From positions 21,331,835 through 21,395,834 of the forward strand of contig NC_003076.8 in the NCBI RefSeq assembly GCF_000001735.4: DNA of 64,000 nt, given 5' to 3'. Both the position numbers and the translations under genes were made by a program. The DNA is from Arabidopsis thaliana. Its lineage: Eukaryota; Streptophyta; Magnoliopsida; Brassicales; Brassicaceae. Numbering within the stretch: the stretch's first letter is position 1; every line of letters begins with the position of its first letter. This document shows, piece after piece, positions 1 to 64,000 of this stretch. The notes beneath the pieces were generated by a model. It worked only from the letters and a program-made list of their open reading frames with translations. It was not told the origin of the DNA and did not search any database.

Positions 1-2739
<2,739 letters not shown>

Positions 2740-3076
2740 AGTTATCTTTGCACATTTATGTGACACTTTTTTAAAAAGTGTTATTTGGCAATATGATCAA
2801 TTAGCAAATTAGCTATTTTTTTAAGAGAATGCCAAATGATCCATTAATTTGTCCTTCTAATGGAGAGCTTAATTCTTTCTTTCGTTTTGTTTCCAACGAA
2901 ACACTTCCTTTTCTTTGTTTTTCAACAAAACCCGAATATATTGTTTCTTTATGTTTTTCTAAATCTTTATTAGCCTGACTCTTTCTTCTACGTCATTTTT
3001 TATATATACTAAAAGAAAGACTAGTCCCAAAATGTATTACAAAAACATCAAAGAAGTAAAATTGGGTTTGTAGCAA
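2740..3076. other. Convergent 3' spacer between USP and BCH2
   Basis: This AT-rich stretch lies between two stop codons on opposite strands. It should hold the two 3' UTRs. I see no ORF or RNA gene in it. Confidence 0.6.
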
Positions 3077-5053
3077 TTAAGAGGTAGAAGAACCCTTGTT
3101 GTATAATTTGATTCTCCGGCTTATCTCTTTCTCCAACTCTTCTTTTCCTCCCACTTCTTCTACTTCCTGCACCATTCTCAAAATCCAATCCAAACCATAT
3201 GCAAACAAAAAATAAAAATCAATTCACGTGTTAAACAAAAATAACATGCAAATTATCAATTGATATCTCATATGTTTATTTTTGAAAAGGGTTATATATT
3301 CTTGCCTTTGGTCCAAGAAACAGCCCATATGGTACACCTTTGAATTTGTCTGTGTGGTGTAGCTAAAAAGATAAAGCCATAATCGTTAGCAAAATTTTGT
3401 AAATCAATAATAACTATATGGAATGAAGAACGTTAAGAGCGTTGGTTAACGATGGTATTAAAACCTGGTGAGCGGCGGCGACCTTTCGAAGGTAAGGAAC
3501 GTTGGCAATGGGACCTACAGGGAATCTCTTGTGCACAAGTCCATCGTGAACGAACATGTAAGCCATTCCAAACATCGTTATTCCCAGTCCCTGGTGATAT
3601 TACAAACCAGTCAGCACAAAAAACAAGAAACAGATAGTACTCGTATAGTGGTTTCATTAGTCTAAGTACACCCAATCTTTCATGTTTGGACGGGTACTAG
3701 ATGATAGGTCTCACCCAACTCACACGTTCACACTCTTTGTGGGACGGTGAAAAGAAAAAAAAAAACCACAAAAAATTTTCATACTTTCGGTTTCCGTGAC
3801 TTTATTTAAAGAAGTCAAATACCAATTTACTATTGCTTCTCTCTTTATAGAAAAACAAAAGACTTTTGATCTTTTCTTTATAAGTTTCGGATATTGTCGA
3901 AAGAGAGAAAAAAGACTTACGGCACCGAAGCAGAGACCAGGAACAAGTCCTTTATTCAAGAATCCATAATAGAGTAGACCAATCGCAGGAACCGCGTTTG
4001 TTATAGCAAACACATCGTTTAACTCAAACGCTCCTTCTCTTGGTTTGTGATGTGACTGCCACAAACCAATAACCGGCTATGAATATTCTTAATTTGTTAG
4101 CAGTAAACCGGAAAAGAAAAACCAGAATAATGAGAAAAAATGAAATACCTCATGCATGTTCCATAAAGAATCATGCCAAAGAGCTCTATGAGCCCATCTT
4201 GCCCAAAACTCCATCCCAACCTAAAATTCAAATATACGAAAATATAAATGAATCGGAATAAGCATGGACATTGGCTTTTTACGGTTTAACTTGTTCTGGT
4301 TATTGAACTTCGTTTTTTTCGGATGTTAGAAAATAGGCTGAAAACAAATGTATTTTGATAAGTCTAGTTAAAAATAAAATTTCTTATGAATTTGTGGTTT
4401 AATTCTGTTTGTTTGCATAGAATTTTATTTAGTTTGAGTTATAAATAAAATTTGGTTCGGAATTAGATTGACATATTTCGGTTTGGTTTGGATTTTCCCA
4501 CCCCAAAATGGGAATATAATGTAGGAATGAAACTTACGGCAGCACCAACGGAAAGAGCAAATGTACCAAACATCTCTAACACAGACACTTCACCTCCCTA
4601 AAAAAAATCAAATTTTTCACTTTTGGAAATTAGGACAAATAGTATTGAATTTTCGTTATTTATTTATTTATTATAATTTACCTTCATTTGCCAAGAAAAT
4701 CGGTAATAAACAGCCATTATAGCCATAGAAGTGATACCAAAGCTCGACATCACAGCTGCTATTAAATAAGTGAACCTCTCTGATTTCTTCTTCTCCGCTT
4801 TCTTGAGAAGCCGCGACGTCATCAAGATCTCAGAAGAGCTTGTCGTGCTTTCTGGTTTGTTGTCATCGTCCATGGGAGAGCTTTGTTTCCGTTCTTCCAC
4901 GACGAAACAAACGGTGAGAATCTTTCGACGTCGGAAGCCGTTGAATCTTAGAGATGGAGGGAAAACTGCGGTGGATATAGGGTGGTTTGCGGAGAAAGAA
5001 GAGCGGTTGAGTGGTTTGAGTGTTACGGCGATTGTTGATAGTCCTGCTGCCAT
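3077..5053 (-). CDS. BCH2: Non-heme diiron beta-carotene 3-hydroxylase, chloroplast
   Basis: Hydroxylates the beta rings of carotenes on the way to zeaxanthin, in plastid membranes. Seven exons (4682-5053, 4538-4597, 4149-4220, 3921-4055, 3465-3590, 3306-3362, 3077-3166) give 303 residues, the usual length. The N-terminus is Ser/Arg-rich and acid-poor, as in a transit peptide. All four iron-binding histidine clusters are visible: HRALWH, HESHH, HDGLVH and HQLHH, with hydrophobic segments around LIAAVMSSFGITSMAIMAVY and VSVLEMFGTFALSVGAA. The start is the first ATG of exon 1. The intron after 3306 begins GC, not GT (GCAAGA), and no GT donor keeps the frame nearby, so this is a GC-AG intron. 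It is divergent from the RabGAP gene. BCH1 is the close paralogue; the N-terminal sequence fits BCH2. Confidence 0.95.
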
Positions 5054-6217
5054 GGAAGGAGTTCGTTGAGGTTTTATGAAACTTTAACGAAAGAGAGTTA
5101 TAGAGACAAATATAAAGAGAAACACAAGGAGACTATTGTGTGGTAAAGCTTTGCAGAGAGAAGAGCTAAATGGAGAGAGGCCACATTTTTATTTTCTTTT
5201 ACAAACAAATTATATAAAAACTATACCATTTTGTTTTTTTTATATGTTGAGTCAATTACAATAATATTGTTAATGTTTATAATAAGAAAAACATTTCGCA
5301 AAAGCAAGCATATAAACAAATACAAAAAGTGAGTTTATTAGAATTTGAGGTAAGGAGAGGTGATGGCCTGATGGGCCATTTTCTAGGATTTTCCCAAGTC
5401 ATCGACAGCGAATCACTCCACTTCTATTTAATGGCTCCACGTGGCCTCTTCTTCCACCGAATAGGCAAGAGGAGTATCACCAACTTCCACATGTCCAATC
5501 CTTATTTGTTCATATTGTTTCATCAGATGACACTCTTCAAAGGTAAATGAGGTATTGCTTGACATGAAGCTTCTAGTTCTCGTTCTAAACTTGTGCGACT
5601 TAAAAAGGATCTCAAGTATACAACTACAGGTGGTTTAATTTACACAAGTTGTTTCCATGCATTTTCAAAACAGATTTCAGCTTGATTTGTAGTTTTGACA
5701 AGTTACTAACAAAACAAAATAGCAAAAGTTATGACTGAAATATATGAATGTGACTATGTGAGTGATCAGAGCCCAGAAAAGTTACTAAAAAGCCGCAGCA
5801 TAAACTAATTGTTTAAAGTTACAGATCAATTTGCTTTGGTTTTAACTAAAAGGAAATATTAATTTGCTCTGTTTGATTAGTATGTTACTCAACTAAAAAT
5901 ATGCATTTCTGATAAATTCTGGTTAATGTGGTTCTGTTACACCAAATTCGCATTTTACTACTATAGTAAAGAAACTTATTTCGTATTATTCGGATTATTA
6001 TAAAGTTGACTAAATTCGATTCGATTACAACTTGGTTCGGTTCGGTTCGGTTACAACGCCGACCTGTAATTAAAACCTTTTTAACTGCAAAATTAATGAA
6101 GATACACACACGTAATCGAATATTCTCAACGACGCGTAAGCTTCCTCTCTAATTACTTACTTCGTCTCCAGGGTAATCTGATCTCTCTCATCACCTCTCT
6201 CTTCTCCTGAAATCACC
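5054..6217. promoter_or_regulatory. Divergent promoter region BCH2 / RabGAP
   Basis: About 1.16 kb between the two start codons. It holds both 5' UTRs and promoters, including the G-box at 5438. The small ORFs in it show no recognisable protein. Confidence 0.5.
5438..5443. promoter_or_regulatory. G-box CACGTG upstream of BCH2
   Basis: A palindromic CACGTG inside CCACGTGG lies about 385 bp upstream of the BCH2 start codon. G-boxes bind bZIP and PIF-type bHLH factors and are common in light-regulated carotenoid genes. Function here is inferred from position only. Confidence 0.4.
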
Positions 6218-9200
6218 ATGAGTATGGAAGCAACGGAGCTACAAGATCTCTCTGACGACGCCGATTACGCCGCTTCTCAACAACAAGTTTGTTATTCTGA
6301 CTTTGTCCTTCTTCTCGTGCTTTCTCAATTTTGATTCAACAATTCGATCGTAATTTTCCGATAATAAATCTTCGCCAATGCGAATTTGAATCCATTATCT
6401 ATTTGACTTGATCGTTTGATTGTGTTGCTATGGCTCTTGATTTTGTTAGGGATCGGCTAGTATGATGCGTAGCGATAGCGGAAAGAGAAGTTTACAAAGT
6501 GAACACGAAGACGCTGTATTGATTTATTTGAAAGATAACGTTGCAATTCATCCTACACAGTTCGCATCTGAGAGGATTAGTGGTAGATTGAAGTTGACTA
6601 AGCAAGACTCTGTTCTCTTTCTGGTAATCAATCACTGAAATTGATTGTTTGTTTGTATTAGTTTTGTATTCATTCACTTACTTGTTTCCATTTTTTGATA
6701 TATGATGGCTAGTCGTGGATTCCGTACAAGGGACAAACATCAAATGCAAAGCTATCAGAGAAAGGTATTTAGGATTCCTTGAACTGAATTAGTATATGTT
6801 AGTATTGAAGATTAATGCTTTACCTTTGTTCTTAGTTTCTATATCTTTTCTAGACAGGAGTCTTTATACCATCACCGCGGTTCCGTTTACTGAAGTGAGG
6901 TCCATTAGGAGACACACTCCTGCTCTCGGATGGCAGTATGTAATTGTTGTCCTGTCTTCTGGTAAGCAAAACTTTTGGCTGTTGCTTTTTGTGAGATATA
7001 TATAATGAATTACTATACGGGAGGGGGTTTCCCTTTTCCTTCTCGACAAGTCGAATGATTCAGACTTAATGGTTTAAAATGACCTGCAGGACTTGCATTT
7101 CCACCTCTGTACTTCTACAATGGAGGAGTCAGGGAGTTTCTGGCCATGGTGAAGCAGCATGTTTTTCTTGCAAGGTTTGTGTCTGATATGAGATAGTTTT
7201 TTGTTCTGTATTGATATTCTTATTTATAACCTGTCTTTATAGTCTGTTTCGGTTACTGTATGAAAGTAGCTTAGGAATGCACAGTGTCAATGTATTGACA
7301 GGCTTTTATAGCACTTGTTACTTACTCATTAGAGAGGTCTAACATGAAAACTTTTGGTTCACCCGAGTTTATTATCGTATGGAACTGGGTGGCTCGTTAC
7401 ATAGTTATGTCACAAAGAAAATATTCAGAATTCATAGTCTTACATGATACTAGCTTTTTATAGGTCGTCAGAAGATCAAAATGTGTTCATTGTGAATGAT
7501 TTTCAGAGTCCCTTGCAGGTAATCATATCAGATCATCTCATGTTGGGTGCAGTGATGATTTTTTTTTAATTCTCTTATTGGCTAATACATTTTATCATAA
7601 TATCCGATAGAGAACTTTGTCTTCATTGGAGCTGCCAAGTTCACTGCCTGTAGCAAGTGGACAATCCGTATACCCATTAGACGGAGGTTCTTCTAGTGAA
7701 AATCAAAGGAGAACAAGTTCAGATGTTGGTAATAGAGTATCTAGTGTTTCCCAGTCTGGCTTCAGAAAGCAAAAGAGTCATGATCCAACTCGGGATCTTT
7801 CAATCCATCTACTAGAGAAGTTTTCTCTGGTTACCAAATTTGCTCGAGATACAACTACTCAGCTGTTTTCGGAAAACAATGGCTTTGGTTCCATTGACAA
7901 GAGATGGAATAACCAACCCGTACATAGTTATCCTGAAAAGTTGTCGAACATTGCTGAGGAAAAGCATCATGAAATCCGTCATAGTTATTCTGAAAATGAC
8001 CTTCTCAAGGATGACGAAATTTCTTATATTGATGTCCCTGCTGATCCCTTAGAGGTAACGATCATTTTTTTTGTTATAAGCATTACCATGTTGGTGGAAA
8101 CTATATTGGTATATTGTGAACCATCCTGTGTACGCAACATCTAGTTTTTTTCGTCTCGTGGATAGATTGTCATTTATTCTAAAGCACAGGGTGAAATTTT
8201 TATATTACCTATTGACTAAATTCCATACATCATAGATTTTTTTCCTTGTGTCTGATTCATTCTAGATCCCCAATTGACAATTACCATGACCTTGGTACTC
8301 TAGTTATCCTACTGGGCATAATTCGAGTGCTTATATGGGTGGACTTATGCATGCATTTCAGTTGTGCTTGTACTTTCAATTAGTTGGAACACTACCTTAG
8401 ATACTAGTGACTATTGAATTACAGCACTTTTGCTTGTTCTTGTTAAAGTTTGTTGGAAACACAGCGCTGAAAGTTCTTTTTATATATTCAAGGGCAATCA
8501 CTTTGTAGACTAAGCAAGTTAAGCATTGATTAAAACGATCAGCTTTAGTTAATAATCACTTCTGCAATATATATGAATGATTCACCTTGTATAAGTAAGA
8601 TAAACATTTACGGATGGAATGCTTTCTATGCTACCAAACACAACTGGCCACTTGTTACGACAAGTACATATAGAGTATGATACTTATGAATTTTTTGAAG
8701 ATTATGCCATTTAATTCGTCCTATTTTGCAGTTTGATAAATTAAGTTTGATGTGGGGAAAACCAAGGCAACCACCAATGGGGCATAAAGAGGTAAGCCCT
8801 TCCGAATATTGCAATTTTTCAAAGTCTGGAAAGTTTAGAGAGGAAGCTTTCTTGGGTGCTGTGTTTTTTTTCTTAATACTAAATTTTAGAGAAGAAATGA
8901 TATATCACCAAGCATTAAGTGTAGAATATCGACAGAGTATGTGCAACCTGGTAGAGAATATGGTTTGCTTCTTCGTATGCTATAAGCCTCTGTTTAAATT
9001 CAAACTTTTGCTGGTTCTTAGTTCACAGCATTGTTGGATTCTGAAGGGCGAGTTGTGGAATCAAAAGCTCTTCGGGAGAGAGTTTTCTATGGAGGCATTG
9101 AGCACCAGTTGCGTAGAGAGGTTAACTTTATATTTCATATGAAATTTTAACTTAAAATTAGGCTTGCGTGATTATATGCAGATTAATTTTGGAACTTGGG

Positions 9201-11014
9201 ATCATCATTGTAGGTATGGCCCTTTCTCTTGGGATATTATGCATATGACTCGACATATGCAGAGAGAGAATATCTTCGATCTGTCAAACGGATGGAATAT
9301 GCAACATTGAAACAGCAGTGGCAGGTTCATTCATCATCATTTCTAGATTCTTTAATTGGCTATGTAGTTCTTTTGCCCAATGATGCCTGAGCTATTTACA
9401 TAAAATTTTGAGGCGTTCCTAGAGTAGTTTATTTCCCTCATGTAGATGCACTTTTAACTAGTATATTTTTTTTGGCAGAGCATTTCCCCTGAACAAGCAA
9501 AAAGGTTCACAAAATATCGGGAGAGAAAAGGATTGATAGATAAAGATGTGGTAAGAAGAGTTTGAGAATTGTGATATATGTGGTGTGCCTTATTCACCGA
9601 ATTCCTGTTGAGTTATTATATTCCTGGTTTCTTCTTGTGTAGGTAAGAACTGATAGGGCATTTGAATACTATGAAGGGGATGACAATCTACATGTCAATA
9701 GCATGCGTGATATTCTGTTGACCTACTCCTTCTACAATTTTGACCTGGGTTACTGCCAGGTACTCATCAGTTTTCAAAGTTCATTCTTAGCACTGAATTA
9801 CAAGTTGGCGTTGTCCTTACTGTTATGAATCCATATTTTGGGTCGGTTGCCCCACTTAGCGTACAAAACAGAACTGCTGGACACTCTTCTATTTCTGGCT
9901 TTTGCTTTGAATTTTTCCATTGTGTTTAACTGACAAATGTTTTTTTATCTGGTTGTTAGGGAATGAGTGATTATCTGTCTCCTATCTTGTTCGTGATGGA
10001 GGATGAATCAGAATCTTTTTGGTGTTTCGTGGCACTGATGGAACGACTTGGACCCAACTTTAACCGTGACCAGAATGGGATGCATACTCAGCTCTTTGCA
10101 CTCTCAAAGGTCTATAATTTTTTTTCTTCGAGAACCCCTCTACAATTTACATTTTGCATTTCTTCCTTTCTATCAGCATTCGGCATCAATGTTGGGGGAT
10201 CTGAACCTGAAGCATTTCTTTTTCATTTTCACTGTCACACAGCTGGTAGAGTTGCTCGATAGCCCGCTACATAATTACTTTAAGGAGAATGACTGCTTGA
10301 ATTACTTCTTCTGTTTCCGCTGGATTCTGATTCAGTTTAAAAGGTTTGTTTCTTCTTTTCTGCCTCTTTTTCGTTATTGGTTAGATGTTTGTACCACAAC
10401 ATCATTTTGGGATGGACAAAATTACTGCTACCCTACCAAAAATTGGGATATCATCTGTGATTAGTTAACCAGTTTACCTACCCATTTTGCAGTACTTGGC
10501 TCGAAACCCTTCCAATGTCTGACATATCTAAAGAAAATATACTGTCTAAAATACCTGAAATACGTTCCATAGCACTTTGAATGTGAATGACGAGAATTCC
10601 CAATATTATTTTCTTAATTTCAAGATTTTTTTTTGTTTCTTTTAAGTTTTTACTGTGTTGTATTTGATTCTGGTGACATTGTGTTTTAGGGAATTTGAGT
10701 ATGAGAAGACAATGCAGCTGTGGGAGGTGATGTGGACCCACTACCTCTCGGAACATTTTCACCTATATGTTTGTGTGGCGGTCTTGAAGCGATGCCGCAG
10801 CAAGATAATGGGAGAACAGATGGATTTTGACACTCTCTTAAAGTTCATCAATGAGCTGTCTGGGCATATTGATCTCGATTCAACAGTCAGAGATGCCGAA
10901 GCACTTTGCATAGAAGCTGGTGAAAATGGTGCTGCTAGCATTCCTCCAGGAACCCCTCCTTCTCTACCCCTTGATGACGGTACCTTATATCCTCAGGAAG
11001 ATGATGTTTTGTAA
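6218..11014 (+). CDS. TBC-domain Rab GTPase-activating protein
   Basis: Predicted to speed GTP hydrolysis by a Rab GTPase in membrane traffic. Fifteen exons (6218-6286, 6450-6623, 6713-6764, 6854-6961, 7090-7174, 7464-7518, 7611-8054, 8732-8791, 9022-9120, 9214-9324, 9479-9550, 9643-9759, 9960-10109, 10243-10343, 10690-11014) join in frame to about 673 residues. The N-terminal third (LIYLKDNVAIHP to FLAMVKQHVFLAR) looks like the Rab-binding domain of TBC1D15-type RabGAPs; a Ser-rich linker follows. The TBC domain runs from GGIEHQLRREVWPFLLGYY. Both catalytic fingers are present: IDKDVVR (IxxDxxR) in exons 11-12 and YCQ before GMSDYLSP. The C-terminus is acidic. The ATG in exon 1 is the first in-frame Met. 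I recall the Arabidopsis locus as At5g52580. The stop codon overlaps a good donor (see findings). Confidence 0.9.
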
Positions 11015-11362
11015 GTAATACGACTTTTCTTTTTTCTTCTGGACATGTTACCAAAATTTGGATTGCTTTTACTAGAAATCCCATACAATGATTAAGGCAA
11101 AGGACATAAGCTTTTTTTCTTTTTCCCACTTAATAATTACTCTGGTTCGCAAATCGCTAGGGATAAGTATTCTGCTGCATTGTGCTGCAGTTGCATAAGG
11201 TAAGAATACGATCCTCAGCGAATTAGGACTTGTCACAATTTAGGATTAATTCTTGCGTAGGCTACGTAACTCGATGTAAATTGTATAAGTAAAGCAATAA
11301 TAACATAATGACTCGAAAAGTCTATGCAAGAATTTATCCTTCGAGATAAATCCAGGAAAGTC
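11015..11362. other. Convergent 3' spacer RabGAP / MYB82
   Basis: Contains the RabGAP 3' UTR, including a possible alternative terminal exon near 11190-11201, and the MYB82 3' UTR. Nothing else is seen. Confidence 0.5.
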
Positions 11363-12134
11363 CTAAAGCAGAGGAAAGAAATCGGTAAAGGAAAAACATG
11401 GGTCAAACACGAGAGTGTTGTCTGGGTAGTGGGAAATAAGTGGCAAGGGAGATCCTACGTGGACGTCATAGCCAAAGTGGTTGGTCTCCTCCATCCAGGT
11501 ATTGCTCTCCTCTTCTCCTCCTTCTCCATGGCTTCTTCTCAGTTCTGTAGACATAACTGGCTTATCCGTGAAAGGAGTGGCGCCGACGATTGATTCAGGT
11601 GCATTCTGTCTTCGGGAATTAGGTTTCTTGTTCAAATGAGTATTCCAGTAGTTCTTCACTTCATTGTCAGTACGACCTGGAAGGCGACCAGCGATCAACG
11701 ACCATCTGATGGAAAAGAATAAGAAGTTAGTATCGGTAAACTTATGAGAGGGATGATCAGTGGTGAAAGAGGAAAGACCTGTTTCCAAGAAGCTTATGCA
11801 TGCGGATGATAAGGTCTTGTTCTTGTGGTGACATGCTTCCTCTTTTGATATTTGGTCTTAGATAGTTCTTCCATCTCAGCCTACAGCTTTTTCCTCCTCT
11901 CTTCAACCCTGAAAAAAACATCATGCAGAAACACAAATTCTTTAATGTCCCAAAATCCCATCTCCCCTTTACTAGTAAACACAAAAATTTGGAAATCGAA
12001 CCGGATCTACGAGAAATGTCTGCCCAGTTTCCTTCACCATGAGTCTCAACATAGCTTTTTAATATCATATCTTCTTCTGGTTTCCACAACCCTCTCTTCA
12101 CGTAAGACTTCCCTTCTTCTCTTTTGCATTCCAT
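11363..12134 (-). CDS. MYB82: R2R3-MYB transcription factor
   Basis: Nuclear DNA-binding regulator. MYB82 is known to act in trichome development with GLABRA3-type bHLH partners. Three exons (12002-12134, 11779-11908, 11363-11705) give 201 residues. R2 carries the Trp series in [23 protein letters not shown] and [12 protein letters not shown]3 follows with [20 protein letters not shown] and YWNTHL. The bHLH-binding signature [DE]Lx2[RK]x3Lx6Lx3R is exact in R3, starting DLIIR and ending IAGR. Both introns are inside the MYB repeats at the standard R2R3 positions. The C-terminal part is short (about 85 residues), acidic in the middle and ends with a Phe-rich [10 protein letters not shown]. The ATG at 12134 is the first in frame. 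Confidence 0.93.
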
Positions 12135-13381
12135 CTTTTATTTTTTCTTCCACAGTTTTGCAAGTGAGTGAGGCTGTTTATTAACTATATACACAAAAAG
12201 TTTGAGGTTTCCAACTTTAACTCTTACATGTGGGGACTATCTACTAAAATTATTGAAGAGAAAAAGAGAACAGTGGTTTGCACTTTTCCGACAGTAACAC
12301 TACTGTAAATTCGTGCAAACTAGAGCTGTAAAAGCTCTATTCCCTTGTTTTTATCCTCAACATTGTCACAAATTATTGGCTTTTAAGGCAAACATATAAG
12401 CACGGGAGATCAGAGGTTGAAGATTGCCATCAACCTCGATACATGCGTTAGTCCATTGCATTGCAGATACAGTTTGTGCGTTTACAGTTGTTGCGTTTCA
12501 AATATTCTTTCTCGCTCAAAATGCTTTTCCAATAGTCAAGACTAGTGTATAAGGGATAACAAATCAATATCTAAAAAATCTAAGAACGAAAAGAGAGGTA
12601 TATGTCTAATATACATATTTGAGTGATATATGCATCTACGTCCTAGCTAGTTCTTAGTTTTCAGATTTTAATATTATGGAATTTGGTAACTTACATTTAA
12701 AAAGAAAACACGATTCAACTTATTTTCTTTTTTAATATGATATCATAAGATACACCACGATTAAAATCTGAAAATTCCATATAGGTCAATAACTTTCGAA
12801 AAACATTATAGTACCAAAAGATAATTATTACAACAAGAAACCATCTTTTTATTTTGTGTAACTTTTGTTTGGCTCACAAAGGGCATTCAAATTTTAGTAC
12901 ACAATGACATGCCTAGATCTCATTGATGTACCTTCCTATAAAAAATGAAGACTGAACAAAATATGTGGTATCATATTCGATTCATTATATCCACTTTGAT
13001 CCGATCCAAAAATCTGTATAATCGTAAATTTGCGGAGCAAAACAAATAATAAAATTTAATATGTGCCAAATGTGAAACATATAACAAAAACTAAAATACC
13101 AAATTGGAATCTTTGAATATTTCTTAGTAAAATGTAGATTACTTTTAGTAGGAGTTTACTCTGTCGTATCAAACAGCAACTCATGCCTCTAGTTTTGTTT
13201 GCTATCATCATCATTGTTATTGTCTTTCATATAAAATAATAGCATTATGACTACTTTCTGACTGATAAAACTTCATAATTGCGTAATCATTTTCAAACAA
13301 TGTAGTTAGATCTTTATTAATTTTCGAACAATTTATCTTTGTGTTATACGTATGACCCTTATTAATTTTACATGATGCATA
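12135..13381. other. Intergenic, nothing recognised
   Basis: AT-rich spacer upstream of MYB82. I see no gene, RNA gene or repeat. The proximal few hundred bases are presumably the MYB82 promoter. Confidence 0.4.
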
Positions 13382-13766
13382 TTAACCGGAACAATTGCAA
13401 TGACATATATGTTTATGTTCAAAAAGTTTGCAAAAACCTCCTGTTTCGCACCCTTCAATACAAAATTTCCAGCATTTCCCATCCTTCTCAGCATCATCAT
13501 CGATGCCTGGAAGACACCTTCCAACACTCGGATGTTCTTTACAACATATCGATTTGTCTTCAAATATCCAGGGTGCGATGTGTTTTTGTCCATCTATTTG
13601 AATGGATCCTACATTTAATCAAAAATAATATTACATGAATTAATTTTCCAACATAAAAACTTCGGAAAAAAAGGTTAACGCTTTAGTGCTAAATACAAAA
13701 AAAACATAGTATACATAATACAATAGCAGCAAATAAAACAAAAGAGACAACATTTGTTCTAACCAT
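13382..13766 (-). CDS. Defensin-like (DEFL) secreted cysteine-rich peptide, two exons
   Basis: Not visible as one ORF. On the minus strand an ATG at 13766 opens a hydrophobic leader, [17 protein letters not shown], that is a textbook signal peptide. After an intron of about 120 bp a second exon ending at the TAA at 13382 encodes a mature peptide with ten Cys: CC, then GRC, GKC, WKFC, EGC, GGFC, HIC, HC and NC, including the GxFC and CxCxC ends of plant defensin-like families. The splice junction is unsure. A donor near 13714 with an acceptor at 13594/13593 keeps the frame; the acceptor just outside 13608 would give a stop with the obvious donors. DEFL genes usually have exactly this signal-peptide/mature-peptide exon split. 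It could be a slightly damaged gene. Expression in seed or pollen would be typical. Confidence 0.7.
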
Positions 13767-14588
13767 TCTTCTCTTTTTTCTTTGTTAAATCAAAATATTA
13801 AGAATTTTTTGATATTTTTGTATTTGAATGAGAATGAAGAAGGAGTTGTTTCGTATTTATAATTAGAATTCTAACTATATTCAAGGGATCCTTCGAATTA
13901 ACATTATCTCACATAATAAATTTGTAAGGAATACAATATATTTGGTCAACCAAATTAAAAACATGTTTCCAAAAAGATTGGATATTCCAACTTTGACTAC
14001 ATTATTACAAGACATACATGACTTATTTAGATAAACGTTTTTGGTAGTTTGCAAGGTAATGCAGACTAATATTTTCTGTGGGTTTATTCTGTCAAGAGAT
14101 ATGATTAGAGACTCATTCATTTCTCAATATTCCAATTCACTAGTTTAGGAAATTAATATAATCTTGAGGCTCACGCCTATTACTTGTATATAAACAAGCT
14201 CTGTATCTCTTTGTGAAATACATCAAACATACATCTTCTACATATCCGTTGTCGTAATATTCTTGTTTGAACTCTAAACCAAAACTTAGATCGGTTTGGT
14301 TTACTCGCCGGTTGTTGCGCTCTATGACGAACTTTTATATAAACTCGTTTACTCGCCGTTATTACAACTTACAACTTCTGCTCATATTATTTAATACTCA
14401 TGCGGTGAAGAAGAAACAAGACGAGGAGATGAGCATATATTATTATTACATTAAAATTATTACAAAGGATTCACTTGGACAAGACTGACCAACATTTATA
14501 TTTAAAAAAAAGAACTGACAAACATTATACGAAAGAAGAATCCATTAACTCATGTGATCATGCAAGATCATCACTCTTCTTGTTCTTA
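13767..14588. other. Intergenic spacer, DEFL promoter side
   Basis: AT-rich. A TATA-like stretch and a short RNA-start-like sequence lie near 14188-14230, but no gene can be supported. An 18-base string at 14306-14323 recurs at 16101-16118 on the far side of the next F-box gene. Confidence 0.3.
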
Positions 14589-15644
14589 TTACAATAACAT
14601 AATACTTTCAACGTAATCCGTGAAAGTAAGCACTAAAGATGATCGATCTGAGCATCTGATCCCTCCGAGCCAAACTTCCCTTGAACGTTTCATCTTGAGA
14701 TCAACATAGACAAGATAAATCTGATAAAATCGATCATGAGCTGTAACTATAAGCTCATCACTACCAGCAACAAAACCCACCGCACCTAGCCAAACAAGAT
14801 CATACGAAAACATCTCTCGAGTTAAAACGATAGAAACCTTAGACCATTCTTGTTTCCCGGCATCTTCCAAAACCCATAAATCATACATGCTCATACTTTT
14901 TGCAGCAAGTAAAGCTAGTTTCCCTTGATAGTTCACAAGTTTAGAGTAACCAAAGTTCATATCATAAACATTACTAGCCCCGACCGGTATTTCAATGAAA
15001 TCACCAAACTTTTCAGTAGCCACGTAGAATCTAACAAGCCTCAGTCCATGCGCCGTCTGAGCACCGTAATACACAACCCCATCGATGCATATTCCTCTGG
15101 TTGAGGGAGAAGGAATATTCTCAACCTCGATCATTTTCCATGAACCTTGACCTTCCAATGTAAACACTTCCAGTTTATAGGGAGATAATAAATATTGTTT
15201 TGAGAAAAACAAAACCTTGTATTGATAATTGATAGGATCATATCCCATATACCATTTCCTGAACTTTTGATGTGGAGCGGATTGGGGCACGAGTACACCC
15301 TTACGCGTGGCAGGATTGGATATCCACAGTTGAGACATGTATTCGACACATATCAAGCCATTGACACAATCAGGCGTATGAGAAGAATTATTGGCGCTGC
15401 ATGTCGCCTTGGTAACCAAAGAAGGTTGGGATGACGAGAAGAAATGCCAACGACAAGATGTGAATATATCACGTAAAGCAAACATGACATATGGCTGACG
15501 AGTAGAGGATCGAGATTGGTATAAGTTGATGAAATATCGACTGCGGATGATTGTGGCCCAAAGCTTGCACACACATAGGCATCTAGCTAGGGGTTTCACA
15601 GGCAATCTTAAGAGAATTTCGACCAAAAGGTCTTCAGAAATCAT
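14589..15644 (-). CDS. FBA-type F-box protein
   Basis: Predicted substrate receptor of an SCF ubiquitin ligase. It is a single exon of 351 residues, the usual size for F-box-associated proteins. The F-box is residues 2-45 ([20 protein letters not shown], then [11 protein letters not shown]). An FBA type-3 domain follows, with the repeated family landmarks [33 protein letters not shown] and [10 protein letters not shown], then a kelch-like stretch [15 protein letters not shown]. The start is the only N-terminal Met, directly before the F-box. Target unknown. A second FBA gene lies next to it in the same direction, suggesting an old tandem pair, though they are strongly diverged. Confidence 0.9.
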
Positions 15645-16719
15645 ACTTGATAAGAAAAAAGTTTAGTATTTTTTTTTTTTTTCTGTTTGATAAGATAGAT
15701 AATCTATAAATCAAGATTCTATCTTATATATACAAATGCAATGGGAGAGTAATTTGCTTAGTCATTAATATATAAGATTGACTTGACTACATTTTTTTAA
15801 AAATGTATATTAATTAAATTCGTATCTAAATGATTAAGTCAATACAATTAATAACCGCGACTAGCTTTTTGTATATTACTCCCTCGGATTCATTTTGTAA
15901 GACTAGAAATGCGTGGTTTTAATACTACACTATATTATTTTGAAAAATTATTTTATTTACAATTTCTGTACTTAAAAAATATAAATGGAAATGAATAAGT
16001 GGATAATCATCTAAAATTATTTTAATTTTGAAATTTTGTTTAAAATAAAATATCGACTGTCGATCTGGTGAAACAGAGCTTGGACTGTCTTATTGTGTAG
16101 TCCGGTTGTTGCGCTCTATCTCTCTCCAAAGAAACAAAAAACGGTGGGTTGGACTTAATAATCCAAGCAATTAAGCTTGTTGTTCAAATTTTAATCACCA
16201 CCTTTCTCAAAAGAGAGTGTTAAGCCTTTGACGAAGTATGAATCGTTAATTTGCACAAGAGTAAAGAATTATATGCGTGTCAAAGTTTTAGTGTTTGAGA
16301 ATGATTATAAGCTGTCTTGATACTCAGTTAATCATCATATATATAAACAAGAAGAGTGAGTTCACAAGTGTAGATTTTATATTATACTTATTTTTGGTCA
16401 AAACCAAAGTGTAGATTTTTTTTTTTGAAGTTGGGGACAAAGAGACGGATGTCGTTTCGGGTATAAACCTATAATTTCTTAGAAACGAGAACACAAAATT
16501 GATAGAGAGATCTTAAAAAAACCTTATAGACTATAATATCATTTCCAAAGAGAAGTTTTATGAAAATGCATTTGATGGAAGGATATAAAACATTATCATG
16601 TGTTCAAGTAAAATAGAGAAGAAAACCTGGGAAAACAAATTGCCAACAAATGATGAAGCTCACAACAAAACTTGTCTGATGAAAAGTCACATTTCCAAGT
16701 AAACTACCTAGACTATGAG
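15645..16719. other. Intergenic spacer between the F-box genes
   Basis: Upstream region of the first F-box gene and 3' region of the second. It contains the Stowaway-like end at 15878. Otherwise AT-rich with no gene seen. Confidence 0.4.
15878..16040. mobile_element. Possible truncated Stowaway-like MITE
   Basis: The sequence TACTCCCTCGGATTCATTTT resembles the TA target site plus CTCCCTC terminal repeat of Stowaway (mariner-type) MITEs, and is followed by an AT-rich body. I could not find the matching inverted end, so this would be a fragment. The right boundary is a guess. Confidence 0.3.
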
Positions 16720-17847
16720 TTATATAAACTTGACATCTTCTGCATAGTCAACAAAGGTGTAAACTCTACTACTAAGATTCTTCTCTGACCCTTCAAAACC
16801 TTGGATTTCAACTTTTTCCAGAGTGTTTCTTTCGGGGTTGAAGTAGTAAACAAAGAAGGATTCCGATGTATAATCCATGGATAAAATAATTTCACCAGTA
16901 GCAGTCACTCCAACAACGGAAACATTGCCGTGAACGATATTCACCGGCAAAGTGTATTCACGTTTCAACCATTCTTCTTTCTCGGCATCTTCTAGAACCC
17001 ACAACCACAACATAAGTACCTTCCACCGAAGCGGCTTTGGATAAATTTGATTATCCCATAAACAACTAAGCACGCATAATTTACCCTTGTAATTAATCAG
17101 TTTAGCAAGCGCAGGACAAAAGGTTACGTCAACATCCGCATTAAGAAACTTAAGTGTTTCATACCTTACATTAAAGGAAGCTATCTTCACACCACTGAAC
17201 TGGAATTTGTTGCTAGCCATGTAATACAACACCCCATTGATGCATATCCCTTCACTTTCAGGATAATGGTCTACGAGACATCGGATACTCCTCCATGCTA
17301 CTTTTCCAGTTCCTAATGTCAGAATATTTTCTGGATCAAAATGTGAACTGCTTGGTGTGATTACCTTGTATTTTTTGCCAATCGGATCATACCCTAATAA
17401 GCTGCTCAAATTGTTCATACTACTCCTTTGAGTTAATCTTGCGTATTGTCCCGTGCTAGGGTTACATATCACCGGCACTTCGCCTGTACGCGTATTAGGG
17501 AAATAGAGCAAACCAGAGACAAGGCCAAAAATCTCTTGTCCCATGTCTCTACGTAACTCCATATGAAAATCGGCTGATACTACAAGAGAATGATTCTCAT
17601 CTGGAAACTGAGACTGAGGCGACGAGTACAAGCACCACTTATCAGAATTTTGAACCGCGAATAAGAGACGTGGACGACTCAAGGGCCTAGTAATTAGGAA
17701 CAACTCAATGAAATCTTGACCTCTTAGTATAGATCCACAGAACTTGGATGCGAGACCAAACTTAGCGATTGAATTAGTAGACAATCTCGAGAGTATATCG
17801 AGAATGATATCAATCGGGATTGGATCTGATTTTCCTTCTCTTTCCAT
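16720..17847 (-). CDS. FBA-type F-box protein
   Basis: Single-exon gene for 375 residues, predicted SCF substrate receptor. The F-box is near residues 10-50 (IPIDIILDILSRLSTNSIAK, FGLASKFCGSILRG). The FBA type-3 region follows: GLVSGLLYFP, VICNPSTGQY, LLGYDPIGKKYKVI, GICINGVLYYMA, LINYKGKLCVL and LWVLEDAEKEEWLKREY, ending with FVDYAEDVKFI. The ATG at 17847 is the first in frame. Its upstream flank and first codons (MERE.KSD) recur at 18330-18490. Target unknown. Confidence 0.9.
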   Translation of the reverse strand: MEREGKSDPIPIDIILDILSRLSTNSIAKFGLASKFCGSILRGQDFIELFLITRPLSRPRLLFAVQNSDKWCLYSSPQSQFPDENHSLVVSADFHMELRRDMGQEIFGLVSGLLYFPNTRTGEVPVICNPSTGQYARLTQRSSMNNLSSLLGYDPIGKKYKVITPSSSHFDPENILTLGTGKVAWRSIRCLVDHYPESEGICINGVLYYMASNKFQFSGVKIASFNVRYETLKFLNADVDVTFCPALAKLINYKGKLCVLSCLWDNQIYPKPLRWKVLMLWLWVLEDAEKEEWLKREYTLPVNIVHGNVSVVGVTATGEIILSMDYTSESFFVYYFNPERNTLEKVEIQGFEGSEKNLSSRVYTFVDYAEDVKFI

Positions 17848-17884
17848 CGTACGTTTTTCAAAGATCGTGTATTTTGGATTTTGG

Positions 17885-17914
17885 TTCCAGTTCCAGTTCC
17901 AGTTCCAGTTCCAG
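17885..17914. repeat. Hexanucleotide tandem repeat, five TTCCAG units
   Basis: Five perfect TTCCAG units lie about 40 bp upstream of the F-box start codon. The duplicated flank at about 18391 has only one to two units, so the repeat expanded after the duplication. It may be length-polymorphic. Confidence 0.85.
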
Positions 17915-18329
17915 ACTTAACGTAGACGACAACCTAGGGTTCAAAGGCAATTCATTCATACCTAATGGGCCGAATGAATTCATGGGCCATGTTAGAGGCA
18001 ACTAAAAGGCTGGACGAAACTATCTATTTTAGCCTTTTAGGGGAGGTAACGTATTAATGTCCCCAACTATCTTTTATAGGATGCATAGTTGGTTTTAACT
18101 AACATTAAAGGTGTTACTAACAATGGGCAATGATGGTAAAATTATAACGCAGTGGACACAATATAACTTAGCCATACCAATGCAAAGAATCTTGAAACTA
18201 GTATTAAACTCAGTCACGTATATGCTCTCCAGTCTATGCTTCGAAGAGCTTTCTTCTAATCCCATACGAAGAAGCTCTCTATGTTTTTCTAATTTAATCA
18301 GGCTTAGACAACTAGTTTCAAAGTCATAA

Positions 18330-18490
18330 TTCTTGGTGTCTGAGTTGTCTTCCCTTTCCATCGAGTTTTTTAAAGATCGTGTCTTTTGGTTTCCAGTTCC
18401 AGACTACGTAGGCGACACTTCAGGGTTTCAAAGGCAATGGCACTAAAAGTCACTAATGGGCCTAACGACTTAATGGGCCTTGTGAAACGT
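18330..18490 (-). pseudogene. Duplicated 5' flank and first codons of the F-box gene
   Basis: Reading the minus strand from an ATG at 18361, the first residues MEREDNSD match MEREGKSD of the F-box gene at 17847. Going upstream, both flanks share the AAAGATCGTGT.TTTTGG block, the TTCCAG motif, the GTAG.CGAC block, AGGGTTTCAAAGGCAAT and paired AATGGGCC motifs. The coding similarity stops after about eight codons; the rest of the minus ORF (18095-18361) has no F-box. This is a 5'-end-only tandem copy, lying in the MEF1 promoter. Confidence 0.6.
18457..18479. promoter_or_regulatory. Pair of site II elements (TGGGCC) before MEF1
   Basis: TGGGCC occurs at 18457-18462 and 18474-18479, 60-85 bp before the MEF1 ATG. 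Site II elements bind TCP factors and are enriched in plant genes for mitochondrial and ribosomal proteins. Function inferred. Confidence 0.55.
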
Positions 18491-18540
18491 TACCCAATAA
18501 GAGACCTGGTTTCTCACTGAGTTCAACCATCTTCTTCCCC

Positions 18541-20307
18541 ATGGCTCTGAATTCTTCAGCTTTCTTCGTTCCATGTCACAATTACAATCAAATCTGTGAT
18601 CTTCTTCTTTCTTCAGCTCGAACCAGATCAACTATTAAAGGACTTCAGCTTCATGGCTATGTCGTTAAATCAGGCCTTTCTCTTATCCCTCTCGTCGCTA
18701 ACAACCTCATTAATTTCTACTCCAAATCACAGCTTCCGTTTGATTCTCGTCGAGCTTTTGAAGATAGCCCACAAAAAAGTTCGACGACTTGGAGTTCAAT
18801 CATCTCTTGTTTTGCCCAGAACGAGCTTCCATGGATGTCACTCGAGTTTCTTAAAAAAATGATGGCGGGAAACCTTAGACCTGATGATCATGTTCTTCCA
18901 TCAGCTACAAAGTCGTGTGCGATTTTGAGTCGTTGTGATATTGGTAGATCAGTTCATTGTCTATCGATGAAGACTGGGTATGATGCTGATGTGTTTGTGG
19001 GGAGTTCTTTGGTTGATATGTATGCGAAATGTGGAGAAATTGTTTATGCGAGGAAGATGTTCGACGAAATGCCTCAGAGAAATGTTGTTACTTGGAGTGG
19101 GATGATGTATGGGTATGCACAAATGGGTGAAAATGAGGAAGCTTTGTGGTTGTTTAAAGAAGCTTTGTTTGAGAATCTCGCTGTTAATGATTACTCGTTT
19201 TCGAGTGTTATTAGTGTTTGTGCAAATTCGACTCTACTTGAGTTAGGTAGACAGATTCATGGATTGAGTATTAAGTCTAGCTTTGATTCTTCTAGCTTTG
19301 TGGGAAGTTCTTTAGTCTCGTTGTATTCAAAGTGTGGTGTTCCTGAAGGAGCTTATCAAGTTTTTAACGAGGTGCCTGTGAAGAATCTCGGGATTTGGAA
19401 CGCTATGCTCAAGGCGTATGCGCAACATTCACATACTCAAAAGGTTATTGAATTGTTCAAAAGGATGAAGCTTTCTGGAATGAAACCAAATTTCATAACT
19501 TTTTTGAATGTGCTCAATGCTTGTAGTCACGCGGGTCTAGTTGATGAAGGGAGATACTACTTTGATCAGATGAAAGAATCGAGGATTGAGCCGACGGATA
19601 AGCATTACGCTTCCTTGGTGGATATGTTAGGACGAGCTGGTAGATTACAAGAAGCACTTGAAGTTATCACTAATATGCCGATTGATCCCACGGAATCTGT
19701 ATGGGGAGCTTTATTAACGAGTTGTACAGTCCACAAGAACACAGAGCTTGCAGCATTTGCAGCAGACAAGGTCTTCGAATTAGGACCAGTGAGTTCCGGT
19801 ATGCACATTTCGTTATCCAATGCTTATGCAGCCGATGGTAGATTCGAAGACGCAGCTAAAGCTAGAAAATTGCTTCGAGACCGAGGGGAAAAGAAGGAAA
19901 CAGGGCTAAGTTGGGTTGAAGAAAGGAACAAGGTTCATACATTTGCAGCTGGAGAAAGACGTCATGAGAAAAGCAAGGAGATATATGAGAAGCTGGCTGA
20001 GTTAGGGGAAGAGATGGAGAAAGCGGGTTACATTGCAGACACAAGCTATGTTCTGAGAGAAGTGGATGGTGACGAGAAGAATCAAACCATAAGGTATCAT
20101 AGTGAGAGATTAGCTATTGCTTTTGGACTGATCACGTTTCCAGCTGATAGACCGATCCGAGTAATGAAGAATCTGCGTGTTTGCGGTGATTGCCATAACG
20201 CGATCAAGTTCATGTCCGTATGTACGAGACGAGTGATCATTGTGAGAGATAATAATCGGTTTCATCGGTTTGAAGATGGCAAGTGTTCTTGTAATGACTA
20301 TTGGTGA
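18541..20307 (+). CDS. MEF1: DYW-class PPR protein, mitochondrial RNA editing factor 1
   Basis: Site-specific C-to-U RNA editing factor of mitochondria; MEF1 is known to act on sites in rps4, nad7 and nad2 transcripts. Single exon, 588 residues, typical for the family. PLS-type PPR repeats run through residues of about 30-390 (for example FVGSSLVDMYAKCGEIVYAR and VVTWSGMMYGYAQMGENEEA). E/E+ motifs follow (SVWGALLTSC; GLSWVEERNKVHTF). The C-terminal DYW deaminase-like domain has the zinc-site HSERLAIAFG with CGDCH and the terminal CSCNDYW, all intact. The start is the first ATG, followed by a Ser-rich leader. Two site II motifs sit just upstream. No frameshift. Confidence 0.95.
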   Translation: MALNSSAFFVPCHNYNQICDLLLSSARTRSTIKGLQLHGYVVKSGLSLIPLVANNLINFYSKSQLPFDSRRAFEDSPQKSSTTWSSIISCFAQNELPWMSLEFLKKMMAGNLRPDDHVLPSATKSCAILSRCDIGRSVHCLSMKTGYDADVFVGSSLVDMYAKCGEIVYARKMFDEMPQRNVVTWSGMMYGYAQMGENEEALWLFKEALFENLAVNDYSFSSVISVCANSTLLELGRQIHGLSIKSSFDSSSFVGSSLVSLYSKCGVPEGAYQVFNEVPVKNLGIWNAMLKAYAQHSHTQKVIELFKRMKLSGMKPNFITFLNVLNACSHAGLVDEGRYYFDQMKESRIEPTDKHYASLVDMLGRAGRLQEALEVITNMPIDPTESVWGALLTSCTVHKNTELAAFAADKVFELGPVSSGMHISLSNAYAADGRFEDAAKARKLLRDRGEKKETGLSWVEERNKVHTFAAGERRHEKSKEIYEKLAELGEEMEKAGYIADTSYVLREVDGDEKNQTIRYHSERLAIAFGLITFPADRPIRVMKNLRVCGDCHNAIKFMSVCTRRVIIVRDNNRFHRFEDGKCSCNDYW

Positions 20308-20707
20308 AGAAGACAAATGAGAGTTGGTTTATATTTAACCATAATTTCATTCAGTTCACACTGAACCGGCGAAATTTCTTTGCCAGACCTATTCGGAATT
20401 GAAACAAGTGGAGTCTCGAAACGAAAAGAACTTTCTGGAATTCGTTTGCTCACAAAGCTAAAAACGGTTGATTTCATCGAAATACGGCGTCGTTTTCAAA
20501 GAACAATCCAGAAATCACTGGTTTTCCTTTATTTCAAAAGAAGAGACTAGAACTTTATTTCTCCTCTATAAAATCACTTTGTTTTTTCCTCTCTTCTTCA
20601 TAAATCAACAAAACAATCACAAATCTCTCGAAACGCTCTCGAAGTTCCAAATTTTCTCTTAGCATTCTCTTTCGTTTCTCGTTTGCGTTGAATCAAAGTT
20701 CGTTGCG
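20308..20707 (+). promoter_or_regulatory. HSP90.1 promoter and 5' UTR
   Basis: This 400-bp stretch also holds the MEF1 3' UTR. It contains the heat-shock element at 20428-20440 and a TATA box (TATAAAAT) at about 20567-20574, some 135 bp before the ATG. A compact promoter of this kind fits a heat-inducible gene. Confidence 0.7.
20428..20440 (+). promoter_or_regulatory. Heat-shock element, three alternating nGAAn units
   Basis: GAActTTCtgGAA is a perfect three-unit HSE (GAAnnTTCnnGAA) with adjoining imperfect GAA units at 20418-20426. HSF trimers bind this pattern. It is about 130 bp upstream of the TATA box of the HSP90.1 gene. Confidence 0.75.
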
Positions 20708-23313
20708 ATGGCGGATGTTCAGATGGCTGATGCAGAGACTTTTGCTTTCCAAGCTGAGATTAACCAGCTTCTTAGCTTGATCATCAACACGTTCTACAGC
20801 AACAAAGAAATCTTCCTCCGTGAGCTCATCAGTAACTCTTCTGATGTAAGTTTCCCTTCAAATCTCTCTCTGCTCGGTGTGACTCGTCCGCTTCCTATTT
20901 TCTTGCATGTTGTTTGTTCTTTAATTCCTGGATTCGTTGATAGCGTTGGATTCGTAGGTTTAGCGTTGTGATTGCTTATTCAAATAAATCGTGATTTGGC
21001 TTGTGCATCACGTTAAGTTTAGAATTCTTAGCTTGTGCTCGATCTTCATGTGTTGTAGTTACATATATAGAACGGTTCTTGCTTCGATGTAGTCTTTGAT
21101 TTACCCTAGAGGATTGAGGAAAGCTTCTGATTATCTTTGTTTATATGAATGGTTTTGTAGGCTCTTGACAAGATCCGATTTGAGAGCTTAACGGATAAGA
21201 GCAAGCTCGATGGACAGCCTGAACTCTTCATTAGATTGGTTCCTGACAAGTCTAATAAGACGCTCTCAATTATTGACAGTGGTATTGGCATGACCAAAGC
21301 AGGTAACGAATCAATGCCTAATAATCTCTCGTTGGTGAGATGTTTTAGTGTATGTGCTGTGGTTATGACTCTCTATTATTTTTTCAGATTTGGTGAACAA
21401 CTTGGGAACCATTGCGAGGTCTGGAACAAAAGAGTTTATGGAGGCGCTTCAAGCTGGAGCTGATGTAAGCATGATAGGACAATTTGGTGTTGGTTTCTAC
21501 TCTGCTTATCTTGTTGCAGAGAAGGTTGTTGTCACTACAAAGCACAATGATGATGAACAATACGTTTGGGAGTCTCAAGCTGGTGGTTCCTTCACTGTCA
21601 CTAGGGATGTGGATGGGGAACCACTTGGTAGAGGAACTAAGATCACCCTCTTCCTTAAGGACGATCAGGTAAGGAATCGTAGCTTTGAGTGTTTTGGGGA
21701 TTGTTTCTTTTCTTTTGGTGTTTTCTGTGTTCTTACAAGTGTGTTTATTCATGCAGCTTGAATACTTGGAGGAGAGGAGACTCAAAGACTTGGTGAAGAA
21801 GCACTCTGAGTTCATCAGTTACCCTATCTACCTTTGGACCGAGAAAACCACCGAGAAGGAGATCAGTGACGATGAGGATGAAGATGAACCAAAGAAAGAA
21901 AACGAAGGTGAGGTTGAAGAAGTTGATGAGGAGAAGGAGAAAGATGGTAAAAAGAAGAAGAAAATCAAGGAAGTCTCTCACGAGTGGGAACTCATCAACA
22001 AGCAGAAACCGATCTGGTTGAGGAAGCCAGAAGAGATCACTAAGGAAGAGTATGCTGCTTTCTACAAGAGCTTGACCAATGACTGGGAAGATCACTTAGC
22101 CGTGAAACACTTCTCAGTGGAGGGTCAGCTAGAATTCAAGGCCATTCTCTTTGTACCAAAGAGAGCTCCGTTTGATCTCTTTGACACGAGGAAGAAGTTG
22201 AACAACATCAAGCTTTATGTCAGGAGGGTGTTCATTATGGACAACTGTGAAGAGCTAATCCCAGAGTACCTCAGCTTTGTGAAAGGTGTTGTTGACTCTG
22301 ATGACTTGCCACTCAACATCTCTCGTGAGACGCTTCAACAGAACAAGATCCTTAAGGTGATCAGGAAGAATCTAGTGAAGAAGTGCATTGAGATGTTCAA
22401 CGAGATTGCTGAGAACAAAGAGGACTACACCAAATTCTATGAGGCTTTCTCCAAGAATCTCAAATTGGGTATCCATGAAGACAGTCAGAACAGGGGAAAG
22501 ATTGCTGATCTTCTACGGTACCACTCCACAAAGAGTGGTGATGAAATGACGAGCTTCAAAGATTACGTCACAAGGATGAAGGAAGGTCAAAAGGACATTT
22601 TCTACATCACTGGTGAAAGCAAAAAGGCGGTGGAGAATTCTCCCTTCTTGGAGAGGCTGAAGAAGAGAGGATACGAGGTACTTTACATGGTGGATGCGAT
22701 TGACGAATACGCTGTTGGACAATTGAAGGAGTATGACGGTAAGAAACTTGTTTCTGCGACTAAAGAAGGCCTCAAACTTGAAGATGAGACCGAAGAAGAG
22801 AAGAAAAAGAGGGAAGAGAAGAAGAAGTCCTTCGAGAATCTGTGCAAGACGATTAAGGAAATTCTCGGGGACAAGGTTGAGAAGGTTGTGGTCTCAGACA
22901 GGATTGTGGACTCTCCCTGCTGTCTAGTAACTGGTGAATATGGATGGACTGCAAATATGGAGAGGATTATGAAGGCACAGGCGTTGAGAGATAGCAGCAT
23001 GAGTGGTTACATGTCGAGCAAGAAAACAATGGAGATCAACCCCGACAACGGTATAATGGAGGAGCTCAGGAAGAGAGCTGAAGCAGACAAGAATGACAAG
23101 TCTGTTAAAGATCTTGTCATGTTGCTGTATGAGACAGCTTTGTTGACGTCTGGATTCAGTCTTGATGAACCGAACACTTTTGCTGCTAGGATTCACAGGA
23201 TGTTGAAGTTGGGTCTGAGTATTGATGAGGATGAGAACGTTGAGGAAGATGGTGATATGCCTGAGTTGGAGGAGGACGCTGCTGAAGAGAGCAAGATGGA
23301 GGAAGTCGACTAA
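20708..23313 (+). CDS. HSP90-1: Cytosolic heat-inducible HSP90
   Basis: ATP-dependent cytosolic chaperone; this paralogue is the strongly heat-induced one and works with RAR1/SGT1 in NLR immunity. Four exons (20708-20845, 21161-21302, 21388-21668, 21757-23313) give 705 residues, normal length. The GHKL ATPase has [32 protein letters not shown] and [17 protein letters not shown] Glu/Lys-rich charged linker covers residues of about 215-255. The middle domain has [18 protein letters not shown] and [12 protein letters not shown]. The protein ends MEEVD, the TPR co-chaperone docking tail of cytosolic HSP90s. Exon 1 starts at the first ATG. An HSE lies upstream. Confidence 0.97.
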
Positions 23314-23946
23314 GAGATGAAGAAATTGCTCTTATGGTTCTGAAAACTTCTAATATGTCGAGTTGTTCTGAGTTTTAAGATTTTCCAAAATGTCTTTGTC
23401 TTTTTTTTTATATCTTTAGAGTTACTTGAACATTGTGACTACTTCTAGGGTTGGGTTTGTGTCAGGTCTGTTATATCGTGTGGTGGGTCTGTCTAATACT
23501 GATTCAAGTTTTTGTTATTCAGCTAAGGAACTTTTCTTGTTTCTGAACAAATCTTTTGGTTCCCTAGAGTAAAACTTGACTTCCAAAAGATAGACTTCCT
23601 AAGATCACTGGAATAGATAGGAGTGACAACTTGACGTGAAAGGTAGCTTGGCTATAGTAATTTTAGATCTGACAAAACGAGATCAAGAAGTTAATAATTT
23701 TCACAACACCAATTTGTTATCGCTTAAAGGTTGATTGATTTGTTCAATAGGGGGAATCATATTCTCGCATGCTCGAAAAGGGGAGAGAAGATGGAATGAA
23801 CATAACTTTAAATCGGATGTTTGATTCAACAACAAAACTAAACTCAGATAGAGATTATGAAGGATTCCGGAATCTGAATTACAAAAGCAAAATTTAAAGC
23901 TGAAAACTCCTCCATGGTCTTACTGTCACCTAAAGACATTTCTTTT
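23314..23946. other. Convergent 3' spacer HSP90.1 / RPS10
   Basis: Tail-to-tail 3' UTRs of about 630 bp. No gene seen. Confidence 0.5.
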
Positions 23947-25169
<1,223 letters not shown>

Positions 25170-25231
25170 TGTATCGGTAGGAGATCTTGCTCGAGCAGAG
25201 AGTCGCACGGAACTTCGAGAGAGCAAAAAAC

Positions 25232-25312
25232 TAGGGTTTTCGCAGGACTAGAGAAGACGATGACTTTATATGCTTTGTTTTGGGCCTATAATGAGTTCAT
25301 TAAATATGGGCC
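25232..25312 (-). promoter_or_regulatory. Telo-box and two site II elements before RPS10
   Basis: On the minus strand AAACCCTA (25232-25239) and two GGCCCA motifs (25281-25286 and 25307-25312) lie 65-145 bp upstream of the ATG. This telo-box plus site II pairing is the known signature of Arabidopsis ribosomal-protein promoters. Confidence 0.75.
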
Positions 25313-25528
25313 TTAAGTTTGGGCAGTATCGGAGACTGAGAAACTCAAAATGATCTTGTCGAATTGAATTAAGAATTGGGGGTTTATCAAATTATTTGAT
25401 GATAACTATATTTAATATTTTATTAACCAATACTTACACTCGTTGTATTTATATTTACGATGGTTTATCCTCTCTTTTTTGAAAAGTTTATATCTTGTAA
25501 ATTTTGTGACATACGTTTAAATATTATT

Positions 25529-25573
25529 TACTATAACTTTGATTTTTTTTTTTTTTTTACTATAACTTTGATT
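25529..25573. repeat. T-run flanked by a 16-bp direct repeat
   Basis: TACTATAACTTTGATT at 25529-25544 and again at 25558-25573, separated only by T residues. The layout equals a short poly(T) insertion with target-site duplication. Confidence 0.8.
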
Positions 25574-25710
25574 ACTTTATATATTTTTATCAGATTAGTT
25601 AATTCTATAAATTAACATATATTTTTATTAATTACATATATTATCTTGTTAAAATAATTTCCAGTTTAATTAATTTATTTGCTCCATATTGTAACAAAAA
25701 AATCTTTGAG

Positions 25711-25772
25711 AGATAAATGTATTTTTGTGTTGTTTCAACAAAAAAAAAAAGAAGATAAATCTATTTTTGTGT
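25711..25772. repeat. 22-nt A-rich insertion flanked by 20-bp direct repeats
   Basis: Flanks 25711-25730 and 25753-25772 agree at 18 of 20 bases. Between them lies a TGTTTCAAC head followed by an A-run. Confidence 0.8.
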
Positions 25773-25971
25773 CAAAAATTTGTTATGAGAAATTGTGACA
25801 TATGTCGAAAGAGATTGTGAAATTGAGAGATAAATGTACTTTTATAGATTATTTAACAAAAAAAATCAATTTTCAGTAATATATATAGAGGTTGATGAGC
25901 AAGCGAGTTTGTAATCACATTCTTGTCCATCATCTTCTCTTCTCCTTCCAAACTTTTGAGTTTTTCAAAAA

Positions 25972-26391
25972 ATGGTTAGTTATTTTTCTTAGTAAACCTA
26001 TTTATGTGGTTATATAATAAATTCACTAAAGCTTTAGTTTTATTTCATTGTTTGTAGTCGATGACGATTGTATTCAAGCATCCAGGATATCCCGAAAAAA
26101 AATGGCGAAAAGGATTCAAAATTGCAGGTGGTTTTCCAGGTACAAACCTACACACACCCAACAATTATATTCAACAAACGAATTTTGAACAATGTGAATG
26201 ATTGTCATCTTTTTATTATTATATTAGGAGTTGATGTCATAAGTTGTGGTATCATGGACGACGTATTTGCAGTGAAGGGAGAAAATATTGATCAAGATAA
26301 GTTACTGGAGAAAATAAAAAAGGTTTTAAAATCTGTCGAAATCATTGATCACACCAAATACCCTCCGGATTATTTTTTCTATGATTTCTAA
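25972..26391 (+). CDS. HMA-fold protein, first member of the array
   Basis: Small protein of 82 residues from three exons: 25972-25974 (ATG only), 26058-26139 and 26228-26391. It has the HMA layout: strand SMTIVFKHP, helix region, then GVDVISCGIM, a VKG turn, and LLEKIKKVLKSVEIID. The MxCxxC metal site is absent. The C-terminus is aromatic (DYFFYDF) with no CaaX box. Intron 2 splits the conserved Gly codon in phase 1, as in all members of the array, and the 5' UTR shares a GAGCAAGCGAG block with other members. It is the most diverged copy. Function unknown; annotated relatives are called copper transport family proteins, which the lost CxxC does not support. Confidence 0.75.
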
Positions 26392-27366
26392 TAATGATGT
26401 TTATTTTTCTTTGGGCAAATAATGATGTTCATTTATGTTTTCATATTCTATCAAAGTAATTGGATTTGGTGTAAGTCTTAAGATATATTAGTCCATTCTT
26501 ATAAGTTGTAAGTTATAAACTTTTTGTTCAAGAAGATTGATTTTCCTTGGATGCATAGTCGAGAGTATGCCACTAAAAATAGCTTAACCATATTGGTCTA
26601 CACTGTCACCTTATTTCTTCCTCTATAAACGAATTAAAACGAAAGCATACAACGCTATTATGAGATTTGATTTGGTCTCCCATCAAAGAGACAGATACAT
26701 ACTTTAACAAAAGCTCAAAACAAATTTGAGAGAGGGAATGGTATATGATTACAATTCTTGTTTAAAATATGATTAATAACTTCTTCTAGAAAATGTTTTA
26801 TATGCAAACCAGTCAAACCATCATTTGATTTACATCTATTTAGAAATGTATTTATCTATTTCATCACTAAGAATGTGTTTTATCACCACCTCCAAAATGT
26901 GTTTACAAACAAATGAAGCCAACTACAAATTATTGATCTTGAAATCTGTCGAAATCATTGATCACACTGAATACCCTGCAAATTATTTTTTTTATGATCT
27001 CTAATAATGATGTTTATTTTTATTTTTTACTTTTATTTTTCTGAGGCAAGTAATGATGTTTATTTATGTTTTCATATTCTATAAAAAAAATAATTGGATT
27101 TGGTGTAAGTCTTAAGATATGATCAAATTAAAATATATATTAGTCCATTCTTTATAAGTTATAACCTTTTGATCAAGAAGATTTGATATTCCTTGGATGC
27201 ATCTTTTCTTATAGTCGAGAGTATGCCACTAAAAATAGTTTATCCATATTGTTATACAAATGGTCACAGTCACCTTATTTCTTCCTCTATAAACGAATGA
27301 AAACGAAAGCAAAGACAACTCTATTAAGAGATTTTGGTCTCCCATCAAAGAGACTGATACATATGT
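26320..27366. repeat. Partial tandem duplication of the HMA gene 3' end
   Basis: The last ~20 codons, stop and about 300 bp of 3' flank (about 26325-26706) recur at about 26937-27366. Shared blocks include GAAATCATTGATCACAC, GGATTTGGTGTAAGTCTTAA, AGTCGAGAGTATGCCACTAA and TATTTCTTCCTCTATAAACG. The second copy keeps the stop codon but has no upstream exons, so it is a 3' fragment (pseudogene at 26941-27003). Confidence 0.8.
26390..26434. repeat. 11-nt insertion flanked by 17-bp direct repeats
   Basis: AATAATGATGTTTATTT (26390-26406) and AATAATGATGTTCATTT (26418-26434) flank TTCTTTGGGCA. The related fragment at about 27003-27050 has the same arrangement with a longer core, so the insertion is older than the local duplication. 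Confidence 0.7.
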
Positions 27367-27588
27367 TTAAACTTGAGATCTAACTTATGATAATACACTG
27401 TACATATACCATCCTTAACCCAACAGACTATTTATAACAGTAACAACAACTAAACCGAGTAACATCAGCTTCATCTTCTTCCTATGTACAAACAAAAAAC
27501 CACAACAGAATCTCTGTATTTTGTAGCCATCTGGTTGTTGGCTGGCTCACCTGAGACACTTTTCACAGTTCTCCTCTTCTATTAAACA

Positions 27589-30203
27589 TTAAGTAGAGAT
27601 TTCAGGTGGGTCTTTGTTTAAGGTTTTATTCACTCCACCATGATCAGTTGCTGTCTCAGATCCGATATCATAAGACGAAAGAAGCCGTCTCTATTGTTTT
27701 TGAAATCAATAAGAGTCTTGAGGTTAGTTCTGGTATAGGGTTTCGAGTTAAAATTGACTAGTAGTTTGTGGAGTAAAATACTTACATGATCCTCAAAGTC
27801 AGGACTAGACAAGTTGATGGATAGATTTCTCATCAATAGTAACACCTGTTTGGTGGGGGCAAACAAAGGAAAAAAATGATTAGTTTAACCATTTGTTCCA
27901 TTGGACCGACGTGGTTTCAATTAAGATTGATGTAAAAGTGAAAACTGAAAAGACAAGAAACGTACTGTTTCAACATCTATGGGGTCCATCTTCTTCAGCT
28001 TTTGTAGATGATTACTTGCATATGGGTCAAACACACTTCCAATGAAGCCGTATACTTGGGCAAAGTCCGGTAAAACTGAAAAAAAAAAAGGCGGAACTGT
28101 CTAGTAAGAAATGGTAAATATGGTACAAACAAAAAGATTAACAGGAGACGATGTAACGATGCTTACCTCTTAATGAATGGCCAACATTTCCATGGTCTCT
28201 TGCGTCCCTGTTGGATCGTGGTCTTGGAGTATTTTCAGAACTACTAGAACAATTGTTATTAGCTCCTGCTCCTGCTGTTTCCATCAACGTGGAACAACAA
28301 TATGCTTCATTTAGTAAAATTTGAAACAGAGATTATATTAAGAGAGTAACAGTAATTGCATAATGCTTGTAAATGAGAATAGAACCTTTTGGGAGGGGAG
28401 TGAAGCTAATTGTTTGCGCATTATTTGTCCATGGAGCCGCAGCAGCAGTGGTTGGCGAAGTCATCAGCATTGAAGAAGACTCAGGCCTAAACATAAAACT
28501 TGGGTCATTTGGTTCAGATGTTGACTTGAATGACCCTGGTACTTGCAGTTGCACTGCACATTGCCATAAACAGTGCATCAATATAGTTTTCAGTAAGCAA
28601 ACAACAATACAACTTCAAAGTTTTTAAAGCAGTAGCTATAACGTACCATTCTTGTGAGCCTTCTGAGGATATGGATGAGCGGCTTTCCTTTTAGGTCGAG
28701 GAGGAGGGAGATGTTCACCGGTCCCACTCTTTTGTACCTTAAGAAAATACTTCTGAGCATGACTTCGTATCTGCAGTATTAAAGGAGTCCGTATAAGAAG
28801 CCATAAAAGAGCTCAACGAGCTCACTTGTCTAATGCAAAAATAACTACATATAACACTTCATTAAGTGGTGATAAGCGACAAACGCATGTGACATTCTTT
28901 CTCCTAGTAGTAGTAGTTCAAAACAGTTACAGACAATAAAGATGTTTTAACAGAACACTTTGTGGAGATATCAAATGAGAGAAAACAACCTCAATCCAAA
29001 GTAACACTGAGGGCCCAAGAGAAAGATGACAGAATCAAACAACTAGAGTAGGCGAAAAACAGAGTAACTCAGAAGATATATCTACTTTTTACTGTACCTG
29101 AATCACTGTCTTTGAACCAATAAAAGCTTCAATCTTCTTCCAGTCTCTATCAAACCTAAAATAATCAAAACACAAACATAAGAGATATCAGATCCACCAC
29201 CAAACAACCTGGATATAGCATGTGTCTAATCCTTGCCTAAGATTGTACGCATCACAATACACAGAAGAATAAGCAATGAACAGTACAATCATCATCGCCT
29301 CCCCTAGAACCTACCCCAAGGACTTTCCCACTACATACCAACCTTAGTACTACAATTACTCACTTACCAGTGTTTATAGACACTATTGTAACCAAAAAAA
29401 AAAAAAACGCAGCTCTAATAGTTTTCACTAAATCCTCTTTTTACTAAGATACATATAGTTTGCGTCGCTATTTCCTCATAATCTCAGCTCAATTTCTTGC
29501 CTGTTTCGTTCTTCACTATCAATGATCATACAGGTCTTAGAAGAACATTTAGCTCATCCAATTTCAATAGCTACTACACAAATTCAATACAGTCTATACT
29601 CATTTTTCGACATCCTGATCTTCTCAATTCTTATCAGACGCCTAATTCAACAAAATGTGCATACATAGCCAAATCCATCTGCCTAAATCCAACTCTCGAT
29701 TCCAATTCTATGTCCCAAATCCAATCTAATTCCACTGGTTCAACACAGTACAATTCAGAAACCTACTGAAACATAAAGTTGCACATTATCCTAATCGAAA
29801 CTCCACGCATATTCACATGATTCTATAAAGTCCACCACAAACCCTAATCAACCAAAATTGATGCTAATTCTTCCCAAATCAAATCTCCAAATAGCCATTA
29901 ACGAGAAATGGTAAAGCACAAAATGAACAAAACTCACAATTGAAGAGCTTCAAGGAATTTATCATGCTCAGGCTCCGTCCAGCTCTCTCTAGACTTAGTA
30001 ATAGTATAAGGCTTCCTAATCTTCTTACTCAAATCCTCCTCCGAAGAAGAAACCATCGCCGTCACATCCGCCACAGCCACGGCCGTAGAAGAAGTCGTTG
30101 GTGAAGAAGAAGAAGAAACGGCGGCTGTAAAGGAAGGTCCGAGACCAGGAACAGTCATACCGGTCGGATCCAAGAAATATCCGTCAGAATTTCTAGAGAC
30201 CAT
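27589..30203 (-). CDS. RVE6: REVEILLE-type MYB-like clock transcription factor
   Basis: Nuclear activator of evening-phased clock genes, in the RVE4/6/8 group with LNK co-activators (family knowledge). Eight exons (29938-30203, 29098-29155, 28647-28770, 28386-28553, 28167-28274, 27966-28075, 27786-27845, 27589-27690) total 996 nt, 331 residues. The single MYB-like repeat starts [20 protein letters not shown] and ends with the diagnostic SHAQKYF; exons 1-3 split it. A basic [14 protein letters not shown] segment follows. The C-terminal LCL domain ([20 protein letters not shown] to [11 protein letters not shown]) marks the RVE8 subclade. Start is the first ATG, before a Ser/Ala/Val-rich stretch. 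It interrupts the HMA array on the opposite strand. Confidence 0.95.
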
Positions 30204-30626
30204 GAATAGAATTTGAGGAGATTTTTGTTGAATCTTTTGCTTTTTTGCTCTGTTGGGTTTAAAAAGCTGTGTTGTGTAGGAGAGAAAGAGAGAAGAAATG
30301 TGGCTTATGAGAAAGAAGAAGACGGCAGAGATTTTATTAAAATATTAATAAATTTATAAGCTATAGTTTTTTTGTGTATATGTTGTGTTTCTCGATGAAA
30401 GAAACTTATTCTTGTGATCGTTTTTGAGGTCGGCAAAATAGTTCTTGTGACCTAATATAACGTGCCACGTATTTGGATCTTTATAATAAAGATTTTTCCA
30501 TTTATGTTTTGTATCCGTTTATACCAAAAAAGGGTCTTTTCTTTTTGGTTGAATTTAGGATTGTTTTGTAGTTTAGGTAAAGGTTTTCTAATTGTCCAAA
30601 TTTTATGTTTTGTGGAGCCTTTTTAG

Positions 30627-30671
30627 CTAATGGGCAACTTGCCCGTCAAAAAAAAAAAAACTAATGGGCAA
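30627..30671. repeat. A-rich insertion with TTGCCC head, 11-bp direct repeats
   Basis: CTAATGGGCAA at 30627-30637 and 30661-30671 flank a CTTGCCCGTC head and 13 A. Confidence 0.8.
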
Positions 30672-31389
30672 ATGGGTTATATATTTAGCCCATTATGAAA
30701 CATCGATATGTCAAAAAAAAACTTGGTGATGCCACTGTTTTTGTCTTAATGTTTAGCCCAATCAACAAGACAACAATGCTTTTTTTCTTGGCATCCTTCG
30801 ATTAGAACGATTGATTTGTGAATGAGAATTTAAATGGATGGTTTACATTGGTTTATAAATTTCTTTAACAAATGAACATATTTTAACCTCGCAAATAAAG
30901 GAAGAAATGCAAAAATGTGGCATGTTAAAGAAAGAGATCAACCTTCACTATATCTTTTAGGTTTCTAATTGGTTTCGATGTGAGAACATCTTTGTTGGAT
31001 TGTTGGTAATGCCACGTTCTTAATATTGTTTATACTAATGTTTTGGCGTTGGAGTCTGTTACGTAACTGAATTAATGACATTGGCTAAAGCGCAGTACCA
31101 AAAGTTATAGTATAGATTTGTATAACTATACTGAAAATTTCCTAAATTATGGCGTTTACTAATACTGTAACGCTTCGTATGAGCCCAAGTAAATGACGAT
31201 AATGTCGTGTGGTTTGGGAGTTGTGTGGTTCCTCATGCTTTCACACATTTTTATTAAGGAATGTATAATTTTATTAAAAATCTGAAGCTGAAATTTACGT
31301 ATCAACAACATCTCTATTTATTAATACAAAGAACATTTGTAAACATGATAGCAGCCGTAGATAATATGATTTAAATGATTAAATTAGGG

Positions 31390-31435
31390 GATACAAACTT
31401 ATTGTGAAAAAGAAAAAAAGGCGATACAAACTTAT
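31390..31435. repeat. 20-nt A-rich insertion, 13-bp direct repeats
   Basis: GATACAAACTTAT at 31390-31402 and 31423-31435 flank an A-rich core of 20 bases. Confidence 0.8.
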
Positions 31436-31893
31436 CCCAATTTTATTCATATTTTCATTAAACGAAACGAAATAGAAAACTTATATTGTTATTATTATAT
31501 AGGGTTGATTTAATCGCTCTTATTATCTTATATCGACGAGATGATAAAAGACAAAAGATCTTACATATGCATAATTATGAGTTATGACACGGTATTAGTT
31601 GAAGCTACTAAAGTACTAAACAAAAGAGGCGCAACAACACATTCTAACAATCTATTATATAGAAAGACTCAAACCTGTTTTATTAATCATCTTCATTTAA
31701 GCGTATCAAATTGACTATTTCAGTTTCTTGCTTGGATGGCTTGACTTAACCATTTCATATTCGCTAATTCAAGCAAAGGATATCGTGTATATATATGGGG
31801 CGAAACAAAGGTTAATGAGCAAGCTACGAGGTTGATTTCATATTCCTTTACATCATATCTCCTCAATCATCAAACTTTCTATACTTTCCGAAA

Positions 31894-32400
31894 ATGCCGG
31901 TATGTCTTTTCTTTTAGTTACTTAAAATCTTAGAAAACTAAAGGTACTACTTATACACAATGAACTGTCTAAAGCTTCAAATCTAAATCTTTGCAGGAGA
32001 AAGTTGTATTCAAGTTGGAAGTTTTTGAGGAAAGAATCAAACGAAGAGCTATGAAAGTTGTATGTGACTTTCCAGGTATATTATAATATGTACAAACAAT
32101 GTCTATATATAATATAAGTAATTGAATCTATTTAGGCTTAATACAAATTAAGCAATAATGTTTGTTGTTGTAGGAGTTACTTTGATAGACGTGAAGGAAA
32201 AAGGTAAACTAAAGGTGAATGGAGAATTTGATAAGTTTGAAATGACGAAGAAACTTAAGAAGGTGTATGAATTTGTTGACATTATCGCGGTTGGGCCGGA
32301 TGGAGAACCGGCACAAAATCAGAAGCTGGTTAAAAAGCCTGAACCTAAAGTGAAGAAAGCACCATCTTACCGTGGTTGGAATTTGGGTTTCTTTAAGTGA
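31894..32400 (+). CDS. Single-domain HMA-fold protein without CxxC
   Basis: 103 residues from exons 31894-31899 (ATGCCG), 31997-32075 and 32174-32400. The HMA fold is EKVVFKLEVFEERIKRRAMK, GVTLIDVKEKGKLKVNGEFD, MTKKLKKVYEFVDIIAVGP. The loop that should hold MxCxxC is EVFEERIKRRA, so no canonical metal site. The tail is basic and short (KKPEPKVKKAP... NLGFFK) and has no CaaX, although the close relative at 47080 ends CIIL; the box may have been lost. Intron phases are 0 and 1. Promoter and 3' flank are shared with other members. Confidence 0.8.
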
Positions 32401-32619
32401 TCAATTTGAAGACGTGATCGGTTTATTTTCCATGGACTACTGTATTCTGATGATATTTCATCTCATTTTTTCTGAAAAAATTGTTTGCCCGTTATTTGTA
32501 ATAATTATGTGGCTCTTATATTCATATTGGCGTTATATGTCTTTTGTTAACATTATTAAGTTCTGATCATCCAATTGAAAACAACAAAAACAAAATTTTC
32601 ATCTAAATTGTCTAAGTTA

Positions 32620-32677
32620 AGTAATAGAGTCTCATTGTTGTGTCCAAAAAAAAAGAAGAAGTAAAAGAGTCTCATTG
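32620..32677. repeat. 22-nt A-rich insertion with TGTCC head, 18-bp direct repeats
   Basis: 32620-32637 and 32660-32677 match at 17 of 18 bases (core AGAGTCTCATTG). Between them: TTGTGTCC followed by A and AG-rich sequence. Confidence 0.8.
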
Positions 32678-33541
32678 ATCGCTTTTCATAAGCAACACTT
32701 AATTCTTATCACCAGCAACTAGATGCTCAAACTAATGCTGGCCGAAGTGTCAGAAAAGATAGTCAACGTTTGATAGATTATTGTTATCATTCAACTTCGT
32801 TCCACACTTATTCCAAGTAATTCGTTTATATTATATCGTCAATAATCGTGTTATTATATCACAAGTGTTTCTTTATAATAGGTATTTATGTTTTTTGGCA
32901 CATGCAATAAAATTCATTAAGCCCTGTAATTCTGTCGGTTTTCTTAAATAATAAAAATAAAGTTTAGAAGATTAGTTAAAGCTATATACTAACCTTTCTG
33001 TTACATTTGGATCATCATAACTTATATACTTTTTCATCATATTCATCAGCGTTAATTGTTAGTAAATTCATGGAAATCCATAGAGAATGATTGTGAGTTT
33101 GTGATTCACCAAAGATCTCCATCAATTAGTACTTCAAAAAAACTCGTCTTAAATAGATTTAAAACCATTGCATTGACGAATATCTGAATAATAAAAACGA
33201 TGAAATTGTACATGTATTGGGAAATAGTTTGTTAATCAATACATGGGGTATCAAGAAATTCATAAAGATTTAGGAACAATATTTATGAAATTTCTTTGAT
33301 TTCCTTTTGCACCTCCCATAAATGTTTTCCTTTATACAATATGTTTTATGCATAGGATATTGTATTTCCTAGCTTCGAAGAAATTGTAAGGCTCTTTCGT
33401 ATATTCTTTACGTCTTGAGTGTACTAGTTGTTCTAAATTATACTACAGAATTAACGAAAAACAAAATATCGTATATTTGACTATAACACGGTATTAGTTG
33501 AAGCCACTAAAGTAAGAGACCATGCCAACTTCCATTCTATT

Positions 33542-33629
33542 ATTTAGAAAAACCTTTTTTTGATAATATTCATTTAGAAAGACTTAACTTGAAAAAAAAA
33601 AAAAAAAAAAAAAAAAAAGACTTAACTTG
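33542..33629. repeat. Two adjacent micro-insertions, one a pure poly(A) run
   Basis: First unit: ATTTAGAAA at 33542-33550 and 33572-33580 around a 21-nt T-rich core. Second unit: AAAGACTTAACTTG at 33578-33591 and 33616-33629 around only A. The paralogous flank at about 38380-38420 has the first insertion but a single AAAGACTTAACTTG; the one at about 40535 lacks both. Confidence 0.88.
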
Positions 33630-33864
33630 TTTCACTTTCTACCTTTCTTATTATACAAAGAGACTCAAAACTGTTTGTATTGGTCTTGATGTATAAAATT
33701 GACTATAGTTCTTATGGTTGGACCTAATTAATCATTACTATATTGAGCACTAGTTACAAACAAAACATTGTATAAATAAACGGGGAAGCAAAGGGTTACT
33801 AGTGTGCAATCTGTGTGGTTACAATCATATAACTTCACTGTCCAATCTTTTAAACATTCCAAAT

Positions 33865-35029
33865 ATGCAGGTTCGTTTTTTTTTTTTTTTCAGTTTCTAA
33901 GATTAGTTTTAACTTTTAAGCAACTAAAATTCAATGGTTCTAAAATAGTTTTTGATTATTATACAATGAACTGTTAATATGCAGGTGGAGACAGTTGAAT
34001 TCAAGATGGATGTTTCTGATGAAAACATCAAACGGGAAGTTATGAAAATTGTCTGGATGCCAGGTACACCAACACAAATCTATGGTTGTAGTATTAATGA
34101 AACCAAATAAATCAATAAGTAATCTATCTAAGCTTGAAAGCAATAATATTTGTTGTTGTTAGGAGTTACTTTCGTAGACATCAAGGAAAAAGGTATATTA
34201 AAGGTGAAGGGAAAATATGATAAGATTCAAATGGGGAGCAAACTTCATGAGCTAGATAACTCTGTTGACATTATCAACCAAATGGGAAAAACGGGGCAAT
34301 ATCGCATTCCGAGTTTAACTTCAGTCTACAGTTATTTTACCACTCCAAATATACAGGTTCGTTTAATCGTTTAGAACAAATTTTTCAGATTCCCTTATTT
34401 TTGAGCAATTAAATTTCAAATGGTTCATAGTATATTTTAATAAAATTATTACTTGTATCATGACCTGCTATTTTGCAGGAGGTAGTTGTATTCAAGTTTA
34501 AAGTTCTTGATGAAAAAATGAAACTTGATGCTATGGAAGTTATTTGGGAGTTTTCAGGTACACCAAAACAAACCTATAGTATTATTAATTATGGCTGGTT
34601 ATTCTGTTATACATAATTTTTCATCTATTTAGTCTTTAAAACAAAGCACTATTGTTTTTTTGGTTGTTAGGAATTACTTCAGTAGAGGTGAAGAGAGATA
34701 ATCAACTAGAGGTGAAGGGAGGAGAATTTAATAAAATCGCAATGTCGACGAAGCTAAAGGAAATAGATGAATCTGTTAGCGTTATCATCAAGTCTGGACC
34801 AGATGGACAAGTTGATGTGACAAATATTAAGATCAACAATGCGAGAAAAACTTCACGTGTCCCTGCTCCTGTACCTGTTCGTGCGCCTGCCCCTACGCCT
34901 AAACCTGCCCCTGCGCCTCCTTCTGTTCCTGCGTCTGTGGCTGCTTATGCGAACATGCGTCTTTATGTGCATAAAACACCAATTTGGAAAAAGTGCTTTC
35001 GAGCAATTTCCTGTGGACTTTATCGTTGA
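33865..35029 (+). CDS. Two-domain HMA-fold protein with Pro/Ala-rich tail
   Basis: 238 residues from five exons: 33865-33870 (ATGCAG), 33985-34063, 34163-34356, 34479-34557, 34671-35029. Domain 1 (about residues 1-75) starts VETVEFKMDVSDENIKREVM; domain 2 (from about 94) starts EVVVFKFKVLDEKMKLDAME. Both have the GVTxVDIKEKG / GITSVEVK beta-hairpin but no CxxC. Each domain is two exons with the same phases (0, then 1 in the Gly codon). The linker ends TTPNIQ at the exon 3/4 border. The tail alternates Pro with Ala/Val (residues of about 190-220) and ends SCGLYR, no CaaX. Function unknown. Confidence 0.85.
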
Positions 35030-37009
35030 AATCGGTCACTGGAATGACTGGATAAAGGAGTCAATTAATTTGTTGTAATGAACATTATAAGATATCCTAT
35101 TTACAATTGAAAATCGAAGTTAAATTGAATGAGATATGAATGTACAAAATGGCTAGATTGAAAAACTTTTAAAACTTAGTAAATTTAATTTGAATAGTTC
35201 TGAAATTTGTCAAAAGTCACACATTAGAATAATGAATATTTGTCAATTATCAAAACGTTTAAGGAATACATAATTTCCCTTTGGCTAGTTTGTAAAACGT
35301 CTTTTCACAAACAATCTCCGTGATCTAAAAAATAGCGTTTAAGAATACCTTTTTCCGATTTCTATGAACGTGTATTAGTGAGTTCTGGAGCATGGAGATC
35401 ACTCTCTACATCGTGAAGCATCAGACAAAAGGAAGAACATGATATTTGGGACTCTGATGAGTAAACACGGATTTGTCATCTATCAACTTTGAGTCTAACC
35501 AGCTGATCCTTAAGAATAATGGTGTTTTTATTATAAAATGTATTTCGTTAAATGAGGATTGATCTATCGCTTCCATTGTTGCAATGAATAATAAAAAGCA
35601 AGTTGATTAATATGTGGTCGAATTCTCTAATATTTGGCATGAACCGTTCGAATATGTGAATTATAAGTATATACAAAGACTAATTAGTTTGAACATAATT
35701 CCAAAGTGCAAAATTAGTAAATATCATATACATTTTATACTTACTATATAACACGGTATCATTTGAAGCCACTATTTTTTGTTTAGAAGCTACTAAATTT
35801 ATACGTGAAGTAGAACTAAACTCAAGACGTAAATTTAGTGGCTTCTTATATTATCACCTAATTGATACATCTACTTCACAAATTTTTCCTACAATTTATT
35901 TGATTTGTTTTTCATAATTTAAAGTAACAAATAAAAAAAAATCATACTATTTTACAAGAAAATAAATTATCATAATGAAAACCATTTCTTGGATGGAAAA
36001 TGGTAGGGTTTAAATATAAAATTATGCCTTTATGTAATTTTTATAAACATTAATTACTACAAGTTAAATGCAAGTAAAAAATCTAGAGTAAATGTTACGT
36101 TTAAACAGTTGAATCCTCTCATTAAAGCACAAATTAATATAAGAAATTTCAGTTAAAAATAATGTATTAAGGCCAATTAAAAATCATCAAACGTTGTCTT
36201 TCACTAATTGAGTAAGCAATTTGAAAGTCAGCTCCACTTAAATCCTATTTAAATCCTAATAACTTATGAATCAATAACGTATGAGTTAATAACTTACGAA
36301 ATATGAAATAATATCATGCTCCACTAAACTCTTCTTTACCTAAATTCATTTGTTATAAATAGTAGCTTATCCTTTATTACAATACACATGTCTACCCCTA
36401 ATTGTTTTTTTAATACACATATACTACTATAACTCTTTTTTTTTGGGCAAATATACTACTATAACTTTTATATTTATTCATAAAATATTAAAAATATTTT
36501 ATCAAGATAGATGAATTATTATATTATTTTTAGACTATATCTTACCAAAACCAAAAAGGGAAACATGAAATCAATCTGTCTAGAGATTTTTAAAATTATT
36601 GTCGTGTATGAGCTATAGAGTATGGACAATAATTCAATTGTTGTCAAAATTCTCTATTTATGTGATCTTCTTCAGTTTTTATGGTTTTTTCTTTCTCATT
36701 TTTAGTTGGTGAAACTAAGTTGTTGCAAAAACTTTACTTTCTAATCACTACATTACGGCACCAAGAATGAGTTTGATGAACTGTTTTTCATCGAAAACGG
36801 GTTTACCATATTTTGAGACATGTTCACCCATCGAATGTCAATGAAAGACAGTCCATCGAACTCATCTTTGGTGTCGTAATTAGTAATTGAAAGATCAAGT
36901 TCCTGAAGCAATTTAGTTTCATCAACTATAAAAAGAAAGGAAAAACCATACAAATTTATTTTCTTAAAACTCCTGATGAGAGAAAGAGAGATCATTTCTT
37001 GCGCGACAC
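35030..37009. other. Spacer with orphan copy of the HMA promoter block
   Basis: No gene supported. An ACACGGTATC promoter block at 35751 is present without an intact gene downstream; the pseudogene at 37010 may be its former partner. A micro-insertion lies at 36419-36466. The minus-strand ORF near 36753-37085 resembles nothing I know. Confidence 0.4.
36419..36466. repeat. 16-nt T-run insertion, exact 16-bp direct repeats
   Basis: ATATACTACTATAACT at 36419-36434 and 36451-36466 flank C, nine T and GGGCAA (TTGCCC plus A-run on the other strand). Confidence 0.88.
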
Positions 37010-37345
37010 TCAAGATGGATGTTACAAAACCAGGATTTCCATTTGGAGGGACATATGAGTTCCTTAGTTGCAGGTACACCAACACAAATCTATGGTTGTA
37101 GAATTGATAAAATTAAATAAATGAATAAGTTATTTGAGTTTGAATTGAAGCATTCTTGTTAGGATGTACTCTTTCGTAGACATGAAGGAAAAAAGTATAC
37201 TAATAGGATAGCGGAAAATTTGAAAATATTGAAATGAGCTAGATAAATATGTTGTCATAATCAACACAATGGGAAAACCGGGGAAAAATTACATTTCGAG
37301 TTTAAATGCAGATTACAATTATCTTACCACTCCAAAAAATACAGG
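37010..37345 (+). pseudogene. Degenerate HMA gene remnant
   Basis: A piece of exon 2 (CTCAAGATGGATGTT), the intron 2 start (GGTACACCAACACAAATCTA) and most of exon 3 (from TACTCTTTCGTAGACATGAA to ACCACTCCAAAAAATACAGG) are recognisable by similarity to the genes at 33865 and 40874. The middle of exon 2 is replaced by about 46 bp of unrelated sequence; exon 3 has in-frame stops and a deletion of about 15 bp in its middle; the second domain is absent. It is not translatable as an HMA domain. Confidence 0.8.
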
Positions 37346-38664
37346 TTCTTTCGTTTTTAATAATTTTCAGATTATTTTCCGACAAATGTGAAGTATGCAT
37401 TCAGGCAAAGTGTCAGAAAAGTTAGTCAACGTTTGATAGATTATGTTATTATTCGATTTCGTTCCAAAATAACCACACTTATTCCATCTAATTCGTTTAT
37501 AGTATATGGTTAATCATGTAACCAAACTGAACTCATCATCATATTATAATATCACAAGTGATTCTTTTTAATAGATGTTTTTTTTTTTGCCACATGCAAT
37601 AAAGTTCATTAAGCCTATATGTAATTCTGTCGGTTTTCTTAAATAAGAAAAAAAGGATTAGTATTTTTTTTGTCAAAAAAGTTTAGAAGATTAGTTAGAG
37701 CTTCTAACCTTTCTGTTACATTTGGATCATCATAACTTGTATATATATTTTTTTTGGCCAAAAAAAAAAAACTTATATATTTTCTTGATATTCATCACCG
37801 GTTATTGTTAACAAATTCATGGAGAACCATAGAGAATAATTGTGAGTTTGTGATTCACCAAAACATGTATATCTAGATTTTCATCAACAGCTAATGCTTG
37901 TAAAAGTTCTCCTTGTGATAGAATTGTAACTGTTGCATTGACGAATATCTGAATAATCAAAAACGATGAAATTGTGTGGAAAAAAATAACTTGTTAAGCA
38001 ATACATGTGATAACAAGAAATTCTTAAAGATTTAGGAAAACTAATTAATCGAAAATATAAATATTCAGACCTCTTGGATTTCCTTTTGCACCTATTCCTT
38101 TATACAAAACATCTTTATGTTTTAATTTTTCGTGAATGTAATTATGATGCATTAGATTATAAGAAGATATTATATTTCCTAGCTTCGAAGATATTGTAAG
38201 GTTATTCCGTATATTCTTTACGCTTGAGTTTAGTAGTTGTTCTTAATTATATTATAGAGTTAACGAAAAACAAAATATCGTATATTTTACTATGACACGG
38301 TATTAGTTGAAGCGCACCACTAAAGTAAGAGACCATGCCACCTTCCATTAAATATTTCATTATTTTGAAAACTTTTTTTTTGATAATATTCATTTAGAAA
38401 GACTTAACTTGATTCATTTGTTTCACTTTCTACCTCTCTTGTTATACAAAGAGACTCAAAACTTTTTGTATTGGTCTTGATGTATAAAAATGACTATTTT
38501 GTTTTATAGTTCTTATGATTGGACCTAATTAATCATTACTATATTGAGCACTAGTTACAAACAAAACATTGCATAAATAAACGGGGAAGCAAAGGGTTAC
38601 TACTGTGCAACCTGCGAAGTTACAATCATATTCCTTCATCTCCAGTCTTTTTAACATTCCAAAA
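37346..38664. repeat. Spacer, right copy of the segmental duplication
   Basis: Paralogous to 32745-33864 (see there), including the promoter block at 38295 and the TATA/5' UTR block (CATAAATAAACGGGGAAGC, near 38571). No gene. Micro-insertion at 37735-37783. Confidence 0.8.
37735..37783. repeat. A-rich insertion with GGCC head, absent from the paralogous copy
   Basis: ACTTGTATATATATTTT and ACTTATATATTTT flank TTTTTGGCC plus a run of A. The copy at about 33020 reads straight through CATAACTTATATAC with no insertion. Confidence 0.75.
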
Positions 38665-39665
38665 ATGCAGGTTCGTTTTTTTTTTTTTTTTTTTTCAGTT
38701 TTCTGTTTAGTTTCAAGTCATTAATTTTCAATGGTTATTATTATCTACTGTAGGAATTCTAATATAGTTATCACTTATACAATGAACTTCTAATTTCCAG
38801 GAGGAGACAGTTGAATTCAAGATGGATGTTTCTGATGAAAGCATCAAACGGGAAGCTATGAAAATTGTCTGGATGTTTTCAGGTACACCAACACAAACCT
38901 ATGGTTGTAATATTAACCAAACCAAATAAATCAATCAGAAATTTAATCTATCATGATGTATTTAAGCAATAATATTTGTTGTTGTTAGGAGTTACTTTGG
39001 TAGACATCAAGGAAAAAGGTATATTAAAGGTGAAGGGAAAATTTGATAAGATTGACATGGGGAGCAAACTACATGAGAAAGATAAATCTGTTGACATAAT
39101 CAACCCAAATGGAAACCGGGGGCAATATCGCATTCCGGGTTATACTACAGTCTACAATTATCTAACCACTCCAAAAATACAGGTTCGGTTTTTCAAATTA
39201 TCAAATTATTTTTAAGCAATTAAGCATTAAATGGTTCATATTTGGATTTAATAAAATTATTACTTGTACCATGAATTGCTATTTTGCAGGAGATAGTTGT
39301 ATTCAAGTTTAACGTTCTTGATGAAAAAATCAAACGTGATGTTATGGAAGTTATCTGGGAGTTTTCAGGTACACACCAACACAAACCTATGGTTATATTA
39401 AACCAAATGAATCAAACTATGGCTGGTTCTTTTTACTTAATTTTAATCTATTTAGTCTTTAAAACAAAGCACTATTGTTTTTTGGTTGTTAGGAATTACT
39501 TCGGTAGAGTTGAAGAGAGATCATCAACTAGAGGTGAAGGGAGGAGAATTTAATAAAGTCGCAATGTCGACAAAGCTAAAGCGCATAGATGAATCTGTTA
39601 GCCTTATCATCAACTATACGCGAACAAAGAAATTGGGCTTTAGTTTATACGATCTATATCGATGA
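38665..39665 (+). CDS. Two-domain HMA-fold protein, short tail
   Basis: 177 residues from exons 38665-38670, 38801-38882, 38989-39182, 39290-39368 and 39493-39665. Domain 1 EETVEFKMDVSDESIKREAM, domain 2 EIVVFKFNVLDEKIKRDVME, both without CxxC. The linker ends TTPKIQ. It is the closest paralogue of the gene at 33865 through a segmental duplication, but the Pro/Ala tail is gone: after SVSLIINYTRTKKL the frame ends at YDLYR. The sequence after the stop does not resemble a Pro-rich tail, so the tail was deleted or replaced. No CaaX. Function unknown. Confidence 0.82.
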
Positions 39666-40873
39666 GAATCTGAGCAACACAAGTATTTGAGCAAAAATAT
39701 ATATGACTCCATTTTATTTTCTGATGTTTTAATTTTCTTGGGAATTCTTTTCCACCTCCCTTAAAATTTTTTTTGAATGAATGTAATTTTTTTTACCTGT
39801 ATTACATTAAGTGCATCTTTTTTGAAACTTTGCTACGATTGTATTTGATGGTTCTACAGATCAAATCCTAGTGGAAAGCCAATATATGAAGAGGTCTTCA
39901 TAATTTATTTTCCAGTTTTCCGAATTTCAGAGTTGTGGAATTAACTCCGTAGACATCAATTTTTTGCGTATCAAACCCCATATTTTGGTTGAGTGTTGAC
40001 AATAACGTCAACCTTAGCCACATGGAGTACCGTGTCTTGAAACTTCCATACCATGATATCCTCCCATAGCGGCGTAAGTACGTTTTCGATAACCTCATCA
40101 GGAATCTCCATTGATCTGTGTCTTTAATTCCGAAGTTGAAATGTTTAGATCTTATTTTTGAGAATATGTTTGTTTTGAGCCACTGAAATCCACGAACCCA
40201 CTTCCTTTGTGCCAAATTTAACCCGTAAATCCAAAACGCAGCGTTTTTAAGTAATGGATTTGAAAGTTTTTCAATTCTCTTATCAACTAATCCACATTAT
40301 ACAAAAAAGCATCTATGCTTTAATTTTTATAACAAACTTTAATTGTGACGAATTGGGTATTTCATTTCCTACCTTCTAAGAAATTGTGATGTTCTTTCGT
40401 ATAGCCTTTACATCTTGAGTTTAATTTTTCTTATGTTGTGGAGATAACGACAACAAATATTGCATAACACGCTGTTAGTTGAAGCCGCTAAAGTAAGAGA
40501 CCATGCCACCTTCTAATATTGCATAATCATCTATTATTTAGAAAGACTAAAGTAAGAGACTCAACATGGTTTGATTCTACTATCTATTATATAGAAAGAC
40601 TTAAATTGTTTGTATTGGTCTTGAACTCTTGATGTACAAAATTGACTATTTCCTTTTATTTCCAAATATTTGGACCTAATCATTACTATACTCACTAGTT
40701 TTATATTTATTTTATTTTTCTTGTGTAGCTAGTTACTAGTTACTAGTTACAAACAAAATATAGTATAAATATACGGGGAAGCAAAGGGTTATTGTTGTGC
40801 AAGCTGTGAGGTTGCAATCATATTCCTTTGCGTTTATCTCTAATCACTCTCCAATCTTTTTAACATTTCCAAA
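39666..40873. other. Spacer with an unexplained orphan segment
   Basis: The segment 39840-40240 is unlike the other spacers; on the minus strand it reads open for about 105 codons with no ATG start, and in another frame from an internal ATG as MEIPDEVIENVLTPLWEDIM. I cannot name it. The HMA promoter block returns at 40467. Confidence 0.4.
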
Positions 40874-42725
40874 ATGCAGGTTCGTTTTTTGCAATTTTCA
40901 GAACAAATATTTATATGATTGTCTAATATAGTTATTGCTTGTAAAATGAACTGCTAATTTTCAGGAGGAGACAGTTCAATTCAAGATGGATGTTTCTGAT
41001 GAAAACATCAAACGGGAAGCTATGAAAATTGTCTGGATGTATTCAGGTACACCAACACAAATCTATCTTTATGTTAGTGAAACCAAATAAATCAATAAGT
41101 AAGTTAATCTATTTTGGCTATAAAAATGAAGTAATAATATTTGTTTTTTATTAGGAGTTACTTTCGTAGATATCAAGGAAAAAGGTATACTAAAGGTGAA
41201 GGGAAAATTTCAAAAGATTCAAATGGGGGGCAAACTCTATGAGATAGATAAATCTGTTGATATAATCAACCGAACGGGAAAACCAGGGAAAAGTTACATG
41301 CCGGGTTTAAACACAGTCTACAATTATGTCACCACTCCAAAAATGCAGGTTCGTTTTTTCTAATTTTCAGATTATTTTTAAGCAATTTTGTTTTTGTGCA
41401 CCATTTTTAGCAATTAATTTTTTTTTACACTATGCATATGCATTATGCATTATGTAGATATACATTAAAATTATTACTTATACCATGAATTGCTATTTTA
41501 CAGGAGATACTTATATTCAAGTTTGAAGTTCTTAATGAACACATCATACAGGATGCTATGGAAGTTATATGGGAGTTTTCAGGTACGTATACACCAACAC
41601 AAACCTATGTTTATATTAAACCAAATAAATCAATGATTGTAAGATATATTCAGTTTACATCATTTTGCATTGTACGATGTTTGTTGTTAGGAGTTACTTC
41701 GGTAGAGGTCAAGGGAGTTGATAAACTAGAGGTGAAGGGAGGAGAATTTAATAAAATCGCAATGTCGGCGAAACTAAAGGACATAGATGAATCCGTTACC
41801 GTTATCATCAAGGAGGGACTAGATGTACAAACACCTAATATTGGAAGCTCAAATGGGACAAATTTTAATATGAAAAACGCGCTATCCTCTTTCCGTGTGC
41901 CTGCGCGTGTGCGTGTGCCTCCGCCTCCACCTGTGCGTCCAGCTTCCCCTGTGTATGCTGCTGGGCGTGGAAAAAAATTTAACCAAGGAAATGAGTTTCC
42001 AACATATAAGCAGCCAATTTTCAATGCTATTGCTGCGCAAGTTCGTGACTTATTGCCTAAAGCAAACGCGAATAAGTTTATGTTGGGGCAACATAATGCA
42101 GAGATCCTTGGAAGGAAGAAGGCACAACCTGAAGTCAAGCAGCAGAATCATAATGATGCACAGGCCCCTGATAAGAAGAAGCAACCACCTGAAGTCAAGC
42201 AGAATGAACAAGAAGGAGGATTCTTTGGATTCTTTGGTAAGAAAAAGCAACAACCTCAGAAGGAAAAAATCGTCAGTGAAATCCCAAAACCTCAACGAAC
42301 ATCGAGAAAAGGTACAACACTGAACTCATGTGCTTGTGTAAACATGCCTTTTCTAGTTTGAAGTATGTTTTAAATGGAAGAATTTGAGGTGGTGATTGGT
42401 TTGAGCTCCATGGACTAGAAATGTCATCTCTCATCTTCTAAGATAAAGTTTGTCTCATTATTTGTTGTGGGGCTTTATCACACATTGGCATATTCTTTTG
42501 TTTCTATTAACCTTAAAGATTTGTGTTAAACCATCTAATGCAGAAGGCGAAACGTCACAAACACAGACACAAAGTTCGTGGACCGACTCATCATGGCTTA
42601 CGGGCTTAACCAATACGTTGAATCCCTCTCAATACACAAAATCAAGCAGTCAGACGATATCCTATCAAACCTCAAAAGCGGGTGGATCCTCAAGAAACCA
42701 ACATTCAACACGAAAGGGAACTTAA
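40874..42725 (+). CDS. Two-domain HMA-fold protein with long low-complexity tail
   Basis: 387 residues from six exons: 40874-40879, 40965-41046, 41155-41348, 41504-41582, 41691-42311, 42544-42725. Domain 1 (EETVQFKMDVSDENIKREAM) and domain 2 (EILIFKFEVLNEHIIQDAME) lack CxxC. The linker ends TTPKMQ, whose ATGCAG matches exon 1 of the family (see findings). The tail has a Pro/Arg/Val patch, then Gln/Lys-rich pieces (KKAQPEVKQQN, KKKQPPEVKQN, KKKQQPQKEK) with GGFFGFFG between them; exon 6 adds a Ser/Thr/Gln-rich end. Without the last splice the frame stops at 42361, giving a shorter protein. No CaaX in either form. Function unknown. Confidence 0.82.
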
Positions 42726-43918
42726 CCTACAACGCGAGGAAAGACCGATGATTCTATTAAATTATCTAATAGATTCTCTTGTCTAAGTCGAAAGTACTGA
42801 ATCGTGTGTCGAATGTTCATCGGATGGGATTTTCCTATAGGACAGTTGAGCTCCTTGGACTATCGTTTGTTCTGGACGAGAATTTCATCTCATCTTGTAA
42901 AATAAAAGTTTGTGTCCTTATCTGTTGTGGTGTTTACTACATATTTCATATTTGAGTATTATTGTTTTTCTTAACCTTAAGTTCGACTTGATCATCCAAA
43001 TTGTGAGTAGATTGAGACATTGAGTTATTTCCTTTTTCTTAACCTTCAGATTGCATCATTATAATCATTTTTCGAGATATAGTAATCATTCTTCCTTGAA
43101 CAAAACCGCTATCAAAGTTGCATTTTACCCAGCCCGTTGGAGGTGGTTCCCAACGTCTACTTCGATCTTTTTGCTGTTGATTAAGACTGTTGGATTAGTG
43201 ATACTTACCTCATGAGGATTTATGCATTAGTAAATCCATTGTGACTTATCAATGCATGGATATATCTCTAAATCTTTATCAACAATTGCAACTTCTGAAA
43301 AAAACTTCTTGTAATAGAATGAAACCATTAAATTGACATACATATTGCGATAAAACAGTTCAAAAGGTAAACTTAATCGGGAATCAAACCCTTTTGCACC
43401 TCCCTTAAAATTTCCCTTCAACTATCCAATGTACAAAACATCTCGATTTTTTTAATTCTCTGAATTTTATTATAACAAATTGCATATTTTATTTCCTAGC
43501 CATATTGCAAGACAAAGTGAGGTTCTTTCGTATTATCGAGACCAGGCCACTCTCAAGACAAAATATATCGCATATTTAATTTTTATATATAACACGGTGT
43601 TAGTTGAAGCCACTAATGTCAGAGACCAGGCCACACTCTCTAACCATATATCATATAGAAAGACTAATCTAGACTCAACTTGTTTTTATTAATTCTACCA
43701 TCTATTATATAGAAAGACTCAAATTGTTCGTTGGTCTTGATGTACATAAATTGATTATTTCCTATTATAGTTCCAGTGGCTGAACCTAATCATTACTATA
43801 TTCACTAGTTGCAAACAAAATATCGTATACATATAGAGGGAAGCAGAGGGTTATTTTGCAAGCTGCGAGGTTCCTGTCACATTCATTTACGTTATCTCTC
43901 TTAACTCTTCACTCTCCA
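42726..43918. other. Spacer with repeated 3' UTR block and HMA promoter block
   Basis: Around 42840-42990 the 3' UTR-like block (CTCCTTGGACTA..., AAAATAAAAGTTTGTG, TGTTGTGG) repeats what lies inside intron 5 of the preceding gene. The promoter block is at 43592. No gene seen. Confidence 0.5.
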
Positions 43919-46007
43919 ATGTCTAATCCTCATTACAATCTGAAAACACAGGTTAGTTTTTCTCAATTTTCAGATTAGTTTTGAGCAAATAAAATTTCAT
44001 TGGTTTTAACGGTAAGATTTCTGCAGAAACATACAAGAAAGTAATTGTATTTACATATTTACGTAAACTATGAACTGTTAAATTGCAGGAAAAAACAGCT
44101 GAATTCAAGTTGGATGTTTCTGATGAAAACATTAGAAGGAACACTATGAAAATTGTCTGGATGTTTCCAGGTACACCAAAACAAATCTATTGATTTTATT
44201 AATGAAACCAAATAAATACTATATTTAAGCTTGAAATATTAAAAAGCAATAATATTTGTTGTTGTAGTTACTTTCGTAGACATCAAGGAAAAAGGTATAC
44301 TAAAGGTGAGGGGAAAATTTGATCACATTGAAATGAGAGAGATTTTACAGCAACATATAGATGAGTCTGTTGACTTAATCAATCCAATGAAAAAATCGGA
44401 GAAAAAACAGATTCCAGGTTTGGCTACAGTCTTCAACTACTTTAAGACTCCAGCAACGCAGGTTAGATTTTTTTTTGCAATTTTCAAATTATTTTGAAGG
44501 AATTAAAATTTCAATATCTACCCTAGGAATTCTGTAGAAATATAAACACATACATATGTAAAAATAAAATTATTACTTATTCCATGAACTGCTAATTTGC
44601 AGGAGATAGTTGTCTTCGAGTTTAGAGTTCTTGATGAACGTATCATACCGAAAGCTATGGAAGTTATCTGGGAGTTTCCAGGTACATCAACAAAAATCTA
44701 TAGATATGTTTGTTTGTTTTTTTGAGCAAAAAATCTATAGCTATTTTATTTAAACAAAATAAATCTATGACGGTACGTAGGATATATTCAATTTCTATAT
44801 AGAAATTAAAAATTCAAAAATTAAAGCACTAAATAAACCCATGTTTGTTGTTGTTGTTGTTGTTGTTAGTAGTTACTTCGGTAGAGATCGAGAATGATTT
44901 TTATCTAAAGGTTAAGGGAGGAGAAATTAATAAAGAGGTCATGAAGACGCAACTAAAGGATGTAGATAAACATGTTAAGATAAAATGGCATGGACAAGAT
45001 GTAGAAGAAGAGCCAAAAAAGCAATCCGAGGCCGGTGGCTCGAAGTTGCAACCGGAGCAACTTAGTAAAAAGAAAAATATATACGAAGACGCCTACGGTG
45101 AACATCTTAAAAAACGACAAGGTATTAACCAAGCAAAGCAGCCGGCATTTTACGACGATTGGCTCTTAGAGGAAGCGCATGGACCTTTTAACCAACAACA
45201 AGGTTTTAAGCAAGAAAATCTGCTGCCAATCTATGGAGGTGCACATGCGCAAGGATTGTATAAACAAAATGCGAATAAGGTCTTCCAGCCGCAACCAAAA
45301 GGAGGCTTTGCTGCACTGAACCTTGGTGAGAAGAAGAAACAAGCTGAAGTGAAGAAGCAAAATCAAGACGCAGGATGGTTTGGAAATATGTTTGGTAACC
45401 AACAACCTCAGGTCAAGCAGGAGTTCAGAGGCAAACGTGAAAATCAGCATGCTCAGCGCATCGATCCGCTTATAATACAAGGTCTAGATGGAAAATTTCA
45501 TGCATATAAGGAGAAAAATAATAATCCGTATGCCCGTAGCTCAAATGGGCCAACATCTAACAATGGTACATCACAAAACTTGGGTATCAACAAACTTGTT
45601 TCAGTTTATCAGATTTATTTTTATGGGATAACTTTTAAAATAAAGTTTTTATTATTGTTTGTTGTGGACCTCACTATATTGGCATTTTTTTGTTAACCTT
45701 AAATATTTGTGTTAACCAATTATTGTCAACAGAGTTTGGATCAAGCAGTACGCGGAATCGCTCTAGCTTCTCACGGTCAAGCAGTGCGATGGATCTATCT
45801 CAAACCACATCATCAAGCAGTGTGGCGTATTCTTCTTACTCCACAACACCAAACAGTTCTAGGAATTCCTCTCACTCACGATCAAGAAGTTCGGAGAATC
45901 TGTCTCAATTCCAATCAAACAGTACGGGGAATTCCTATACATCCTCTCAATCAAACACAGCGAGTGGATCCAAGCAAGGCCAAAGTTCTAAAAAACCAGG
46001 AAAGTAA
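43919..46007 (+). CDS. Two-domain HMA-fold protein with the longest tail
   Basis: 457 residues from exons 43919-43951, 44089-44170, 44268-44461, 44603-44681, 44873-45583 (or from 44870) and 45733-46007. Domain 1 EKTAEFKLDVSDENIRRNTM, domain 2 EIVVFEFRVLDERIIPKAME; no CxxC. Exon 1 differs from relatives: the usual AAAATGCAG is ACACAG, and an ATG 27 nt upstream is used (MSNPHYNLKTQ). The conserved Gly at both intron-2-type borders is lost (tag|TTACT in place of tag|GAGTTACT). The tail is Gln/Lys/Asn-rich; exon 6 is a Ser/Arg/Thr-rich stretch of about 90 residues. Predicted disordered. No CaaX. Function unknown. Confidence 0.78.
44692..44740. repeat. T-rich insertion in an HMA intron, 12-bp direct repeats
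   Basis: AAAAATCTATAG at 44692-44703 and 44729-44740 flank a 24-25-nt core ending TTTTTTTGAGC, inside intron 4 of the gene at 43919. Confidence 0.75.
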
Positions 46008-46513
46008 GCATGCTCGGTTGCAAAGAAAGGGAGGAATGTCAAAACTAAGCTCTGAAATTTTTGACAAAGAAAAAGAGACTTGTCAAGAATAAAGGTCCAG
46101 CATATTTTTTTCTAGTCTAGTCTATTAGATTTCTTCTAAAAGAGCCAATCTGAGGTGGTGATCGGTTTGACCTCCATGGACTAGAAAAAAAGGTATTGTG
46201 GTGTTTATTACATATTAATTGGCAAAGTATTGTTTTTGGTTAACAATTTGCTCCTCCAATTGTGTTTAGTCGAGTGATATCGTTGTGTTTCTTTAAGATT
46301 TATTAAACATTTGAGTTTTTTTTTTTCTTAATGCAAATCATTATAAATTTAAGCTGTCCCAAGCTCATGACATTTACAACTTGTATTGACTAAAATTCTA
46401 AAATAAAACAGGCAAGCTTATTGTACGGGTATATAACTATATACAGTATAGCCATCAACGTGAAACTAGAGCAACACAAGTTTTTCCTAAAATACTTTCA
46501 TAAATACGATTGG

Positions 46514-46545
<32 letters not shown>

Positions 46546-47079
46546 TATAATCGATCTTTCCTTGTTTAAGTTTCTTGGCAATCCTTGAATTTCCGTTTGA
46601 ATCCATTCTAACTATTTATTATGCGAAACAACTCAAGCAGTTTAAATATTTCAGTTACACAAAATTAGATTATCTTATTTCCTACCTTCGACGAAGATGT
46701 GAGGTTCATTATTAAATCCTTATAGGCTTGACTTAGTCGCTCTTATATTGACGTGATAATTAAAGACAAAAGATATCGCATATATATGGTTTAAAACTGT
46801 GTTAGTTGAAGCTACTATAGTATTAAACTAAAGAAGCGCAGCCACATTCTAACAATCTATTATATAGAAAGACTCAAAACTGTTTCTATGCCGCATAATT
46901 TAATCATACTACATTATCTATTTCATTTTCTTGCTTCGGCGGCTTGACTTAATGTTTTCTATATTCGCTAGCTAAAGAGTATATATGTAGACCTGGAAAC
47001 AAAGTCTATGAGCAAGCAACGAGGTTCCAAATTCATTCCTTTATATCATCTCTCTCCAATCTCGAAACTTTTCCACAAG
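46008..47079. other. Spacer with 3' UTR block, AT microsatellite and promoter block
   Basis: The 3' UTR block GACCTCCATGGACTAG is at about 46170. A pure TA repeat lies at about 46517-46540. The promoter block (GTTAGTTGAAGCTACTA) is at about 46800. No gene seen. Confidence 0.5.
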
Positions 47080-47709
47080 ATGCAGGTTCGTGTATATTTT
47101 GAATTTTGTATAAGTTTTTAGAATAAATTTAAACAAAACAGTAAAATTAAGCTAAAATTAACATAATTATATATCATCATAGTAATAATGATTTTGTTTA
47201 CACTTACACCTACGTATAAAGCTTCAAATATATTTAAATCATGTTTACAGGAGACGGTTGTATTCGAGTGGGGAAGTTTTGACGTAAGAACCAAAGAGAA
47301 AGCTATGAAAGTTGTATGTGAGTTTCCAGGTACATCAACACAATTCAATTCCTACGTTTAACTTTAACCAAATAAACCGATAATGGCAAGAAGTCATAAT
47401 AATTTATTTTTTCTTATTAAGGCTAAAAATAATTAATCAATAATGTTCTTGTTGTTAGGAGTTACTGTGATAGACGTGAAGGAAAGAGGTAAACTAAAAG
47501 TGACTGGACAATTTGATAAGTTTATAATGACGAAGAAACTGAAGAAGATATGTGATTATGTTGACATAACCGCGGTTGGACCGGAGGGACAACCGGCTCA
47601 AAATCGCAATCCGGTTAAGAAACCTGAACCAAAAGTGATTAGGGGGCGACCTTACCCTCCTCAGAAAAAAACTCCAGGCAAAAACTCGGATGAGTGTATC
47701 ATCCTGTGA
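47080..47709 (+). CDS. Prenylated HMA-fold protein (HIPP-like), CaaX CIIL
   Basis: 111 residues from exons 47080-47085, 47251-47329 and 47459-47709. The HMA fold is ETVVFEWGSFDVRTKEKAMK, GVTVIDVKERGKLKVTGQFD, MTKKLKKICDYVDITAVGP. No CxxC in loop 1. The Pro/Lys-rich tail ends DECIIL, a CaaX box; the terminal Leu favours geranylgeranylation (family knowledge), so membrane attachment is likely. It is close to the gene at 31894, which lacks the box. It belongs with the heavy-metal-associated isoprenylated plant proteins, although metal binding is doubtful. Confidence 0.85.
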
Positions 47710-48450
47710 TATTTCATATCTCATTTCTATGATTTAAAAACTTGTTTGTTGTGTGGTGTTTATTTACCTATATCGCCATTCTGCTTTTTTTTTTTTTTGT
47801 TTCGTGTGTGTGTGTCAATCTTGATATTTTTCATCCTAAATTATATTGTTTTAGTACACAATGATAAAAAACCTTAAAAGATAATGAAGCTAAAAAAATA
47901 ATTTCAATTTTTTTTTTTGCGTTAAAAGGCGATTCCGCAAGTTGGCCCATGCATACAAGATTGACAATATCGCTTATGTTAGTAGTACTCAGTTTTTGCA
48001 TGGAAATTACGACGAATTTATGGACCTTTTTAGTTTGTGGTTCCTCAACCATTCCCGGCTCAACGATTATATCATTTCCTATAGCTTTCTACGAAACTGT
48101 CGGCTTTTTTCTTCTATACTTTTCGGCTTGACAATATTTGGATATTTGACAAAGACAAAAAATATATAAATCTATTATAAAGACTCTAATAGTATTTATA
48201 AGTCTTGAATCTTGAAATAATTACATCAAACATACTATATTATTTTCTAGCTTCAACGAAATTGTGAGTACTTTCTACTCTTTATTCGGGTTGCCTGAAT
48301 CGTTTTTATATTCGCGAGCTAAAGATAATAAAAAATCGGATGTATATAAATACACATGACAGTATATTTGGGGCAGGCAACCATAAAACATTCACGTTCC
48401 TTTACATCATCTCTCTTCACTCTAGCTACAAACTTTTTCATTTTCTGAAA
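47710..48450. other. Spacer before the intron-less-start HMA gene
   Basis: AT-rich; short ORFs of 60-75 codons near 47830-48170 on both strands show no family signal. A TATA-like TATATAAATA is near 48342. No other gene seen. Confidence 0.4.
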
Positions 48451-49031
48451 ATGCAGCAAAACACTAACGTTGTATTCAAACTGGAAGTCGATGAAAGAAA
48501 GAAAAAGAAAGCTATGAAAATTGTATGTGGATTTTCAGGTACTAACACATCTCAATGTTATACAAAACCCAAAGAAACCAATTATTTTGGTTATACCTGA
48601 TTTAATATTACATATAAGTAGTTTCATTTAGGCTGAACTTTTAAAGCCATTCGTACCATTTTTTCTTGTAAGGGGTTACTTCACTAAACGTGATGGAAGA
48701 AGGGAAACTTACGGTGACTGGAGAATTTGATAACTATGAAATGACGAAGAAACTGAAGAAAATATGTAAACATGTTGCCATAATCGCAGCTGAGCCCATT
48801 AGGGAACCAGAGCAAAACCGCAATCCGGTTACAAGGCGTGAACCCAATAGAGAACCAGAGCAAAACCGCTCTCGGGTTACAAGGCGTGAACCGAGCAGAG
48901 AACCCGAGCCAAACCGCGCTCCACTTGCAAGGCGTGAATCCAGGCCTAGAACTCACTCTCGTCCGTCCATACCTCACGCTCGTCCTTCGAGAGTTCGAGG
49001 CGAAAACTCGGATGGTTGTATCATCATGTAA
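48451..49031 (+). CDS. Prenylated HMA-fold protein, intron 1 missing, CaaX CIIM
   Basis: 148 residues from two exons, 48451-48538 and 48673-49031. Exon 1 reads MQQNTNVVFKLEVDERKKKK without the intron that follows ATGCAG in all neighbours; the phase-1 intron in the Gly codon is kept. HMA core: GVTSLNVMEEGKLTVTGEFD, MTKKLKKICKHVAII; no CxxC. The tail is built of three 16-residue repeats (REPEQNRNPVTRRE and variants), then Arg/Pro/His/Ser-rich sequence, ending DGCIIM, a CaaX box. It is likely prenylated and, with its strongly basic tail, could bind acidic membranes. Function unknown. Confidence 0.85.
48792..48935 (+). repeat. Coding minisatellite, three 48-bp units
   Basis: Units 48792-48839, 48840-48887 and 48888-48935 each encode about EPxREPEQNRxxVTRR. 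They are diverged at several bases, so the expansion is not very recent. Confidence 0.85.
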
Positions 49032-50695
49032 CTGAACATATCTTTGGTCCAAGTTGTTAAGTATCTCTTAAGAACAAATATTAAAAAACAGTTTAAGATA
49101 GCAATCTTTTCGAGCTTCATGCATGAGCTATCATACCCTAGTGATATATTATCGCATCTTCTACTTTCCTTATTTGTAATATTTTTGTGGTGTTTATTAA
49201 ATATTTTCGTTTCCTTTTTTAAAATTCAACTGGTGATTGGGTCATCCATTGTGTTTGTTCAATACGGTCAAATTAAAAAAAGATTTGCACCCTTTCTTTT
49301 TGGGGGTAAAATGTTAAACATATCTTAAAAGGTTGAGTTTCACAAAAAGGTTATCAAGAGTTTTGAGAAGAATAAGAGACAACAGGTACATACAATAGTA
49401 GAAGATCAGTAAAACCTAGCGGTTAATTGTTGTAAAGCTAATCTAGATATGTCAACATGTAAAGCTAAGTTATACGAGGTCATGTAGTATGGTGGTTTTC
49501 TAGTTTACCAGGCTCTCAGTGGACAAAAGTATTTGTCGATTTGATACCATCTTCCTCGTTGTGCGATAGTGTAAGTACGCTCCACAATGGAAATAGAGAA
49601 AAAGAAGGGTAATCAGCTAGAGTTAAATCCATCGGCAAAATCTAACACACATAGTTTTCACTCAATCACTCTAGATTGATTTAATAAGTCATTTATAAAA
49701 GTTCTTAATCCTCAAATTTCTATGGAAATTTTTGTTCATATGATTTAAAATTTTGTACGGAGCTCCAAAGAAATTAAGTTTACTTGGAAGCGAAACTCGA
49801 CTGGATTTGTCAGACGGAAGACTCTTACATTGGATTTAAGCTAGAGAAATTTTTATTGGATCGACTAGATAAGTTGTTCTCTCAAATTGATACTCGATAC
49901 TCAAACTTGTACACAAACTAAACTACAAATGCTACGTTGCATCTGGTATGAATTATGTCTCAAAAGAATCCGACCAGATCCTTTTCAAGGTTACACCCCG
50001 ACAACAAAACCAGCTTGGTAATTTGCCTGGAAACGAGGGAGTTGAAAACGTAATTCTTGGTTCACAATTAATCCTACATTTGGAGACTTAGTGCGATTTA
50101 GTCGCTGCAAATTTGTTGGTTTGTCCATCTTAGTTTATTCAACTTGAATCTCGCTTTCGTGGTCCAACTTTTGATTTGAATAGCATCTCCACAAACAGAA
50201 ATACACATCTTTTATTTCCAGTTTTAAAAAGAATAAATAAGCCTCAAGCAGCTATCAAAATATAATGCAATATTGTTTAAAGAGTTTCATTTTATTCCGT
50301 AGCCATTTGAACAGCATTCGACATATAAATTTTAAGTTTAGCCAACAATTACCGATTCTTGCCAAAAAAAAAAAAAAAAAAATTACCGCTTTAATGTTTA
50401 AAGGACGAAGAAAACGTGTTATTTTAACTTTAAATTATTTTTAAAAGTTTAATAATTATTGTGTATGCATGGAGAAGCAATAAGTTACACCAAGTAACAC
50501 TTGAGACATATACTTGATTTTTTTCCATTTTCAACGTTATAGGAAAATTGGTGTGAATTAGTATATCCTTGTCTTTTTCATGCCCTGCAACTTGCAGCTG
50601 CTTATATAAAGGACTAAGGAAAGGAGGGACACTTTCAAAGCTCATTAGTAATCTAAGACTTTTTCATATTTTCCAAACACTAATTGAAGAAAAAC
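49032..50695. other. Spacer with long non-family segment
   Basis: From about 49330 to 50280 the sequence is less AT-rich than the other spacers and has no match elsewhere in the window. No ORF over 60 codons and no element ends found. It may be a decayed insertion. The micro-insertion at 50346 lies to its right. Confidence 0.4.
50346..50388. repeat. A-run insertion with TTGCC head, 8-bp direct repeats
   Basis: CAATTACCG (50346-50354) and AATTACCG (50381-50388) flank ATTCTTGCC plus a long A-run. Confidence 0.75.
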
Positions 50696-51346
50696 ATGCA
50701 GGTTCGATTCTTTATATATATTTTCCTAATCTATGTTTCTTAATTGGAAGCTTGTAATAATTTTTCCGAATATTTTTTTATTGCTTATATATCAAATGTC
50801 ATAATTCTACCCTAATTAGCTCTTTACCATAATTAATATTTTCATGACAGGTAGTTGTACTGAAATTAGATGTTCATTGTGAAAAAACCAAACAAAAAGC
50901 TATGTCAACTGTATGTTGTCTCTCAGGTATAAACAACACTCATCAATTGCTAATATATATTTTTTTTACTCATAAGCCTCTAAATTCTCTTAATCAATTG
51001 ATTAAATCATAATTAAGTACATTTTGATTTTTTTTTGTATTGAAGGATTATTTTTTCTTTTGGTATTGAAGGAGTTAACTCGGTGGAGGTGAAAGATGGT
51101 AAACTAACGGTGACGGGAGAGATTGATGCCTATATGATTGTGAAGAAATTGAAGAAGATATGTCATACCGAGTTTATATCGGTTGGACCGGTTAAAGAAC
51201 CAGAGAAGAAGAAGCCTGATGATCCGAAGAAGCCTGAAACGAAGCCACCAGATGTCATTTATCATTATGTCCCTCCATGTCCACCTTATTACCATAATTT
51301 CAACGGATGTTACAATGAAGATCCCAACGCTTGCGTCACCTCTTGA
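50696..51346 (+). CDS. Prenylated HMA-fold protein (HIPP-like), CaaX CVTS
   Basis: 118 residues from exons 50696-50701 (ATGCAG), 50851-50926 and 51072-51346. HMA core: VVVLKLDVHCEKTKQKAMST, GVNSVEVKDGKLTVTGEIDA, IVKKLKKICHTEFISVGP. A single Cys remains in loop 1 (DVHCEKTKQK) but not the CxxC pair. The Lys/Pro-rich tail leads to YHYVPPCPPYYHNFNG and ends NACVTS, a CaaX box whose Ser favours farnesylation. I believe this is At5g52740, from memory. Alternative AG acceptors near 51045 would break the frame. Confidence 0.85.
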
Positions 51347-52299
51347 AAACAATATTTTGGTCGGATCAGTTTGGTTCACGATAGTCATCACTCATCAGCT
51401 TCGTCGTAGTCTTTGGTTTTGTTCTATTGTGATTGTTTTAACTCTTTCAGTCCAGTCCATTATACACACTCAACATGACTAGACCAAGGTTGCCACTCCC
51501 AGGCCCATTTCTTGTTTTAATTCCTTTTTTGTTTTCTTGTTAATAACATGCATTTAAATTTAGATGACGACGCATTAATTGACCATATTTAACACAAATC
51601 ACTAGGTTATATACGTCTAATTCAAATGATTTTGTTTCATAAAAAATAAAATTAGATATCTAGTGATCTTATAGTAATATATAACAGTAATCTAAGTAGA
51701 CTGCTCCACAATTATATTTTACTTTATTTAAAAAGAAGAAACTACGTAAGAGGTAAATAAAGTACATCTTTAAAAACAAAATTTATGAATGAAACATTGT
51801 GACTTTAATCTCGGTTTGATTTCGATTTCAGCTTTGGTTTTGATATGATTCAACTTTTACCTAGAGAACTTGCTTGAGAAGTTCTTATGACCGAAGAAGT
51901 CAATAAGGTCCAACCACAAATCAACGTTGTCCGGGTCGTACACGCGGAATTCTGAAAACTACACTTCCTTTTGTGTTCGTTAGACTCAAATTAATTTTCA
52001 ACCAAATCATAAAAATAAATATAAAATTGGTAGAGAATGAGTCATTCTGAATGACTACTTTAACCTCTTTGTGGTCGTTATTGCAATACTATTTTTATTT
52101 AAAAAATACAAAAACTTTCCCTTGTGGCCTTGTGGGTCATATATAATAATACTTGCAAATTCCTTGGCAATTTCTATTTAAACCGATTTCAGTAGACTTG
52201 CTATTGTCATCATTTCATATCTTAGATCATCTCTCTTCTCTCTCTTTCTCTTAAGAATATTGGAAATTTCTGAAGCTTTTCTATAGTTGATCTCGAGCC
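51347..52299. repeat. Spacer; first copy of the right-hand tandem unit begins about 51790
   Basis: From about 51790 the spacer is paralogous to about 54650 and 57170: shared blocks TCTCGGTTTGATTTCGATTT, ATGATTCAACTTTT, GGGTCGTACACGCGG and CGCAATTTCTAT-like sequence. It is the promoter side of the next gene. No gene seen. Confidence 0.7.
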
Positions 52300-52961
52300 A
52301 TGCCTCCAATGGTACGCCTTCTTTTTCCTATGATATCTCTTAAAATAATTATGCGTTGAATAATCGTTTGTATATAAATACTATTTGACTATATATAGTT
52401 ATGTTAATCAGGTTGAAAATATGTAATTAACCATACTGATCTCTGTTTTGAAATAACAGAAAGCTGTGTTGCAATTGAGCATTCACGAGGAAAGAATCAG
52501 GAAGAAAGCGTTTGTCACCGTTTCTCGATGTCCAGGTAACTTTATTAGTTACATTTTTCGAAATTTATAACATGATATATTGTTTGGAAAATGAACTTAT
52601 ATTCATGTTTTTTTCTTTTGTCTAAATAGGTGTTACTTCGATAACAATGGATGACAAAACCGGGAAAATGACAGTAGTTGGTGAAGTTGATGTACCGGTT
52701 ATCGTGATGAAGCTAAGGAAGCTATGTAACACAGAGCTTGTTTCGGTTGAAGTTGTTAAACCACCTGAGAAAAAGCCTGAACCAGAGAAACCGGCTCCAC
52801 CTAAACCAGCTCCAGCTCCAGCTAAACCGGCTGAAATTGTTGCCTGGCCGGTTCAGATGAACAACCCTTACCAATACAATCCTGCCTATGCAAATTCTTA
52901 CTATCAACCATATGGGAACTCTAGATTTGTAACGGACGAATCAAATTGTGTGATTATGTGA
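52300..52961 (+). CDS. Prenylated HMA-fold protein (HIPP-like), CaaX CVIM
   Basis: 139 residues from exons 52300-52311 (MPPM), 52460-52535 and 52630-52961. HMA core: KAVLQLSIHEERIRKKAFVT, GVTSITMDDKTGKMTVVGEV, VIVMKLRKLCNTELVSVEVV. Loop 1 is SIHEERIRKK, no CxxC. The tail is a Lys/Pro/Ala repeat region (KPEPEKPAPPKPAPAPAKPA), then a Tyr/Asn/Gln-rich stretch (NPYQYNPAYANSYYQPYGN) and ends SNCVIM, a CaaX box (Met favours farnesylation). It is the first of three tandem copies with those at 55085 and 57778. Probably At5g52750, from memory. Confidence 0.88.
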
Positions 52962-55084
52962 TAACTTATTTCAAATAATGTGTTAAGTTAGTTTTGATGG
53001 AAGAGTGTAATTTTTTAGCTACTGTAATATACATTTCTCATATGAGCTTATTCAGAAAAATTTATGTTACTGTATGATAAATTTGATCTTTATACGTTTT
53101 GTTAACTTTAACTTTTAATCATTTAGTAATAGTTGATCTTTTTCCTATACAGAATATTATTCTCTATACTTTGTCTTTTGCTTATATACTAATCAAATGG
53201 ATACAAAAATATCACACACACACACACATAGTTAAGTCGCTCTCAACTTATTTATGAATATCAAGTACCAAGATCGTTCACGTAATACATTCAATTGTCC
53301 AAAACTAAAATAATTTTGAAACAATTAGAGAATGAGATATTAGTAAAGATGTGATGTAGAGAGTCAAGATCTGAAAGTCTCCTTTAGCAAAACAAATACT
53401 AATCAATAAAATTCCTACTTGGAGGGATCCACATGTAAACTGAGGCTTTCGAGGACATTTCCTTTCTTGACTATGAAATAGCAGTATTATCCGAGTCTTC
53501 TTACCATTTTTCAAATATAAATCGCACATTTACAGATTAAAAAAAAAAAAATTGGATTCATGCATTGAGTTGATTTTGAAATCTAACAAAACTCTTGTGT
53601 TACTTTTAAGTCATGACTTCTAAAATTTTAGTTTAAATCATGTGTTATTAAAGTAATCGTTTAAAATACAAATTAAAATTTGTGTTAATCTATTAGTATT
53701 TTAAAATTACAAATTAAGAATTATGTTTTTTTTGTCTGCGAATTTTGTTTTCGTTGCGCAACCAAAGAATTGTGGGTAAGAAATGTGTAATACAAGTATG
53801 ATGCATATAGAATGGCTCGCCATGAAAAAAAGCTGCATAAATGAATTGCTAGGATCATGAATGTTAAGTTGATCAATTATACTGGATATAAAAGTTAAAG
53901 TATCTTCAAATGATACTGTATCAGACAAACCAAAGAAACGTGTGAGTATATTAGAAAATGAAGGTATTTAGTACATTTTTATATATTTAATGAGATTAAC
54001 ACTTCTAATTATAGTATAATTTATACACTAACGCGTTAATCAAAAATAGACAATTTGACGTAGTAGGAGAGTCAGCTTTTAATCTAAAATTCGAAAAAAT
54101 GAATATACTAAATAGCTCATCTCTGCCAATAATGCTTCTCTTGTTTATTATACTCTTTACTCACAGATAAATATAGCGAAATGGAGAGACTAGCTAGAAA
54201 TTACAATAAAGGATCACATACATTGTTACCTAATTATTATTTTCTTAAAATTTGAACAAATACGTGTGTCAGCATTATGCTAATCTTCTTTGTATCGTTT
54301 CAAAAAATTTCAAATATTCCCGGTAACAAAAATTTGACCTTAAGAAACAAACATGTACACAAATATTCGTTGCCATCACAAACACAAAACCCATAGATCA
54401 CAAACACGTTACAACTTGTTACCTTTTTGTTGTTGTTGTTCTTAATGATTTTGCTACTTGTTACTTTCCTCTTGACTTCTTTGATGATCTCGGGCTTTCA
54501 ACTGTTTTTTGGGCAGCTTCGAATTATTTTCGTGTGGCTCTGAGTAGGCATTATATTGTTACGATACCTAGAGACAACAACGATAACATTGAAACAAACT
54601 TATCTTTCCTCTCTCACTATTCACAACAACTTTAAAATAAAATAAAAGAACAATTGTGACAATCTCGGTTTTATTTCGAGTTTATCTATTAGTTCTGAAA
54701 TGATTCAACTTTTCCAAGAACACACTGTATAGAACTTTCCTGAGAATTTCTTACGTGCCCAAAGTGCCAATAGGGTCAACATATGGACAGGGTCGTACAC
54801 GCGGCATTCTGAGTGATCCGTAATGCTTTCGTAGTTTCGTTACAACCAAAAATAGTAAAATACTAAAAAAAAATTAATTTTTTTTGACTACTTTACTCTT
54901 TAGTCTTTACAACAACTTTTTGGGGTCATCATACTCGCAAATTCCTACGCAATTTCTATATAAACAGATATCATAAGACTTGCAATATGTCATCAAGAAG
55001 CTTCGATATCTCAATCTATCTCTACTCATTCTCTCTTAAAAAAAAAAAAAAAAATCAAAAATTTCTGGAGTAGTTTCTCGAGCC
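52962..55084. repeat. Spacer holding the end of unit 1 and start of unit 2
   Basis: About 53230-53470 matches about 56100-56340 (AGTCGCTCTC..., AGATCGTTCACGTAA, GGAGG.TCCACATGT). About 54650-55084 matches 51790-52299. The part between them (53560-54640) has no gene I can support. Confidence 0.65.
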
Positions 55085-55706
55085 ATGACCGCAAAGGTAC
55101 AATACATTTTATCTTCCTTAGAGTATGCGTTAATTAATCGTTATATACACATATACTATTCCACAAGTTCTAACTATATATATAACTATCACTTTTTTTA
55201 CATTGAAACTATGCAATAAGCCAAACTGATTTCTGATTTGTAATGACAGAACGCTGTGTTGCAATTGAGTATTCACGAGGAGAGAACCAGGAAGAAAGCG
55301 CTTGTCACCGTTTCTCGATTTTCAGGTATCTTTTATAAAATTTACATTAGAAATGTATAATATGATACTATTGGGAAAATAAACTTGTATTAATAATTTG
55401 ATTTTCTTAATAGGAGTTACTTCGATAACAATGGACAAAAGTGGGAAAATGACAATAGTTGGAGAAGTTGATGTACCAGCTGTCGTGATGAAGCTAAGGA
55501 AGCTATGTAACACAGAGATCGTTTCAGTCGATGATGTTAAACCACCTGTTAAAAAGCCTGAACCTGAGAAACCAGCTGAATCTATTGCATATCCTGTTCC
55601 GATGAACTACGCGTACCAATTCAATCCTGCCTATGCAAATTCTTACTATCATCAACCATACGGAAATTGTAGAGTGGTAGACGAACCAAATTGTGTGATT
55701 ATGTGA
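55085..55706 (+). CDS. Prenylated HMA-fold protein (HIPP-like), CaaX CVIM
   Basis: 126 residues from exons 55085-55096 (MTAK), 55250-55325 and 55414-55706. It is highly similar to its neighbour at 52300: NAVLQLSIHEERTRKKALVT, GVTSITMDKSGKMTIVGEVD, VVMKLRKLCNTEIVSVDDV. The Pro/Ala repeat part of the tail is shorter (KKPEPEKPAES), the Tyr-rich end is kept (FNPAYANSYYHQPYGN) and the protein ends PNCVIM. No CxxC. Probably At5g52760, from memory. Confidence 0.88.
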
Positions 55707-57777
55707 TTGTTCTAGTGTTATTTCAATTAATGTTCAGTTATTTAACACTTATAGTTTTGATAGAAATATGTAATTTTTTCTTAGATACTGTTGTAATATG
55801 TAATTTTTTGTCATCGTTGTAATATACATTTCTCTTGCCAAATAAATCAATTTTGTATGACAAAATTAATCTTAATACGCTTTATTAACTTTTACTCTTA
55901 ATCATTTAGTAGTAATAATTAGTTTTGTTTTCACAAATAGTTTCATTTGCTTCTTGTTGTCTCCTATGCTGAATATATTCTACATTTTGTCTCAAGCTAG
56001 TAGTATACTAATCGATATGTTGCGAGGGATTGGTAATTGGTTGAATGGAATCATAATTAATATTGGATACCAATTAGATAGTATATCTACACACATAGTT
56101 ACGTCGCTCTCTACTTCTTCTTGACTCATGAACTTCAAGAATCCAGATCGTTCACGTAACACATTCGATTGTTCTAAATAAATAGAAATTTGAACTATTA
56201 GCGAGTGTCATAATAATGGAGAGAGTCAAGATCCGAAAAGTCTTGTACAACAAAACGAAACAATAATAAAAGACCAAGTCTAGGGTGACGTGGAGGGTCC
56301 ACATGTGGAATGGTGCTTACGAGGATATTTCGTTTCTTGACCCTGATATGAAAAATTATTCTAAGTCTTTTTTTTTTTGCCTTTTTACGACGATTTGTGA
56401 CATCCATGTAGACGTGCGATCGGCCATAGATTAGGTTAAATTATTCAAGTCTTCTTTCCAAAATAACTTTAATATGAATCGCCAAAATCTTAAAACTTTA
56501 GATTTATGAATGTGCTGGTTGCGAAATACAAATCTTGTGTTACTTAATTAATGTTATGTAGACAAGAAATTTAGATGAAAAATCATAATTTGGTAGTAGT
56601 TTTGAAATATAAACTAAAAACATTAACAAAAGATAGAATGTTTTACTTTTAGGTGGTCTGTTTGTTGGATTGTGAACCTTTTTAAACGTCTTTTTTTTTT
56701 TTTTGCTACACTAGTACTTTAATATTTGTCAAAATCTTGTGTTATATTATTCGAGTAACTAAGTTCTAAATCCTGGCTCACAAAATGAAAATTATTAAAA
56801 GAGCTCACTGGTATGTGTGTTTCAAAATAGTGTTTATAATGTCCACTTGGATTTTTTGGAATAACATTATATGTTAAAATCCAATGGCTTAAAAAATATC
56901 AAATCCTTTACTGGACTTGTCTCTTAGTTATATGAATTTGCAATCAAACATAATCTTGTGTTATTCAACTATTATTTTACAATCTTTGTCAAAATATTAT
57001 GTTAATTCAAAGATTTATGATATGTGAATCTTAGCTAAAGTTGTATTGGGAAAATAGCTACGTTTCAAGGACATGTTTCCGATAAGCCCTCTAGAGCCCA
57101 AAATCGCTATATACTTGACCGTGAGGGTTTCATGTCCGCACATCTCCCTCCTTTATAAGATACAAAAGAACCGTTATGACTTCTATCTCGGTTTGATTTT
57201 GATTTCAGCTTTTGTTGCTATGTGATACAACTTTTCCAACACTCTACCAATAAATGGTCCCTGCAGTACACGAAGGATTCTAAATACTGCACTTCCTTTT
57301 GATTTCGGTACACCGAAATTATATTTTCAACCAACTCGTGAAAAATACTCAAAACAAATTGATAAAGATTTACTAGTCTAGTCATTTTTGTAGTCATTCG
57401 AAATGCTATTGATATGTAAAAATTCACAATGCACAATGCTTGTGGGTTATATATTTAATAAATAAGTGCAAATTCCTACGTAAATTTATATTTAAACAGA
57501 TATCGTTGGACGCAATTGTCATCAAGAAGTGTTAGAAGATCTCGGAGATTACGAGATGGAACTGGTCATATTTCCATATTGTTATATAGACAAGTTAACA
57601 TTTGTGTAATATAGCCTTATTGTTAATTAGGTAGATTTAACATATATATGTCAAAAACATGCTAATCAAGTTATAACTTTGTATAAATAAGTCTATTAGG
57701 GCTAATAACTTCTTCGCTATCTCAATATAGTCCTCTCTTTGGAAATTTCTTAAGCTTTTCCATAGTTTTCTAGAGCG
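55707..57777. repeat. Spacer holding the end of unit 2 and start of unit 3
   Basis: 56100-56400 pairs with 53230-53560. 57170-57777 pairs with 51790-52299 and 54650-55084, with extra sequence near 57540-57690 not seen in the others. No gene seen. Confidence 0.6.
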
Positions 57778-58392
57778 ATGGCCGCGAAGGTACACCCCTT
57801 TATCTCGTTTTATCTATCTTTAAATAATTATGCGTTGATTAATCATTCTATATTTATATATGTACTATTTAACTATTGTTAATATAGTAAGTCGATTATA
57901 TGCAAATAGGCATACTAATCTCTGGTTTGAAATGTCAGAAAGCTGTGTTGCAATTGGGTATCCCCGAGGAGAAAATCAGAATGAAAGTTTTGTGACCGTT
58001 GCAGGATTTACAGGTATCTTTGTAAGTTACTTTTCTAAATTTGTAGTATTGATATTGTGGGGGAAAAAAAGTTTATTCATGAACTTTAATTTTTAGTATA
58101 GGTGTTACTTCGATAACAATAGATGACAAAACCGGGAAACTGACGGTAGTGGGAGACATTGATGTACCAATTATCGTGATGAAGCTAAGGAAGCTATGTA
58201 AGACAGAGATTATTTCGGTAGATGCTGTTAAACCACCTGAGAAAAAGCCTGAACCGGAGAAACCGGCTCCACCTAAACCGAGTGAAAAGATTGCATCTCC
58301 GGTTCCGATGAACTTAGCAGAACGAGTACAATCCTGCCTATGCCTATTCTTCTGATTCTTACCATCAACCAAATACTTGTGTGATTATGTGA
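57778..58392 (+). pseudogene. Decaying third copy of the CVIM HMA gene
   Basis: Exons by homology: 57778-57789 (MAAK), 57939-58013 and 58102-58392. Exon 2 is 75 nt in place of 76, and the reading frame meets a TGA after IRMKVL. In exon 3 the HMA core is intact (GVTSITIDDKTGKLTVVGDI, IVMKLRKLCKTEIISVDAV), but a second frame change after SPVPMN moves NPAYAYSSDSYHQPNTCVIM into another frame. So both the N-terminus and the CaaX are lost from the core frame. A shorter protein from an internal start is possible but would lack the first strand and helix. Confidence 0.8.
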
Positions 58393-59108
58393 TTTTTCTA
58401 GAGTTATTTCACTAATCTTAATATATGAACACATAAATTAGTTAATTTTGATGGAAGAGTACTGTAATTTCTGTATGATAAAAATGATGTTAAGTTGTGT
58501 TAAGCCGATACTATCATGCCTATGCAAATTTTTTTTTTTTTTTTTTGCCTATGCAAATTTTGACATTCCTCAGAAGATGTTAGTTGGAAAGTAAATAGAA
58601 AAATATCAATATCTGCATTACAAAGTTGATCTTAAATTGTTAACTTTCACTTTCAATCGTCTAGTAAAATTAGGTCCTTTTTCCCTCACGTACATAGACT
58701 TTTCTCCTATGCTGAATATATTCAATAATTTGTAAAACCGATCTCCTTATACTACCACTAGGCCACCATCCCTTTGGTAGATATCTAATAATTTGTTAGA
58801 GTTAGTTCTAAACTTGTAGGCAATGTTACGAGGAATTGGTTGATTCGGTTCACAATTTGGATACAAATTCGATAAAAATATATATTCTCACACATACACA
58901 GAATCATTTGCCACTAATTTTTGTGGACTGGCGAACATTAAAGCCACTTAAATTTTTTATATTAGCAGCATTGTCGTCTTGATGGTTTATTGTAGGAGTT
59001 CAAAATTTTGTAAGTATAAACTCTAAAGTGAATGTGGTAGCCAGCTTAAAAGTTTTTATGAGACTTTCCCAAAGAAAAATCAAGATTATTATCATTAATA
59101 CATTACCA
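58393..59108. other. Spacer after the HMA array
   Basis: AT-rich; the end of the third tandem unit fades near 58900. A T-run micro-insertion lies at 58517-58560. No gene seen. Confidence 0.45.
58517..58560. repeat. T-run flanked by 15-bp direct repeats
   Basis: TGCCTATGCAAATTT at 58517-58531 and 58546-58560 with only T between them. The string TGCCTATGCAAATT also occurs in the tails of the neighbouring HMA genes (52888, 55629). Confidence 0.75.
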
Positions 59109-59615
59109 TTATTGGTCCTCTTTCCACATCTCTACCCAATTCTCCTTTGCCTCTTTGAGTCCAAAAAGAGAGTTAGTCTTGGCCGGGTCCAGGTTTGTGG
59201 ACAAGCTTCCGTACGCAATCCCAAGAGCCGACGAACCAAAGGTCACGAGTGTGGTCAAGTATGGAACCCACAAAGGCACGTCCCAGACGTTTCTATCCTT
59301 CAAAACTTCGAGTACTTTCAAGATCGCCACTCCCAAGCCCAGTGGTGTTCCCACAGACACCACAATCCTCCCCATCATCCTCTCGAACACTTCTTGAGGT
59401 ATCGGGGGATCGTCTTCCGGGTCCGGGTCTGGCCGGCCGGGTTTTTCAGAGGTTCTAGAAGATTGAAACCCTTTAGGTCCAGCGTGGAGCTTGGATTCCC
59501 ATCTTGGTTTGTTGTTAGGATATAGGGTTTTTGGATTGTGAGATTTGGTTTTGACGGTTGTTCTTGAGAGAGATGATAATGGTAGTAAACGGTGTGAGCA
59601 CAAGAGAGCTCTCAT
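59109..59615 (-). CDS. PAM68L: PAM68-like chloroplast NDH assembly factor (DUF3464)
   Basis: Thylakoid membrane protein needed to assemble the chloroplast NAD(P)H dehydrogenase complex (known for PAM68L). Single exon, 168 residues. The first ~45 residues are Ser/Thr/Arg/Lys-rich, as in a chloroplast transit peptide. An acidic Pro-rich stretch (RPDPDPEDDPPIPQEVFERM) precedes two membrane segments, about IVVSVGTPLGLGVAILKVLE and VPYLTTLVTFGSSALGIAYG, separated by a short loop. The end is LKEAKENWVEMWKEDQ. The ATG at 59615 is the first in frame. Tail-to-head with the CBS gene. Confidence 0.9.
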   Translation of the reverse strand: MRALLCSHRLLPLSSLSRTTVKTKSHNPKTLYPNNKPRWESKLHAGPKGFQSSRTSEKPGRPDPDPEDDPPIPQEVFERMMGRIVVSVGTPLGLGVAILKVLEVLKDRNVWDVPLWVPYLTTLVTFGSSALGIAYGSLSTNLDPAKTNSLFGLKEAKENWVEMWKEDQ

Positions 59616-59905
59616 TTCTATTTCTTCTTCTAATGTTTTTCTTTATTTATCTTATCTACATGTATTATATGGTTTTGTCTTTAGGGATAATGCATATTTT
59701 GTTTTTATCTTTGGGATATGTTCATTGCCACACATTTCATACTATTTATCCTTCTTTATATCTTTTTCTTCATTTCATGAAAATAATACCGTTGGAACAT
59801 TTTCTTCAATTTTGTATTTTAAGAACATGGAATTAGTGTTCAGAAAATTAGAAAAATCATTATTTCTTCACTTCAAATGCACACTACATATAATATAATC
59901 CAATT
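59616..59905. other. PAM68L upstream region
   Basis: T-rich 290-bp spacer that must hold the PAM68L promoter and the 3' UTR of the next gene. No separate feature seen. Confidence 0.4.
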
Positions 59906-62493
59906 TTAGGAACCATTTGATCTTGATAGCTTTTCATACGATTTCCTCAACACCTGCAAGGCAACAACGCAAACAATAAACAAAGTGCGGAATTAACTTC
60001 CAGCGCAAGAAAGATACTGCAAAGCAATTTCTTGAGGCTCACGGTACGTACCCTACTAGGAGACAAGTAATAATAACGCTCATTATTACTGTCCGGAGAG
60101 AGTATGGAAGGAGATTGCGCTGGTGGAGAAGCGTGGAGTGTTGGTCGGAGTAACAGAGAGTGACGGTAAGGTGAATTTATTGGTGACCGCAGCAGCGTAG
60201 AGATCATGATGCTCGGCGACAGAAGACTTGAGCGATACGGCGAGATAGGAGATGCCAGCTCCGAAGCCCAAGTGGCAGTTTCCGGCGAATTTCCCGACAT
60301 TGGCATGTTTATTGTTATCCTGTAGTAGGAAATTACTGTAAATTGCAGTCTATTGTATGGATTGATAATTGGTGATCATACCTTTTATGAAGTTCGACGT
60401 ACTGGTCCGTCTCATCATATATTTCTTCCTTCAAGGTTCATCAAATGGTTAATTCAATCACAAACGTCATGTTAGATGACTAACATTTGTAATGATAACA
60501 TATTATAGATTACCTGTATAAGTTCCTCCATAACATCTTCCAGAGTTATAATCCCAATGACTTCTTCATCTTCATCAGAAATACTATCAATGTATCGGAT
60601 TGGACTTTGATGACTAGTTTCGCTGGAGTTCAACGCGGGAATACTCAGAAAAACGTTGGCGTCTTTATTAGGCGATCCTGAAAAATTACAGAAGACGTAA
60701 ATTTTCTCGTCTCAAAACATAATATGATTTCGAATTTTATGCTCTCTCATTTGTATACGAGTCTCTTAACCATTGATGCTCTTTTCATGGACTGGAGTGT
60801 TGGTATTAGTGTGGTTCTTGGTCCCAACGACAGCAGCCATGTGGCTTCGACCTGTTTGGAAGATGTTGAGGATGTCGTAGAGAGGTAAATTCAAATCGAC
60901 CCTGCTTGCAGATTTTGTAAGAAAAATAAGCTTTGATCAGTCCAGCTTTGAAAGCAGTTTAGTTAGAGAGTCAAGATATGTTTATACTTGGGCATTCTTC
61001 TGATAGGGAGATCTCTGATCGATGTCTCATCTTCAGGACGGACTTTGATCAAGTTCTTTACCTATTCAAACCAAAAAAACAATTCAAAAATCATGCAAGT
61101 GTTTCTCAAGATGATTGTGTGTAATAGATTTGTTGCTTACTCACCAGAATAAATCCAATGATAACATTAGGATTTACAGAGTATATAGGTATTCGGCTAT
61201 GGCCTGCACTTGCTATTAATCCCATTGTCTTTCTGTGAAGCCCAAAGAGGATGATAAGAATAACTAACTGGATATTGTCTAAAAGAAGAAGAAAGAGGAA
61301 TTCCAAGAGAAGAACATACTCGTCGAGCTTAAAATTTATATCGAGTGAAAAGATCTGAGAGACTGGTGTCATTGCGTCTTTAGCACTTTTCTGTGACATG
61401 TCCAGAGCTCCTGATATGATTGTTGTTTCATCGTGAGTTAGTTCCCCGCCTTTTCCTGCCTAATTTTCAGATTAAGGACACGGAGAAAGGAGAAGAAAAA
61501 GACATGCATTCACCTCAAATATTGACAAAACAATAAAAGCATCTCAAGTTCTTGAAACGAACCTCGTTTCCGTGCATATACACAAGTGACTTGAGCTCTG
61601 CTCGTCCTAAGAGTGTGGAATGTCTTTTTCCAAGCAACAAATCGAGTAGCTAAAGCATTGAAAGAAGAAAACTTTGAATTATTGTTTTAACTTCACTCAA
61701 TTGATTCCACTAAAAGTTCCATTGATGTTAAGCTGGTTGAATTACCTTGCTGATTGGATAAGATAATGGGAAGAAGACTATAATAATCAACCGAACCAAA
61801 AATGATAGCTTTGCCCCGATGCTCAGTCCGTATCTAGAGCATACAGCTTGAGGTATAATCTACAACAATGGAAAGAGAACAATAAGCTATTGGGCGATGT
61901 TAAAAATCAGATCAGCAGAGAAAGCTAACTCAAATTCCATTCACCTCGCCAAAGGCAAGTATGAGAGTGACGGATATCAGAATAGCACCCCAGGCTGGAA
62001 GCAGGGAATCGACAAAGATCGGTAGAGCCTTTCAAATTTTATCATTGAAAACAGCGTCAGTAAAAACTGCATCATAAGTTCTAAAAAGCCAAAGTGTGCA
62101 CAACACAAATAAGTATCCAAATATATATGCAATAAGCTTGATACCTCCATTGCCAAAGCATTGCCTATAAGGAGTGTACACAAGAGAAGGTGCTGGTTTT
62201 TAACGAGGGGCAGAATCTTCTCTGGCCATTTTGTTACAATTTTTTTAAAATGGCGTTAGTATGAATATGAAGTATTAAAGTATGAGTATGTCAATGGGTT
62301 CATGAAACTGACCTGCATTTTTGCGGTCATGGGGTTCACCGGCTTTGATCATGACCTCGAGCTCGACAATACTAAGGGACATGAGCCCAAGAGTCAGTCC
62401 TGACATCAAACCTGCGAAAACCACTAGAGCAACACATACGAGTAGGTACACCCAGAACATAGTCTCACAGCAAGGGACATCATTTGCAGCCAT
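59906..62493 (-). CDS. DUF21-CBS membrane protein (CNNM/CorC family)
   Basis: Likely divalent-cation (Mg-type) transport-related membrane protein; plant role not settled. Thirteen exons (62313-62493, 62145-62221, 61945-62028, 61746-61859, 61563-61649, 61320-61459, 61145-61232, 60988-61061, 60771-60901, 60514-60677, 60382-60428, 60052-60319, 59906-59953) sum to 1503 nt, 500 residues. The DUF21 part has four hydrophobic segments: [60 protein letters not shown] and [19 protein letters not shown]. The CBS pair follows: [15 protein letters not shown]...GHSRIPIY and [18 protein letters not shown]...[19 protein letters not shown]. The C-terminus is Ser/Pro/Arg-rich. Skipping the last intron would end in a different tail at 59947. 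I recall At5g52790. Confidence 0.93.
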
Positions 62494-63039
62494 TTCTTAA
62501 GTAATTTAGAAGGTAGAGACTAAAGACTATGAATGCCGAGACTGTGAGAGAATGAGTTTGGGAATCATAGGAGCTTAAATAGTAGCAGCGGATGACATAG
62601 TATACCAACTGCTACACCAAGAGAACAGAATCCAAGAACCACCATCCAAGAGGTTATTACATAAGGGTAAAAACAAAATGCCTTTTGCAAGAACCTTTGC
62701 ATTCACAATCGGATTTTGGTCATCGGCCCACAAAAACTAGTTTTGATGTCCACCGTTTCTCTCTAATCATTGTCAAATTATTATGCCCTAGTGACCTGCT
62801 ATCAGACAGAATAACCAGAAAGAGCTATGCAGTGAAGCTGCGAATCAACACTTAGTCGATATTTCAATTCAATTATGTTGTGCGGTTCTTATACAAAAGG
62901 TGTGAGGAGAAGAACAACATGCAACCACTTGCATTGTCAACTCAGAGCGACTGAAAACTACTCATTATAGTCGACCAACCCAAAGAACACCAAATGATGT
63001 TGTGGTCTTTAGTACCAAAACAGTGACGTTACGAAAAAT
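62494..63039. other. Upstream region of the CBS gene
   Basis: No gene seen; should hold the CBS-gene promoter and perhaps the 3' UTR of the doubtful gene that follows. Confidence 0.4.
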
Positions 63040-63906
63040 CTATTTTAAAGTGTTTTTCGGATATTCAGAAACGCTAATACAAGTAACTTCCAAAGGAGCA
63101 GGTGATAAAAGATCAAAACCTTGATGATACCCAACCCAGATAGCAATCGATTGATAAAGAAGCAAACGACGGTTCAAAGGACCACAACAATAATAATATC
63201 TGTAAGGGTCAAGATAAGAAATGACCTCCAAACCAAAACAAGCCTTAAAGAAAAGATTTAAAATAGTTCAGAAGAACAAAACCAAGAAGCTCTTTTAAAA
63301 ATATTGGCCAACTCCAACAACTAATGGAAGCAAGACACATAAAGATTAATCAATATATAATGTGTTTAGCATCACTATCTTGTTCAGGTTTTTCTGCTAA
63401 ACAAATCCTCTATATATGAATTCATCATTCTCCACTAGCAAATACTTTATTCACTTCGTCACTTTGATGAGAATTACATAATAAAATTTTATTTTTTTAG
63501 CAATGTACCTATTACTAGCAAATTCATAGCAAATTTTAAAATCTCATATGAAAATTCTTCTAACAAAAGACTGATCCTAACAATTTGACAAAAAATAATA
63601 ATTGAACCTAGATCATTCATACACTTCGACGAGTTGAGAAATCTGCCCTTGTTATGAGATTTGACATACCTTGGACTCGCAATACGCGATATTTTGCGAA
63701 GACGAACCCAGATCGAAGAAACACCAAATTAGATTGTGTTGCAAATGTTAGGAGTCTAAGTTTTGCATCACATTCTAATTTGATGTTCTTCGATCGACCA
63801 GAAAAAAATAAAAGCTTTTCCCGGTGACCTGAGCCAGCAACGTCTCCGTTAATCTTCTTCTTCTGAAGACCAAATGTTTCTTTACGAATAATCGTGTCGT
63901 TCGTCT
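63040..63906 (-). CDS. Doubtful 3' exons of a minus-strand gene
   Basis: Two open blocks on the minus strand join in frame across plausible splice sites: exon 63623-63906 after a pyrimidine-rich acceptor (CTTTTCTTGCTTTAG) and exon 63040-63243 after TTTTCTTTAAG, with a GTATGA donor between. The join reads STRRS then ACFGLEVISYLDPYRYYY and ends EYPKNTLK. Neither block has an ATG start of its own, and the 5' part would lie outside the window. I do not recognise the protein. It could equally be noncoding sequence. Confidence 0.25.
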
Positions 63907-64000
63907 CTAAAGCAAGAAAAGTTAGACGGCAAGTAGAAGCCAATTAAACGGCACACTGTTTTAATCTCTAATCATCAAACAGGAGGTAGTAGTAATACTT

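Follow-up and report, generated by a model that had tools for sequence, protein, structure and literature searches.

How does a run of A come to lie between two copies of the same short sequence? The window, a stretch of 64,000 nucleotides of the Arabidopsis thaliana genome that was analysed at its full length, raises this question repeatedly. A preliminary description had listed 13 stretches in which a direct repeat is followed by a core consisting almost entirely of A (or T) and by the repeat again. Re-reading of the sequence confirmed this layout at all 13 stretches, which we call stubs here (Table 1). At the stretch originally given as 31390-31435 the layout holds as described, but the first repeat copy starts 4 bp earlier. 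The candidate at 33542-33580 is probably due to chance, since its repeat is only 9 bp long and its A-run does not abut a repeat copy. One stub, at position 27005, is absent from the preliminary list. It is a paralogue of the stub at 26390; the two look like a single insertion inherited by two duplicated segments, and thus this pair apparently offers no empty-site comparison.

Table 1. Stubs and candidate stubs in the window. Repeat scores were calculated with +1 for a match and −2 for a mismatch.
Position	Strand	Feature	Repeat score
25529-25573	-	poly(A)-only stub flanked by two TACTATAACTTTGATT copies	16
25711-25772	+	stub TGTTTCAAC-A11GA, duplication of 20 bp with 1 mismatch	17
26390-26434	-	older stub TGCCC-AAAGAA...	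14
27005-27065	-	stub CTTGCCTCAG + A-rich core	
30627-30671	+	stub CTTGCCCGTC-A13, duplication of 11 bp	11
31386-31435	+	stub TGTG-A5GA7, duplication AGGGGATACAAACTTAT / AGGCGATACAAACTTAT	13
32620-32677	+	stub TTGTGTCC-A9GAAGA, duplication of ~18 bp with 1 mismatch	15
33542-33580	-	weak candidate, 9-bp repeat; GGTT instead of a repeat copy after the A-run	9
33578-33629	+	A24-27 flanked by two AAAGACTTAACTTG copies	14
36419-36466	-	stub TTGCCC-A9G, perfect duplication of 16 bp	16
37735-37783	+	stub (T)n-GGCC-A12	10
44692-44740	-	stub TGCTC-A7CAAACAAA	12
50346-50388	+	stub TTCTTGCC-A(n), duplication AATTACCG, repeat only 8 bp	8
58517-58560	-	poly(A)-only stub, perfect duplication of 15 bp	15

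The Layout Is Enriched Over Chance

To treat all sequences alike, a uniform detector was used that reports A-tracts of at least 8 nucleotides flanked by a repeat with a score of at least 10. The site at 50346-50388 falls below this threshold, but its core is good. The detector found 15 matches among the 165 A-tracts of the window, as against 0-1 in each order-3 Markov shuffle of it (30 shuffles: no match in 24, one match in six), so the layout passes the comparison with shuffled sequence that the preliminary description had proposed as a check. Some of the detector matches sit within locally repetitive DNA.

The sample was then widened to 264 kb (578 tracts), made up of the window and twenty 10-kb pieces evenly spaced on contig 1. 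Here, 40 matches were detected, compared to 1.3 on average when the left and right flanks were re-paired (ten times), which shows that the layout is not peculiar to the window. Extrapolation from these data gives a number of stubs in the genome on the order of 10^4. The target duplications of the 40 matches are 10-22 bp long, a variable length as in target-primed reverse transcription (TPRT) of the L1 type.

The Insertions Have a Polarity

The poly(A) abuts the downstream target copy, and the insertions have a polarity, as is expected for L1-type TPRT. A head of at least 3 nucleotides upstream of the A-run is present in 29 of the 40 matches and in 7 of the 20 matches in the mirror arrangement (Fisher p = 0.011); many of the mirrored matches are inserts of the first set viewed from the opposite side. 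A C directly precedes the A-run in 25/40 matches compared to 167/499 tracts without a repeat (p = 0.0004). Concerning the target, for which a TT/AAAA-like sequence is expected, A is found at +1 in 27/40 matches, a count inflated by the ambiguity of the A-tail, and T at −1 in 18/40. Part of the A-richness at which the duplications begin stems from this ambiguity.

A Common Head Is Identical to the 3′ End of Several LINEs

A shared head motif, also proposed earlier, was confirmed genome-wide: TTTGYCC-A10 occurs 123 times and the reversed pattern once. With a shorter A-run (TTTGYCC-A6) the numbers are 310 and 26, and with a relaxed head (TTTGNNC-A10) 355 and 84. Among the first 30 TTTGYCC-A10 loci in genome order, 24 are clear bare stubs, consisting of target duplication, TTTGYCC, A-run and target duplication; four are weak (L029, L040, L041, L054), one contains a longer insert (L035, 547 nucleotides) and L028 was left unclassed. 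In 23 of the 30 loci a duplication with a score of at least 8 ends 0-5 nucleotides from TTTG, in 13 of these 23 exactly at TTTG; L031, the 24th clear stub, fits with an overlap at T. At seven of the 13 exact junctions at least one T overlaps, a possible microhomology at the 5′ junction in a T-rich background.

This head is identical to the 3′ end of several LINEs. One LINE RNase H ORF could be read to its TAG stop, which is followed by 18 nucleotides and TTTTGTCC-A10. Of the 100 listed TTTGYCC-A10 places, six are located on the same strand as a match to LINE RNase H and 22-62 nucleotides beyond the point where this match ends; when the ORF end is extrapolated to the C-terminus of the query, TTTGYCC-A10 lies 14-26 nucleotides beyond it in the six LINE copies. 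Their RNase H sequences are 36-100% identical to one of them, and RVT_3 was found in three LINE C-termini. Other LINEs end differently. Of the 78 matches to LINE RNase H on contigs 1-4, just six end in a listed TTTGYCC-A10, a count that covers A10 tails only. L061 and L064 have the ends TTTGACGT and TTTGTTGG, respectively, and no LINE poly(A) end is present in the 401 bases of L063 and of L065. The sequence of L062 breaks off after the initial As of what may be a tail; L062, L063 and L065 were left out of the comparison. No LINE domain was evident in the three forward frames of L035, so L035 and its diverged copy at L059 were rejected as coding LINEs; the assignment to LINEs is based on L060 and the ends adjacent to RNase H.

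A 27-nucleotide LINE 3′ end was found only three times with up to three mismatches (control: 0), compared to the 310 occurrences of TTTGYCC-A6; this search covers one LINE subfamily and misses copies extending by a few bases. Judged from these sequences, LINE RNA is the likely template of the TTTGYCC stubs. Among A-tract stubs as a whole, those with an exact TTTGYCC head are a minority: 310 places with A6 (about 26 of them expected by chance) compared to the extrapolated 10^4. Other heads vary or are absent, as in the poly(A)-only stubs, and the template of those stubs can therefore not be named.

Stubs as Probable Ultra-Short LINE Retroinsertions

Layout, polarity, common head and empty paralogous sites (see below) make it highly probable that the stubs are ultra-short retroinsertions, made by the L1-type LINEs of the genome itself through target-primed reverse transcription. 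The LINE endonuclease would nick an A/T-rich target, and the 3′ end freed in this way would pair with the poly(A) of a LINE RNA and act as primer. The reverse transcriptase would then copy the tail and, in most cases, 0-10 nucleotides of the adjoining 3′ UTR. In a frequent class the copied UTR part would be UUUGYCC, after which copying would halt. After cleavage of the second strand some 10-20 bp away and filling of the gap, the product would consist of the target duplication, the 3′-terminal LINE stub, poly(A) and the second target copy. The poly(A)-only stubs and those with other heads presumably share the origin of the TTTGYCC stubs. Less in keeping with this reading are "heads" of 15-27 nucleotides, seen in 6/40 matches.

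The preliminary description had suggested that very short templates with an A-tail were inserted by target priming. The target-primed, A-tailed part is borne out by the polarity, the common head, its identity to LINE ends and the empty paralogues, while ordinary LINE RNA of which a few nucleotides are copied is a likelier template than a short RNA. The same machinery could have used a short polyadenylated RNA starting with UUUGYCC, either a decay fragment or an independent small RNA, and copied it to its 5′ end, which would account for the precise TTTG edge without any stop. We know of no polyadenylated small RNA that begins with UUUGYCC. Head lengths in the unbiased sample varied, with many values between 0 and 10 nucleotides, as expected from stopping and not from a single RNA end. 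We therefore regard a short template as unlikely, and copying was probably aborted rather than begun on an RNA fragment.

A second possibility raised in the preliminary description was the repair of staggered breaks. Here, filling in of the ends would duplicate a short stretch in tandem, and an A-rich filler, either untemplated or captured, would be joined in between. Short tandem duplications of such an origin are well established (PMC8355091), and the poly(A)-only cores at 25529 and 58517 carry no template signature. Filler, however, provides no cause for the orientation of the A-strand or for a recurring 5′ heptamer, and it predicts neither the polarity nor the common head (123 compared to 1), nor the identity of this head to LINE 3′ ends beside RNase H ORFs. 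Break repair was consequently rejected as the main account and is very improbable.

Slippage, by which A-runs would lengthen between imperfect repeats that existed beforehand, had already been doubted in the preliminary description. Paralogues from the same genome served as pre-insertion comparison. At 44692 the core is missing in all six junction-spanning paralogues within the window, and the alignment shows a single target copy. For 37735 one paralogue was found (at about 32.9-33.1 kb), for which the alignment likewise shows a single target copy and the absence of the core. The pre-insertion state, with one target copy and no insert, is thus seen at both sites. The site at 33578 fits less cleanly: in the alignment its three paralogues lack the A-run but already have a second repeat-like copy, as slippage would predict, so that here the layout stands and the reading as an insertion is ambiguous. 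Elsewhere, matches that span the junction exist for six of 27 stub sites, and all seven matches are of empty-site length (judged from lengths, not alignments), as is L023+5215. Single-copy empty sites at most testable sites, together with a common head that slippage is unable to create, uphold the earlier objection and leave slippage a highly improbable origin. Trimming of full or longer LINE or SINE insertions to stubs by internal deletion is hardly credible and was rejected as the main account owing to the sharp 5′ edge: in one case, L035 (with its copy at L059), a longer insert does share this end, but random deletions would scatter the 5′ edges and would in many cases take a repeat copy with them, whereas 13 of the 23 stubs start precisely at TTTG and have an intact duplication, and bare stubs already lie between perfect duplications (L032, L047, L048).

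Possible Reasons for the Early Stop

If the stubs are ultra-short LINE retroinsertions, copying would have ended very early. LINE enzymes are described as highly processive in vitro (PMC4859970), which makes a built-in early stop unexpected. No stable RNA hairpin that could explain the stop was found in four folded LINE or LINE-like ends; three of them were no better than shuffles, and the fourth was slightly more stable (z = −1.86). A 5′ edge as sharp as that at UUUG suggests that the 3′-terminal motif is bound, by the enzyme itself or by some other factor, and that this blocks further copying. Tentatively, UUUGYCC may be a 3′-terminal recognition element of a set of LINEs, to which the reverse transcriptase or a partner stays clamped, so that most priming events abort and leave about 10^4 abortive fossils; we see this as possible rather than probable. 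UUUGYCC is retained between LINE copies whose RNase H is only 36% identical.

If the proposed origin is true, the stubs mark where the LINE machinery began its work and not just its successes, so that LINE targeting and failed retrotransposition could be mapped densely from them. Part of the A-tracts and of the small insertions with duplicated flanks in the genome would also be accounted for, and the stubs would point to a specific 3′-terminal RNA motif. Because they are so short, they are probably missed by repeat libraries. Fewer than 1,500 LINE copies are given for Arabidopsis (PMC2848041); should the motif act as a clamp, the fossils of abortive priming would be several times as numerous. 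With such a clamp, plants would have their own counterpart of abortive initiation; it would also contradict the proposal that LINEs and SINEs of Arabidopsis are linked via poly(A) alone.

Comparison With Known Systems

The components of the proposed process are already known. In literature searches covering titles and abstract openings of part of the open-licence literature, we found no description of plant stubs of this kind, nor of their abundance of about 10^4 or the sharp stop at UUUG. The short tandem duplications of break repair (PMC8355091) resemble the stubs in their short direct duplications, but poly(A), polarity and a common head are not expected from them. Arabidopsis SINEs (RAthE/SB) also end in poly(A) and are presumed to be LINE-driven; they are described as without similarity to the LINE of this species (PMC3747384). 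Unlike them, the stubs have no tRNA-derived body, and membership in a SINE family was rejected, since head and A-run are too short for a tRNA-, 5S- or 7SL-derived body with a pol III promoter. The Sadhu retroposons of Arabidopsis share poly(A), duplications (7-16 bp) and a T before an A-rich target, but they are longer and have a sequence of their own, while the stubs, with a few nucleotides and poly(A), are too short for a Sadhu body (PMC2848041).

A human Alu in SERPINC1, listed in a table as "Shortest Alu insertion" and apparently consisting of 6 nucleotides of Alu and 40 nucleotides of poly(A), resembles the stubs in having few element nucleotides and poly(A) (PMC4859970). It is a lone disease case with a 1.4-kb deletion, for which that source gives no duplication, whereas the stubs are recurrent and have duplications. 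A close likeness is to 5′-truncated insertions of L1-clade LINEs, which have the same 10-22 bp duplication, poly(A) abutting the second copy, a retained 3′ end and a lost 5′ end. Truncated LINE copies are reported to be 100-1,000 bp long (PMC3747384); the stubs differ from the usual ones in containing mostly 0-10 nucleotides of the element, and their TTTGYCC class is sharply edged at UUUG.

Repeat-Flanked A-Runs Exceed Chance

On re-reading the sequence, all 13 stretches that the preliminary description had presented as A/T cores between direct repeats read as described there. A uniform detector, set to require an A-tract no shorter than 8 and a repeat score no lower than 10, matched 15 of the window's 165 A-tracts. 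The 30 order-3 Markov shuffles, carried out on 4-kb pieces, each yielded no match or a single one, which confirms the proposed enrichment over shuffled sequence. A wider sample, consisting of the window and twenty 10-kb pieces evenly spaced along contig 1, had 578 tracts and gave 40 matches, whereas ten re-pairings of left with right flanks averaged 1.3; an exact-match variant gave 16 repeats of at least 9 bp against 0.7 (200 A-runs). Since matches also occur in the contig 1 samples, the layout is not peculiar to the window. These 200 kb contain 25 matches, a few of which overlap or lie in locally repetitive DNA. The density of such matches, here read as stubs (target duplication, short head if any, A-run, second duplication copy), is roughly 100–125 per Mb, that is, of the order of 10^4 genome-wide when extrapolated from this one chromosome.

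Coordinates of the window, sites and regions (bare numbers are window positions; L numbers denote individual genomic stretches read)
Feature	Position	Observation
Window	contig 5, 21,331,835-21,395,834	from a 119.66-Mb genome, 7 contigs
Site	44692	core absent in 6/6 spanning paralogues
Site	37735	core absent in 1/1 spanning paralogue
Site	33578	three paralogues without the A-run
Sites	26390 and 27005	appear to have in common one insertion older than their duplication
Detector match	43687	also has paralogues
Array of diverged paralogous segments	31500-47400	~67-86% identical; internal empty-site control
Short direct repeats	48804-48938	GAACCAGAGCAAAACCGC type
Nested duplications	L019, about 2370-2800	~60-bp stretch seemingly repeated, A-runs between and after copies; several detector matches inside
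TTTGTCC-A site L041	C1:12905153-12905318	right flank also matches six other places, each match beginning at the junction, as though the site bordered a repeat; these six left out of the empty-site count
Site	L023+5215	among 37 other sites, empty by length (125 for 125, 89%)
Site	L020-8242	shorter, empty-like matching stretch (115 for 130)
Site	L023+5505	junction spanned by 12 bases only

The Inserts Are Oriented and Often Share a Head

The analysis shows real, oriented insertions with target duplications. A head of at least 3 nt between the first duplication copy and the A-run is present in 29 of 40 matches (3–12 nt in 23 of these) and in 7 of 20 matches in mirrored sequence (p 0.011), most of the mirrored matches being the very inserts of the first count viewed from the opposite side. 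C directly precedes the A-run in 25/40 matches versus 167/499 repeat-less tracts. Several sample heads are alike (TTGCCC, TTTGTCC, CTTTTGCTC, CTTTGCC, TTTGAAC, CTTTAGC, TTGTGTCC), others show no resemblance (TGTG, TCTT, AGACG), and some matches are headless. Genome-wide, TTTGYCC-A10 occurs 123 times and the reversed pattern once, so the suggested shared head motif is borne out; the counts for TTTGYCC-A6 and TTTGNNC-A10 are 310 and 355, against 26 and 84 in the controls.

Reading covered the first 30 TTTGYCC-A10 places along the genome, which all lie on contig 1. On recount 24 are clear stubs: 23 by score and L031, which fits clearly once the T-overlap is counted. In 23 of the 30 places a duplication scoring at least 8 ends 0–5 nt from TTTG, in 13 of them exactly there. 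Four places are weak stubs (L029, L040, L041, L054), and at L028 no duplication was seen. The A-runs are 10–21 nt long (median 13). One place, L035, carries an insert of 547 nt flanked by a 17-bp duplication; none of its three forward frames shows an evident coding domain. The L035 relative L059 (84% identity) seems, judged by eye, to have inserted separately and to have a duplication of its own. The two are diverged copies of a retroposon-like insert of ~500–550 nt, both ending in TTTGCCC followed by an A-run.

Paralogues Contain Empty Sites

For 27 stub sites the two flanks were joined and looked for across the genome, with match lengths rather than alignments compared. For six sites (L034, L037, L044, L048, L049, L055), seven other places span the junction with 73–94% identity, each differing by at most 4 nt from the joined-flank length, and these seven places are therefore empty. 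The possibility that related sites always carry both repeats and core was thus tried on within-genome paralogues, which are empty by length at these six sites and by alignment at 44692 and 37735. Site 33578 is ambiguous: the A-run is absent from the paralogues but a second repeat-like copy is already there, so that insertion and growth between old repeats are indistinguishable at this site.

Several LINE 3′ Ends Carry the Head

Inserts of the TTTGYCC class correspond to a LINE 3′ end. One TTTGTCC-A10 is located ~740 bp beyond a zf-RVT match, and this LINE end (L060) shows, in order, an open RNase H frame (RVT_3 match), a TAG stop, 18 nt, TTTTGTCC and A10. Among 100 TTTGYCC-A10 places listed, six sit 22–62 nt past the matched end of an L060-type protein (14–26 nt after extrapolation to the query C-terminus), all six on the same strand; RNase H identity to the L060 protein is 100, 85, 63, 38, 36, and 36%. 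All 104 genome matches of this protein were compared with the listed places, six being found from 56 and none from the other 48. As the listed places reach only contig 4, the denominator is the 78 protein matches on contigs 1–4: the motif with tails of at least A10 is found at 6/78, and most LINE copies there are without it.

Two further LINE ends beside RNase H frames (L061, L064) read TTTGACGT-A15 and TTTGTTGG-A6CA8, showing that TTTGYCC is not universal among LINE ends. Common to all three are TTTG and a 3′ UTR of 18–26 nt between RNase H stop and poly(A). The 27-nt L060 end pattern, allowing up to 3 mismatches, occurs three times in the genome (control: 0), and thus few copies of this subfamily extend past the head.

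Origin of the Stubs

Target-primed insertion is well established, as are 5′ truncation and target duplications. The stubs are very probably ultra-short retroinsertions made by the genome's own L1-type LINEs; our confidence is lowered slightly by the figures of 24 clear stubs and 6/78 LINE matches with the motif. Target-primed reverse transcription halting within ~0–10 nt of the UTR would have made the TTTGYCC stubs, and the poly(A)-only and other-headed ones may be of like origin. The main alternative is a short template RNA instead of halted copying of LINE RNA. The far-side edge of the TTTGYCC class at UUUG is sharp, in a set that was picked by motif and excludes shorter heads by design. No predicted hairpin explains a stop at UUUG; our favoured guess is a protein bound at the 3′-terminal motif. 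More tentatively, and rather doubtfully, UUUGYCC might be a 3′-terminal LINE recognition element at which the enzyme or a partner is clamped, most priming being aborted and leaving fossil events of the order of 10^4.

Among the matches listed in a literature search, no description of a genome-wide class of plant LINE stubs was found. L1-like retrocopies are reported in Arabidopsis (PMC4838847), and a very short Alu insertion is on record, with low processivity considered unlikely as the cause of short inserts (PMC4859970). Arabidopsis SINEs are described as lacking similarity to the plant's LINE, with a link through poly(A) proposed (PMC3747384). Sadhu retroposons are described as having LINE-like targets (PMC2848041).
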